From Gyromitra esculenta (taxonomy: Eukaryota > Ascomycota > Pezizomycetes > Pezizales > Discinaceae), in the NCBI GenBank assembly GCA_038503075.1, contig JBCAML010000006.1, positions 992,001-1,056,000 of the forward strand: DNA of 64,000 nucleotides, in the 5' to 3' direction. Shown here piece after piece: positions 1 through 64,000 of this stretch (positions are counted from its first letter, which is position 1; the number at the start of each line of letters is the position of its first letter). The notes below the pieces were generated by a model. It ran no database searches and was not told the origin of the DNA. It saw only the letters and a list, made by a program, of their open reading frames with translations. A program made the translations under genes and the position numbers.

Positions 1-2683
1 AATTCTAGGCTTCTTCTTTCTCTTTGTCGACTTTTCCGTCTCCTCAGCCTCTAGATTTCTTTTCTTTAATTCCTCCACGCTTAAGTCCCTCCTCAGTAGC
101 TTTTCAATCCACTGTGATTCTGCTTCCATATCCTTATAATCTTCGCTGTCAACATTTAGTGCTTCTGCAGCGACCTTCTGAAGCTCCGAGAAACTCATTG
201 CCTCCATATAGCTCCTATCCCAGTGTATCTTGCACACTCTAGGGTGGCGCGGTATGTAAAACGAACAGTTTGTTGGTTTTTCGAAACCACCACCCACAAT
301 TTCAAACACAAAGGGTTTCGTGAAAATGCAATCCATCGGTATCATCTCTGTTCCTGTTACTACTTGAAGGTCAAACTGCTCTGTTTCCTGCCCTGCCTAT
401 ATGTCATCGACATATATATTAGTATCGGGCTTACAAAAAGATTGCTGTATTGTCCACTGGGATAATACGCACTTTGTAAGGGACTGTCTCGAAACGAGAA
501 ATTGTGTTTATCCACTCCAGATCAGGCTTGGAAATATTGTATGTAACCTGGAACAGAACTTTGAATATCGGTTTTGCTCGAACCCTTTGGATATCCTCCT
601 TCAACAAACAGCCCACATGAAAGACTGTAAGCGCTTTGCACTTCACTATCAGCCTCATGGCAGTCAGCATGAAGTAACAGGAAACAAATCACAACTTCGA
701 AGTTAAGAAACAAAGTGATACTAACGTTTTCGCTCCCACCCTCTCCCCCTATCCGCTGCCCCCCCAACCACGGCAAAATCGCCGGTATCCCCGCACCCCT
801 GAATATAATCCTTTTTCAACTTGATCCATGCTGCTTTACCTCCAATCCATCCATAAGACCTGGCATTTCCGTCTGGCATTCGCTCTGCCAAGTTTAGATA
901 TGGTTCATCAGTTGGCTTTAACACAAACCCTTCCCACCGTCTCACAATCCCAGCAGCAAACAACGTTCGCATTTTCTCTAAAGCAGATACGCCCTTCGCA
1001 AAGTCAATTTCTATCCTCTCGGCGAACTCAAACCTGCCTGGTATAGGACGTGATAGGATCTTCTGAAAGAATCCTATACGTTCGGAATAGGGACGGTGAA
1101 GTAATGACTGATGATCGTACAATAGACAATCAAAGGCAAAGATCATTAGGTGAGAATCCCGATCGCGAGAGCCATCTTTGGCGTTTCCGATGTAGGTGCC
1201 TGCACGATTGACGTGAGAGCGGATATGGTGAAATTCCATTATTCGTTTTTCCTACATGCATATTGATTAGTTAATCGCCTAATAACAAAAGATAGCTAAT
1301 AAACTATCTAAAGGAGCCTACCCGATCGTTGTAGACTACTAGTTCGCCTTCGATTATACACCTAGTCCACTGCCTTTTTTTAGGATCGTTAATGTTCAAC
1401 GCTTCTTTAATGGTACTGCTCAGATTTATCAATTTAGTAAAGCATTCGCCGAGTGCTAGCTCATGATGCAAGTAGGTCTTGCCACCATCGGAAGGTACAT
1501 ACTCATGAACCCTCACTCTATCACCTGTAGAGTCCCTCCCACTTTTCGAAAATATCTTTAGCCACTCATCGCCATTTTTTGAAAGGTCGATATGGAGCTG
1601 GCAATATTCTCCATCATACTTGCGTTCCATCGACATACGACGGCCAGCCGCAATCTCGGCAGCGTGCCTGCAACTCTGCATGCAGTGTTTCGGGTTAGTG
1701 ATCACAATTGCGTCATGGGAACTATATCCATTGGTAGTTGCAATTACTGGCATGAGTCGGTAACATACCTTTGCTTTGACAAATTCGGGTCTGCCAACTT
1801 TAATGCCAACTTCGGACTTTAGTATCTTTGCAGACATTTGCCCTAAGATTTGCAGTGCATTTTGTTTGCTGGCTGGTGAGTGCGGAATTGAGCAATATTC
1901 TGGCAAACATATGAGGCTGCAAGCCTTTCCAAGATCATGCTGAAAGGATAAGATGTATGGAAGAAGGAAATGATACGCTGCTAGTGTGTGATTTTCTTCC
2001 AGGTGTAGTAAATTTCATCAGCGTACTCGTATAGCTACAAGGAAGGAATAGATAGCGGTACCAGGAATAACTACGGGAAGATGGCATTTTAGTATCGCCC
2101 TAGTCACCCATTTTCCCTCCTCTGATTTCAATTTTCTATAAAGGCTCTCCAAAATGTGTTCTGTACCGATCTCCACATTAGGCTCTGTGTCTGCGGTAAC
2201 AGAACTGGTTCTCAAAGCATCACTAGAAAATCGGCATCTAGCTGCTAGTTTATTCAATATTTCCTCTAAGCCCTCCATGGTAACCATTCTAGTAGAAGGA
2301 TTCTCTGCCTGTGCCATTATACGTTGAACAACACTGCTGAAATCACCCTCGTTTGACGAGCGCCAGTTATTCAGAGAATTTTGGCGGCTTTTACCAAGTA
2401 ATAGGCATCGGCCAATTATTTTTGAGAGAGCATTTTCGCGAATTGCATAGGTACGATCTGCACGGAGGTCTGGAAGAAGAAAGGAGAAAATAGAGACCAG
2501 AGTTTGGGGGTTGTTGCGGATGGTGGGGAGATGAAAGGCGAACCAGCTTGTTATGTGACCTTTGGCTCTTTGCGACAGGACAGTGGAAGATAGAGGTGGA
2601 ATGGCTATGTAAAGAGATTCGAGCGCCTCCAATAGATCGACTAAATGAGAGAGTGCAAATGGCATTTTCGAAAGACGATGCAA
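1..2683 (-). CDS. ATP-dependent DNA ligase, C-terminus cut by window edge
   Basis: Joins nicks in DNA through an enzyme-AMP intermediate, presumably in the nucleus. I read five exons on the minus strand: 2683-2027, 1939-1322, 1251-726, 645-473 and 396-<1. All introns are GT-AG and keep one frame, giving 790 codons in the window. The N-terminal helical domain (about residues 1-230) resembles that of ligase IV. The adenylation motif KYDG, with the catalytic Lys near residue 326, lies in exon 2. Motif III (IFAFDCLLYD), motif IV (EGFVLKP) and motif V (AWIKLKKDY) lie in exon 3. Exons 4-5 encode the OB-fold (FVFEIVGGGF, PRVCKIHWD), then a Lys/Glu-rich tail that continues past position 1. No BRCT domain is visible, though it could lie outside. 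The start could also be the Met at 2665. Several fungal ligase-domain families exist, so I give no symbol. The family call is secure; orthology to LIG4 is inference. Confidence 0.88.
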
Positions 2684-2885
2684 AGCATTGGCTGAATGGA
2701 ACGTGCTGAATAGGATAGAAAGAGGAGAAAAAGAGGTTATTCCTTTGTCACGGACAAATTCCCAGGACAGATTTAGCCTAGGACAGGGACACGGAACGCG
2801 CCATCTGCCGTTTGACCCTTGCTTGACCTACCCGAGTGATGTGATCTGGGTCGTGTCAGAGGCTCTGCCTGTGCTGCATGTAATA

Positions 2886-3007
2886 CTTGTTAGCAGGAAT
2901 AAGAACCGGAAAAATGGGGTGTGTGGCTTTGTATGCTGCGACAACGGGTTCCTTAACATAGAAAGCTATACACCCCATGTTTTCCGGTTTGTATGCTTGC
3001 TGACAAG
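2886..3007. repeat. Imperfect inverted repeat (fold-back) between two genes
   Basis: Arms 2886-2935 and 2957-3007 are about 50 nt each and mostly complementary (shared core AACCGGAAAA and ATGGGGTGT), separated by a loop of about 21 nt. It lies between the divergent ligase and RGG-protein genes, in what should be a shared promoter region. It could be a small fold-back transposon or a transcribed hairpin. The rest of 2684-3201 shows no gene. Confidence 0.7.
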
Positions 3008-3201
3008 TACCAACGGTTGACAGGGCATCCCGTCAGTGTCCGTGCGACCAACCTCATCAACACCACCACGCCTTAAGGCATCAGCACCACATAAATAACG
3101 AATACCCTACGAATAAAACTAGTGTCTTAACCCTGCTAGTATATTCATCTCACCGTCACTGGCATTTCAATAAGCGCTCCCAGTGCTTCGCTATTGCTAA
3201 A

Positions 3202-3843
3202 ATGATCTCTGAACACGGTTGGGACTACAATACCAAATCTGGACCACCCCAAAGCTGGGATCACGGAAAAGACGCTCAGAGCTACTACCATGTCACCAAT
3301 TGGTTCGACATAGTGATGAGGAGCGATACTACTATCGGTAACGCAGAATTGAGTGGTTCGGCAGAGAGCTTATCCACGGCAGATACGATCACGGCTACTT
3401 CGCAAACAATGGAGTACAGCTCTAAAGCTCTGGTTCCTAGCAATGAAGCATCCGAAACCGGCATTAATGCCTTCTTAATCATTGGTTATGACGATAAATC
3501 GGGTGAGATGAAGAAAATTAGTGGTATTGGAGATGGATGGATGGCGGAAGATACGGCGCCAGGAATTGTGCAAGAGGGAAGAATCTGGAGAGGTGTTAAA
3601 ACTTTCCGTGTTCCAGTTTTTCGTGAGATTCAAATCACCGAAGAACCAAATGTTGGCTCGGAGTCCGGGGCACAAGCAAAGGCGGGATTAGGGTACTCAA
3701 GGGGAGGTTATCGGGGAAGGGATCGGGGACGAAACAATTATCGTGGAAGGGGGAACGTCGGGGGAATCAACCGTGGCGCCAGCGGTGGTGGTGGTGGTGG
3801 TGGTGTCCCCGCTGAGAGATGGGCTGCAACACGTGGATGGTGA
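3202..3843 (+). CDS. Small RGG-box protein, probably RNA-binding
   Basis: Single-exon frame of 213 residues, function unknown. The first 165 residues have no fold I recognise; they include a Ser/Thr-rich stretch (about 50-85) and an acidic/hydrophobic segment with INAFLIIGYDD and GRIWRGVKTFRVPVF. The last 45 residues form an RGG/RG-rich tail (SRGGYRGRDRGRNNYRGRG, then a run of glycines), typical of proteins that bind RNA or enter ribonucleoprotein granules and of substrates of arginine methyltransferases. The start has a good context (gctaaaATGATC) about 60 nt after pyrimidine-rich leader sequence. It is divergent from the ligase gene, 518 bp apart. RNA binding is inferred only from composition. 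Confidence 0.72.
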   Translation: MISEHGWDYNTKSGPPQSWDHGKDAQSYYHVTNWFDIVMRSDTTIGNAELSGSAESLSTADTITATSQTMEYSSKALVPSNEASETGINAFLIIGYDDKSGEMKKISGIGDGWMAEDTAPGIVQEGRIWRGVKTFRVPVFREIQITEEPNVGSESGAQAKAGLGYSRGGYRGRDRGRNNYRGRGNVGGINRGASGGGGGGGVPAERWAATRGW

Positions 3844-4943
3844 TCAAGGACCACAAACATGTTTGATTTATTTCATAGCCAAGGGGATTATTTTAGTTAA
3901 TTTTTGGCCTGTTTGGGGGCGTTGTTGAATGGGAATGGGAATGGGAATGATAACGTTTTTTTTGACACTTGAATCGGACGAAAGGCCTGCACTCCAAATA
4001 AACTTGTATCCACATGTATGTGTACACGCAGGTTCCATAACCCAGTTATGCGACTAAAAGATTAACATATGCGCATTAAACACTCTAGGAGAGATATCTA
4101 CTAAGTAGAATTTTAGTCTAACCTTCATTTACTATGTACTACCAACTTAGTGAACAGCTATTTATATGTGCGTAGGTGGTCAAGCAAGATATCGTTTAGT
4201 CACGGGAACGAAAGCGTATGTCTCAAGAAGGTTTCCACATCATACCATGGTAAGGCTATTAACCAATAAACTACCCCCGTGTGAGACCTACTCGGATACC
4301 ATATGAAGAACGTGAAAATGCATGTTCTAGGTCGGTGTTTCTAGTTGGCTGGATCTAGCTGTATCAACTTATTGATTGGTCAACCTAATACCCTTATTTT
4401 CAGATTCTCGAAACCGGTGGCCTGGGCAACCAAGAGAAGTAGTATGCAGAACGATCTTATTTTAGATCATGGAGAAATTCTATAGAATCACTAAGACCAT
4501 CCTGGAACTCCCGATGCAGGAAAATTAAAGAGGACAGGCATCGCGGGGTTGTCCCTTGCATGGTGAGCAACGGTAGCGATCCACTGTTGTCATTGAGCCA
4601 AGTTCGTTGCTACAGCAACACAATCGAAAAATGAAAACAACGGAGGAGCTTGTACGATGTAGCTTGCTGGACAGAATTAGTGTGTTGCTCAGCCATAAAC
4701 TCGCAGCACCCGCACAAATACTTCACCCCATCTCTCTCTTTATCCACGTCATTCTCTATATACTTCTCCCCAGAGGGAGATCCCCTTCGTTTATTAACTA
4801 CTCTCCCTGTTACCTTTGAGGCTCCTACCATTTTTACTCTCGAGCCCCCATCTTATCTTTCGATCGTGTTACACTTCTCCAGCATCAAGAACACCCCTAC
4901 TTCTCTTATCTCTAGACATTGAAGAGTATCAATTAGTTTGAAG
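3844..4943. other. Intergenic region with GGGAAT repeat
   Basis: Contains the 3' UTR of the RGG-protein gene and the promoter and leader of the kinase gene. A short run of GGGAAT hexamers lies at about 3929-3948. Pyrimidine-rich tracts (about 4730-4910) immediately precede the kinase ATG, as is common upstream of fungal start sites. I see no coding sequence. Confidence 0.5.
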
Positions 4944-7334
4944 ATGTCTGTCAACTATCTTAACACGTCAGTCGATGTCCTAGCATCTAGTTTCCAGGTG
5001 CTCGAGGAGCTGGGATGTAAGTCACACAAGACTGATCTGTAGGATTTGTCCTGGGTTAATATTTGATAGGTGGGAGTTTTGGCGTCGTCTACAAAGCCAT
5101 CGAGAAGGAGTCAGGGACAATTGTTGCCATTAAACACGTAGGTCAATACGGCTTTACTTCTAAATTTCTACCTCAGTAAGCAATAGACTGACAAAGTTTA
5201 TAGATTGACCTTGAGTCTAGTGAGGATGATATTCAGGAGATTCAACAAGAGATTTCCGTGTTGAGTAGTTGTGCAAGTCCATTCGTTACTCAGTATTACG
5301 GCAGTTTTGTTAGAGGGTTCAAGCTATGGATTAGTAAGTTTAAATATACCTTGAGTTATTATATTGGTAACTAACCATTCTCTCAAAGTTATGGAGTATC
5401 TGTCTGGAGGTTCGTGTCTTGATTTGGTAAGCAAATTAACCTGTTAGTGGTGATGATAAAGCTGACGCTTGTACAGTTGAGACCTGGTCCTTTCAGCGAA
5501 GCACACATCGCCATCGTAATGCGAGAGTTGCTTTTAGGTCTTGAGTACCTGCATAGAGAAGGGAAGATTCATAGAGATATAAAAGGTAGGTACTCGAACT
5601 AATTTGGTCTATGACCAATGACTGATTTATTTAACCTTCGCTCAATAGCTGCGAATATTCTTCTCTCGGGTGCTGGACAAGTGAAGCTTGCCGATTTTGG
5701 CGTAGCAACCCAACTTAACAATATCAAATCCCAGCGTAACACCTTTGTCGGAACACCTTTTTGGATGGCTCCGGAAGTCATCTCACAGGTTAATCCGTAC
5801 AGTTTCAAAGCAGATATATGGTCCTTAGGAATCACCGCTATAGAACTTGCTTTGGGGGAGCCTCCACATGCCACAATACACCCCATGAAGGTACTATTTC
5901 TGATCCCTAAAGAACCAGCACCACGCTTGGAGGGCAATCGCTGGAGCAGAGACTTCAAAGACTTCATTGAAAAGTGCCTAGTCAAAAACCCTGATCAAAG
6001 AGCAAGTGCAAAGGAATTACTCAACCATAGGTTTATTAGAAATGCTGGTAGAGTCGGGAAGCTACAAGAATTGATTGAAAGGAGGCAAGATTGGCAATCA
6101 AGCAAAGGGGGTCGAAGATCGCATCTAAGGCTTTACGAGGAGACGATGTTAGTTACTGCAGGCCGATATTCAGCTAGGGTGCAACGTGCTAAGCTACTGG
6201 TTTTAGGAATACCTTAGGAGCAACGCCCGAAGAAGGCTGGGATTTTGACACCATTCGCACCAATCTCCATCCATCATCTCCCAATATCAATCATTTTAAA
6301 ACCACTACCAGGAACAGAAGCACAACGTCGGAAAGAGTTACACCAGAAAGAAGCATGAGCTCAGCCCTGCAGAGACTCAATCTTAACTCTGCGCCTCAAA
6401 GTGGAACGACAGAGGTTCAGAGACGAAAATTTTCGGACACTGCAATTAAGATCAATAATGGGAAGCGAAGACGTTCTTCAGCTACAAAGAGGCAGGCAGA
6501 AAGACCGGTATCGGAGCAAAGGAACGAAAATGTTGCAAGGCAACATAACCCTTTGGTGCCTGTGATCGACTATGGTAAGGCAGTGTCAACTGTCCGCCAA
6601 TTTAAAAGGGTTCCAAATAAATCACCTAGGACTTTTGTCTATGGATCTTCCGATAGCCAAGATTCGGGGATCGAGGGCGAGAATAAAGTGCCAATGCGTA
6701 GCCCAGCTACTGAGGAAGGGCTCATGGGGAGGCAGATATACTCGAGCGTTGTACAGGAAACCCTCAGTAAGGTTGGTGAATCACAACTTTTATCTAGCTA
6801 ATTTGATCAGTTTTCATATGCCACTTTGTGAAGAGGAATTCTGATGCTTTTGGCATGATATAGATGGAAGAACAGTCCTCTCAATCTGGCAACCAATCAG
6901 CACAAGATGCCATTTCTCAGCTTGCGGAAGCTTGGAGTCAGCTTGATACCATCGACCCAGAGAGTGGCTACCAACTAATACGTACTCTTATGGATCGCTT
7001 GCAAAGACAGCCTCAGTTAGATTCCACGATTTCTCCAGTCCTGGCAGTGAAACCCCTAGAGCCCGTTTCGAAGACAAGCATCCAACCTTCCCTTTCAGGA
7101 CCAACCCTTACAGGCTCGTCACCAGTACCGAAAGCATTTACGAGATCAAAAAGAGCCAACAGCGCGAGCTCTAATAAGAAGAGAAGAAACTCCAGACAGA
7201 GTGATGAATTCGGTATCGATGGTATCGATGATGAGCTTGACAAATCAACACCGGCTAGTAATCAGCTAGCTGATGTACTATATGGGAGATGGGTGGAAGG
7301 CTTGCGGGGCAGATGGGGTGTTGTATCCAAGTAG
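4944..7334 (+). CDS. Ste20-family protein kinase, germinal centre kinase III group
   Basis: Ser/Thr kinase of the MST3/SepL/Nak1 type, which in fungi acts in septation, polarity and morphogenesis networks. Exons: 4944-5016, 5070-5137, 5204-5333, 5389-5426, 5477-5585, 5649-6147, 6207-6771 and 6864-7334; all introns are GT-AG and 50-92 bp; 650 residues. The kinase domain occupies about residues 15-285: glycine loop GCGSFGVVY, VAIKH (Lys46), the GCK-III hallmark [31 protein letters not shown], and [10 protein letters not shown] in the activation loop. A conserved patch EEGWDFDTI follows, then a long basic, Ser-rich linker, then a C-terminal conserved segment ([23 protein letters not shown]) and a final [12 protein letters not shown]. 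All catalytic residues are present. The last exon end rests on the first stop; the other splice sites are fixed by frame and homology. Confidence 0.92.
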
Positions 7335-7838
7335 CGAAACCGGCTAAGTTTGAAAGACGTTTGAATATGTCAAATGAGTATTCTAAATTCTCACAAACAG
7401 CGCTGCATGAGTTTCTTGATTTAATCCACGATACACACGCTGAAACGACTTCTGCAGCACTCCATTCACTGTCCCGGAGGAATCTTTTCCCCTTGCTAGT
7501 AAAGTTAACTTCTCAATTTCCTTACTATCCATTTTTCTGTTATCCTTCACTACAATAACCATATTTTCTATGTTTTGTGGTATTCTCCAGGGAGATTTTG
7601 TTTCAAGGCATTTGAGTGAGAGGCTATCTGGATTGTTACTTACTTTTTCTTATAATCCCTCCTCCCCTTCGTTTGTGTGGGATATCAGGTGTGGCATTAA
7701 ACGGCGTTTCTTTTTTTTTTTGTAAAAAAAACCAGGCTCATTCTATCGGCGTTGTGCATGTTCGCATTCGTCTTTTTATTTTACCTCTCTACTATGTTTA
7801 ATGAATGATCTTTAATAATATTTGTTGCTTGAGTATTA

Positions 7839-7978
7839 GAGCGGTGGAGGGGCCAGCGAGGCAGAGGGTATAACGAGGCTTGAGTAGCAAATGGACGAAA
7901 TGTATATCAGTTTGTTAGGCAAGACCGCCAAGCCTCGTTGTACCCTCTGCCTCTGCCTCGCTGACCCCTCCAGTGCTC
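7839..7978. repeat. Inverted repeat with 44-50 nt arms
   Basis: Left arm 7839-7882 and right arm 7929-7978 are reverse complements, apart from a few substitutions and one extra CAGAGG unit in the right arm. Shared core: GCGAGGCAGAGG and AACGAGGCTTG. The loop is 46 nt. Probably a fold-back MITE or a structured 3' RNA element downstream of the kinase gene. Confidence 0.75.
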
Positions 7979-8300
7979 TACATGTGCTTGTACGCTCGAA
8001 ACGGCTAGAGTGTCTGGTGCAATCAGAAGTTGGGAAAGGCTATGTAGCTTGAGGACATGTGACCACATATCTCAAGCGAGCACCATCAAGTTTTTTATGT
8101 TTAACCCAGATACTTGTTCCCCAAAGTATTAAGTATGCGGGCCATCAAGGTGGTCCTTTGCGGTAATAGACGAGAATGTCAGATTCAAGCTGTAGGTGGA
8201 TCGGAGCATATAGTGCGTGTACCTTTATGACTGAGGACTTGATGGATGAACTCCTTAGATTACTCTACGAAAACTCACTCGACTTAGCGTCACTAATATG

Positions 8301-8471
8301 ACCTGGGTCAGGGGTGAAGTATTGGGACTTACTAGGATGTCACGGATCTGAGTGGCCACAGTTTCGCTCTATTGCTCTCGCTGTGCCCTGCTATATTTCG
8401 CAGTATTTCGCTACGTCACGGCGTTGCCCTCCCTTTTTAAGGTGTCCTAATACTTCATCCCCGACCTAAGT
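8301..8471. mobile_element. Probable MITE, about 170 bp, with 28-bp terminal inverted repeats
   Basis: Left terminus 8301-8328 and right terminus 8444-8471 are inverted repeats with a handful of mismatches; the shared inner block is GAAGTATTGGGAC on the left and its counterpart GAAGTATTAGGAC on the right. The interior has no coding capacity. The termini do not match those of the pogo element at 13158. I could not assign a target duplication with certainty, so exact ends are uncertain. Confidence 0.6.
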
Positions 8472-9523
8472 ATGCCGTAATTAAGGCGACAAAGCGGCAA
8501 CCACGGGACAAGTACGTGCAGCTCATGGGATTCTCGTAAAATATTATTAGTCCTGTGTACTTTAGGCGATTGATTTTATTTATTAGATACATGTAGCCTC
8601 AGAGCTTTATCCGAAATTACCTATTTGCCAACAATTAGCGGGATATGCTGACTCATCACGAGTTAAAGTACCCTGTTTAAGATCGTACTCCATCTGCGAT
8701 TAAATCGTAGATTCTGAAGAATCAGTGGAGATAACCAACTTACAGTTACCAGACACGCACTGCTGTCGCTACTCACTCCGCCAAACACAACCCCCGCGCT
8801 TGGTGTTCAGGTAGGCTACATACCGCTACAACAACAGCTCGCCAGCAGCTCCTTCGTCTTGTTTGCCGGCGTCTGACGTCTCTCTGTCTGTTTGTCGCAG
8901 CTCCCCGTTGCTGGCGCCCCGCTCGCAATTGAGCCTTCTTCTGCCCCTGACTACCACAGCAGTTAAATATCCACGAGATCTCGCTCAGCATTAGCATCCG
9001 TCCCCGGATCCCCCTCTTCCCCGGTTGGCTCTCGTCTCCATCCACACATCCGCTTGCCAAGGAACAATCAACAACAGCCCCCCTTAATACTCATCCATCA
9101 AATCTCCAGTGAACGGCTGAGCAAAGAAATAGAAACAGCGTGTTGAACGAACCACAGCATTACCCTTACATAGCTTCCTTCGGCTACTTACCACCGTCCG
9201 TTCCCCGTGTTCCGCCAACGATTCTTTCTATCGCCCGTTACAATCTTCCCCTCCCATCCCCGTGGCTATCCAGACAGGCACGCTACCTCGAATCATCTCC
9301 AATTCACGTCTTGCTTGGCAGCACAACATTCCCTACCCCTCTCCTCCTCTTTGTATTAGGGTTGGTTTCTCCACTACTTGCTTCTCGAAAATCGATCTGG
9401 GACCCCACAAAGCAACAACCCCTCATCCCCCCCCCGTCGCTCCTTTGTTTGCTAGATTTCCGGCATTTTCGAGCTTAAAAGAGCCTGTTATTATCTTCCG
9501 GTTCTTGTTCGGTATATTTGAAG

Positions 9524-12048
9524 ATGAAAGGCTTCAGGCAGAGAGTGGGTGTACGTCCCCATCCTCCACTCATTCCTCATGTTTTCCCTGGATCATGCAC
9601 AATTGTACCAGGATGAACATGTGGTACGGCGTGGACAGCGGTTCATTCTTACTAACTACTTCTGCTGCAATTTGCTTGGCTGCTACGTAGTTATCCCGAA
9701 CCAAAGATTCCTCTAAAACGTCATCCAAAAAGAAGGAATCATCGAGTACTTCACCTTCTCCCGCGGGTCAGGCAGCCCCAGCATCCTCTTCCTCGTCAAC
9801 CTCCGACAAGAAGGGAAATGGAAGTACCGGGCACGAAAATGGGGACAAGACACATAAGAGTAAAGAATCTGGATCGCCTGCATCCTCGATAACATCAAAT
9901 CAATCCACTACTGGAGCATCAGCCCCCACAGCTTCCTTATCGAATTTACAACAGCAAATCAATAACGCGGCGGGCCCATCGAGATTGATCACGCCCTCAG
10001 TCATTATCAGTCCTTCCTCAACTCCTGTATAATCACCCCTGCTTAATGGTGTTGTCTATTTTAGGAGCCTGGTTGCTAATTTTTGCGTGACTTGGTTTTG
10101 GAAGCATGTTCCTCCTCCAGGCGCTGCCGAAACTATGCCTGGGGATCTCGCGCCACCTAAGGCTGGAGCAAAAGGTGTAGCTTTTGACCGATTACATACG
10201 GCCCCGAAAGCAGACCAAATTCCTGAGGGATTAAAGACTCCAAAGAGACAGCACAGTTCTAGATTTGACATCTCGGAGAAAAGAGAATTAGAAAAGTTGC
10301 CTGGATTTCATGGTACGCCCCCACTTCGACTTTATTATCGCTTTCTAGATTCGAACTGTAGACTGGGGTGTTTGATAAGTAAACATTCTAATATTTGGAT
10401 GTTCAGAGGTTTCTCCTCAAAGACGTCAAGAACTGTTCATGCAAAAGATTGAACAATGCAACGTCATCTTCGATTTCAACGACGCTTCCGCAGACATGAA
10501 GTCTAAAGAAATCAAACGTCTAGCTTTGCATGAACTGCTTGACTATGTTGCCAATAATCGTTCCGTCATCACCGAGCCTATGTATCCCAAAGTTGTTGAG
10601 ATGTTCGCCAAGAATCTTTTTAGACCTATTCCACCCCCGGTAAACCCTGTGGGCGATGCTTTTGATCCGGAAGAGGACGAGCCTGTGCTAGAGGTTGCAT
10701 GGCCGCACATACAGGTTGTTTATGAGTTCTTTTTGAGGTTCATTGAAAGCCAAGACTTCAACACAAACATCGCTAAGCAGTACATTGATCACCAATTCGT
10801 ACTTCAAGTAAGTATTTTATTTCTAGAAGCGGGATATCCACTAGAAGCTGACACATCTATAGCTGCTTGAATTGTTTGACTCCGAAGATCCACGGGAACG
10901 GGATTTCCTAAAGACCACCCTTCACAGGATCTATGGGAAGTTTCTCAACCTTCGGTCGTATATTCGACGATCCATCAATAACGTCTTTTTCCAGTTTACA
11001 TACGAGACAGAGCGTTTTAATGGGATCGCGGAATTGTTGGAAATTCTAGGGAGTATCATCAACGGTTTTGCTTTGCCCCTAAAAGAGGAGCACAAGCTAT
11101 TTTTGACAAGAGTTCTTTTACCTTTACACAAGGTCAAGAGTTTGAGCATGTATCACCCACAGTTGGCGTACTGTATTGTACAGTTTTTGGAGAAAGATGC
11201 GGCTTTAACTGAAGAGGTATATTTACCAATTATCTCCCTCAAGTAACATTTCATCTAACTTGACGATGGAATAGGTTGTCCTTGGATTATTAAGATACTG
11301 GCCAAAGGTCAATAGTACAAAAGAGGTCATGTATCTCAACGAGGTCGAGGATATTTTCGAGGTCATGGATCCAGCCGAATTTGCCAAGGTCCAGGAACCG
11401 CTTTTCCATCAACTAGCCAAAAGTGTGGCCAGTCCGCATTTCCAGGTATGTTAGCAATCCATCGTTAAATTAAATGCTTTCTTCTAATAGATGATAGGTT
11501 GCAGAGAGGGCACTTTATTTCTGGAATAATGAGTACTTTTGTAACTTGGTGAGCGACAACGTCGAAGTTATACTGCCAATTATGTTTGCGCCATTGTACG
11601 AGAACTCCAAAGGCCATTGGAATAGGTATGTTCTTTCTGCCCTTATGTTTCACGTGTTTCACGTTATGTATCTCACGTATTTTAACATGATCCTAGAACT
11701 ATTCACGGGATGGTATACAACGCTATGAAGCTCTTTATGGAGATTAACCCAACTCTTTTTGACGACTGCACAAGTGCGTATGCAGCCGAGCAAGAGAGCG
11801 CGCCTCAGCGACTCCTCGAGAGGGAAAGCATATGGAAGATGCTGGAGGAAAAGGCATCTGCAAATCGGAAACCTAGGGAGGGTGAACAAGATGGAAAGAA
11901 TTTATCATTGTCATCACAGAGTCAGCAGGTGGTACGGGGTGGATCGCCGATGCAGATTACAGATGATAGTGGTACTGGGGATAGCCAGAGACAGATGGAC
12001 GCGTTGAATATCCAAGACGAGGGGACGAAAGTGGTAGGTGTCGCATAG
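9524..12048 (+). CDS. PP2A B56-family regulatory subunit
   Basis: Regulatory (B') subunit that targets protein phosphatase 2A; the yeast counterpart is Rts1. Exons: 9524-9544, 9691-10026, 10105-10312, 10407-10807, 10863-11216, 11275-11445, 11498-11625 and 11697-12048 (656 residues); introns are GT-AG and all phases agree. The tiny first exon encodes MKGFRQR. Residues 8-150 form a low-complexity Ser/Lys/Pro-rich leader; then comes the hallmark [17 protein letters not shown] and the B56 HEAT-like repeat body, including [44 protein letters not shown] (seen in pieces) and FWNNEYF. The C-terminal tail is acidic and Gln/Ser-rich. An alternative last exon is possible: donor at 12034 (GTAGGT) to acceptor before 12332, ending at 12502, in frame and adding a His/Ser/Arg-rich tail. 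Confidence 0.92.
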
Positions 12049-12331
12049 AACCTCCATTTTTCTAGATGAAACCATACAAAAAATTTCCGGCGTTGGGAAT
12101 TGTTGCTGTTTAAGTAAATGAACTGTCGGCATCAGATGTGATTTTTTTTTCTTCCCGCTTTGCTCTTGGCAACTCGTTTCTTATTTTTTTTTCGGGCATC
12201 CTGTTTTTGTTGAAGCTACCTTTATTTACTCCTTTTTTTTTTTTTTGGCTTAAGCTTCATTTGCTTCATTTCGATTGATTGACGTACAAGAAACGTTCTT
12301 TCTTTCTGACTTGTCATGGTTAATTTTAAAG

Positions 12332-12502
12332 AAACGACGTCAGGCGCACGATTCTTATCATCACCACCAGCATACTCACTCCAAGTCTCGATCTCGAAGC
12401 GGTAGTGGTGGCTCACTTAAGGCTTCTCCTTCTTCCCCACCGGACAGCAACAGGCGTCATTCCTCGCCCAGTATTCCTGGGTCTGTATCTGGAAAACGGT
12501 GA
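12332..12502 (+). CDS. Possible alternative terminal exon of the B56 gene
   Basis: An in-frame segment begins after a pyrimidine-rich tract and AG at 12331 and encodes 56 residues rich in His, Ser and Arg, ending SGKR and a stop. If exon 8 is spliced at the GTAGGT at 12034, five nonsense-proximal residues are replaced by this tail. The intron would be 298 bp, long for this locus. The composition looks protein-like, but there is no domain evidence; it may simply be 3' UTR. Confidence 0.35.
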   Translation, partial: KRRQAHDSYHHHQHTHSKSRSRSGSGGSLKASPSSPPDSNRRHSSPSIPGSVSGKR

Positions 12503-13157
12503 TGAATACGTGCACAAGGACTCTTATCTCCTTTCTCTTTCTTATATTCTCTTTATTTCATTTTTTCCTCGATATGTTTCCATAGGTCGGTTGGGTTTGT
12601 TCGTTTGTTCGTTGTGTGACGATAGTAGGGGAGTAAGAAGGCGATTAAGTATTGGGGAGATAGGGTGAAAAAGTGCATAGGGAGAAGGAAACGGCAGCAC
12701 ACATTAAGACTATAAATGAAACAAAACAAAACATGTTGACTTATTCTCTGTATTTGTGTTCATGTCTTGGATGTGGGTTTCGTAGACATCGCAGGTTGCT
12801 TTCTTGTTGGAAAATAGGGGAACGTGATGCTCATTTGGGAAATAGACATGGGGATAGGTCAATTTGCATTTATATTTTGTCAATTCGCATGATCAGGGGA
12901 TTTCGGGACAGTCTTTCTTGTTTCCTGAGATATTGTCGCAATGGCGGCGTAGCTGCATCATATGTAGCAACATACACGAGATTTAAACACATAAACCCCT
13001 GTACCCACATACGTCGTGGAGCTTCGGAAGCAGAAATCTGTATTTCAAGATAAAAGGTACTAGGCGGTAGCCAGTTTGGTATAGTTATCTACATCCCTCT
13101 CCTACTTGATTGGGGGTTCGATTAATGAGCCCTCTGGAAAGCTCAGATTCGATGCTA
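12503..13157. other. Intergenic region up to the pogo insertion site
   Basis: No supported gene. AT-rich and low in structure; contains the B56 3' flank. The TA at 13156-13157 is the left target duplication of the pogo element; its partner is the TA at 52201-52202. Confidence 0.5.
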
Positions 13158-13201
13158 ACGAAAATTACCCGGAAATGGGACACGGTGGGGAGGTTGGCCA
13201 C
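13158..13201 (+). repeat. Left terminal inverted repeat of pogo element
   Basis: 44 nt, identical to the reverse complement of 52157-52200. Begins ACGAAAATTACCC next to the TA at 13156-13157. Confidence 0.95.
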
Positions 13202-13865
13202 CTGCAAGGCAACAGGTCCCTGCATCTCCATACTACCCCACACTTGACACAGCAAGCAAAATGCCCCAAGTTAAAGTGAGAGAGAATTCTGAGAAGGAGC
13301 TGCAAATACAGCAAGCATTAAGCGCTTTACACAGTGATCCAGAACTTTCAATTCGGGCGGCAGGCAAAAAATATGGTGTTCCCCGCTCTACTTTGGCAAA
13401 TAGATACCATGGCAGGACCAAACCCAACTGGGAGGCTCATGAAGACCAGCAGCTAATGACCAAAGAAGAAGAGGCCTCAATGGAAAAATGGATTGGCCAA
13501 TTGGATGATTTGGGGATTCCAGCAAGAGTGTCCAATCTTTACAAAATGGCAGCTTCTATCCTACAGCAACGCAGCCCCCTAGAAACCTCATCTAATATCC
13601 ATATCGGGGATCACTGGGTTACACGATTTCTAGACAGGCATCCTGAGATCGCATACCGATACTTTGCTCGTATCGACAATGAGCGGGCCGCTGCAGGGAA
13701 CCCAAATACAATAAATCAATTTTTTAATCGATTATCTGAAGTCAAGAGCCGATATCACATCAAACCAGACAATACATACAATGCAGATGAGAAAGGATAT
13801 GCGATTGGGCAAGCAAAGCAGGTTAAGGTACTTGCTCGAAGGGTTAGACGAACTTCACGCATCAG

Positions 13866-14316
13866 TCTCAAGGAGTGAGTTTCCGTCAAGCTCTTTGGTA
13901 TCCCCAAAGACGAGCAGTGCTACTTGAACGGAAACTAACAGCGAGAGTTTTGAACGATGGTTCCACAGGCTCTACAATAAGGGGAACTTTAGGGTTCCGG
14001 CAGCGAGACTACGTTGATGTAGTGGCGTGATAGTTACGAGAAGTATCACGAGATCGACGAAGGAGTCTGAGAGAATCCTGGCTTGTATTGTAGTATACAA
14101 GTAGAGTGACAATAGAAGACGTTGCTTAAAGAGAAGAGAAGAAAAAGTACAACAAGAGGGGAAAGCCCTTCGCTTATATACTCATAATCCGACTCCTCGA
14201 TGACAAATGCATGACTCATAGTGGCAAAAACCCAGAAAAACATAATAGAAAATAACAAAGCGCAACAACCTTGTACCCATATACCTAACCGACCAACAAG
14301 ACAATCATCCATGAAA
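13866..14316 (-). mobile_element. Solo LTR S4, in pogo transposase
   Basis: 451-bp minus-oriented chromovirus LTR, flanked by ATCAG at 13861-13865 and 14317-14321. Its removal restores the transposase frame exactly. A TATA-like box (minus strand, about 14174-14184) and the AAGCAACGT motif (minus) are present. Confidence 0.92.
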
Positions 14317-15911
14317 ATCAGGCAGCCAGGGAATAGAGAGTGGGTGTCTGTTTTAGAGTGTGTTTCTGCATTGGGCAAAGTTATTCCAGCCTATTTGATT
14401 TACAAAGGAAGAGCACACCTTATGGGAAATCATGACTATGAAGAACGTGATGAAGCGTCATTTGGGCTATCAGATACTGGCTGGAGTGATGATAAACACG
14501 GCCTCTTTTGGCTTTCCACACATTTTGACCCCTGGACAGCTACAGCTAACGACGAACACTGTTTACTTATCATTGATGGACATTCATCACACCTCTCATT
14601 AGAATTTATCGAATAATGTATCGATCATGATATTCACCTATTATGTCTTCCTTCTCACTCTACGCACCTCTTACAACCGCTTGATGTTGGTCTCTTCTCC
14701 TCCTTGCAACAGTACTACTTAAATTTCCTGGATTTTTGGACCAGAACCCATCCCTACCAACAGCTTAATAAAGGAGACTTCTTTCCTTTATTAATGAAAG
14801 CTCGAAGGTGTGCTTTTACCGAGAAAAACATCAGATCTGCGTTCGCTACTACCGGAATTTTCCCCTTTCGAAGGCATCAGGTGCTCGATATTCTTTAACA
14901 TTTATCCACCTCATCACAACACAACTTTCATGGATGGATGTTTCGTTGGTTGGTTAGGTGTATGGGTATATGGTTGTTGCGTCTTATGGATGTTCCTTTT
15001 GTTTCTTTGGGTTTTCGTTACTATGAGTCATGTCTTTGTCATCGAAAGGGTTGGAACGTGGTATATAAGCGAAGGGATTTCTCCTCTTGTTGTACTTTTC
15101 CTTCTTCTTTCCTTAAGCAACTGTAAGACCGGTACTTCTTACCGCACAGGAAATCTCCAAGAAGCTTTAGATAACAATCTAGACGCTATAACCTGCCCGG
15201 TTGCTATCCGCAACACAATACACAGGCGCAAGTCCTAACTGCTTCTTATGAACCGCTAAAAGATAACCTTAGGGTTCAAAGTAGGGATTGAGCAAAGTTC
15301 CATGAAGAACTTTCAATAGTAAGGTTTTATTAACTAACGCTGAAGGGCCAAGGCCTTGCTAAGCGAGATAAAAGTAATTCACAAGTAAAAGAGTAAATTG
15401 CACGGAAGTAATATTGCTAGAAACAATATAATATTGATAAGGCTCGTTCTTCGTCGCTAATGATCCGACTCAGAGTTTACATCCACTGCAAGAGTATTTA
15501 TAATGCCTCCTTTCTACTATGTTAGGGTATAGTGTGGTGTAGAGGTGCTAACTACTATGTTTCATGGATGGACGTTTCGTTGGTCAGTTAGGTACATGGC
15601 TACATGGTCGTTGCGTTTTGTTGTTCTTTGTGTTTCTTTTACTTTCTGTTACGATGAGTCATGCTTTTGTCATCGAAGGAGCTGGAATTTCAGTATATAA
15701 GCGAAGGGATTCCCCCTCTTGTTGTACCTTTTCTTCTTCTCTTCTTTAGCAACATCTTCTATTGTACACTTATCTCACGGTTGAGTTCCTCGTTAAGCCC
15801 TACAGTATCCCTGAAGGTGAGCAGTGCTACTTAATGAGGTATCAACGCGTTCGAAGAGTGCAGCGTTTCTACAGGTTCTACGATGGATCTATCTCAAGGC
15901 GAGATAAGTGC

Positions 15912-16322
15912 TTTCATGGATGGTTGTTTCGTTGATGGGTCGGGTACATGGGTATATGGTCGTTGCGTTTTGATGTTTGTTCTTTGTGTTTCTATGGGTT
16001 TCCTATTACAATGAGTCATGTCTTTGTCATCGAAAGAGTTGGAATGTGGTATATAAGCGAAGGGTTTTCCCCTCTTGTTGTACTTTTTCTTCTTCTTTCC
16101 CTAAGCAACGTCTTCTATTGTTCACTCTTGTATCCTACAAATACAAACCTCGGTTACATCTCGTAATCCTCCGCTGTCACCGCCTTTAGGTCACCACAAC
16201 TTAAATCAATCATAGAGCCTGTAGAACCTTCGTACACTTTCTCGTTGTTGGTTTCCCATTCAAGTAGCACTGCTCATCTCGAGGGATACTCGAGAGCTTG
16301 ATAGGAAACCTGTTCCTTGAGA
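15912..16322 (+). mobile_element. Solo LTR S0, in the 3' LTR of A
   Basis: 411 bp, plus orientation, flanked by AGTGC at 15907-15911 and 16323-16327. Complete: TTTCATGGATGG start, TATATAAGCG near 16051, AAGCAACGT near 16103, TTCCTTGAGA end. Confidence 0.95.
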
Positions 16323-16659
16323 AGTGCAGCGAAGTGAACAGCGACAGCAAGGGTTCTAAGATAGAACCGAGATAGTATTTTCGATAGTACAGGAGAAGGT
16401 AAACGAGAACGTTGCTTAAGGAAAGAAGAAAGAGAGAGACAAGAGCGACCAAAATCCTTCCTTAAATACCCCGCTTTCCTGTAACACCAACAACAACCGA
16501 AACACAAAGACATTATTGCAATAACCAAAACATAACCGAACAACAAAGAAATTATACAATCATCCGAACAACGATATAACCAACAACCAAACCACGATTC
16601 ATTCTCTGAGTCAATCCATGAAAGTAGCTCCCCCCTTCAAGCGTGAGCTCCTGCGAACA

Positions 16660-19268
16660 TTAGGAGTAACCAAGGTCGGGATGGTTAGAAACGGGTAGGG
16701 GACGGAGAACTCCTTGAGTATGTTGGGTAACTGGTTTTGCCTTCTGGCAGATATGACAGTTACGGACATATTTACCGATCGACTCCCTCATCTTGGGCCA
16801 ATAGAACCTTCTAGCAAGGAGTTCGAAGGTTTTATCGCGTCCTGGGTGGCCTGCAGCAGGGGTATCATGGTGCCTTTTGATCAATTCAAGGCGGAGGGGA
16901 GCAGAGTCTGGAACATAAATGCAGTCTCGATAATAGAGTTTTCCATTTTCTTCCTTGCACTCGCTTAAGGTAATCTCCTTGGATTGTTGGTCCTTATTCC
17001 TTAACGCTAGGAGGATCTTTTCAGGAAACTTGTCAGCAATGTATCCTTCTTCGAATAGTTTTTTCAGGGGGGCGTCCAATTCAGCGGCTTCATTTGATAA
17101 AGAAGCCGACAACAAACTTAGCTTAGGGTCAAGATTCTCCTTTTTTAGCACTACCTGGCTCTGATGTGCTAATCGTTCATCCCCTTCCTTGGGGAGATCT
17201 CCTGATCTCCTGGTCAACACATCCGGTTTTCCCCCTTGGCTTCCTGGTCTGTATGTGATAACAAAATCAAAGCGCGATAGGTATTCAGCCCATCTAGCTT
17301 GACGGTGGTTGAGTTGCTTGGTACTCATAAAGTACTCAAGGTTTTTGTGATCACTGATGACGTCAATTGGGTGTTTTGAACCTTCCAATTCCGGACGCCA
17401 TTCCTCAAAGACTCGGATGATGGCAAGTAGCTCCTTGTCGTAGATTTCATAATTGCACTCTGCTGGTGAATGCTTTTTTGAGAAGAAGGCTACCGGGTGC
17501 AGGATTCCTGCATCGTCATATTGGGACAGGACTCCTCCTGATACGAAGTCCGAGGCATCGGTTTCCACAATGATTTTTTTATCAGGATCAAAGTGGATGA
17601 GGATAGAGGCGGTGGTAAAGGCGTGTTTCAGGTTCTCAAAAGCAATGTCAGCTTCGACAGTCCATTCGAAGTTTATTCCTTTTTTTGTGAGGGCAGTGAG
17701 AGGCGAAGCGAGTTTGGAAAAGCCCAGAATAAATCGCCGGTAAAAATTAGCAAATCCCAGAAATGCCTGGACATCTTTAACGCTCTTAGGCGTCCCCCAT
17801 TCTCTGACGGCTCTTAGCTTTTCCTCGTCCATCTTGATGCCGTCTGGGGTGAGGATTAGGCCTAGGTATTTAGTGGTTTGCACCTCGAACTCACACTTTT
17901 CGGGTTTGAGGAGGATATCATTGTCTTTGAGCGTTTGTAAGACCTTTCGGACATGAATCTGGTGCTCTGCGAAGGTGTCACTGTAGATGACGATGTCATC
18001 CAGGTAGTCTGTGCAAAAGATATCTAGGTATTCGGTGAGGCAATTGTTTACAAAGCGTTGGAAGGTACCGGGGGCATTGGTTAGCCTGAATGGCATGACC
18101 TGGTATTCATAGAGTCCATAACGGGTTCGGAAGGCAGTCTTCCACTCTTCCCCTTCGGCGATTCTGATCTGATGGTAACCCTCGCGGAGGTCGAGTTTTG
18201 TGTACCATTGAGCTTTGGCTAGCCTATCGAGGGTTTCTTGTATGAGAGGAGAGGTATAGCGATCTTTGACAGTGATGGCGTTTAGGCCCCTATAGTCAAC
18301 AAATAGTCGGAGGGAGCCGTCCGCTTTCTTTACAAAGAGTACAGGGGAGCCGGTGGGGGAAGAACTGGCGCGAATAAAGCCCTTCTCTAGGTTGTCTTCG
18401 ATATATTTTTTGAGGACAATAAGTTCCTCCCTTGACATCCCGTAGAGTGGTCCGAACGGTGCATCTTTCCCTTCCATTAATTGTATTTTATGATCGTAGG
18501 GGCGGCGTGGGGGTAATCCTTGTGCTTTTGCTTTATCGAACATGTCCAGGAACTCATGGTATTCAGTTGGGATCCTCGATTTCCATTCTTCCTTGGTTGT
18601 TTCTTTGTCTATGAGTTTGATTATTTCATAGAGTGACATGGCATAAGCTTGGTGACTGCGCTTTCTCGTAAGGGTTCTGAAGCTGGCAGCGCCAATAAAC
18701 GACATGTTTAGTCTGGGAGGAGCGGGGATTGATGGGGAGATAACGATAGGGGACTGAGGGGCACAGTGAGTGGTGCAGAGTTTAGAATTAAACTCAATGC
18801 GTTTGTTGGCGAAATGGAGTTGCACATCATGGTGTTTCATCCATGGTATGCCCAAGACTAGCGGGTAGTGGCCTAATTGGGTCACAAAACAGGGGGCTTG
18901 CTCTCAGTGATTTTGTATAGATAAATTGAGTTTAGCGATGTGGGTAATATCTCCTGAGGCGACAGGGCGACCATCGATGACTTCAAGTTGGCGGGGATTT
19001 TTTAAGGGGGTGAGAGGTAGGGAATGATGACTCGCGAACTTCTGATCAATAAATGCAAATCCGGAGGCTCCAGTGTCTAGTAAAGCGTGTGTTTTTATGA
19101 TTTTATTGCTATGGGAAATATTGCACGATATTACAAAGTGTTCCCCATCCAATTGATCCTCCACGCTTACACCAGAAACCGGGGACCCAGGGATCGGGGG
19201 TGCAGATAAAGGTAGGAAATTTGGAACCAAGGTAGGGTCACTGATCGACCTTGGTTGTATTAGTTTAA
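16660..19268 (-). pseudogene. Pol of element A: nonsense codon and integrase deletion
   Basis: Reads, from 19268 downwards: protease with [13 protein letters not shown]; reverse transcriptase with the YLDD active site (TDYLDDIVIYSD); RNase H (VETDASDFVSGG, YDKELLAI, ISDHKNLEYF); and the integrase zinc-binding HHCC segment (HDTPAAGHPG, CHIC). A TGA at 18904-18906 replaces a sense codon between protease and the rest. After the HHCC region the frame runs into LRPLPVSN, then a short unrelated end; the DDE integrase core and chromodomain present in B are deleted, leaving only the last bases before the purine tract. B at 20235 shows what is missing. Confidence 0.85.
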
Positions 19269-19269
19269 A
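19263..19269 (-). promoter_or_regulatory. -1 ribosomal frameshift site of element A
   Basis: Minus strand T TTA AAC in the gag frame, followed immediately by TAA; pol is open in the -1 frame. After a 6-nt spacer a 9-bp perfect stem follows: arms AACCAAGGT (19248-19256, minus) and ACCTTGGTT (19225-19233, minus). Confidence 0.8.
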
Positions 19270-22200
19270 GACTCGTTGGCTGAGTCTGCTGATTCTAACG
19301 CGAAAAATTGAGGAGGGAGTGGAGGTGGTGGCAGGGAAGAGGCAGGGGGTGTTCGAGTGGCTGGTGGTGCAGTGAGTGCTCCTCTCATTGTGGGTTTCTT
19401 GGGAGCAGAGGGGCAGTTGGCGTATGAGTGGTCGGGGGGAGCGCAGAACATGCATTTTCCAGTGGCGCAGCGCCACTGTTTCTCTTCCTTTCATGGATGG
19501 ATGTTTCGTTGATGGGTCGGGTACATGGGTACATGGTCGTTGCGTTTTGATGTTTGTTCCTTGTGTTTCCATGGGCTTCCTATTACAATGAGTCATGTCT
19601 TTGTTATCGAAAGAGTTGGAATGTGGTATATAAGCGAAGGGTCTTCCCCTCTTGTTGTACTTTTCCTTCTTTTTTCCCTAAGCAACGTCTTCTATTGTTC
19701 ACTCTTGTATCCTACAAATACAAACCTCGGTTACATCTCGTAACCCTCCGCTGCCGCCGTCTTTAGGTCACCACAACTTAAATCAATCGTAGAGCCTGTA
19801 GAACCTTCGTACACTTTCTCATCGTTGGTTTCCCATTCAAGTAGCATCTCACGGTTCGGTCTCTCGCTAAGCCCTTCAGTATCCCTGAAGGTGAGCAGTG
19901 CTACTTAAGCGAGATACCAACTCGTTCGAAGAGTGCAGTGTTTCTACAAGTTCTACAGGAGGTATACTTCAAGGCGAAGTATAGACGGGGGTTCACAGCG
20001 ACAGCGAAGGTTCTGAGGTAGAACCGAGATAGTATTCCAATAGTTTCACAAGAGAAGGTAAACGAGAACGTTGCTTAAGGAAAAGAGAAGAAAACCATAA
20101 CAACCGTCTAAGATCCATCCCTTATATACCCCGCAATCCCTCTCGTGACTCATAACCGAAACACAGCCGAACAACAAAGACATTATAAAGAAACCATCAT
20201 CCGTTGCAACCATTACTTCCCGAACCCTAACCCATCATTTCACTTCATCCGTGAAAGTAGCTCCCCCTCTTAAGCGTGAGCTCCTGCGAATACTAGGAGC
20301 GGTGACCGTCGTTTGGTTCAAGAATATCTCGAGAGCAGAGGTTTCTTGTAGATCTTCCGCAGGTTCCCAGGTGGGATGGGCGTATCCGGTCCACTCGACA
20401 AGGTATTGTAGCCGTCCGCGATAGGTTCTTTGTTCGAGAATCTTTTCAATAAAGTACTCTTCTTGTTCATTAACTATCACGGGTGAAGGCGGGAGTATAA
20501 CTTGTCCGGGTAGAGAGTCGTTGGCAGCGGGTTTCAACAAGGAAACGTGAAAAACAGGGTGATACTTGACCGACACGGGAAGATCAATCTCATAAGCAAA
20601 GGGGGACACGATTTTCTTGACCGAGTAAGGCCCCATCCATTTCCAGTCCAGCTTTCTGGCATTACGCACGGTCCTAACATTCTTCATGGAAACGAAGACT
20701 TGATCGCCAACTTGATAGTTGGGGGCTGGAGTTCGGTGCTTATTCGTTGCGGCCTCTTGGATATCTTGGGCCGTTCTTATTTGCGTCCGTAGATAGTCGT
20801 ATAACTCTTGCATGGTTTGACTGAACGAAGCAGCATCTAAGCTTTGAGATATATTCCGAACAGGAAGAAAGGTGGTATCGAAACGAGGGTGGTAACCGTA
20901 ATTAGCAAAGAAGGGGGAGACTTTAGTACTGGCTGATTCCTGGTTGTTAGCGGAGAACTCGGCCATTGGCAACCATTTACTCCAATCGTCCTGCTGATAA
21001 GAGACGTAAGAGCGCAAGTATTGCTCCATGACCGCGTTCAGCCGTTCCGTTTGTCCATCGGTTTCCGGGTGGAAGGCTGTAGACATCCGAGCCTGAATTC
21101 CAAGTCGTTTACAAAGATCCTTCCAAAAATGAGCCGTGAACTGGGTGCCTCGATCGGAGGTGACATGTGTAGGCAATCCGTGTAGCTTCCAGATATGTTG
21201 CAAATAAAGGTCGGCTACATCTCGGGAATTAACCGTAGTATTGCATGGGATTAGATGTCGCATCTTGGATAATCGGTCGACAATAACCATGATAGCATCA
21301 TAGCCGTTAGATTCTGGAAGGCCTGTAACAAAGTCCATCGAAATCTCTTGCCAGGGACGGTTAGGAATTGGTAAGGGGCGAAGGACGCCTTGAGTTCGTT
21401 GGGTATTTGGTTTGGCTCTTTGGCAGGTATGGCAGTTTCGTACGTACCGGCTGACTGATTCTCGCATCTTGGGCCAATAAAAGTTCCGGGCTAGGAGTTC
21501 AAAGGTTTTGTCGCGTCCTGGATGGCCTGCCGCTGGGGTGTCATGGTGTCTTCGGATAAGTTCAAGTCTGAGAGAGTCGAGGTTGGGAACATAGAGACAA
21601 TCACGGTAGCGTAATAGATTATTCTCATTACTGCATTCACTTAAGGTAATTTCCTTGGATTGTTGTTCTTTATTCTTTAATGCCGCGAGTATCTTTTCCG
21701 GGAACTTATCAGTGATGTATCCTTCTTGAAAAAGTTTAAAAAGGGGGGCGTCCAATTCAGCGGCTTCATTTGACAAAGAAGCCGACAACAAACTTATCTT
21801 GGGATCAATATTCTCCTTTTTTAATACCACTTGGCTTTGATGCGCCAATCTTTCATCCCCTTCCTTGGGGAGATCTCCTGATCTCCTTGTCAATGCATCG
21901 GGCTTTCCTCCTTGAGTGCCTGGTCGATACGTAATTACGAAGTCGAAGCGAGAGAGGTATTCAGCCCATCGTGCTTGACGGCGATTTAGCTGTTTAGTAC
22001 TCATAAAATACTCAAGGTTTTTATGATCGCTGATCACGTCGATGGGGTGCTTAGATCCTTCTAATTCAGGGCGCCATTCTTCGAAGACTCGGATGATTGC
22101 CAGCAGTTCCTTATCATAAATCTCGTAATTGCATTCTGCGGGAGAATGTTTTTTTGAGAAGAAAGCTACTGGATGTAAGACGCCATTATCGTCGTATTGA

Positions 22201-23068
22201 GATAGGATTCCTCCCGATACAAAATCGGAGGCGTCCGTTTCTACGATAATCTTTTTATCGGGGTCGAAATGAATGAGGATAGGGGCAGTGGTAAAGGCAT
22301 GTTTGAGGTTCTCAAAAGCAATATCTGCTTCAACCGTCCATTCGAATGTTATTCCCTTTTTTGTGAGTGCTGTAAGGGGTGAGGCGAGCTTGGAGAATCC
22401 TAGGATAAACCGACGGTAAAAGTTGGCGAAACCTAGGAAGGCTTGGACGTCTTTAACGCTTCTTGGTGTTCCCCACTCTCGGACGGCTTTAAGCTTTTCC
22501 TCGTCCATCTTGATGCCATCGGGGGTGAGGATGAGACCCAAATACTTCGTGGTTTGTACCTCAAATTCGCATTTTTCCGGCTTAAGTAGGATATCGTTGT
22601 TCTTGAGTGTCTGCAGTACCTTCCGTACATGAATCTGGTGTTCCGCAAATGTATCACTGTAAATTAGGATATCATCTAGGTAAGCAGTACAGAATATATC
22701 CAAATATTCAGTAAGACAGTCATTTACGAATCGCTGGAAGGTTCCGGGGGCATTGGTTAGGCCAAATGGCATGACTTGGTATTCATATAAGCCGTAACGG
22801 GTACGGAAGGCTGTTTTCCACTCATCTCCTTCTGCAATGCGTACTTGATGATAGCCGTCTCGAAGATCTAGTTTAGTATACCACTGTGCTTTGGCTAAGC
22901 GATCTAGCGTTTCTCTGATAAGCGGGGAGGTTTTCATGGATGGTTGTTGTGACTTTCGGTTAGCGATACGGGTGTTTTGTTGTGTTGTTTGATTGATCGT
23001 TCTATGTGTTTCCCTTGGTTTCCTTTACAATGAGTCATACGTTTGTCATCAAAGAGGTGGATTATGAG

Positions 23069-23129
23069 TATATAAGCGAAGGGATTTCCCCTCTCGTTGT
23101 ACTTTTCCTTTTCTTTCTTTAAGCAACGT
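23069..23129 (+). promoter_or_regulatory. TATA box and proposed self-primer motif in 5' LTR of D
   Basis: TATATAAG at 23069 lies about 52 nt upstream of AAGCAACGT at 23121-23129, across a pyrimidine-rich stretch. That spacing is compatible with transcription starting at or close to the 9-mer. The same pair occurs in every LTR subfamily here although sequences around the 9-mer differ. Confidence 0.6.
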
Positions 23130-23727
23130 CTTCTATTGCACACTCTTGTATTTTACAATACAAACCTAGGTTATACCTCACAACCTTACGCTGTCGCCGT
23201 CCTCAAGCCCTCTATACTTGAACACTTCGTAGAGCCTGTGGAACCTCGTAAAACACTCTCGTCGCTTAGTTTTCCCTTCAAGTAGCACTGCTTATCTCGG
23301 GGGATATCTCAAGGAGCAGGATTCTCGTCAAGCTCTCAGGTATCCCCCGAGATAAGCAGTGCTACTTGAACGAGAAACCAACGACAGAAGAATGTACGAA
23401 GGTTCTACAGGCTCTACCAATGGTTCAAGTTATGATGACTTGAAGACGGCGACGGCGGAAGATTACGAAGTGTAACCTTAGGTTGTATTTGTAAGATACA
23501 GTGAGCGTACAATAGAAGACGTTGCTTAAAGAAAGAAGAAGAAAAAGCGCAACAAGAGGGGAATTCCCTTCGCTTATATACCACAATTCAACTCCTTCGA
23601 TGACAAAGTCCTGACTCATAATAACAGAAACCCAAAGAAACAAAAAGAACACCAATGTAACGCGACAACCACTAACCCCTATTTCCAACTAACCAACGAA
23701 ACAACCATCCATGAAAGTAGCCCTCCC

Positions 23728-26700
23728 TCATAGCCGTGAGCTCCTGCGAACACTAACCAAGTCCTTCCTGGGCTTATCCGGGTATCTTTGATGGAAGTCG
23801 TCTACTGCTTCCGTTTCTTCATGGTATTCCGCAGGTTCCCAAGTAGGTAATGCATAACCAGTCCATTCGACTAAGTATTGTATTTTTCCTCGACGAAGGC
23901 GAGAGTCTAGAATACTCTCGACAAGGTATTCTTCGTGATCGTTAACTTGGATTGGAGGTGGAGGGGCAATGATTTGGCCTGGGAGAGGATCGGTGGGGGC
24001 GGCTCGTAGTAATGAAACATGGAACACAGGATGGTATTTCATCGAGATTGGTAGATCGACTTCGTAAGCATGGGCCGAAATTACTCGTTTTATTGGGAAG
24101 GGGCCACTCCATTTCCAATCCAACTTTCTCGAGTTCCTGGTTGTCCTCATGTTCTTCATAGACACGAAGACTTCGTCCTTGATTTTGAACGATGGGGCAG
24201 GCGTACGGTGCTTATTGGTACTGCTCTCAAAGACGTCTTGAGCCGTTTTCATTTGCGTTCGGAGGAAATCTCTTAACTCTTCCATCTTTTGGACAAAGTT
24301 ATCGGCATCAAGGGTTTGTGGGGAACGGTCATTGGGGATGATAGAAGTGTCAAACCGGGGATGGTAACCATAATTAGCGAAGAAGGGTGTAGCCTTAGTA
24401 CTTGCGGACTCTTGGTTATTAGCAGCGAATTCGGCAATAGGTAACCATTTAGACCAATCATCTTGCTGATATGACACATAACAACGGAGGTATTGCTCCA
24501 TTACGGCGTTAAGTCGTTCAGTTTGTCCATCGGTTTCCGGATGGAAGGAGGTGGACATACGGGCGGCAATGTTCAAACGTTTGCAGAGATGCTTCCAAAA
24601 CTTTGCAGTGAACTGTGTCCCTCTATCAGAAGTGATATGGGAGGGAAGTCCGTGGAGTTTCCAGACGTTTTGAAGGTATAGTTCTGCCGTTTGTTCGGCA
24701 TTAACGGTGGTGTTACAAGGGATCAGGTGCCGCATTTTCGACAGTCTATCTACTACGACCATTATTGCATTGAAGCCGTTGGATTCAGGAAGGCCAGTAA
24801 CGAAATCCATTGATAGTTCTTCCCAGGGACGGTTAGGAATTGGAAGGGGTTTAAGAACGCCATGGGTACCAAGTGTATTGGGCTTTGCTCGTCGGCAGAT
24901 ATGACAGTTTCGAGTGTATCGTCCGATGTACTCTCTCATTTTAGGCCAATAAAACTGTCTAGAGATGAGTTCGAAGGATTTTTCACGTCCTGGGTGGCCG
25001 GCGGAGGGGGCATCGTGATATCTTTGCAGGATGAGAAGGCGGAGAGGGTCGTGATCAGGGATGTAAAGTTTTTGTCGATAGAAGAGGTAGCCATTTATCT
25101 CAGTACAGTCACCTAAAGTGATTTCCTTGGATTGTCGTTCGCCGTTCTTAAGTGCTAATAAGATTTTTTGTGGGAACGGGTCAGCAATATATCCGTGGTT
25201 CATCAAGGTTTTAAGGGGGGCGTCCAATTCAGCGGGTTCATTTGATAAAGAACCCGAAAACAAACTCAGCTTAGGGTCAAGATTCTTTTCCTTCAAGACT
25301 ACCTGATGTTGGTGTCGTAGCCTTTCATCCCCTTCTTCAGGGAGATCTCCTGATCTCCGAGTTAGTGCATCCGGCTTTCCTCCTTGTATTCCCGGTCTGT
25401 ATGTGATCACGAAATCGAAGCGCGAGAGGTATTCTGCCCATCTGACTTGTCTTCGGTTGAGTTGTTTCGTTGTCATAAAGTACTCTAGATTTTTATGATC
25501 AGTGATGACAGAGATGGGAAGTTCCGAGCCTTCGAGTTCCGGTCTCCATTCTTCGAAGCAGCGAATTATAGCTAGAAGTTCTTTATCATAGATCTCGTAG
25601 TTACATTCAGCTGGTGAATGTTTTTTGGAGAAGAAGGCTACGGGATGGAGCACGCCATGGTCATCAAGTTGGGAGAGGACACCACCGGAGACGAAATCAG
25701 AAGCATCGGATTCCACAAAGATCTTTTTTCGGGGGTCGAAGTGGATAAGCACGGGGGCCTTGGTAAAGGCGTCTTTTAGGGCTTCGAATGCGAGTTCGGC
25801 TTCAACTGTCCATTCAAAGATAGTGCCCTTTCTTGTGAAAGCGGTGAGGGGGGCGGCTAGGCGAGAGAATCCTAGGATGAATCGTCGGTAAAAATTTGCA
25901 AAGCCGAGGAAGGCTTGGACATCCTTAATGCATTTGGGACGATTCCAATCCCTGACGGCCTTGAGTTTGTCTTCATCCATTTTAATCCCTTCAGGTGTGA
26001 GAATTAATCCAAGGTATTTTATAGATTGGACGTGGAATTCGCACTTTTCGGGTTTGAGAAGAATATCATTGGCTTTTAGCGCATCTAGGACTTGCTTAAC
26101 GTGTACCTTATGTTCAGCAAGGGTATCACTATAGATCAAGATATCATCCAGGTAGGCCGTGCAAAAAAGGTCTAGGTATTGGTGGTATTCAGCGGGTATT
26201 CTTTGTCTCCATTCCTCTTTAGTGGTTCTTTTATCGAGGATCTGGTTTATTTCATATAGTGACATCGAGTAGACCTGAATGCCTTTTTTCCTAGCGAGCA
26301 TGCGGAAGCTAGCGGCGCCAATAAAGGCGGCGTTAAGCTTAGCTGGAGGTGGAATGGCCGCAGTGGAGACGACAGGTTGCTTGGGGGCACAGTGGGTGGT
26401 GCAGAATTCAGAATTGAACTCAATGCTTTTGTTGGCGAATTGTAAGTGGATATCGTGGAGATTCATCCATGGGATACCGAGCACTAGGGGGTAATGTCCT
26501 AGCTTGGTAACGAAGAAGGGAGCTTTCTCGGTATGCTGTTGAATGGAAAGCTCCAAGTGACAAAGGTTGGTGATATCTCCCGAGGCAATTGTTCTACCAT
26601 CAATGACTTCCAATTGACGAGGGGTTTTAAGGGGAGATAATGGTAAGGAATGGTGACGCACAAAGTTTTCGTCAATGAAAGCGAATCCTGAGGCTCCAGT

Positions 26701-26892
26701 GTCAAGAAGTGCGTGTGTTTTTATAATTTTATTTTGGTGGGTGAGACTACAAGAAACTACAAAGTGTTCCCCATCCAAATTATCCTCCACACACATATCC
26801 GACACTGAAAACCCAGAAATTGAAAACGCTGACAAAGGAGAAAAATGAACCAGAGCAGGGTCACAAGGCAACTCTGGTTGAACTAGTTTAAA
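23728..26892 (-). pseudogene. Pol of element C with in-frame 162-codon RT deletion
   Basis: Open throughout, 1054 codons. The protease is complete, but the sequence passes from RIPAEYHQYLD directly to LFCTAYLDDILIYSD; the fingers and palm N-terminal half of the reverse transcriptase, present in D, is absent (486 nt). Both edges in D read GAATAC(C/T)TGGAC, so the deletion fits a jump between short repeats. RNase H, integrase ([34 protein letters not shown]) and chromodomain (IQYLVEWTGYALPTWEPAEY) are intact. The YLDD motif remains, but the enzyme should be inactive. Confidence 0.9.
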
Positions 26893-28130
26893 GACTCAAC
26901 TGAGTCTGCTGCATCGAAGGCAGGAAAACGGGGTGGCAGGGGTGGTGGAAAAACAGAAGAGGCAGGAGGAGCGGCGGCGGCGTTAGTAGCGGCTCCTCTC
27001 ATGGCGGGGCGTTTTGAGGCGGAGGGACAGTTGGAGAAGATGTGCCCTTCTCCAGCGCAGAACAGACAGCGGTTGTTGGTCTGCCTCCATGCTTTTTCTT
27101 CGGGGGACAATTTTCTTCTTCCATTGACCTGAACGTAGCGTTGTTCAGGAGCGGGACGGGAGGTAGAGGTACGGCCAAAAGAAAGATCCATCGGGGCGAG
27201 TCCTCCTGGGGCAAAAGAGGAGGAGGCAGGGGTAAAGGCAGCGGGGGCGGCAGCGGGGGCGGTGAACTGTCCCATGGTGTTACGGGCATTGTTCTTCTTC
27301 TCCTCTCTTCTTGCTCGGATACGGTTGTCTAAGCGGAGGAGGAAGGCACAGAGGGAAGTAAAAGTGGTGGGGAAATCGGCGACGGTTACCACAGCTTCTT
27401 TCAGTTCGTCTGACATTCCGAACTCCAGGGCGTCGTTTTTTGCTGACTCATCGTAATTTAGCTTTCCCATGATCCGCTGGAAGTCGGCAAGGTAAGCGGA
27501 AAAGTCCCTTTTTCCTTGTCGGAGCTGGTGTAGTTCGCGGCGAGCGGTTCCCAGTGGATCGGGGTCTCCGAAGGCAGTCTCCAGGGCAGTAATCAATTCG
27601 GCGGCGTTATTCCAGGTGGTAGTCCCGTCTGGGAGGACAGAGTGGCGGATCTGTTCGAGGGCGGCTCCCTCAAGACGGCTGATAGCATACAATATCATAT
27701 TGTTGCTACTGGAGAAGCGATCGGCGTTAACCGAGAGTTTCGATCGAAGTTGTAGGACGAATCCGGGTAGTTTATCGCGGGACCCATTGAATTTGTCTGG
27801 GTCGGGCATTTTGTCTGAACGGCCTCCCTGTGTATGAGCGGGAGGCGGTGGTGGCGAGGGCGCAGGTGGTGGAGGAGCGGCGCTGAGAAGGCGGGCGACT
27901 TCTGCTTCGGCTGCTTGTAGTTGGGACTGGCAAGTGTTGAACCTTGCCGTCATGTTATTTCTTTCTTGAGTGGCTTCCTCAAGCTGAAGGTCTGCGTAAG
28001 TGAGGTTGTCGACCCGCTGTTGGTAGTGGGAGCGGATTTCCTCATAGGCGGAGGCGAGGTCGGCGTTGGCGGCGGCCTGGAAGTTCTCAAATGTTGGGAA
28101 GGTCCAGGGGGCGGGGGCAGGGTTGCTCAT
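26883..28130 (-). CDS. gag: Gag protein of element C, intact
   Basis: 415 residues, forming virus-like particles around element RNA in the cytoplasm. Starts MSNPAPAPWTFPTFENF at 28130. Residues about 20-90 are predicted coiled-coil (heptads with Leu/Ala); a Pro-rich linker follows (PPPAPSPPPPP), then the retrotransposon gag domain (about 110-280: SRLEGAALEQIRHSVLP, RRELHQLRQGKRDFSAYL) and a CX2CX4HX4C zinc knuckle (CLFCAGEGHIFSNC) near residue 360. The tail is Ala/Pro-rich. The last codons are TCT TTA AAC TAG, so the stop is part of the frameshift signal. No lesion is visible. Confidence 0.92.
   Translation of the reverse strand: MSNPAPAPWTFPTFENFQAAANADLASAYEEIRSHYQQRVDNLTYADLQLEEATQERNNMTARFNTCQSQLQAAEAEVARLLSAAPPPPAPSPPPPPAHTQGGRSDKMPDPDKFNGSRDKLPGFVLQLRSKLSVNADRFSSSNNMILYAISRLEGAALEQIRHSVLPDGTTTWNNAAELITALETAFGDPDPLGTARRELHQLRQGKRDFSAYLADFQRIMGKLNYDESAKNDALEFGMSDELKEAVVTVADFPTTFTSLCAFLLRLDNRIRARREEKKNNARNTMGQFTAPAAAPAAFTPASSSFAPGGLAPMDLSFGRTSTSRPAPEQRYVQVNGRRKLSPEEKAWRQTNNRCLFCAGEGHIFSNCPSASKRPAMRGAATNAAAAPPASSVFPPPLPPRFPAFDAADSVESLN
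26886..26892 (-). promoter_or_regulatory. -1 ribosomal frameshift site of element C
   Basis: T TTA AAC then TAG in gag frame; 6-nt spacer (26880-26885); stem AACCAGAG (26872-26879, minus) with CTCTGGTT (26848-26855, minus). Confidence 0.85.
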
Positions 28131-28177
28131 GGTAATTTTTGTTCGAGGGGGAAGCGGGGTAGAGGGTGTAGATTAGG

Positions 28178-28186
28178 AAGCAACGT
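28178..28186 (-). promoter_or_regulatory. Primer binding site of element C (self-complementary)
   Basis: ACGTTGCTT on the minus strand, two bases beyond the 5' LTR end at 28189. Complement AAGCAACGT lies in the same LTR at 28401-28409 (minus), downstream of the TATA box at about 28455-28464. Confidence 0.65.
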
Positions 28187-28640
28187 AATCTCAAGGAGCA
28201 GGATTCTCGTCAAGCTCTCAGGTATCCCCCGAGATAAGCAGTGCTACTTGAACGAGAAACCAACGACAGAAGAATGTACGAAGGTTCTACAGGCTCTACC
28301 AATGGTTCAAGTTATGATGACTTGAAGACGGCGACGGCGGAAGATTACGAAGTGTAACCTTAGGTTGTATTTGTAAGATACAGTGAGCGTACAATAGAAG
28401 ACGTTGCTTAAAGAAAGAAGAAGAAAAAGCGCAACAAGAGGGGAATTCCCTTCGCTTATATACCACAATTCAACTCCTTCGATGACAAAGTCCTGACTCA
28501 TAATAACAGAAACCCAAAGAAACAAAAAGAACACCAATGTAACGCGACAACCACTAACCCCTATTTCCAACTAACCAACGAAACAACCATCCATGAAAGG
28601 ATACCTGAGAGCTTGAAGATAAACCTCGCCCCTTGAGATT

Positions 28641-28649
28641 ACGTTGCTT
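28641..28649 (+). promoter_or_regulatory. Primer binding site of element D (self-complementary)
   Basis: ACGTTGCTT, two bases after the end of the 5' LTR, is the exact complement of AAGCAACGT in the LTR just downstream of the TATA box. It lacks the TGG that begins normal tRNA-primed sites. Confidence 0.65.
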
Positions 28650-28707
28650 CCTCATCCACACCCTCTACCCCGCTTGTACACGCTGCCACACAAATCCCAA
28701 CGCCACC

Positions 28708-29922
28708 ATGAGCATCCCCGCCCCCGCCCCCTGGACTTTCCCGACCTTCGAGAACTTCCAGGCTGCCGCCAACGCCGACCTCGCCTCTGCCTATGAGGAA
28801 ATTCGATCCCATTATCAACAACGGGTCGACAACCTCACTTACGCAGACCTACAGCTGGAAGAGGCTGTACAAGAACGAAACAACATGACGGCGAGGTTCA
28901 ATACCTGCCAGTCTCAATTGCAAGCGGCCGAAGAAGAAGTCGCCCGCCTCCGCAACGCTGCCCCTCCACCACCCGCACCATCGCCACCCCCCCCTCCTGC
29001 CCACAATCAAGGAGGTCGTTCGGATAAGATGCCCGATCCAGATAAATTCAATGGGTCCCGCGATAAACTCCCCGGGTTCGTCCTACAACTTCGATCAAAA
29101 CTCTCGGTTAACGCCGACCGCTTCTCCAGCAGCAACAATATGATATTGTATGCTATTAGCCGCCTCGAGGGAGCCGCCCTTGAACAAATCCGCCACTCTG
29201 TCCTCCCTGATGGGACCACCACTTGGAATAACGCCGCTGAATTGATTACCGCCCTGGAGACCGCCTTCAGCGACCCCAACCCATTCGGAACTGCTCGCCG
29301 TGAGTTACACCAGCTCCGACAAGGGAAGAGAGACTTCTCTGCATACCTCACTGACTTCCAACGAATTATGGGGCGGCTAAACTACGACGAATCAGCAAAG
29401 AACGATGCCCTGGAATTCGGAATGTCAGACAAGCTAAAAGAAGCCGTAGTGACCGTCGCCGATTTCCCTACCACCTTCACTTCTCTTTGTACCTTCCTTC
29501 TCCGTTTGGACAATCGCATCCGAGCAAGAAGGGAAGAAAAGAAAAACGCTGCCCGTAACACCATGGGACAGTTCACCGCCTCTGCCGCCGCCCCTGCCGC
29601 CTTTACCCCTGCTTCCTCATCTTTCGCCCCAGGAGGGCTTGCCCCTATGGATCTCTCGTTCGGCCGAACCTCCACCTCTCGCCCTGCCCCTGAACAACGC
29701 TATGTTCAGATCAACGGAAGAAGGAAGCTGTCGCCCGAAGAAAAAACTTGGAGACAGACCAATAACCGCTGCCTGTTCTGCGCTGGAGAAGGACACATCT
29801 TCTCCAACTGTCCCTCCGCCTCCAAACGCCCCGCCATGAGAGGAGCCGCTATTAACGCCCCCGCCGCCCCTCCTGCTTCCTCTGTTTTTCCGCACCTCTG
29901 CCACCTCGTTTTTCCGTCTTGA
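28708..29922 (+). pseudogene. Gag of element D, frameshifted near its 3' end
   Basis: Capsid-type protein that packages element RNA. Start chosen at ATG 28708 (accATGAGCATC), matching the start of the C copy. Residues 1-90 include a coiled-coil; a Pro-rich linker follows (APPPPAPSPPPPP); then the gag domain and the zinc knuckle CLFCAGEGHIFSNC. Shortly after the knuckle a 1-nt deletion in a run encoding Pro, and a second nearby, shift the frame, so it stops at 29922 before reaching the TTTAAAC site at 29944. A Gag-Pol fusion should therefore not form from this copy by -1 frameshifting, although most of Gag would be made. Confidence 0.85.
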
Positions 29923-29943
29923 TGCAGCAGACTCAGTTGAGTC

Positions 29944-29950
29944 TTTAAAC
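29944..29950 (+). promoter_or_regulatory. -1 ribosomal frameshift site of element D
   Basis: T TTA AAC TAG, 6-nt spacer TAGTTC, then stem AACCAGAG (29957-29964) with CTCTGGTT (29981-29988), 8 bp, and a possible inner GTC/GAC pairing in the loop. Confidence 0.82.
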
Positions 29951-32900
29951 TAGTTCAACCAGAGTCGCCTTGTGACCCTGCTCTGGTTTCTTTTTCTCCT
30001 TTGTCAGCGTTCTCTATTTCTGGGTTTTCAGTGTCAGATGTGTGTGTGGAGGATAATTTGGATGGGGAACATTTTGTAGTTTCATGTAGCCTTTCCCACC
30101 AAAATAAAAATATAAAAACACACGCACTTCTTGACACTGGAGCCTCAGGGTTCGCTTTCATTGATGAAAACTTTGTGCGTCACCATTCCCTGCCCTTATC
30201 TCCCTTAAAAACCCCTCGCCAATTGGAAGTCATCGACGGCCGAACAATTGCCTCGGGAGATATTACAAATCTTTGCCACCTAAGGCTTTCCATCCAACAA
30301 CATACTGAGAAAGCCCCCTTCTTCGTCACCAAACTGGGCCACTACCCCTTAGTACTCGGTATCCCTTGGATGAACCTCCATGACGTTCATCTACAATTTG
30401 CAAACAAAAGCATTGAATTCAATTCTGAATTCTGCACCACCCACTGTGCCCCCAAGCAACCCGTCGTCTCAGCCGCCGCTATTCCCCCTCCAGCCAAACT
30501 AAATGCCGCCTTTATCGGAGCAGCTAGTTTCCGCATGCTCGCCAGAAAGAAGGGTATCCAAGTGTATTCCATGTCCCTCTATGAAATTAATAAGGTCCTT
30601 GATAGTAAAACTACCAAAGAAGAGTGGAGACAACGGATACCCACTGAATACCACGAATACCTGGACATGTTTGATAAAGCAAAAGCCCAAGGACTCCCCC
30701 CCCGCCGCCCTTACGATCACCGTATCACCCTCCCCGAAGGCAAAGAACCACCATTCGGTCCCCTCTACGGTATGTCACGAGATGAACTTCTAGTTCTTAA
30801 GAAGTACATCGAAGACAACCTAGAAAAGGGCTTTATTCGCGCCAGCTCATCTTCTGCCGGTTCCCCTGTCCTCTTCGCCGCAAAACCCGACGGATCTCTA
30901 CGCCTCTGTGTAGACTATCGAGGCCTTAATGCTCTTACCGTCAAAGACCGATATACCTCCCCGCTCGTTAAAGAAACCCTAGATCGCCTCGCTAAGGCAC
31001 AATGGTATTCCAAGCTAGACCTTCGAGATGGATTTCACCAAATCCGCATCGCAGAAGGAGAAGAATGGAAAACCGCTTTTAGGACTCGTTACGGTCTTTA
31101 CGAATACATGGTTATGCCGTTCGGCCTCACCAATGCCCCCGGTACCTTCCAACGCTTTGTCAATGATTCCCTCCGAGAATACTTGGACCTCTTCTGCACG
31201 GCCTACCTCGACGACATCCTTATCTATAGCGATACCCTTGCTGAGCATAAAATACATGTCAGACAGGTCCTCGATGCCCTCAAAACTAATAACATCCTTC
31301 TCAAACCTGAGAAGTGTGAATTCCATGTGCAGTCTATCAAATACCTAGGCCTAATCCTGACCCCCGAAGGCATCAAGATGGACGAGGACAAATTAAAAGC
31401 CGTCCGAGACTGGAACCGCCCAAAGTCAATTAAGGACATACAAGCCTTTCTCGGTTTTGCAAATTTTTACCGTAGATTTATCTTGGGATTTTCTCGCCTT
31501 GCTGCCCCCCTCACCGCCTTCACAAAAAAAGGCACCGTTTTTGAATGGACCGTTGAAGCCGAACTCGCTTTCGAAGCTCTTAAAGACGCCTTCACTAAAG
31601 CCCCCGTACTCATTCATTTCGATCCCAGGAAAAAGATCTTTGTTGAATCCGATGCTTCCGACTTCGTCTCCGGCGGTGTCCTTTCTCAGCTCGACGATCA
31701 AGGCATATTGCACCCCGTAGCGTTCTTCTCTAAGAAACACTCACCTGCTGAATGTAACTATGAGATCTACGATAAAGAACTGCTAGCCATCATCCGTTGC
31801 TTCGAAGAATGGAGACCCGAACTCGAAGGATCCGAGTTACCCATATCTGTCATTACCGACCATAAAAACTTAGAGTACTTTATGACGACTAAGCAACTCA
31901 ACCGGAGGCAAGTTAGGTGGGCAGAATATCTCTCACGTTTTGACTTTGTCATTACATACCGACCGGGAGTACAAGGAGGGAAGCCGGACGCTCTGACTCG
32001 GAGATCAGGAGATCTCCCTGAAGAAGGGGATGAAAGACTACAACACCAGCATCAAGTAGTCCTGAAGGAAAGAAATTTGGACCCTAAGCTGAGTTTGTTT
32101 TCGGGTTCTTTAACAAACGAACCCGCTGAATTGGATGCCCCCCTCGAGATCTTAATAAACCAAGGATATAATGCTGACCCGTTCCCACAAAAAATCTTGC
32201 TAGCACTTAAGAACGGCGAACAACAATCCAAAGAAATTACACTAGGCGATTGCACCGAGAAAAATGGTTATCTATTCTATCGACAAAAGCTTTACATCCC
32301 TGATCACGACCCTCTCCGTATTCATATTTTGCAAAGATATCATGACGCCCCCTCCGCTGGCCACCCAGGACGTGAAAAGTCCTTTGAACTAATCTCTAGG
32401 CACTTTTACTGGCCTAAAATGAGAGAGTACATTGGACGATACACCCGAAATTGCCATACCTGTCGACGAGCGAAGCCCAATACCCTCAGTACCCATGGTG
32501 TCCTTAAGCCCCTCCCAATTCCCAATCGCCCATGGGAAGAGCTATCGATGGATTTTGTTACCGGTCTTCCTGAATCCAATGGTTTTGATGCAATAATGGT
32601 CGTAGTGGATAGATTGTCAAAAATGAGACACTTAATCCCCTGCAACACTACCGTCAATGCTGAACAAACGGCAGAACTTTACCTCCAAAACATTTGGAAG
32701 CTCCATGGACTACTGTCTTATATTACCTCGGATAGGGGGACACAGTTTACTGCGAAATTCTGGAAATATCTCTGTCAACGCTTGAATATTTCCGCTCGCA
32801 TGTCGACATCTTTCCACCCAGAAACGGACGGCCAAACCGAGCGTCTTAATGCTGTTATGGAACAGTATCTTCGCTGCTATGTTTCATATCAACAAGACGA

Positions 32901-33630
32901 CTGGGCCAAGTGGTTGCCAATTGCCGAATTCGCTGCTAATAACCAGGAATCAGCCAGCACGAAAGCTACACCCTTCTTCGCCAATTACGGATATCATCCC
33001 CGTTTCGATACTTCAATTATCTCTAATGATCGATCCCCGCAAACCCTCGATGCCGACCTATTTGCTTCTAAGATGGAAGAACTTAGAGACTTTCTTCGAA
33101 TCCAGATGAGAACGGCACAAGATATCTTCGAGTCTAGCACCAATCGACATCGTGTCCCCGCCCCTTCGTTCAAGGTCAATGACCGTGTCTTCATATCCAT
33201 GAAGAACATGAGGACGACTAGAAATTCAAGAAAGTTAGACTGGAAATGGAGTGGTCCCTTCCCCGTGAAACGAATAATCTCAGCGCACGCCTACGAAATA
33301 GACTTGCCATTGTCTATGAAATATCACCCGGTGTTTCACGTTTCACTAATCAAAGCAGCTCCCACCGATCCGCTCCCCGGCCAAGTTATTCCACCACCCC
33401 CACCCGTCCAAGTAAATGACCATGAGGAATATCTTGTCGAAGGCATACTGGATTCTCGCCTCTATCGAGGAAAGCTTCAGTATCTAGTCGAATGGACGGG
33501 ATACGCATTGCCTACGTGGGAACTTGCGGAATATCACGAAGAAACGGAAGCAGTAGACGCGTTCCACCAAAGGTATCCAAATAAGCCGAAGGAAGGTCTG
33601 GTTAGTGTTCGCAGGAGCTCACGGCTATAA
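29944..33630 (+). CDS. pol: Pol polyprotein of element D, open full length
   Basis: Entered by -1 frameshift, so it has no start codon of its own; open for 1228 codons. Order: aspartic protease ([13 protein letters not shown], about residue 60); reverse transcriptase ([41 protein letters not shown]); RNase H (VESDASDFVSGG, YDKELLAI, ITDHKNLEYF); integrase zinc domain (H...H...CHTC); integrase core ([39 protein letters not shown]); C-terminal SH3-like and chromodomain (LQYLVEWTGYALPTWE). A Leu sits where others have Pro in the chromodomain (PTWELAEY against PTWEPAEY). All catalytic acids I can place are present. This is the best candidate for a functional enzyme set in the window, but its own gag frame is broken upstream. 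Confidence 0.9.
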   Translation, partial: FKLVQPESPCDPALVSFSPLSAFSISGFSVSDVCVEDNLDGEHFVVSCSLSHQNKNIKTHALLDTGASGFAFIDENFVRHHSLPLSPLKTPRQLEVIDGRTIASGDITNLCHLRLSIQQHTEKAPFFVTKLGHYPLVLGIPWMNLHDVHLQFANKSIEFNSEFCTTHCAPKQPVVSAAAIPPPAKLNAAFIGAASFRMLARKKGIQVYSMSLYEINKVLDSKTTKEEWRQRIPTEYHEYLDMFDKAKAQGLPPRRPYDHRITLPEGKEPPFGPLYGMSRDELLVLKKYIEDNLEKGFIRASSSSAGSPVLFAAKPDGSLRLCVDYRGLNALTVKDRYTSPLVKETLDRLAKAQWYSKLDLRDGFHQIRIAEGEEWKTAFRTRYGLYEYMVMPFGLTNAPGTFQRFVNDSLREYLDLFCTAYLDDILIYSDTLAEHKIHVRQVLDALKTNNILLKPEKCEFHVQSIKYLGLILTPEGIKMDEDKLKAVRDWNRPKSIKDIQAFLGFANFYRRFILGFSRLAAPLTAFTKKGTVFEWTVEAELAFEALKDAFTKAPVLIHFDPRKKIFVESDASDFVSGGVLSQLDDQGILHPVAFFSKKHSPAECNYEIYDKELLAIIRCFEEWRPELEGSELPISVITDHKNLEYFMTTKQLNRRQVRWAEYLSRFDFVITYRPGVQGGKPDALTRRSGDLPEEGDERLQHQHQVVLKERNLDPKLSLFSGSLTNEPAELDAPLEILINQGYNADPFPQKILLALKNGEQQSKEITLGDCTEKNGYLFYRQKLYIPDHDPLRIHILQRYHDAPSAGHPGREKSFELISRHFYWPKMREYIGRYTRNCHTCRRAKPNTLSTHGVLKPLPIPNRPWEELSMDFVTGLPESNGFDAIMVVVDRLSKMRHLIPCNTTVNAEQTAELYLQNIWKLHGLLSYITSDRGTQFTAKFWKYLCQRLNISARMSTSFHPETDGQTERLNAVMEQYLRCYVSYQQDDWAKWLPIAEFAANNQESASTKATPFFANYGYHPRFDTSIISNDRSPQTLDADLFASKMEELRDFLRIQMRTAQDIFESSTNRHRVPAPSFKVNDRVFISMKNMRTTRNSRKLDWKWSGPFPVKRIISAHAYEIDLPLSMKYHPVFHVSLIKAAPTDPLPGQVIPPPPPVQVNDHEEYLVEGILDSRLYRGKLQYLVEWTGYALPTWELAEYHEETEAVDAFHQRYPNKPKEGLVSVRRSSRL

Positions 33631-35060
33631 GGGAGGGAGTACTTTCATGGATGGTTGTTGTGACTTTCGGTTAGCGATACGGGTGTTTTGTTGTGTTGTT
33701 TGATTGATCGTTCTATGTGTTTCCCTTGGTTTCCTTTACAATGAGTCATACGTTTGTCATCAAAGAGGTGGATTATGAGTATATAAGCGAAGAGATTTCC
33801 CCTCTCGTTGTACTTTTCCTTTTCTTTCTTTAAGCAACGTCTTCTATTGCACACTCTTGTATTTTACAATACAAAGCACTCAGGTTATCTGCCGCGAACG
33901 CTGTCGCCGTCCTCAAGTCCTCTATACTTGAACACTTCGTAGAGCCTGTGGAACCTCGTAAAACACTCTCGTCGCTTAGTTTTCCCTTCAAGTAGCACTG
34001 CTTATCTCGGGGGATACCTGAGAGCTTGAAGATAAACCTCGCCCCTTGAGAGAGGTATATCGATCTTTGACAGTGATTGCATTTAGGCCCCGATAGTCCA
34101 CGCAGAGTCTCAACGAGCCGTCAGCTTTCTTTACAAAGAGGACGGGGGATCCGGCAGGGGAAGAGCTGGCGCGAATAAAGCCCTTTTCCAAGTTATCCTT
34201 GATGTATTTTTTGAGGACAATAAGTTCTTCCCGGGACATTCCATAGAGGGGGCCAAACAGTGCGTCTTTCCCTTCCATTAGCTGAATTTTGTGATCATAC
34301 GAGCGTCGTGGAGGTAATCCTTGGGCTTTGCTTTTATCAAACATATCTAGGAATTCGTGGTACTCGGCCGGTATCCTTGCTTTCCATTCTTCCTTACTGG
34401 TCTTTTCCTCTAGGATTTTATTAATCTCGTAGAGGGACATGGCATAGGCTTGGGAAGAGTGTTTTCGGGTAAGAGTCCTGAAACTGGCAGCACCAATGAA
34501 TGATATGTTTAGTCTGGGAGGAGCGGGGATCGAGGGTGTTGATACAGGGGGTAGGCAAGGGGCACAACGGGTGGTGCAGAGTTTAGAATTAAACTCAATG
34601 CGTTTATCGGCAAAGTGAAGGTGAACATCATGGTGATTCATCCAAGGAATTCCTAGCACTAGGGGATAGTGTCCCAATTGGGTCACAAAGCAGGGGGCTT
34701 GTTCTTGGTGCTGTTGGATGGACAAGTTGATATTGGCGAGGTGAGTAATGTCTCCCAAGGCAACTGGACGGCCATCGATTACTTCAAGTTGTCTGGGTAT
34801 TTTTAACGGCGAGAGTGGAAGAGAGTGGTGACTCGCGAAATTCTTGTCGATGAATGCAAATCCAGAGGCTCCAGTGTCTAGTAAAGCGTGTGTTTTGATG
34901 ATTTTATTATTATGGGAAATGTTGCACGAAACTACAAAATGTTCCCCATCTAACTGATCCTCCACGCTTAAACTAGATACCGAAAACCCAGAAATAGAAA
35001 ATGCAGACAAAGGAGAAGAGGACGGAACCAAGGCAGAGTCACTGGTCAGCCTTGGTTGAA

Positions 35061-36378
35061 CTAGTTTAAAGCCTTGCTTGAGGCGCTGGCGGATTCTAAA
35101 GCAAAAAACTGAGGGGGAAGAGGTGGTGGTGGTAGAGAGGAGGCCGGAGGTGTGCGGTTAGCGGGTGGTGTGGTGAGAGCCCCTCTCATCGTGGGTTTCT
35201 TTGGGGCGGAAGGGCAGTTGGCGTAGGAGTGATCGGGGGCGGCGCAAAACATGCACTTCCCTGTGGAACGGCGCCACTGTTTTTCTTCTTCGGATAACTT
35301 CCTCCTTCCATTAACCATGGTATACCGTTAATCTTGAGAGGGGCGAGAGGTATTGCTGGTGCGGCCGAATGACAGGTCCATGGGAGCTAGTCCTCCTGGG
35401 GTAAAGGAGGAGGCAGGGGTGAAGGCGGCGGGAGCATTGAACTGGCCCATGCTGTCGCGAGCATTTCCTCTCTTCTCTGCTTTACGGGCTCGAATGCGGT
35501 TGTCGAGACGAGTGAGAGTGAGGATCATTTCCTGAAGGTTGGCCGGGGCGATGGGTGCGAATACCATAGCTTCCTTTAGTTCCTCTGACATTCCGTGTTC
35601 CAGTGCATCCATCTTGGAGTTCTCATCGAAGTTTAACTGTCCCATGATCCTTTGAAAGTCGGCTAGGTAAGCTGAAAAGTCGCGCTTACCTTGGCGGAGC
35701 TGGTGGAGTTCTCGCCGAGCGGTGCCGGTTGGGTCTGGATCTCCGAAGGCAGTCTCTAGGGCGGCGATAAGTTGTTCTGTGCTAGTCCAAGTAGTAAGGC
35801 CGGAGGGAAGGACAGTATGGCGGACTTACTCTAGTGCTGCTCCTTCTAACCGATTGATAGTATAGAGGATCATTGTAGTTTCGTCTGCGAAGCGATCTCG
35901 GTTAACGGTTAACTTGGAGCGCAGTTGGAGGATGAATCCGGGAAGTTTAGTCCTGGATCCGTCAAACTTTTCCGGGTCCGGCATACGTTCTTAACGGTGA
36001 GAATTCATCAGCGGAGGTGGGGTAGCAGCGAGGTTGGGTGAAGCGGGGGAAGCTTGAATGGTGGCTCGGGCTTCGTTTCGTTCTTGCCGTAACCGGGCAA
36101 TCAGGTATGCGGCCTCGGTGACTCGTTGATCTTGCTCGGCAGCATGGCGAAGGGCATTATCGGTCTGGATCCGAGCGGTGTTGAGTTTCACCTCGTTTTC
36201 CCGTTCGTTCTCCTGGAGAACGTCGATTTGGTCCTCTAGCGCTTGGTAGAGATCTCGGAGTTCATTGTAGTGTTACGGGGATGTACCGATGGCAGGCGAA
36301 GGCTTCTCGTGTGGGGAAGCGTTGGGAAGAGACAGCAATTCCTTCCATGGAAGGGGCAGCGGGCGCGGATGAGCTCAT
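35061..36378 (-). pseudogene. Gag of element B with several nonsense codons
   Basis: Starts at 36378 (MSSSAPAAP) or 36348 (MEGIAVS). Gag domain (AYLADFQRIMGQLNFDENSK) and zinc knuckle CMFCAAPDHSYANC are clear. Stops interrupt near 36270, 35991, 35826 and 35328. It ends with TTTAAAC TAG. Without a restored gag this copy could make neither Gag nor Gag-Pol on its own. Confidence 0.8.
35064..35070 (-). promoter_or_regulatory. -1 ribosomal frameshift site of element B
   Basis: T TTA AAC then TAG in the gag frame, 6-nt spacer, then a 9-bp stem AACCAAGGC (35049-35057, minus) with GCCTTGGTT (35026-35034, minus). Compared with element A, one base pair has changed on both sides (C-G against T-A). Confidence 0.82.
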
Positions 36379-39300
36379 GATGAGGTTGGTGGACGGGGTA
36401 AGGTGTTTTTTTGTAGGTATTCTTGATCAAGCCACTCAGGGGTGACTTCAGTGAGGGGTTTTCTCAGTGTCAAACAGGGAAAAATGTTTAAAATGGATTG
36501 GTGAATCCAAGTGGTGATTCCCATGAGGGGTTCGCTTTGGGGTAGAAGGTGTAGATGGAGGAAGCAACGTAATCTCACGGTTCGGTCTCTCGCTAAGCCC
36601 TTCAGTATCCCTGAAGGTGAGCAGTGCTACTTAAGCGAGATACCAACTCGTTCGAAGAGTGCAGTGTTTCTACAAGTTCTACAGGAGGTATACTTCAAGG
36701 CGAAGTATCGACGGGGGTTCACAGCGACAGCGAAGGTTCTGAGGTAGAACCGAGATAGTATTCCAATAGTTTCACAAGAGAAGGTAAACGAGAACGTTGC
36801 TTAAGGAAAAGAGAAGAAAACCATAACAACCGTCTAAGATCCATCCCTTATATCTTGCATAATCCCTCTCGTGACTCATAACCGAAACACAGCCGAACAA
36901 CAAAGACATTATAAAGAAACCATCATCCGTTGCAACCATTACTTCCCGAACCCTAACCCATCATTTCACTTCATCCGTGAAATAGCACTGCTCATCTCGA
37001 GGGATGCTCGGGAGCTTGACAGGAAACCCGCTCCTTGAGACTTCCTCCAAGAGCTTTCTCCGTCCGTTAACCATGGTGTATCGTTGGTCTTAAGGAGGGC
37101 GAGAAAGATTGCTGGTACGTCCGAAAGACAGGTCCATAGGGGCTAGTCCTCCTGGGGTAAAGGAGGAAGCGGGGGTGAAGGCGGCGGGAGCACTGAATTG
37201 ACCCATGTTGTCTCGAGCGTTTCCTCATTTCTCTGCCTTGCGGGCTCGGATACGGTTATCCAGTCAAGTAAGGGTGAGAATCATCTCCGGGAGGTTAGCG
37301 GGGGCGATTGGTGCAAACACCATAGCTTCTTTTAACTCCTTTGACATGCCGTGTTCCAATGCATCCATTTTCGAGTTCTCATCGAAATTCAGCTGGCCCA
37401 TGATCCTTTGGAAGTCGGCTAGATAGGCCGAGAAATCACGCTTTCCTTGACGGAGTTGGTGGAGTTCTCGTCGAGCAGTACCAGTTGGGTCTGGGTCTCC
37501 AAAAGCAGTTTCCAAGGCGGCGATGAGTTCTTCGGCGTTGTTCCAAGTGGTGAGGCCTGAGGGGAGAACCGTGTGACGGACCTGTTCCAGGGCTGCTCCT
37601 TCTAGTCGATTGATTGTGTAGAGTATCATCGTGGTTTCATTGGCAAAGCGATCTTGGTTGACGGTTAATTTGGAGCGTAGCTGGAGTATGAAGCCGGGGA
37701 GTTTTGCTCGGGATCCGTCGAACTTTTCTGGGTCCGGCATGCGTTCTGATCGGTGGGTGTTTGACGGCAGGGGGGGGGGTAGCTGTAAGATTGGGTGGAG
37801 CGGGGGGCGCTTGGGTGGCGGATCGAGCCTCATTCCGTTCTTGTCGAAGTCGAGCGATTAATTTGGCGAGCCCGGTAACCTGTTGGTGCGTTACGCGCGT
37901 AATGGAGGGCATTATCGGTCTGGATCCTGGCAGTATTGAGTTTTACCTCATTTTCCCGTTCGCTTTCCTGGAGGACGTCAATCTGGTCTTCCAGGGCTTG
38001 GTTCAGTTTCCTGAGTTCATTGTATAGTTCTGCAGGGTCGTCTCGGTAGGCCTGAGCGAAAGCTTCTCTAGTGGGAAAGCGTTTCGTGGCGATGGCGGCT
38101 CCTTCCATGGTGGGAAGAGCGTTAGGTATGCTGGTGATGGTAGAAAGTGTAGATGTTGGAAGCAACGTAATCTCACGGTTGAGTTCCTCGTTAAGCCCTA
38201 CAGTATCCCTGAAGGTGAGCAGTGCTACTTAATGAGGTATCAACGCGTTCGAAGAGTGCAGCGTTTCTACAGGTTCTACGATGGATCTATCTCAAGGCGA
38301 GATAAGTGCAGCGAAGTGAACAGCGACAGCAAGGGTTCTAAGATAGAACCGAGATAGTATTTTCGATAGTACAGGAGAAGGTAAACGAGAACGTTGCTTA
38401 AGGAAAGAAGAAAGAGAGAGACAAGAGCGACCAAAATCCTTAAGCCAAATCTTTCCTGTAACACCAACAACAACCGAAACACAAAGACATTATTCCAATA
38501 ACCAAAACATAACCGAACAACAAAGAAATTATACAATCATCCGAACAACGATATAACCAACAACCAAACCACGATTCATTCTCTGAGTCAATCCATGAAA
38601 ACTTACTGTATCTTACAAATACAACATCGGATTACACCTCGTAATCTTTCGCTGTCGCCGTCTTCGAGTCATCATAACTTGAACCACTAATAGAGCCTGT
38701 AGAACCTTCGTACATCCTCCTGTCGTTAGTTTCTCGTTCAAGTAGCACTGCTTATCTCGGGGGATACCTGAGAGCTTGACGAGAATCTCGCTCCTTGAGA
38801 CTATGACAACATGAAACGAACCGCGCTTATCTCCATCCCAATACGTCTCATTGGGTTAACGAGTCCTGATCCGCGATTCTCCGAGCAGTATGCATGTCGG
38901 TAACACAGGAGTTACGTATTCGTCTTCATTGCGTTCGTCTCTTCGAGACGATCATTTCGCCTATTTGAATCGTCGTGTAGCATTGCTTTCCCTTATCTTT
39001 GTCAGTCTGTAACTCCGCCAGTTTTGGTCCGATTTGCAATCCGTTTGAACCACAGCGAAGCCAGACACTTCCCCTACATACCCTCCGGGTCCCATTCCGC
39101 CGGACGGTTTTGCTTGACGGCCTAGGGGTTACTTTTGCCCTCCGGGACAGGTCTTTTCTGGTGCTGTCACCCCTTCTCCAAATACTATACCTATTGGAAG
39201 GATTGGAGGCAGGGTAACAGGCACCAGTCCCGATCCGGAAGGTGCTAAGGTAGGGTAACTCCAAAGATAGGGTAACTTAAGGGCCAGGAACTCCTTCGCC

Positions 39301-40239
39301 AGGTATAGATATAACAGCAACGTCTTCTCTTGTACACTCATCGTATCTTACGAATACAAACTTTGATTACACCTCGTAATCTTCCGCTGTTGCTGTCTTC
39401 AAGTCATCATAACTTGAACCATTGGTAGAGCCTGTAGAATCTTCGCACATACTCTAGCCGTTAGTTTCTCGTTCAAGTAGCACTGCTTATCTTGGGGGAT
39501 ACCCGAGAGCTTGACGAGAATCTCACTCCTTGAGAACAACCCAAAACTTCAAAACAAACAGGAAGTATCTCTCCCTTGTACCACCAGAGAGATTCAGCAA
39601 TTGAGACAGCTTGCCGAGAAATCTGAAAGCGTGGAAGAACTTAGAAATATCATTCCAGGTATGCTACTGCGTAGCGTTACAGATAGAGTGATCGGCTCGG
39701 GAAACGTACGGCAACTCACAACTGCCAAAAGAAAAGCGAACCGATAAAGGCATATCAAGTAGTGAGTTATTCTCTCGATTTCATGGATAACTGTTTCGTT
39801 GGTTTGTCGGGTATAAGGGTGCGAGGCTATTGTGTTACGTTGTTGTTCGCTTATGTTTCTTTGGGTTTACATGTTGCGATGAGTCAAGTCTTTGTCATCG
39901 AACGAGTTGGAATGAGGTATATAGGCGAAGGGATTCCCCCTCTTGTTGTACTTTTCTTCTTCTTTCTTTAAGCAACGTCTTACATTGTCTGTTCATTTGT
40001 ATCTCACAAATACAAGCTTCAGGTTACACTCATAAGTAATCTTTCGCCGTCGCCGTCTTCAAAGTCGCGAGAACTTGAACCAGTTAGTAGAGCCTGTAGA
40101 ATCTTGCACTTTCTCCTGTTGTTGAAAACTCGTTCAAGTAGCACTGCTTATCTCGGGGATACGAGAGGCAGCGAGAATGCCGACTCCTTGAGATTACGTT
40201 CTTCACTATCTACACCTCTACCAAATCCCTCCTCCACGC

Positions 40240-41411
40240 GTTACGCTGAGCAACCCCGCTCCCGCCCCTTGGACCTTCCCTACCTTTGAGAATTTGAAGC
40301 CGCCATGTGCCGACCTCGCTTGCCTGCGAAATCGCTCCACTCTGCGACGGCGAGTAGATAACTCAGCATACGCAGACCTACAGCTCGAAGAGGCTACGAG
40401 AGGAACAATATGACGGCCAGGTTCAATACCTGCCAATCCCAGTTACAGCGGCCGAAGCAGAAATCGCCGCCTCCAAACGCATTCCGCCTCTTGCGTCATG
40501 CCACCCCCTCCTGTTCTCGAGGCCGATCAGATAAGATGCCCGGCCAGATAAATTCAATGGGTCTCGCGATAAACTCACTGGGTTCGTTTTACAGGCTCAG
40601 GTCGAAGCTTTCAGTCAGCCGACCGTTTGCTCAAATAGCGACAATATGGTATTGTATCTTTGTCGATCCTTTCGAGGAGCAGCCCTCGAACAAGTTCGTC
40701 ATTTCCGTCATGAGCGGAACTACCACCTGGAATTCCGCCGCCGATTTGATCACCGCTTTGGAGACAGCGCACGGCGATCCCGACCTCGGTACCGCCCGCC
40801 GCGAGCTGCCGCTTCGACGAGGGAGCGAGATTTACTCGCCTCGCTGAACTTTCAGCGGATCATGGGACGCCTCAATTATGACGAGTCAGTAAGAACGATG
40901 CTCTGGAATTCGGCATGTCAGGGAGCTGAAAGAGGCGGTAGTAACGTTGCTTGCTTACGCTTTCCTGCGCGCGTATCATCCCGCACGGATAACAAGAATC
41001 AGAGCGAAGAGAAGAAAAAGAAGAATGCCACCCGCAATACCATGGGACAATTCACCGCCCTGCCGCCGCCCCCGCCGCTTATACTCCCATTCCTCCTCAT
41101 CCGGCACTTGGAGGACTCGTCCCCGTGGATCTGCTCTTTTGGACGAACTTAGCCTCTCGCCCCGCGAACAACGGTATGTTCAGATAAATGGGAGAAGAAA
41201 ACTATCTCAGAAGGAGAAATCACGGAGACAAACCAATAATCGTTGCCTGTTCTGCGCAGGGAAGGTCACATCTTCTCAAACTGCCCTTCGCCTCAGCGCG
41301 CCATGAGGAGCGTCATTAATGCCGCCGCTCAGCCATTCACTCCGTTTTTCCGCGCTTTGCACTCGTTTTCCTGCCTTCGATGCAGCAGACTCAGTCGAGT
41401 CTTTAAACTAG
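40240..41411 (+). pseudogene. Gag of element E, heavily frameshifted
   Basis: Aligns along its length with the gag of C and D, but only in pieces in all three frames: for example MTARFNTCQSQL near 40410, the zinc-knuckle region CLFCAG near 41248, and the end TCT TTA AAC TAG at 41400-41411. Dozens of single-base gains and losses. The frameshift heptamer is intact, but the 3' arm of its stem is mutated (CTGCAGTT for CTCTGGTT). Confidence 0.8.
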
Positions 41412-44400
41412 TTCAACCAGAGTCGCCATGTGACCCTGCTGCAGTTCCCTTTTATCACTTTGTCAGCGTTCTCTATTTCTGGGTTTTCGATTATCGGATG
41501 TGTGTGTGGAGGATAATTTGGATAAGGGAACATTTTGTAGTTTCATGTAGCCTTTCCCACCAAAATAAAATCATAAAAACACACGCACTTCTTGACACTG
41601 GGCCTCAGGGTTCGCTTTCGTTGACGAAAACTTTGTGCGTCACCATTCATTATCTCTATAAAACATCGCCGGATTGGAAGTCATCGACGGCCGAACAATT
41701 GCCTCGGGGGATATTACAAATCTTTGTCACTTAGGGCTTTCCATCCAACAACATACTGAGAAAGCCCCCTTTTTCGTCACCAAGCTAGGCCATTATCCCC
41801 TAGTACTCGGTATCCCTTGGATGAACCTCCATGATGTTCATCTACAATTTGCGAACAAAAGCATTGAATTCAATTCTGAATTCTGCCATGTGGTCTTAGC
41901 CATTCCCCCTCCAGCAAAACTAAACGCCGCCTTTATCGGTGCAGCTAGTTTCCGCACGCTCGCCAGAAAGAAGGGTATTCAAGTGTATTCCATGTCTCTC
42001 TACGAAATAAACAAAGTCCTCGATAGTAAAACTACTAAAGAGGAATGGAGACAAAGGATACCCGCCGAATACCACGAATACCTAGACATGTTTGATAAGG
42101 CAAAGGCGCAAGGACTCCCTCCCCGTCGCCCCTATGACCATCGCATTACCCTCCAGGAAGGCAAGGAACCACCATTCGGCCCCCTCTACGGTATGTCACG
42201 AGATGAACTTCTGGTCCTTAAGAAGTACATCGAAGACAACCTAGAGAAGGGTTTCATTCGCGCTAGTTCATCCTCTGCCGGCTCCCCCGTCCTCTTCGCT
42301 GCAAAACCCGACGGATCTCTACGCCTCTGTGTAGACTACCGAGGACTTAATGCTCTTACTGTAAAAGACCGATCTGGCACTCCACATTTCGTTAAGGAAG
42401 CGCTTCGACCGCCATTAAAGCACGATATGGTACTTTCCAAATTAGACGCCGAGATGGATTTCACCAAATCCGCGTCGCAGAAGGAAGAAGAATGGAAAAC
42501 CGCCTTTAGAACTCGTTACGGTCTTTACGAATACATGGTTATGCCATTCGGCGCTCAAATCTTGCGTACGCTTTGTCGTGATTATAGACGATGGTTGGAC
42601 CTCTTTTGCGCTATCTCGACGATATCATATCTATAGTGATACCCTCGCCGAACATAAAAACCACGTCCGACAAGTCATCGATCGTGAAAGCCAATAATAT
42701 CTTTCTCGGCAGAAGTGCGAATTATGTCACGTCAATAAAGTCATCGGATTAATTAACTACTGCACGAAGGAATCAAAATGGACGAAGAGAAACTTAAGGC
42801 CGTACGAGAGTGGAATCGCCCCAAATGTATCAAAGATGTTCAAGCGTTTCTCGGTTTTGCAAACTTCTACCGACGATTCATCCTAGGGTTTTTAAGCCCC
42901 ATATTGCAGAAAAAAAAAAAAAGCGTATCTTCGAATGGACAGTTGAAGCAGAACTCGCTTTCGAGGCCCTAAAAGATGCATTCACTAAGGCCCCTGTACT
43001 CATCCACTTTGATCCCCGAAAAAAGATCTTTGTGGAATCTGATGCTTCCGATTTCGTCTCCGGCGGTGTTCTCTCCCAACTCGACGATAATGGCGTGCTC
43101 CACCCTGTAGCATTTTTCTCCAAGAAACATTCGCCTGCCGAATGCAACTACGAGATCTATGATAAGGAACTTCTAGCGATCATCCGATGCTTCGAGGAAT
43201 GGAGACCAGAACTCGAAGGCTCTGAGCTACCCATTTCTGTCATTACCGACCACAAGAACTTGGAATATTTTATGACCACCAAGCAACTTAACCGGAGACA
43301 AGTCAGATGGGCCGAATACCTCTCACGTTTCGATTTTGTCATCACGTACAGACCAGGAGTACAAGGAGGAAAACCAGATGCACTGACTCGGAGATCGGGA
43401 GATCTCCCTGAAGAAGGGGATGAAAGACTAAAACACCAACACCAAGTGGTCTTAAAGGAGAAGAACGTTGATCCTAAGTTGAGTTTGTTTTCGGGTTCTT
43501 TATCAAACGAACCCGCTGAATTGGATGCCCCCCTCGAAGAATTAATGAATCAAGGATATATCGCTGACCCGTTCCCACAAAAAATCCTTCTAGCACTTAG
43601 AAATGGTGAACGACAATCTAAGGAGATCACCTTAGGCGATTGTACTGAAATCAAGAACCGCTTATTCTACCGACAAAAGCTCTATATCCCCGACCATGAC
43701 CCTCTCCGCCTCCTCATCTTACAACGACATCATGACGCCCCCTCAGCTGGTCACCCGGGACGTGAAAAATCCTTCGAACTCATTTCAAGGCACTTTTATT
43801 GGCCAAAGATGAGAGAGTATATTGGCCGTTATACGCGGAACTGTCATACCTGTCGACGAGCAAAACCAAATACCCTCGGTACCCAAGGCGTCCTGAAACC
43901 ACTCCCAATTCCTAATCGCCCCTGGGAAGAGTTATCAATGGACTTCGTTACCGGTCTCCCAGAATCTAACGGCTTTGATGCTATTATGGTTGTGGTGGAT
44001 CGACTCTCGAAGATGCGGCACCTTATCCCGTGCAATACAACCGTCAACGCCGAGCAAACAGCCGAACTCTACCTCCAAAATGTTTGGAAACTCCACGGAC
44101 TACCTTCCCATATCACTTCGGATAGAGGAACGCAGTTTACCGCTAAGTTTTGGAAACATCTTTCTGCAGCCTGAATATCTCCGCTCGGATGTCGACCTCT
44201 TTCCACCCGGAGACCGATGGCCAGACGGAACGCCTCAATGCCGTTATGGAACAGTATCTTCACTGCTATGTTTCTTATCAGCAAGATGACTGGACAAAAT
44301 GGCTACCTATTGCGGAGTTCGCTGCCAATAACCAAGAGTCAGCCAGTACGAAAGCCACACCCTTCTTCGCCAACTATGGTTACCATCCCCGCTTTGATAC

Positions 44401-45019
44401 CTCCGTTGTCTCCAGTGATCGCTCCCCCCAAACCCTCGATGCCAATGACTTCGCCTCTAAGATGGAAGAACTTAGAGACTTCCTTCGAGTTCAAATGAGG
44501 ACAGCACAAGATACTTTCGAGACCAGTGCTAATCAGCACCGTACTCCCGCCCCTTCATTCAAGGTCAATGACCATGTCTTCATATCCATGAAGAACATGA
44601 GGACGACTAGGAATTCTAGGAAATTGGACTGGAAGTGGAGTGGTCCCTTCCCTGTGAAACGAATAATCTCTGCGCATGCCTATGAAATAGACCTGCCATC
44701 GTCTATGAAATACCATCCGGTATTTCACGTATCACTAATCAAAGCTGCTCCTGTTGACCCACTCCCGGGTCAGATTATTCCACCACCACCCCCGGTCCAA
44801 GTCAATGATCATGAAGAATATTTTGTTGAGAGTATTCAAGATTCTTGTGTTCGCCATGGGAAACTGCAATATCTGGTTGAATGGACAGGTTATGCCTTAC
44901 CTACGTGGGAACCAGCTGATTATCATACGGAGACTGAAGCAGTGGACGCCTTTCACCAACAATATCCGAATAAACCCAAGGAAGGTCTGGTTAGTGTTCG
45001 CAGGAGCTCACGGCTATAA
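41402..45019 (+). pseudogene. Pol of element E, several frameshifts
   Basis: Long open blocks at 41674-42390 (protease end, start of reverse transcriptase), 42810-44174 (RNase H and integrase HHCC and core) and 44150-45019 (rest of integrase and chromodomain LQYLVEWTGYALPTWEPADY). Between 42380 and 42780 the reverse transcriptase core, including the YLDD region, is scrambled by indels, and one indel at about 44165 splits the integrase. Followed by a purine tract AAGGGAGGGGG and the 3' LTR. Confidence 0.85.
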
Positions 45020-45949
45020 GGGAGGGGGTACTTTCATGGATAACTGTTTTCGTTGGTTTGTCGGGTATAAGGGTGCGAGGCTATTGTGTTACGTTGTTGT
45101 TCCTTATGTTTCTTTGGGTTTCTGTTGCAATGAGTCAAGTCTTTGTCATCGAACGAGTTGGAATGAGGTATATAAGCGAAGGGATTCCCCCTCTTGTTGT
45201 ACTTTTCTTCTTCTTTCTTTAAGCAACGTCTTCTATTGTACACTCACTGTATCTCACAAATACAACTTCAGGTTACACCTCGTAATCTTTCGCCGTCGCC
45301 GTCTTCAAGTCACCAGAACTTGAACCATTAGTAGAGCCTGTAGAATCTTCGCACTTTCTCCTGTTGTTGGCTTCTCGTTCAAGTAGCACTGCTTATCTCG
45401 GGGGATACCTGAGAGCTTGACGAGAATCTCGCTCCTTGAGACCCGAGCAGATCTGGACCGGTTACGCAAGTTGCGTTTGGAGCAAGAAAAGAAGAAAGCT
45501 AAAGCATTGGCCCGGAAGGAAGCACTCTCTCAAGGGGCGAAGTTTATCTCCAAGCTCTCAGGTATCCCCCGAGATAAGCAGTGCTACTTGAAGAATAAAC
45601 TAAGCGACGAGAGTGTTTCTACGAAGTTCCACAGGCTCTACGAAGTGTTCGAGTATAGAGGACTCGAGGACGGCGACAGCGTAAGGTTATCTGGTGTAAC
45701 CGAGGTTTGTATTCGTGAAATACAAGAGTGTGCTATAGAAGACGTTGCTTGAAGAAGAAGAAGGAAAAGTACAACAAGAGGGGAAATCCCTTCGCTTATA
45801 TACTCGTAATCCACCTCTTCGATGACAAACGTATGACTCATTGCAAAGGAAACCAAGGGAAACATATAGAACGTTTTAGCAAAGCAACACAACAAAACAC
45901 CTATTCCGCTAACCGAACGTCACCACAACCATCCATGAAAGTACTCGCA

Positions 45950-48900
45950 TAGCCGTGAGCTCCTGCGACACTAACCAGACCTTCGCCGAACATTTGGATA
46001 CCTTTGGTGGAACGCGTCTACTGCTTCGTTTCTTCGTGATATTCGCAGGTTCACGTAGGTAGTGCGTATCCCGTCCATTCGACTAGATATTGGAAGCTTT
46101 CATCGATAGAGCGTGAATCAGTATACGCTTCGACAAGATATTCGCTCGTGGTCGTTTACTTGGACGGGTGGGGGTGGTGGAATGATTTGACCGGGGAGTG
46201 GATCGGTGGGAGCTGCTTTGATTAGTGAGACGTGAAATACCGGATGATATTTCATGGAGAACGGCAAGTCTATCTCATGGCGTCATGCGCTGAGATTATT
46301 CGTTTCACGGGGAAGGGACCACTCCATTTCAGTCTAATTTCCTCGAATTTCTAGTCGTCTCATATTCTTCATGGATATGAAGACACGGTCATTGACTTTA
46401 AACGAAGGGCGGGGACACGATGTCGGTTGGTACTTGGACTCGAAAATATCTTGTGCCGTCTCATGCAGGTTCGAAGGAAGTCTCTAAGTTCTTCCATTTT
46501 TGAAGCAAATAGGTCGGCATCGAGGGTTTGCGGGGATCGGTCATTAGAGATGATTGAAGTATCGAAACGGGGATGGTATCCGTAGTTGGCGAAGAAGGGT
46601 GTGGCTTTCGTGCTGGCTGATTCTTGATTATTAGCAGCGAACTCGGCAATAGGCAGCAATTTGTACCAGACGTCGTGTTGGTACGGAACGTTACAGCGAA
46701 GATATCTTGTTCCATAACAGCGTTAAGACGCTCGGTTTGACCGTCCGTTTCTGGGTGGAAAGATGTCGACATGCGAGCGGAAATATTCAGGCGTTGACAG
46801 AGGTGTTTCCAGAACTTGCCAGTAAACTGTGTCCCTATCGAAGTAATATGAGACGGTAGTCCATGGAGTTTAAATGTTACGGAGGTAAAGTTAGCCGTTT
46901 GTTCAGCATTGACGGTGGTGTTGCAGGGGATTAAGTGTCTCATTTTTGATAATCTATCCACTACGACCATTATTGCATCAAAACCATTGGATTCAGGGAG
47001 ACCGGTAACAAAATCCATCGATAGCTCTTCCCAGGGGCGATTGGGAATTGGGAGGGGCTTAAGGACGCCGTGGGTGCGAGGGTATTGAGGCTCGTCGACA
47101 GGTATGGCAATTTCGGGTGTATCGTCCAATGTACTCTCTCATTTTAGGCCAATAAAAATGCCTAGAGATTAGTTCAAAGGACTTTTCACGTCCTGGGTGG
47201 CCAGCAGAGGGGGCGTCATGATATCTCTGTAAAATAAGAATACGGAGAGGGTCGTGATTGGGGATGTAAAGCTTTTGTCGATAGAATAGATAACCATTTT
47301 TCTCGGTGCAATCGCCTAATGTAATTTCCTTGGATTGTTGTTCGCCGTTCTTAAGTGCTAGTAAGACTTTTTGTGGGAACGGGTCAGCATTATATCCTTG
47401 GTTTATTAAGATCTCGAGAGGGGCATCCAATTCAGCGGGTTCGTTTGTTAAAGAACCCGAAAACAAACTCAGCTTAGGGTCCAAATTTCTTTCCTTCAGG
47501 ACTACTTGGTGCTGGTGTTGTAGTCTTTCATCCCCTTCTTCAGGGAGATCTCCTGATCTCCGAGTCAGAGCGTCCGGCTTTCCTCCTTGTACTCCTGGTC
47601 GGTATGTAATGACAAAGTCAAAACGTGAGAGGTATTCTGCCCATCTTACTTGCCTACGGTTGAGTTGCTTAGTAGTCATAAAATACTCTAAGTTAACATG
47701 GTCGGTAATAACAGATATGGGTAGCTTCGGATCTTCGAGTTCGGGTCTCCATTCTTCAAAGCAACGGATGATGGCTAGCAGTTCTTTGTCGTAGATCTCA
47801 TAGTTACATTCAGCAGGTGAGTGTTTCTTAGAGAAGAATCTTACGGGATGCAGTATGCCTTGGTCATCGAGTGAGAGAGACACGCCGGAGACGAAGTCGG
47901 AAGCGTCGGATTCAACGAAGATCTTTTCTTGGGATCGAAATGGATGAGTACGGGGCTTTAGTGAAGGCGTCTTTAAGTGCTTGAAAGCGAGTTCGGCTTC
48001 AGCGGTCCATTCGAAGACAGTGCCTTTTTTTGTGAAGGCGGTGAGAGGGGCAGCAAGGCGAGAAAATCCTAAGATAAATCTGCGGTAAAAGTTTGCGAAA
48101 CCGAGAAAGGCTTGTATATCTTTAATTGACTTTGGGCGGTTCCAGTCTCGGACGGCTTTTAATTTATCCTCGTCCATCTTGATGCCTTCGGGGGTAAGGA
48201 TTAAGCCTAGGTATTTGATGGACTGCACATGAAATTCGCACTTCTCAGGTTTGAGGAGGATGTTGTTAGCTTTGAGGGCATCTAGGACCTGTCTGACATG
48301 TATTTTATGTTCAGCAAGGGTGTCGCTATAGATGAGGATGTCGTCGAGGTAGGCCGTGCAAAAAAGATCAAGGTATTCTCGGAGTGAGTCGTTCACAAAT
48401 CGTTGAAATGTGCCGGGGGCGTTGGTAAGGCCGAATGGCATTACCATGTACTCGTATAAGCCATATCGGGTTCGAAAGGCGGTTTTCCATTCCTCTCCCT
48501 CAGCGATGCGAATTTGGTGGAAACCATCCCTGAGATCGAGTTTGGAGTACCACTGGGCTTTTGCGAGGCGATCTAGGGTTTCTTTGATCAAGGGGGATGT
48601 ATATCGGTCCTTGACCGTGAGAGCATTGAGGCCACGATAATCGACACAGAGACGAAGGGAACCATCGGGTTTGGCGGCGAATAGGACTGGGGAACCGGCA
48701 GAAGATGAGCTGGCACGGATGAATCCTTTCTCCAAGTTGTCCTCGATATACTTTTTTAGAACTAAGAGTTCATCTCGTGACATACCATAGAGTGGGCCAA
48801 ATGGGGGTTCCTTGCCTTCCTGAAGGGTGATGCGGTGGTCGTAGGGGCGACGGGGAGGGAGTCCTTGTGCCTTTGTTTTATCAAACATATCCAGGTACTC

Positions 48901-49611
48901 ATGGTATTCGGCAGGTATTCGCTGTCTCCATTCCTCTTTAGTGGTCTTGCTATCAAGAACCCTATTAATTTCGTAGAGGGACATAGAATACACTTGAATA
49001 CCCTTCTTTCTGGCGAGCATGCGGAAGCTAGCTGCGCCGATAAAGGCGGCGTTTAGTTTGGCTGGAGGGGAAATAGCGGCGGCTGAGACGACGGGTTGCT
49101 TAGGGGCACAGTGGGTGGTGCAGAATTCAGAATTGAATTCAATGCTTTTGTTCGCAAATTGTAGATGGATGTCATGGAGATTCATCCAAGGGATACCGAG
49201 TACTAGGGGGTAGTGGCCTAGCTTGGTAACGAAGAAGGGGGCTTTCTCAGTATGTTGTTGGATGGAAAGCTCCAGGTGACAAAGGTTCGTGATATCTCCC
49301 GAGGCAATTGTTCGGCCGTCAATAACTTCCAATTGGCGAGGGGTTTTTAGGGGAGATAGAGGCAGGGAATGGTGACGCACAAAGTTTTCGTCGATGAAAG
49401 CGAATCCTGAGGCTCCAGTGTCAAGAAGTGCGTGTGTTTTTATAATTTTATTTTGGTGGGAAAGGCTACATGAAACTACAAAATGTTCCCCATCCAAATT
49501 ATCCTCCACACACACATCTGATACTGAGAACCCAGAAATAGAAAACGCTGACAAAGGAGAAAAAGAAACCAGAGCAGGGTCACAAGGCGACTCTGGTTGA
49601 ACTAGTTTAAA
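45950..49611 (-). pseudogene. Pol of element F, frameshifted in integrase and after
   Basis: From 49611 down to 47059 the frame is open: protease ([13 protein letters not shown]), full reverse transcriptase (YLDDILIYSD), RNase H and the HHCC zinc domain. A small in-frame loss damages RNase H near 47880 (VSGVSLSLDD for VSGGVLSQLDD). From about 47130 the integrase core continues in another frame, with further indels near 46850 and 46680, and the chromodomain region below 46300 is broken up. Confidence 0.85.
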
Positions 49612-50830
49612 GACTCAACTGAGTCTGTTGCGTCAAAGGCGGAAAAACGAGGTGGCAGGGGCGGTGGAAAAACAGAGGAAGCAGGAGGGGCGGCGGGGGC
49701 GTTAATAGCGGCTCCCCTCATAGCGGGGCGTTTGGAGGCAGAGGGGCAGTTGGAGAATATATGTCCTTCTCCGGCGCAAAATAGGCAGCGATTATTGGTC
49801 TGTCTCCATGTTTTTTCTTCAGGCGATAGCTTTCTCCTTCCGTTGATCTGAACGTAGCGTTGTTCAGGAGCTGGGCGGGAGGTAGAGGTACAACCGAAGG
49901 AGAGATCCATGGGGGCAAGCCCTCCCGGGGCGAAGGAGGAGGAAGAGGGGGTGAAGGCGGCAGGGGCGGCGGCAGGGGCGGTGAATTGTCCCATGGTGTT
50001 ACGGGCAGCGTTTTTCTTTTCCTCTCTTCTTGCTCGGATACGATTATCCAAGCGGAGGAGGAAGGCACAGAGGGAGGTGAAGGTGGTAGGAAAGTCGGCT
50101 ACGGTCACTACGGCTTCTTTTAGCTCGTCTGACATCCCGAACTCCAAGGCATCGTTTTTTGCTGATTCATCGTAGTTCAACCGCCCCATGATTCGCTGAA
50201 AGTCGGCAAGGTAAGCAGAGAAATCTCGCTTCCCTTGTCGAAGCTGGTGTAGCTCGCGGCGGGCCGTTCCGAGTGGGTCAGGATCTCCGAAGGCGCTGTT
50301 TCGAGCGGTAATCAATTCGGCGGCGTTATTCCAAGTGGTAGTCCCGTCGGGAGGACAGAGTGGCGGATTTGTTCTAGGGCGGCTCCTCGAGGCGGCTAAT
50401 AGCATACAATATCATATTGTTCTTCTTGAAAAGCGATCGGCGTTAGCAGAGCTTTGATCGGAGTTGCGGACGAATCCGGGAGTTTATCGCGAGATCCATT
50501 GAATTTATCTGGATCGGGCATCTTGTCCGAGCGGCCTCGCGAGTGTGGGCAGGAGGGGGTGGCGATGGTGCGGGTGGTGGGGGGCTACTGGCTACGAAGG
50601 CGGGGCGACGGCTTCGGCCGCCTGCAGTTGGGACTGGCAAGTATTGAATCTTGCCGTCATATTGTTCCGTTCTTGTATAGCCTCTTCCAGTTGTAGAGTG
50701 CGTACGTGAGGTTATCGACCCGTTGTTGGTAGTGTGATCGGAGGTGAGCGTCGGCGGCGTTGGCGGCGCGCGGAAGCTCGAAGTTGGGAAAGTCAGGCGG
50801 GATTGTGGTGGCGTGGTTATGCAGAAGAAG
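49602..50830 (-). pseudogene. Gag of element F, 5' half broken
   Basis: The 3' half is open from about 50350 to 49602 (gag domain RRELHQLRQGKRDFSAYL, zinc knuckle CLFCAGEGHIFSNC, end TTA AAC TAG). The 5' half, 50350-50830, is in pieces with many single-base indels. The frameshift heptamer 49605-49611 and its 8-bp stem (49591-49598 with 49567-49574) are intact. Confidence 0.8.
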
Positions 50831-51393
50831 AGCAGGATGAGGCGAAGAACGTAATCTCGCGGCGAAGTTTATCTCCAAGCTCTCGGGTATCCCCCGAGAT
50901 AAGGCTACTTGAAGAATAAACTAGCGACGAGAGTGCTTTCTACGAAGTTCCACAGGCTCTACGGTTGTTCGAAAGATAGAGGACTCGATGACGGCGACAG
51001 CGTAAGCGTTATCCCACAGAATCGAGGTTTGTATTCGTGAAATACAAGAGTGTGCTATAAGACGTCGTTGAAGAAGAAGGAAAAGTACAACAAGAGGAAA
51101 TCCCTTCGCTTATATACTCGTAATCCACCTCTTCGACGACAAACGTATGACTCATCGTGCGAAACCTTTAAACATATAGAACGTTTTAGCAAAGCAACAC
51201 AACAAAACACCTATTCCGCTAACCGAACGTCACCACAACCATCCATGAAACACTCAAAGCCAAAGGTAGGCAGTCCTACACCATATATTATCTTAATTCT
51301 AATAGTATTCAATAGGAAAAAAGCGATCGCGTAACCCTCATAAAGATCTCCCTGCTCGAAACGTCAAAATGCACGAGGTTCCAACAGATCACA

Positions 51394-51803
51394 TTTCATG
51401 AATAACTGTTTTCGTTGGTTCATTAGGTACAGGGGTACAAGGTTGTTGTGTTACGTTGTTGTTCTTTGTGTTTCTTCAGGTTTCCGTTGCAGTGAGTCAA
51501 GTCTTTGTCATCGAACGAGTTGGAATGTGGTATATAAGTGAAGGGATTTCCCCTCCTGTTATGCTTTTCCTTCTTCTTTCTTTAAGCAACGTCTTCTATA
51601 GTACACTCTTGTATTTTACAATACAACCCTCGGTTATACCTCATAACCTTACACTGTCGCCGCCCTCAAGTCCTCTATACTTGAACACTTCGTAGAGCCT
51701 GTGGAACATCGTGAATACTCTCGTCGCTTAGTTTTCCCTTCAAGTAGCACTGCTCATCTCGGGGGATACCTGAGAGCTTGAAGATAAACCTCGCTCCTTG
51801 AGA
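51394..51803 (+). mobile_element. Solo LTR S5, near the 3' end of pogo
   Basis: 410 bp, plus orientation, flanked by TCACA at 51389-51393 and 51804-51808. Starts TTTCATGAATAACTG and ends CTCCTTGAGA; TATATAAGTG near 51531. Confidence 0.93.
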
Positions 51804-52156
51804 TCACACTCGTTCAGGGGAGCCATAGGTGCCCTTGACAGCGATAGTGAATAAATATCGATCGGCCTTAATGGGCCCACAACAGGAGGCATCAGCTATT
51901 CTTTCTATACCGCAGGTAGGTTCTCAGTCTCGGTTCTTTATTATGGAATAAGGTGGTTCTAACCCATAGACCTAGTAGGAGCTGACTAGGGGACACCTCT
52001 AGGGATTCAAAGGCCAGCACTTTATTTTCTCCCTCTCTCTTCTATTGGAATACAAAGCTCTAGATCTCTATTGTATATTAAATATATATTTTTATCGCGC
52101 TCGCTGCTTGTTGTTGTGTCTTCAGCTTTTTTCTCCCGCTTAGTTCAGTTGCGACC

Positions 52157-52200
52157 GTGGCCAACCTCCCCACCGTGTCCCATTTCCGGGTAATTTTCGT
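52157..52200 (-). repeat. Right terminal inverted repeat of pogo element
   Basis: Perfect 44-nt partner of 13158-13201, ending GGGTAATTTTCGT next to the TA at 52201-52202. It lies 39 kb from its mate. Confidence 0.95.
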
Positions 52201-52202
52201 TA

Positions 52203-54798
52203 CTAGCAACCTCCGACCGCTTTACTACCATCGCCTAGGCTGAAAGCAAATTTTCCTTGTGATCTTGAAAAAGGTTAATTTTTCACTATTTAAGCATCTA
52301 GCCTTCGAATGCGAGAATGACATATCTATCTATCTATCTAGCCTTCGAACGATGCGTGGGAAACTTTTTGCGTTCGTTGTTGTTTATTCATTAGGTACAT
52401 TCAACCCGAAGGTTATGGCACTCAGCTTTTTGCGTTCAATATGGGAAGACTCGTGATAAACACAAATAACATCTAAAAGAGTTTAGCAATAAGGACGGGT
52501 TCTGTGTTTAAAGCGGGACAATGTATAGCTCCTTCAGCAACATCTAACCAATTTGGCAAATTTGGTTGACAGTATGTGTGGATTGGGAAGATTAAGTACT
52601 GATAGTTACATTTACTTAGGTTTATTCTCATCCTATCTTCTACCACTCTAGCTGCTACCATGGGCCAGGGCACGAGACCGGCATTTCTGTAGCGGAAAAG
52701 ATACATAATCTCTACGGTAAAATTGTATTCCATACTCAACAGGCTCGAACCTGAGCCTTACGCACTTGAATACAGGCGCTCCGTGGACCAATTTATTGGG
52801 ATATACCTGGTACAAGGTTCCCTAAGGCCATCTCTATCCAGTCCAAAGCTTATCCCTTCGTTCGTTTTCAGGCACGCTATCTGTACCCGAAAGGGTGGCA
52901 AACAGTTGGTACCACACCGCGACAGCAGTGAAGTCACCTCTACACCACCTTTTATGGACTAGCTACCTCCAAATCCGACACCCTCCCTCAAGTAGTTTCC
53001 TGCCTGAAAGTGAGTGAAATGCGGGACATAGTAAGGGATAGTAAGGGATAAGAACAGTGTGAGACCTGTACAACCCCTGCCCTTAGTAACCCAAAACTTG
53101 TAAATTCTTATCTGAAAACTCTTTTACAGATGTGATCTCACAAAAAAAACCATTTCCTCACCGTCAAGAACCCCACCTCGTTAGTAATGCACAGCCGTTT
53201 GCCGTAGTATGGTTGGAGGGTGGCGATTGGGGAGTAGGAGCGATGGCGATTTAACTATTCATTCGTTTACTCATTAGGTAAAAGCGATGACGAATTTTAG
53301 GTGAAATAGCCAAAAACCGCAGCAACTAGGTCGATAAGAAGGGTTTAATATTTTAAGCTGACGGGAGGCGATGTTTTGGTGAATATTTCCGAATTAGATC
53401 TTGATACTCTATTATAGGTGACAATTCGATACTAGTACGGATAATGTGTATAAGCCACACACACAGACACCTACATGCAGTTTACGGCTGTTAGAACTCT
53501 ATACTCAATTACTCGTGGGATGTCAAATTGATCAAAATTTAATTTACCACCAGTGCCGAATTCGAGCCCAGAGCGCTCCTCCTCCTCCAATTCGGCAAGT
53601 AATATGCTATGCTCAGCTCTTGAGCCCTGTGTCCTAGCCTTCTGTGTCATTTCCCTCCATTCAGCGCACCACCATCTCCAAACTCCTAAATTTAAAACCT
53701 CGCCTCCCATTTCTTAACTTAATTTAAGTGTATAGCACTAAATTTGTCCTATGCTGTACGTACAGATACTGAAATTCAGTATGCTTATACTTAAATTTGT
53801 CACCGGTGGTATATTGGGTTCTGACCCATTTGTGCTTCCATAACTACTTATTAGTCTTTGAATTCTAGCGATTACTATAGTGATCACTGTGATAAAATTA
53901 TCGCGAATGCCATTTCTTATACACGCTCGCCATATCCGGTCGGTACTATTACCTACAGGTTGAATGTACCTATTGAATTAATAAATGGATAAATAAGTCA
54001 TATCATGAGATATCGCTCGATTTTGAAGTTAACACCTGCTGACACGGTTTGAATCTTTATTTATTTAGTTATTATTTAATTAGATACGCGCGATTTGGAT
54101 CGCGCGGAGACATAAATGTAACAGTTTGTAATAAATAAATACTACATGCAGTACGAGACTGCGTTAGTGTGTCGAGTAATATTCTATAAATGCTCCAATA
54201 TTTATTATTTCGTTCAGCTCACTCAACCCGTAAGTTATGGTGCTCAGTAGAATCTATTATCCAGAATTATCTACCTTTAATATTAGTGGAAACTAACCCA
54301 TTTAGAGTATGTATTGAAAGAAAAGAGCAAATAATAAGTTCATGAGATTCGATATGATGTGGTGTGGTGTGGTGTTAAAATTAAGGTGGATCCCAACGAC
54401 TGTATCTCTTAAGTGAAAAGTCATTGAGATCTCTTACTATACTATTATCCAACTACGTTTGTGGTGGTTTATAGATATACAGACGCGATCTCCGGGTTGT
54501 CGTTCAATCACAGTTTGCTCCTCCTAATTTTTTTAGTTCATGATTAAGATCAAAGTTATATGAATTTGAAGATTCACCCAATCATGAGCGGTCGCTCTAG
54601 TTCTATCAAGTAACCATAATACTAATTCTATTTTCTTTTACCTATACCACGCTTAATTGGTGGAGTATCCCTCAGCTACTTCCTTCCTTTTCTTGTGATT
54701 TACTCCGTGATGGCCGAGTAATTCTAAAATATTTTGAGTGCTACTGGCTAACAGGAAGCTGGCATACCCAATTTTCGGCCAAGGGAGGACATGTACTG
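52203..54798. other. AT-rich intergenic region with small repeats
   Basis: I see no gene. Contains a short TATC run (about 52323-52338), a GGTGT run near 54359-54375, and two related 25-nt segments at 52401-52425 and 54223-54247 (TCAACCCG...GTTATGG...CTCAG). Probably decayed transposon remains and the 3' flank of the ankyrin gene. Confidence 0.45.
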
Positions 54799-55692
54799 TT
54801 ACCCTATGTTCGTGTTCCGTACGTAATATGCATGGCTAATTGGGGTACGCCCATCATCATTTGTGGCCTCCATATCCGCACCGTATTCCAACAACAGACC
54901 ACATATCTCAATATTATCAACCAAAACTGCATAGTGAAGTGGAGTATTTCCACCTCGGTGACTTCGAGCATTAGCATCGGATCCCGCCTCCAGCAGTATT
55001 TGAGCAATTATTGTCGAATGCTCTAGATTATTCGTTGCTGCGATGTGAAGTGGAGTAAATCCAGTGCCATATTCTTTAACGGATGGATCTGCTCCGTGCT
55101 CCAATAGGAGTCTTGTTATCCTTTCTGATTGATCTTTTACTGCCATATGGAGTGCCGGAACGTGCCAAGTACCAGTTGGGTGACTAGTGCTAGCCCCATA
55201 CGTCAATAGTAACCCAATGATCTCTTCGTAAACAGTTTTTTTAACCCATGCATGGTACCATAGGCCTACTGCCAGCTGGAGTGCTGACTCTTCACGGCGT
55301 GTTTCTAATTCAACGTCAATACCCTTCGCTAGCAATAGTCTGGCCATCGATATATTTCCTTGAATTATTGCATAATGAATTGCAGTGTCTCCACCGGGAC
55401 GACACCGAATGTTAATATCGCCACCTTGTTTAGACATAATCTCAAGCACCAACTTGACTAGCGTTGGGTAACCTATCATTACTCCCCAAATCAAAGCAGG
55501 TACGCCAGCTTTATCCTGCATGGCTAGTTTGTTCCTCGTCGGGATAAGAATGTTATAAAGAGAATGGTTTCCGGATCTCATCAAGTAACTATGTTCTTTT
55601 GGGCCGAGATACCCGACTACTATCTCGAAAAGCTCGGGAGGAAGGTTGAGGAGATCAAACATGACTGGCGTTTTGGATGTTTCAGCCATCAA
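54799..55692 (-). CDS. F-box-like, ankyrin-repeat protein
   Basis: Single-exon frame of 297 residues. Residues about 12-50 (DLLNLPPELFEIVVGYLGP) look like an F-box start, which would link the protein to an SCF ubiquitin ligase. From about residue 60 there are roughly six ankyrin repeats, with clear units GGDTAIHYAIIQGNISMARLL, TWHVPALHMAVKD, GFTPLHIAATNN and GNTPLHYAVLVDNIEICGLLL (each under 21 residues as written in motif form). The last repeat ends abruptly at a stop, so the 3' end may be short compared with relatives. Two adjacent Met codons begin the frame. Such genes are numerous and fast-evolving in ascomycetes; the substrate or partner is unknown. Confidence 0.82.
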   Translation of the reverse strand: MMAETSKTPVMFDLLNLPPELFEIVVGYLGPKEHSYLMRSGNHSLYNILIPTRNKLAMQDKAGVPALIWGVMIGYPTLVKLVLEIMSKQGGDINIRCRPGGDTAIHYAIIQGNISMARLLLAKGIDVELETRREESALQLAVGLWYHAWVKKTVYEEIIGLLLTYGASTSHPTGTWHVPALHMAVKDQSERITRLLLEHGADPSVKEYGTGFTPLHIAATNNLEHSTIIAQILLEAGSDANARSHRGGNTPLHYAVLVDNIEICGLLLEYGADMEATNDDGRTPISHAYYVRNTNIG

Positions 55693-56813
55693 GTTTTAGA
55701 AACTGGATGTCGAAAGAAGACGCAGAGCTTTAAACCCTATAGCGAAGTCATTCAATCAAAGACAGTTATTTAAAACAACATCATAGATTAGTGGGATTAT
55801 TTACTCGGTCCTTTGGAAGGTGAGGATGGATGTTTGATGAACGCTCGAACTCTTTGGCGTAAGATGAGGAAAGAAAAGAAGAGGAGGCTGAAGAATCGAT
55901 GAAAAGGAGAGGCGGGGAAGACGTTCGTGATTACTAGAAAACCGATTGCGTCATCGATTGTTTCCAAGGAAACGGCGTTGATATTTTGCTAGCTCACCAA
56001 AGATCACTCGAAGCGTTAAGTTCCAAGCAACGTTGTTGATGTCCGTTCTCCGCCATGTTCTCCGCCATGTCCCCTCAGAGAGAGGATAAAGGTTTCTCTA
56101 CAGTCGAGGAAACACTCAAAAGTAACGGAGTTGGAAAAAAGCTGGGATATGTTTGATTCGGCATCAAAGGTTTGGTTGACAGACAGCCAAGAACCGACAC
56201 TGACGAAGATCAGAGCGGCGGTAGCACAAGGGATTTTGGTAGAAGTATCGTTGACAATAGTATGCAGTCTTGTGAGATCTTGGGAGAGAAGTGTATGGCT
56301 TTCTTGGTTCTGCACGGCCCACCGACAGCCGACCCGGGTTTTAACACATCTACTCTACATCTAGCTGCATGATCAACAGCGGGGTAGTTCCAGAACACAG
56401 CGCACGCCTTTGTCGAATCATACCACAGGGAAACTGCTTCCCTGCGCATCTAATTTTTTTGATATCCTATGAGGGGAAACAGCCAATGAGGAAACCGATT
56501 GCCCGGACTGGTTATTAATCCCTAGGACCCATTGGTGGTTCATTAGCTTGTGGTGGATATTCCGAACTGTCACGGAGCAGAAGCTTTTGGCAGGTTGTCT
56601 CAACTCCACGTGGGTGGGTTTCGTGAAAACTACTAGAATATCCCAAGGAATCTGGGCTGTGTGTAACCTTTGAATTTACTGTTAAGAGAGAAAGTGCGAT
56701 CGGCTCGCCTCGTCATTTAAGTTATATACATGTATACGTGTATGTTTCATGTCTCCTTCTATACATGTATGTCCCACGCCGCCGAGCCACAACCTAGAGC
56801 ACCGAACCATACT
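55693..56813. other. Intergenic, no gene recognised
   Basis: Frames up to about 100 residues occur on both strands (for example 56016-56315) but have no recognisable domain. The region includes the ankyrin gene promoter and the 3' flank of the next gene. Confidence 0.4.
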
Positions 56814-59131
56814 TCAATCATTTGGCCGCCATCTCAACCTCGAATATCCCAGAACCCACTTAAATGCCTCATTTCGATCCACCATATCTGATATTCTAAC
56901 ATTAATACCATCTACAAAACTTATCTCTAGTGCATCCAACGATAGCATTTTGCCAACGGGCTCAGTGCTTTTTATCTGTCAATTTCCGAGTGATAAGTTA
57001 TGATTTTTGCTATAGACGAGTGAGAGAGAGTAGCCTACGCATGCATACCTTTTTCATCTCAACCAACTCCCACCATTTCCTATTCCAGAGCTCCTTATGT
57101 TTTCGGAAACTCTCGAAACGAATGCCAGACGGGTAAATTACTAGGCGCCCTATATGATGTCCGCAGCGGCACTTGAAGGATGCGAATTCACGTTCATCAC
57201 TAAGTGATGGTATTTTTACGGCAGCGTACCATTCTTCCTCTTCTCCTTCTTTTTCATTACCCAACCCCTCTTCTTTATTTCCCCGCTCTCCTTGGTCAAG
57301 CGGTACACCGGCTCCAGCACTATCCAGGTTGTTATCGCCTTGGATATCCTCCATCCAGAATCTGGCTTCCGTTTTCTCTTCGATAAGTCTCTCTCCTTCT
57401 TTTTGTGCCTCATCCTGCAACTGTTGGAAAGTCCACTCAATATGCGTGGGAATGTTCCAGAATATCCATCTCAGTGGTGAAACAAGATAGCGATACTTTG
57501 GGTACCTGCAAGAGATAGGGAACCAGAAGAAGAACGATATACCGAGCAGGAAAAAGAAAAACTTCATACAGAAATCCATATCGGTGGTGAGACCGATGAG
57601 GAAGAGAGAGAAGAAGCAGGATATAGAACCAAAGGTTAGGTAAGGAGAGCGCCATTCGTAGAAGCTAGACGAAAATTGTTAGTTAAATGTTTCATCCTCA
57701 GAGATTTCTTTAGGAGGGGGCTATTCGTACTTCTCCATTATTTCGAGGAAGTTTGCCAAATCTGTGATTTGGAGCTGTGCCCAGGGCCCAATCCCTTCTG
57801 TGAGTGGGGCGAGCCATTCCTCGGGGCCATTTTTTTCTATAACCTCGCCCAGACGATACGCCCGTTTCCCAGTTGCCTTCGCACGCTCAATGGAGTCTCG
57901 AAGATCTCCAACTTTTCGCTCAGGATCAATGTATCGCCTCAGTGTAAAGAACACAACACAGAACCACTAAAATCACCGATCGAATTTTCCACGCCTCGTT
58001 GTTAGAATATCATCTAGTCAAACGTGAAGCAAAGCCACCATTGAGCAACTGAATAGAGCTCATATTTACCACGGAAGTACCAATATAAGAGTAGTGCCAT
58101 AGAATGCCATACAGAGTAAGCCAGCGGAACGTCTCATAGGGATCGTCCCAGCGGTAGACGCGGCGGATATGGAGGAGAAATTCTTGCCATGGAGCGGCGG
58201 AGACGAAGAGTCGTTCTACTGCTGAACGAGTGCGGTCTATGGTTATGGGTGGGGGGATGACAGTACGATCGTCGATGAAGTAGGCTGTGAGATCTTGTAA
58301 TTGATAAAGGAGGAACTAATACACACAGAATCTTTAAGAAAGAGCGACGGGAGATGGCCGACTTCAATTATGGGAAATACAAGGTTCTATTTGAAAATGG
58401 AGGACGTGGGAGACAGGGAAACGTACTTGTCCAAGCCATTTCACGTATTCTACCTTTTCCTCGCCACCAGTTTCTCGCACTGCGTTCTCAGCCTCATCTC
58501 TCACGATGAAATCTCTCTTTGTTGGCCGCACTTCCCTGTGTGTAGGTGCGACAACGACACTAGTAACATGCCTGTCCATAGTCCAGTTCACTCTCATATT
58601 CCTCCTTTTCCACTTTAGTTCCTCAATTCTACGTTCTGCATCCTCTACATCTTCCTGACAATCGTTATCTCTTGCCTCATCGCGTTTGTCGTGAGCTTCG
58701 ACGAATTCCACCTCGGCGGCCTGCGGGATATATGGTGCGTTTAGCGTTGACAGGTGCCCTGCGACGACGTGGGTCAAGGTAGTTTTGAACGCAGTATGTG
58801 GATGCGCTAGTAACGCGGACGTGCGCATTATCAGCGAGCTTGAGCCTGGGGAAGCTGAATCTGATCTTGACTCGCCGGCTCCACCCGGAATCTTGCCGCC
58901 ATGTTGGAGCGCATTAATGGTTTTTTCCTTTAGAGATTTTAATTTCCCCCTCTTAGTTCCTATTGAACCCTTGCGGTTGACGGAGGCAGTGTCTGAGCCC
59001 TTTGGTGTATCTGGGCTGGGGGGAATAAAGGGAATTGGAGCGGTGGGAGTGACAGGTTCGTGGGCGCTGTTCCAATCCATGTCTCCTTCTTCTCCCTCGC
59101 TGTGGTTCTCGATAGTGATCTCTGACCCCAT
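56814..59131 (-). CDS. DUF3292/GRAM-like multi-pass membrane protein
   Basis: Fungal family of unknown function. Exons on the minus strand: 59131-58427, 58315-58070, 57966-57731, 57664-57049 and 56975-56814; introns GT-AG, 73-111 bp; 654 residues. The N-terminus is polar, Ser/Pro-rich, with an acidic coiled segment (DVEDAERRIEELKWKRRN). Hydrophobic segments lie around the exon 2/3 junction (LYGILWHY, WFCVVFFTL) and in exon 4 (about CFFSLFLIGLT and FFFFLLGISFFFWF). The C-terminal part carries a GRAM-like fold: CRCGHHIGRLVIYPSGIRF then WWELVEMKK, and in the last exon LDALEISFVDG and EAFKWVLGYSRLRW. A lipid-contact or membrane-tethering role is plausible for a GRAM-like domain but is inference. 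Splice sites are set by frame and by continuity of these motifs. Confidence 0.85.
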
Positions 59132-61264
59132 ATCGATATATCCAATATCCCACGTCTGGGTTCTGTCAAGATCACATTCTCATGATCAACACAATTGACG
59201 CGAAAAAACAGCATCAATACAGTAGGTAAGTACGTACTGTGTAAATATAGCAGACGTTGTTGCTGCACTCTCAATCTATTTCTACTCCACGCGAGATAGA
59301 AATAATGAGAATATCCTGCAAAAGACGATGCAAGGATGCTTGATGTAGAATCCCAGAAAACACTTGATTCCTAGCATTCGGTCTCATGCGAAATGGTCCA
59401 TCCACCAGTGCCATTACCCCCATCCTGCCAGTGACGTCGCGCCCATTCACACTATGAATCTAGATCGCCACATTCTACATAAAGATGCCATCGGGTCTCG
59501 GCCATCCATCCGATCTGCACAGGAATACACGGCCAAGGCAAGTGACGGAAGATTGACGCCATGCTGGTGGCCGTGCCGTGGGATTGGCGTGGCTTGGTAC
59601 ATGCTCTACTATTGCAAGTGGCTGTCTCCATCCCTGCACGATCCGCGGATTTGCTCTCTGATTGGTCTAAAGTCTCGACCTATTTTTTTCTTTCAGCTTG
59701 CTACATAGACAACACATGATCGCGGCCTTGGTCAATGGTCTTTGGAAATCGGAATGGTCCCAAAAGAATTCTATCGGCATGGTGGCGAAACTCACTCTGG
59801 AACCGATATTTCCACCAAGACACCAAGGGGCTAGTGGGCTGATGAGAGGCGCTACTATTAGTGGCGTTCGTAAGATATCCATGATACGGCAGGTACCCAT
59901 AAAGCCCAGGCGTTTATCGATTAGGCACGAGAACCTACAGCAGTGCCACGTTACACAGACGGCCTTTCTCTGAGAAAAACGACAACAACAAGCGCTGTGT
60001 TTGGAGCAGCTACTCTGCTCTCACGGAGACTAGGATCAAACCTCAACGGTCAGGAATTAACCCAGATCCAGGAACGGGTCTTGCAAGCCTGTCGGTGGCC
60101 CCGGCCACTCAGTTTGTTATGGCTGCAATCTTGCGTTAACAAGTCTTGCTTGCATCCAACTTGTTGTTGGGCTCTTGATGACGCTCCCTGTCTGCTTGGA
60201 ACTTCTCTTCCCAACGAACCACAGTTATGAAGGAGGCTGAATGTTAAACACAAGTTTCTTCCCCGCAACTTCGCCAATCGCGAACTGCAACATTACATGC
60301 AATTTCAGACCATTCACCCGGAAAAACAGCTGATTGTATAGGTCTGTGGCAAGTCGTGGCTTTAGCAGTGCAGTGGTTCCAAGTCGGGAGTAGATCGACA
60401 GGTGTTGCGTACATGTAGGTAAGACTTGCGATTTCTGTGAGACTTCACAGCGAGTGCAGAGACATCTGCACTACAATCTGCACACGTCCACCGCCACTTC
60501 AACCCGATGCCATACGTAGCCAACGGCATCGCTCGATGTAGCCACTCCATCGTTTTTCGTATTTTCTTGCCAAAAGCCAAGTCTCAAGTTGACTTTGTAA
60601 AATTTCGTCTACCGGACAGGGACGCTCGACAGGCCTCCCCTTCAGGCGAGCGAAAATTTGACAACAAACATACATGTACTCCACATGTACTCTAGACCTT
60701 GCTTGCACCTTGCAATGTTTTGAAAGTGAAGAGCACATGCACCAACTAAAGGTAACTTCTTGTTCGCTGGGTTTCTCTCCGACCAAGATTTACTTCAGAC
60801 CATGAGGTACCAAGTCTTGGTACAGCAAGTGCCAGTCTACTCTAATTTACTAGGACTGTTCCGTGTTTTTTTCTCTTTTCCTTTTTGCTTGTTTTGCTGT
60901 TTCCGCTCTGCTGTGGGGCCCTACGTGTTTGCGCTCTTCCCTATCAGGGCCTCGGGACAACTCCTAACTTGCTTTGGGCCAGGCAACTTCCCGCGTTGTC
61001 CTACTCTATGTCATTCTATGGTGGGCGGGTGGTGAATGTGGGCAGTGGATGTGGGCAGTGGGCAGTGACAGTGGGCAGCTTGTCGGCCTCCATAATTCTT
61101 CTCTGTTGACGACGTCCCTACATATAACCCACCCGCCCACCCCCCTTCCTGTCCGTCCTTCAGCCTGCTCAATCCATTCAGTTGCTCCATCAACCTCCCT
61201 TCATATCATCCCCATCTACGAAATTCCTTAATCGGATCTCTACGACATCTTAACGAATATCAAA
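59132..61264. other. Intergenic region with GTGGGCAGT repeats
   Basis: No supported gene. Contains the promoter of the DUF3292 gene, then about 1.5 kb without structure. At 61034-61079 a short degenerate tandem array of GTGGGCAGT occurs. Pyrimidine-rich tracts at 61130-61260 are the likely promoter and leader of the GPI-protein gene. Confidence 0.45.
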
Positions 61265-62109
61265 ATGAAGAACTCAGTCATCCTTATTGCTGCCAGCCTT
61301 GTTGCAAGCACTTGGGCTCAGAATACACCTTGCACTGGATGTGAAAACATCAATAACTTTGATTCGCTAGGTCGATGCTCCCAGCCGTGGGCAGGTGCCG
61401 TTGGAGCGTAAGATTTCCCCTCTGTGGATCAATTCCAACATCAATTGTCATCATACTAACAATCATTTCTAGTTGTATGGCTGCTCCCTGTAACCATTCT
61501 TATAACCCCAACCCGTGGTCAGCGTACTGCGGCAGCACTTCTAGTACTACTACTACAGGTGGTGCTGTCGGTTCTGCTACCGCTTCTGGCACTTCCGTCA
61601 TCTCTGGTGCTACCTCTTCTGCCAGCTCAGCAGTTTCCCACATCTCTGCGTCCGCTAGCTCTGTAGCCGCTAGCATCTCCTCTTCTGCCGCCTCTGCCGC
61701 CTCCAGTGCCGCTTCCAGTGCCGCCTCTGCTGCCATCAGTGCCATTTCCAGCGCCCAAGCTTCAGCCTCCAGCGTCATCGCCAGTGCCGGTTCCTCCGCA
61801 TCAGCAGCTATTTCTTCTGGTGCCTCCTCAGCTTCTAGCGAGCTCTCGTCTGTTTCTGGAAGTGTTTCTAGTGCGATCGCTTCTGTCACTTCCTCTGCTG
61901 CCGAGTCGAATATTACCACTACCGACTCTAGCGGTTCTACCATCACCACTGTCACTAGTGATACTTCCTCCTCCACCACCACCACCACTTCTTCCACCAC
62001 CCACTCCACTACAACCACTGCCTCTGGTAACGGTGCTATGTCTGGACCCAATGCTCCTGGATTCGCTTTGTCTGGTGTCCTAGCTGTTGTCGGGTATCTC
62101 TTCATGTAA
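61265..62109 (+). CDS. Secreted Ser/Ala-rich GPI-anchored cell-surface protein
   Basis: Two exons, 61265-61407 and 61473-62109, with a 65-bp GT-AG intron; 259 residues. An N-terminal signal peptide (MKNSVILIAASLVASTWA) is followed by a small Cys-containing domain of about 65 residues (CTGCENI, RCSQPWAGAVGACMAAPCNH, AYCG), then about 150 residues almost wholly Ser, Ala, Thr and Gly, expected to be heavily O-glycosylated, and a hydrophobic C-terminus (GFALSGVLAVVGYLFM) preceded by small residues, as in a GPI attachment signal. Likely a plasma membrane or wall protein. The repetitive middle could vary in length between strains. Confidence 0.88.
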
Positions 62110-63611
62110 AAGGATGATATAATTGGAGGAATTTGTTACGAAAGGAAATGTAGCTAATGTCTCTTTTGTTTGGTGTCTAATCATGAGCGAATATCCTAAA
62201 GTAGTAATTTAACGAATTTTAATTTCCCCGTCATACCACTTTAGTTTTCCAAGCATCACCTCCCTTGATCCCATTTGAGTCTTAGATTGGGCACAGTTGG
62301 TACGGCCATTTCCAAATATCATGTGTCAATAGACCTGACGCAACTAGCAACCATCGCAAAAAAAAAAAAAAACGTTGACCAACGACGTCAACTTTGAAAG
62401 CCATGAGAGAAAAACCAAGAAATAGGAAGAATAGTTATGCAGGCCACGTGTAACGCCGCTTTTCACAATTGGTTCATATTGCCACTTTGACACGACCACG
62501 TTATGAATGTCCTATCACTTCAATATTCTCTGCGCAGCCGAATGGCCCTTGTGCTCTGCCTCAGGCAGTGATGCAAGGATTTACGATTAATGCATCTCAA
62601 TGTCTGCCCGAGCATGGTAGAATTTTTATTTTTCACCCATAGCGTAGCCGTGATTGGTGGGACACCAAGTTTACGTGACTTCATACCATCCATAAAATCC
62701 GATGCTGGGGGGGTTGGGCCAAGTGTGGTGGTTGGCATACGTATTCAACGGGAAGCCTGGTAGTTCATAAGAGGCCGATATGCCGGGGTCCTGGTTGGGC
62801 GGAACAGTGTTGATCATTGGTGTCTCGCTTGTGCTGAATCCTTGTCTTGCCTGATTGCTTGCCCCGATTATCCGTGCGCAAACATAAATAAACGAGGAAC
62901 TTGCGGATCCCAGGCTGCAGCAGCCCAGCAGTCGGCGGCCTTGGGCTCCTTTGTCGCGGGACAAGGATTTAAGATGGAGCTGGGTGGTTGGCGCGAGTGA
63001 CCACCTGTGATTGCATCCACTGTAGGCACGATCTTCATACTCGAGGCTGGACCAATTTCGCGACGAAGAGATTGGACTGGTCGGGAACGAGAGATGCGAC
63101 TCGTGATAAAGAAGTACCGGGCACTGGTGGCCTGATGTGGGGGGGATGGCGAATAACGAGACCTGCACAGTTGCAGGATGCATTAAACTCTAATTTGCGG
63201 TAAACCCCTGGGTATATCGTACTCAAGCTTGATAGATATCGTTGCATAATCATCCGTTCATCTTGAAGGGATGTTTGTTTTTGTGATTGTTTGTTTTTTT
63301 CTGGTGAGATCACTGTTTACTTTAATTTGAGTGTGGGGCGGCTTCTTATAGTTATATGTATATGTGTATGGGTTGCCCCGGCCCACGCAGGCACCGTTTT
63401 ATAATATATGCATTTAGCTTTTTCTCCGAGTTGGAAAGGGAACGTTGTACCCCGGAATCTGTAACCTTGCATTGGGGGGGGGGTTTCCCCTTCACATCTT
63501 TCGATTTCTGTGCACGCTTCCGTCCAATACCGGTGTCCAGAAAGGTCCTGTCGCACAAGCTCGTTTAGCTTATGAGCAGTTACTTCACTCTAGTGTACAT
63601 ATACATGTATC
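62110..63611. other. Intergenic, no gene recognised
   Basis: Contains the 3' UTR of the GPI-protein gene and an A14 run at 62358-62371. The minus-strand frame 62671-63183 (170 codons) has no domain and poor composition; I do not call it. Confidence 0.4.
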
Positions 63612-63739
63612 TACTCGTATTCTCATGACGTTTTTAAAACGGGCTACCTCTGCATCCCATATAAAATAGGTAGGTTCAGGGCAGTTTGTATGATATGCGG
63701 GCCTGGCCCATTTTAAAAACGTCATGAGAGTACGAGTAC
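63612..63739. mobile_element. Palindromic MITE-like element, 128 bp
   Basis: Arms 63612-63644 and 63706-63739 are near-perfect inverted repeats (core CTCATGACGTTTTTAAAA) around a 61-nt centre. The outermost bases read TA...TA, so a TA target duplication, as for Tc1/mariner-type MITEs, is possible. Confidence 0.65.
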
Positions 63740-63877
63740 TGTGGTGGCACACCGATCCTCTCCTCCCGTTACATAGTAGATAATAAGTGGTGCTTATGTC
63801 CCCTACTGGCGATTGAGATCTATAGCTTAGGATCTAGGATCTTGCATCTTTCCATCTACACAAAAATATTAGCCATC

Positions 63878-63895
63878 ATGCGGTTCAATTTTATT
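63878..63895 (+). other. Possible first exon of a gene leaving the window
   Basis: ATG with context agccatcATG, six codons (M R F N F I), then GTAAGT. This resembles tiny first exons of fungal genes, but there is nothing downstream in the window to test it. Confidence 0.15.
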
Positions 63896-63940
63896 GTAAG
63901 TAAGGTTTCTATGTCCGTAACTTCGCAAGGCCGCTCTTTT

Positions 63941-63999
63941 GGATCAGAGAACTGCAAAATGTTGCAGTTCTCAGTTTCGGCGGGACCAGTATCTGATCC
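63941..63999. repeat. Nested hairpin at the window edge
   Basis: Inner perfect 11-bp arms GAGAACTGCAA (63947-63957) and TTGCAGTTCTC (63962-63972) with a 4-nt loop. An outer 8-nt pair GGATCAGA (63941-63948) and TCTGATCC (63992-63999) surrounds it, overlapping the inner arm by two bases. Function unknown. Confidence 0.6.
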
Positions 64000-64000
64000 C

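Follow-up and report, generated by a model that had tools for sequence, protein, structure and literature searches.

A nine-level nest of LTR insertions inside a pogo-type element of Gyromitra esculenta

Introduction

It is asked here whether a deep stack of transposable elements in the fungus Gyromitra esculenta is genuine, in what order its elements arrived and whether its depth calls for more than random insertion. Nested LTR elements are textbook biology, and SanMiguel reportedly described in 1996 and 1998 how the nested LTR retrotransposons of maize can be put in order from which element interrupts which, and how LTR divergence serves as their clock. The present locus resembles such grass nests in consisting of the same kind of elements within elements, ordered by interruption and open to the same clock, and differs from them in having a DNA transposon as its seed and, at many levels, solo LTRs of about 410 bp. 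For wheat chromosome 3B, part of one account (PMC4290129) gives 30,199 reconstructed nested insertions in up to 8 layers; the scaffolds concerned amount to 833 Mb, whereas here nine levels occupy 39 kb of a 47-Mb fungal genome.

The outer element

The window, that is, the whole stretch of 64,000 nucleotides that was analysed, corresponds to positions 992001-1056000 of contig C6 in a 47.1-Mb assembly of 23 contigs. It contains 14 transposition events within 13158-52200, one pogo-type element and 13 LTR insertions (Table 1), and ordinary genes border this nest, with pieces of a DNA ligase and a kinase at the left and an ankyrin protein at the right. Among the best 120 of 4339 matches to the kinase, the highest-ranking named ones come from Tuber magnatum (75%), Ascodesmis nigricans (73%) and Pyronema domesticum (66%), and other records rank above these at up to 93%. 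The best match to the DNA ligase is at 86% and the named match, from Microsporum canis, at 36%. Judged by such relatives, the host would probably be placed among the Pezizomycetes. An Rfam scan of the whole window returned nothing at the gathering threshold.

Table 1. Elements of the nest, with positions in the window
Element	Type and host	Level	Positions	Strand	Own length	Duplication (left/right)	Remarks
pogo	pogo-type DNA transposon	1	13158..52200	+	2161 bp	TA/TA	inverted repeats, domains
S4	solo LTR in pogo		13866..14316	-	451 bp	ATCAG/ATCAG	C18 empty site
S3	solo LTR in pogo	2	14926..39535	+	410 bp	ACAAC/ACAAC	split by X
X	solo LTR in S3	3	15122..39316	-	949 bp	GCAAC/GCAAC	TG..CA; split by S2
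S2	solo LTR in X	4	15560..38800	+	408 bp	CTATG/CTATG	split by A
A	LTR pair present, in S2	5	15773..38600	-	4855 bp	ACTTA/ACTTA	
Sx	solo LTR in A's left LTR		15912..16322	+		AGTGC/AGTGC	
S1	solo LTR in A's gag	6	19489..37040	+	410 bp	CTTCC/CTTCC	split by B
B	chromovirus in S1	7	19847..36982	-	about 6.0 kb	TAGCA/TAGCA	split by D
D	chromovirus in B's pol	8	22932..34051	+	5.8 kb	GAGGT/GAGGT	left LTR split by C
C	chromovirus in D's left LTR	9	23307..28598	-	5292 bp	GGATA/GGATA	
E	chromovirus in pogo		39779..45441	+	5663 bp	CTCGA/CCCGA	left ~3 kb noisy
F	Ty3/gypsy LTR element in pogo		45528..51250	-	5723 bp	CACTC/CACTC	both ends noisy
S5	solo LTR in pogo		51394..51803	+		TCACA/TCACA	C18 empty site

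The outer element is closest in kind to the fungal pogo/Fot1-like elements, with which it shares a TA duplication, terminal inverted repeats and, in a domain scan, the HTH_Tnp_Tc5 and DDE_1 domains. Its inverted repeat, TA included, measures 46 bp (13156-13201 and 52157-52202) and is 100% identical between the two ends in a self-comparison. The copy differs from elements of that kind in its degenerate state: its gene contains stops, and five LTR elements (S4, S3, E, F and S5) have inserted directly into it. An uninterrupted sibling lies at C18:941945-944120; the pieces of the outer element are 97-98.5% identical to it, apart from one noisy piece at 87%, and its reading frame is likewise broken. 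When 39641-39778 is set aside, 45 differences separate the two copies over 2041 sites; transitions account for 35 of them and 19 of the transitions fall at CpG, the pattern to be expected from deamination of methylated CpG.

Order of insertions

The longest chain has nine levels, pogo > S3 > X > S2 > A > S1 > B > D > C, so that eight LTR insertions are stacked in the branch rooted in S3; Sx forms a side branch in the left LTR of A. The preliminary description, which had placed a nine-level nest inside one 2.2-kb pogo element, is borne out in both the chain and the element's own length. It had also presented thirteen insertions as peelable in order, and this holds for the nesting of all 13. The order itself is partial, since nesting does not place S4, E, F and S5 relative to the chain or Sx relative to S1. 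The target duplications prove which element is host and which is guest and so order the insertions; they carry no dates, contrary to the claim that every level is dated by its duplication.

The stack formed, on the reading that we favour, as follows. The pogo element came first, landing at a TA. LTR retrotransposons then inserted themselves, some into the pogo element and others into LTR elements already present, and every integration produced a 5-bp duplication. The solo LTRs, which make up 7 of the 13 insertions (S4, S3, X, S2, Sx, S1 and S5), arose by recombination between an element's own LTRs, either before the next insertion or in a way that spared it. Formation of a solo LTR is not strictly ordered relative to the insertion that follows, because an insertion in one LTR can predate the recombination if the crossover takes place on its far side.

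All eight LTR-in-LTR pairs of host and insert within the nest are antiparallel (2^-8). An orientation rule was considered and rejected, as 34 further nested junctions in loci elsewhere in the genome comprise 21 parallel and 13 antiparallel cases. This comparison drew on 57 rows, of which 20 belong to the present nest and the other 37 were merged by hand to 34, with matches shorter than 60 bases dropped. Some of the comparison junctions are rearranged, and one copy of X (L033) has two different hosts.

Junctions and empty sites

At all 13 LTR insertions, reading of the junctions finds the target duplications flush with the LTR ends; 12 are perfect 5-bp duplications and the one at E matches at four of five positions, so every duplication listed in the preliminary description was recovered. 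The junction of B reads GAAA-TAGCA. As a control, left and right copies were paired across different insertions, and of 156 such non-cognate pairs none matched at five of five positions and two matched at four. The LTR termini are TTTC..GAGA in the gene sense in 12 of 12 S-, A- and B-type insertions, which lack the canonical TG..CA ends found only in X. They differ in this from fission-yeast elements, whose 5' LTRs always end in CA according to part of one report (PMC10085805).

Removal of each element together with one copy of its duplication should restore a site resembling uninterrupted copies elsewhere, a check that had been proposed beforehand and that was passed at 12 of the 13 sites, each with an uninterrupted copy carrying a single duplication, so that the two flanks overlap by the duplication. 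For this purpose the flanks were compared separately, which made excision of the inserts unnecessary, the nest's own loci were excluded, and flank matches ending more than 12 bases from the junction were dropped. Eleven of the sites gave an overlap of 5, those of A and Sx in part of their targets. The empty sites of S4, S3, F and S5 all come from the C18 sibling; this one copy is listed under three overlapping locus identifiers and is therefore counted once. For the sites of X, A, B and C the targets are related LTRs, which in the best five rows share about 78-100% identity with the flanks. The site of X in S3 shows the 5-bp overlap in 20 of 20 uninterrupted S-type LTRs, that of S2 in X in 28 of 28 targets where the two flanks adjoin, and that of S1 in A in 32 of 32 targets. 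For A in S2 there are 19 targets, of which 9 show an overlap of 5 and 10 an overlap of 4, 6 or 7, and for Sx in A the overlap is 5 in 12 of 14 and 6 in 2; in the latter case the right LTR of A itself has no interruption and matches the aligned flanks at 100% identity. The flanks of B in S1 overlap by 5 in 19 of 19 targets after correction of a flank start by one base. At the position of D, 28 of 29 other copies of B (the best matching of 40 scored, out of 598 first-look candidates) are uninterrupted with a 5-bp overlap, and the 29th (L062) has no long match to the right flank. E gave no clean empty site in the same flank comparison, and its left flank lies within a noisy stretch. The C18 copy reads TTCTCT-CCCGA-GCAG at this position, and the presence of CCCGA there suggests that the left duplication of E is CCCGA with two bases lost.

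It could be objected that repeats were mis-joined during assembly and that the nesting is only apparent. Base quality at the locus does seem uneven, from 39641 to about 42900 and at the ends of F, and the dense indels and clustered changes of these stretches resemble an unpolished long-read consensus. A mis-join inside any element, however, would pair unrelated duplications, whereas 13 of 13 pairs are cognate and a perfect match never occurs among the non-cognate ones; for 12 of the 13 insertions, moreover, the empty site agrees with copies elsewhere. An assembly product is scarcely credible in the face of these matches, and we are highly confident that the locus is a genuine stack of nested transposition events.

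Coding content

The chromodomain is present in B, C, D and E. In D, the reverse transcriptase (RT), RNaseH, integrase and chromodomain lie in one pol open reading frame (ORF), and the gag and pol ORFs are long. In B, the RT, RNaseH, IN, SH3_Tf2-1 and Chromo domains are found in the part of the ORF that follows D, while the ORF begins on the opposite side of D. C has a chromodomain pol from which most of RT is deleted in frame (522 bp, by arithmetic), and E retains Ty3/gypsy pol domains and a chromodomain in broken pieces. The pol of A ends after the integrase zinc finger, without integrase core or Chromo, and A is not classed as a chromovirus. X, represented here by its LTR, has an apparently full-length relative on contig C9, of which the inner edges (L020 and L021) were read. 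The C-terminal pol ORF adjoining the X LTR in this relative has SH3_Tf2-1 and Chromo domains, and on that basis X is assigned, from sequence, as the LTR of a third chromovirus family, where it had earlier been set apart from the chromoviruses as another LTR family; a 478-aa ORF at the gag-side end of the relative had no Pfam match. The gag of C has named relatives in Morchella sextelata (40-50%) and other records at up to 56%.

Peeling had been said to restore reading frames. The phase is kept across S4 in the transposase, where HTH_Tnp_Tc5 precedes the insertion and DDE_1 follows it, and phase sums from ORF frames show the same for the pol of B across D and the gag of A across S1. The transposase gene and the gag of A are not intact, as the transposase meets a stop further on and the gag of A has three stops before a zinc-knuckle-like motif beyond S1. 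Frame continuity thus supports the order of insertion without implying intact genes.

The deletions in A and C may be private to these copies. A query across the deletion junction of C was spanned only by C's own locus (40 of 583 candidates scored), and the nearest sibling of C, 99% identical on both sides, is without the RT deletion; the corresponding query for A was spanned only by A's own locus (40 of 1100 scored). Unscored copies could share either deletion. A and C would have moved by using the proteins of relatives, or would have lost parts of pol after landing.

The chromoviruses share with the Tf1/sushi group (Tf1 and MAGGY) a Ty3/gypsy pol with SH3_Tf2-1 and chromodomain, as described in parts of two reports (PMC10085805, PMC3350952). 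Four elements, A, B, C and D, have behind their 5' LTR a 9-nt complement of the AAGCAACGT site inside the LTR, with a chance expectation of 0.018 per element, as putative self-priming of the Tf1/sushi type would need (PMC10085805). No such 9-nt complement was found in E and F, where at most 6 nt pair, at other sites, and both of which lie in noisy stretches.

LTR divergence and base quality

Outside complex clusters, which were set apart by eye, the LTR pairs differ by one substitution in A, one in B, two in D and none in C (404-427 aligned positions); with clusters included, the counts are 1, 3, 4 and 0. The LTRs of C are identical (410/410). The inner half of the nest, comprising A, B, D and C, therefore looks recent, at a resolution too coarse for the counts to separate its members. 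The LTRs of D differ more than those of its host B, against the nesting order, by counts too small to matter. BLAST identities of 95.5% for D and 98.1% for B had appeared to set the LTR clock against the order; this reading was rejected on realignment, which showed the excess to be mostly clusters. The LTR pairs of E differ at 20 of 403 positions and those of F at 10 of 385; both are touched by noisy stretches, which makes their ages unusable.

Dense small indels and clustered changes are found from 39641 to about 42900 and at both ends of F. The main noisy patch starts in the pogo element near 39641, crosses the boundary of E and ends near 42900, and the 3' end of F shows many single-base losses. 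The left half of X shows 10 differences from another copy over 436 positions and has 8 private columns among 32 rows, and the right half has 32 private columns (26 rows) with clustered changes. Similar clusters occur in a few other copies of X (L016, L025 and L031). Repair scars or local hypermutation were considered for the clusters in the LTRs of A, B, D, E and F, in X and in the pogo element, and were set aside; uneven consensus quality appears the simpler reading of such changes than biology.

Depth of the nest

When 13 insertions were placed uniformly at random into the growing cluster in simulation, nine levels were reached in 0.05% of runs if elements collapsed instantly to solo LTRs and in 0.6% without collapse. 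These low frequencies speak against random insertion and are only a hint, as depth was the ground for choosing the locus and nesting is frequent in this genome. Random insertion in a repeat-rich genome, with no need of self-targeting, accordingly has points on either side: the 34 further junctions show how common nesting is here, and a locus chosen for depth calls for a probability corrected over all clusters of the genome. We consider this explanation evenly poised between true and false.

We infer that the stack may feed itself. Guidance of integration by the chromodomain to H3K9-methylated chromatin has been reported for MAGGY, in the part of PMC3350952 that deals with it, and similar guidance may operate at the nest, where chromodomain integrases would bring new copies to heterochromatin seeded by old ones. 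In its fullest form, a silenced pogo relic would have seeded heterochromatin to which three chromodomain families returned, giving a depth greater than random insertion would, with A to C arriving within about 1-2 substitutions per LTR pair. Such runaway self-targeting we regard as rather unlikely. Chromoviruses are abundant in the genome, where queries with A, B, E and X each gave between 225 and 608 first-look candidates, and their share of the nest may reflect abundance alone.

A further possibility is that the chain is real and that sequence signals within LTRs attract integrations. Six of the 13 insertions lie in LTRs, and the S-type LTRs were hit in two zones, one holding X at 196 and A at 215 and the other B at 357 and C at 376; two pairs within 20 bp have a chance of 0.026, computed post hoc. 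Where the host has an internal region (A, B and D), however, LTRs took two of four hits, which are too few to judge, and a survey of 12 plant genomes places nesting least often in LTRs and the integrase domain, at least in part of its account (PMC6911290). We hold attraction by LTR signals to be improbable.

Significance

The process is well known, and a stack of this depth is unusual for a small genome and makes a well-resolved case. A depth of nine levels is considerable for a 47-Mb fungus, though of a known sort, and is not claimed as a record. LTR-divergence clocks break down in about one plant nest out of four (PMC7251063), and the present nest provides a long, independently checked order of insertion against which such clocks can be tested. 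Chromodomain-guided insertion becomes a testable idea in a fungus. The locus also suggests that a small fungal genome may stack elements as deeply as has been reported, in the portion of PMC4290129 concerned, for wheat chromosome 3B.

LTR termini and priming

All 12 LTR insertions of the S, A and B types, which lie between 13866 and 51803, have the termini TTTC..GAGA in place of TG..CA when read in gene sense. In elements A, B, C and D, the sequence 3' of the 5' LTR contains a 9-nt complement to a site within the LTR, which suggests that reverse transcription in these elements may be self-primed. The LTR site corresponding to this complement site is also the point at which X, a solo LTR of a third chromovirus family, is inserted in the solo LTR S3 (GCAAC duplication).

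Orientation and pol deletions

Gene sense alternates strictly along the chain from S3 to C, with host and insert antiparallel in 8 of 8 pairs. This strict pattern was not found outside the nest, where 13 of the 34 further nested junctions examined are antiparallel. Elements A and C, whose own LTRs are identical or nearly so, carry pol deletions that no other scored copy shares (40 of 1100 candidates were scored for A and 40 of 583 for C).

Deletions in pol within the nest
Element	Position	Short direct repeat	Reading frame
C	about 26173	about 17 bp	in frame
A	about 16683	about 10 bp	

Uneven sequence patches

Small indels and clustered changes are crowded between 39641 and 42900, in a patch with fairly sharp edges that runs across the boundary of pogo and chromovirus E. 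Similar patches occur at about 45942-46900 and 50400-51150. Poor consensus quality is probably the cause of these indel-dense patches, while local hypermutation is a possible alternative.

The X family elsewhere in the genome

Pairs of X LTRs on the same strand, spaced about 7.1 kb start to start, occur on five other contigs (C9, C11, C16, C17 and C20) and point to full-length copies of the third chromovirus family. Private changes are few in many of the X copies, so this family looks to have been recently active.
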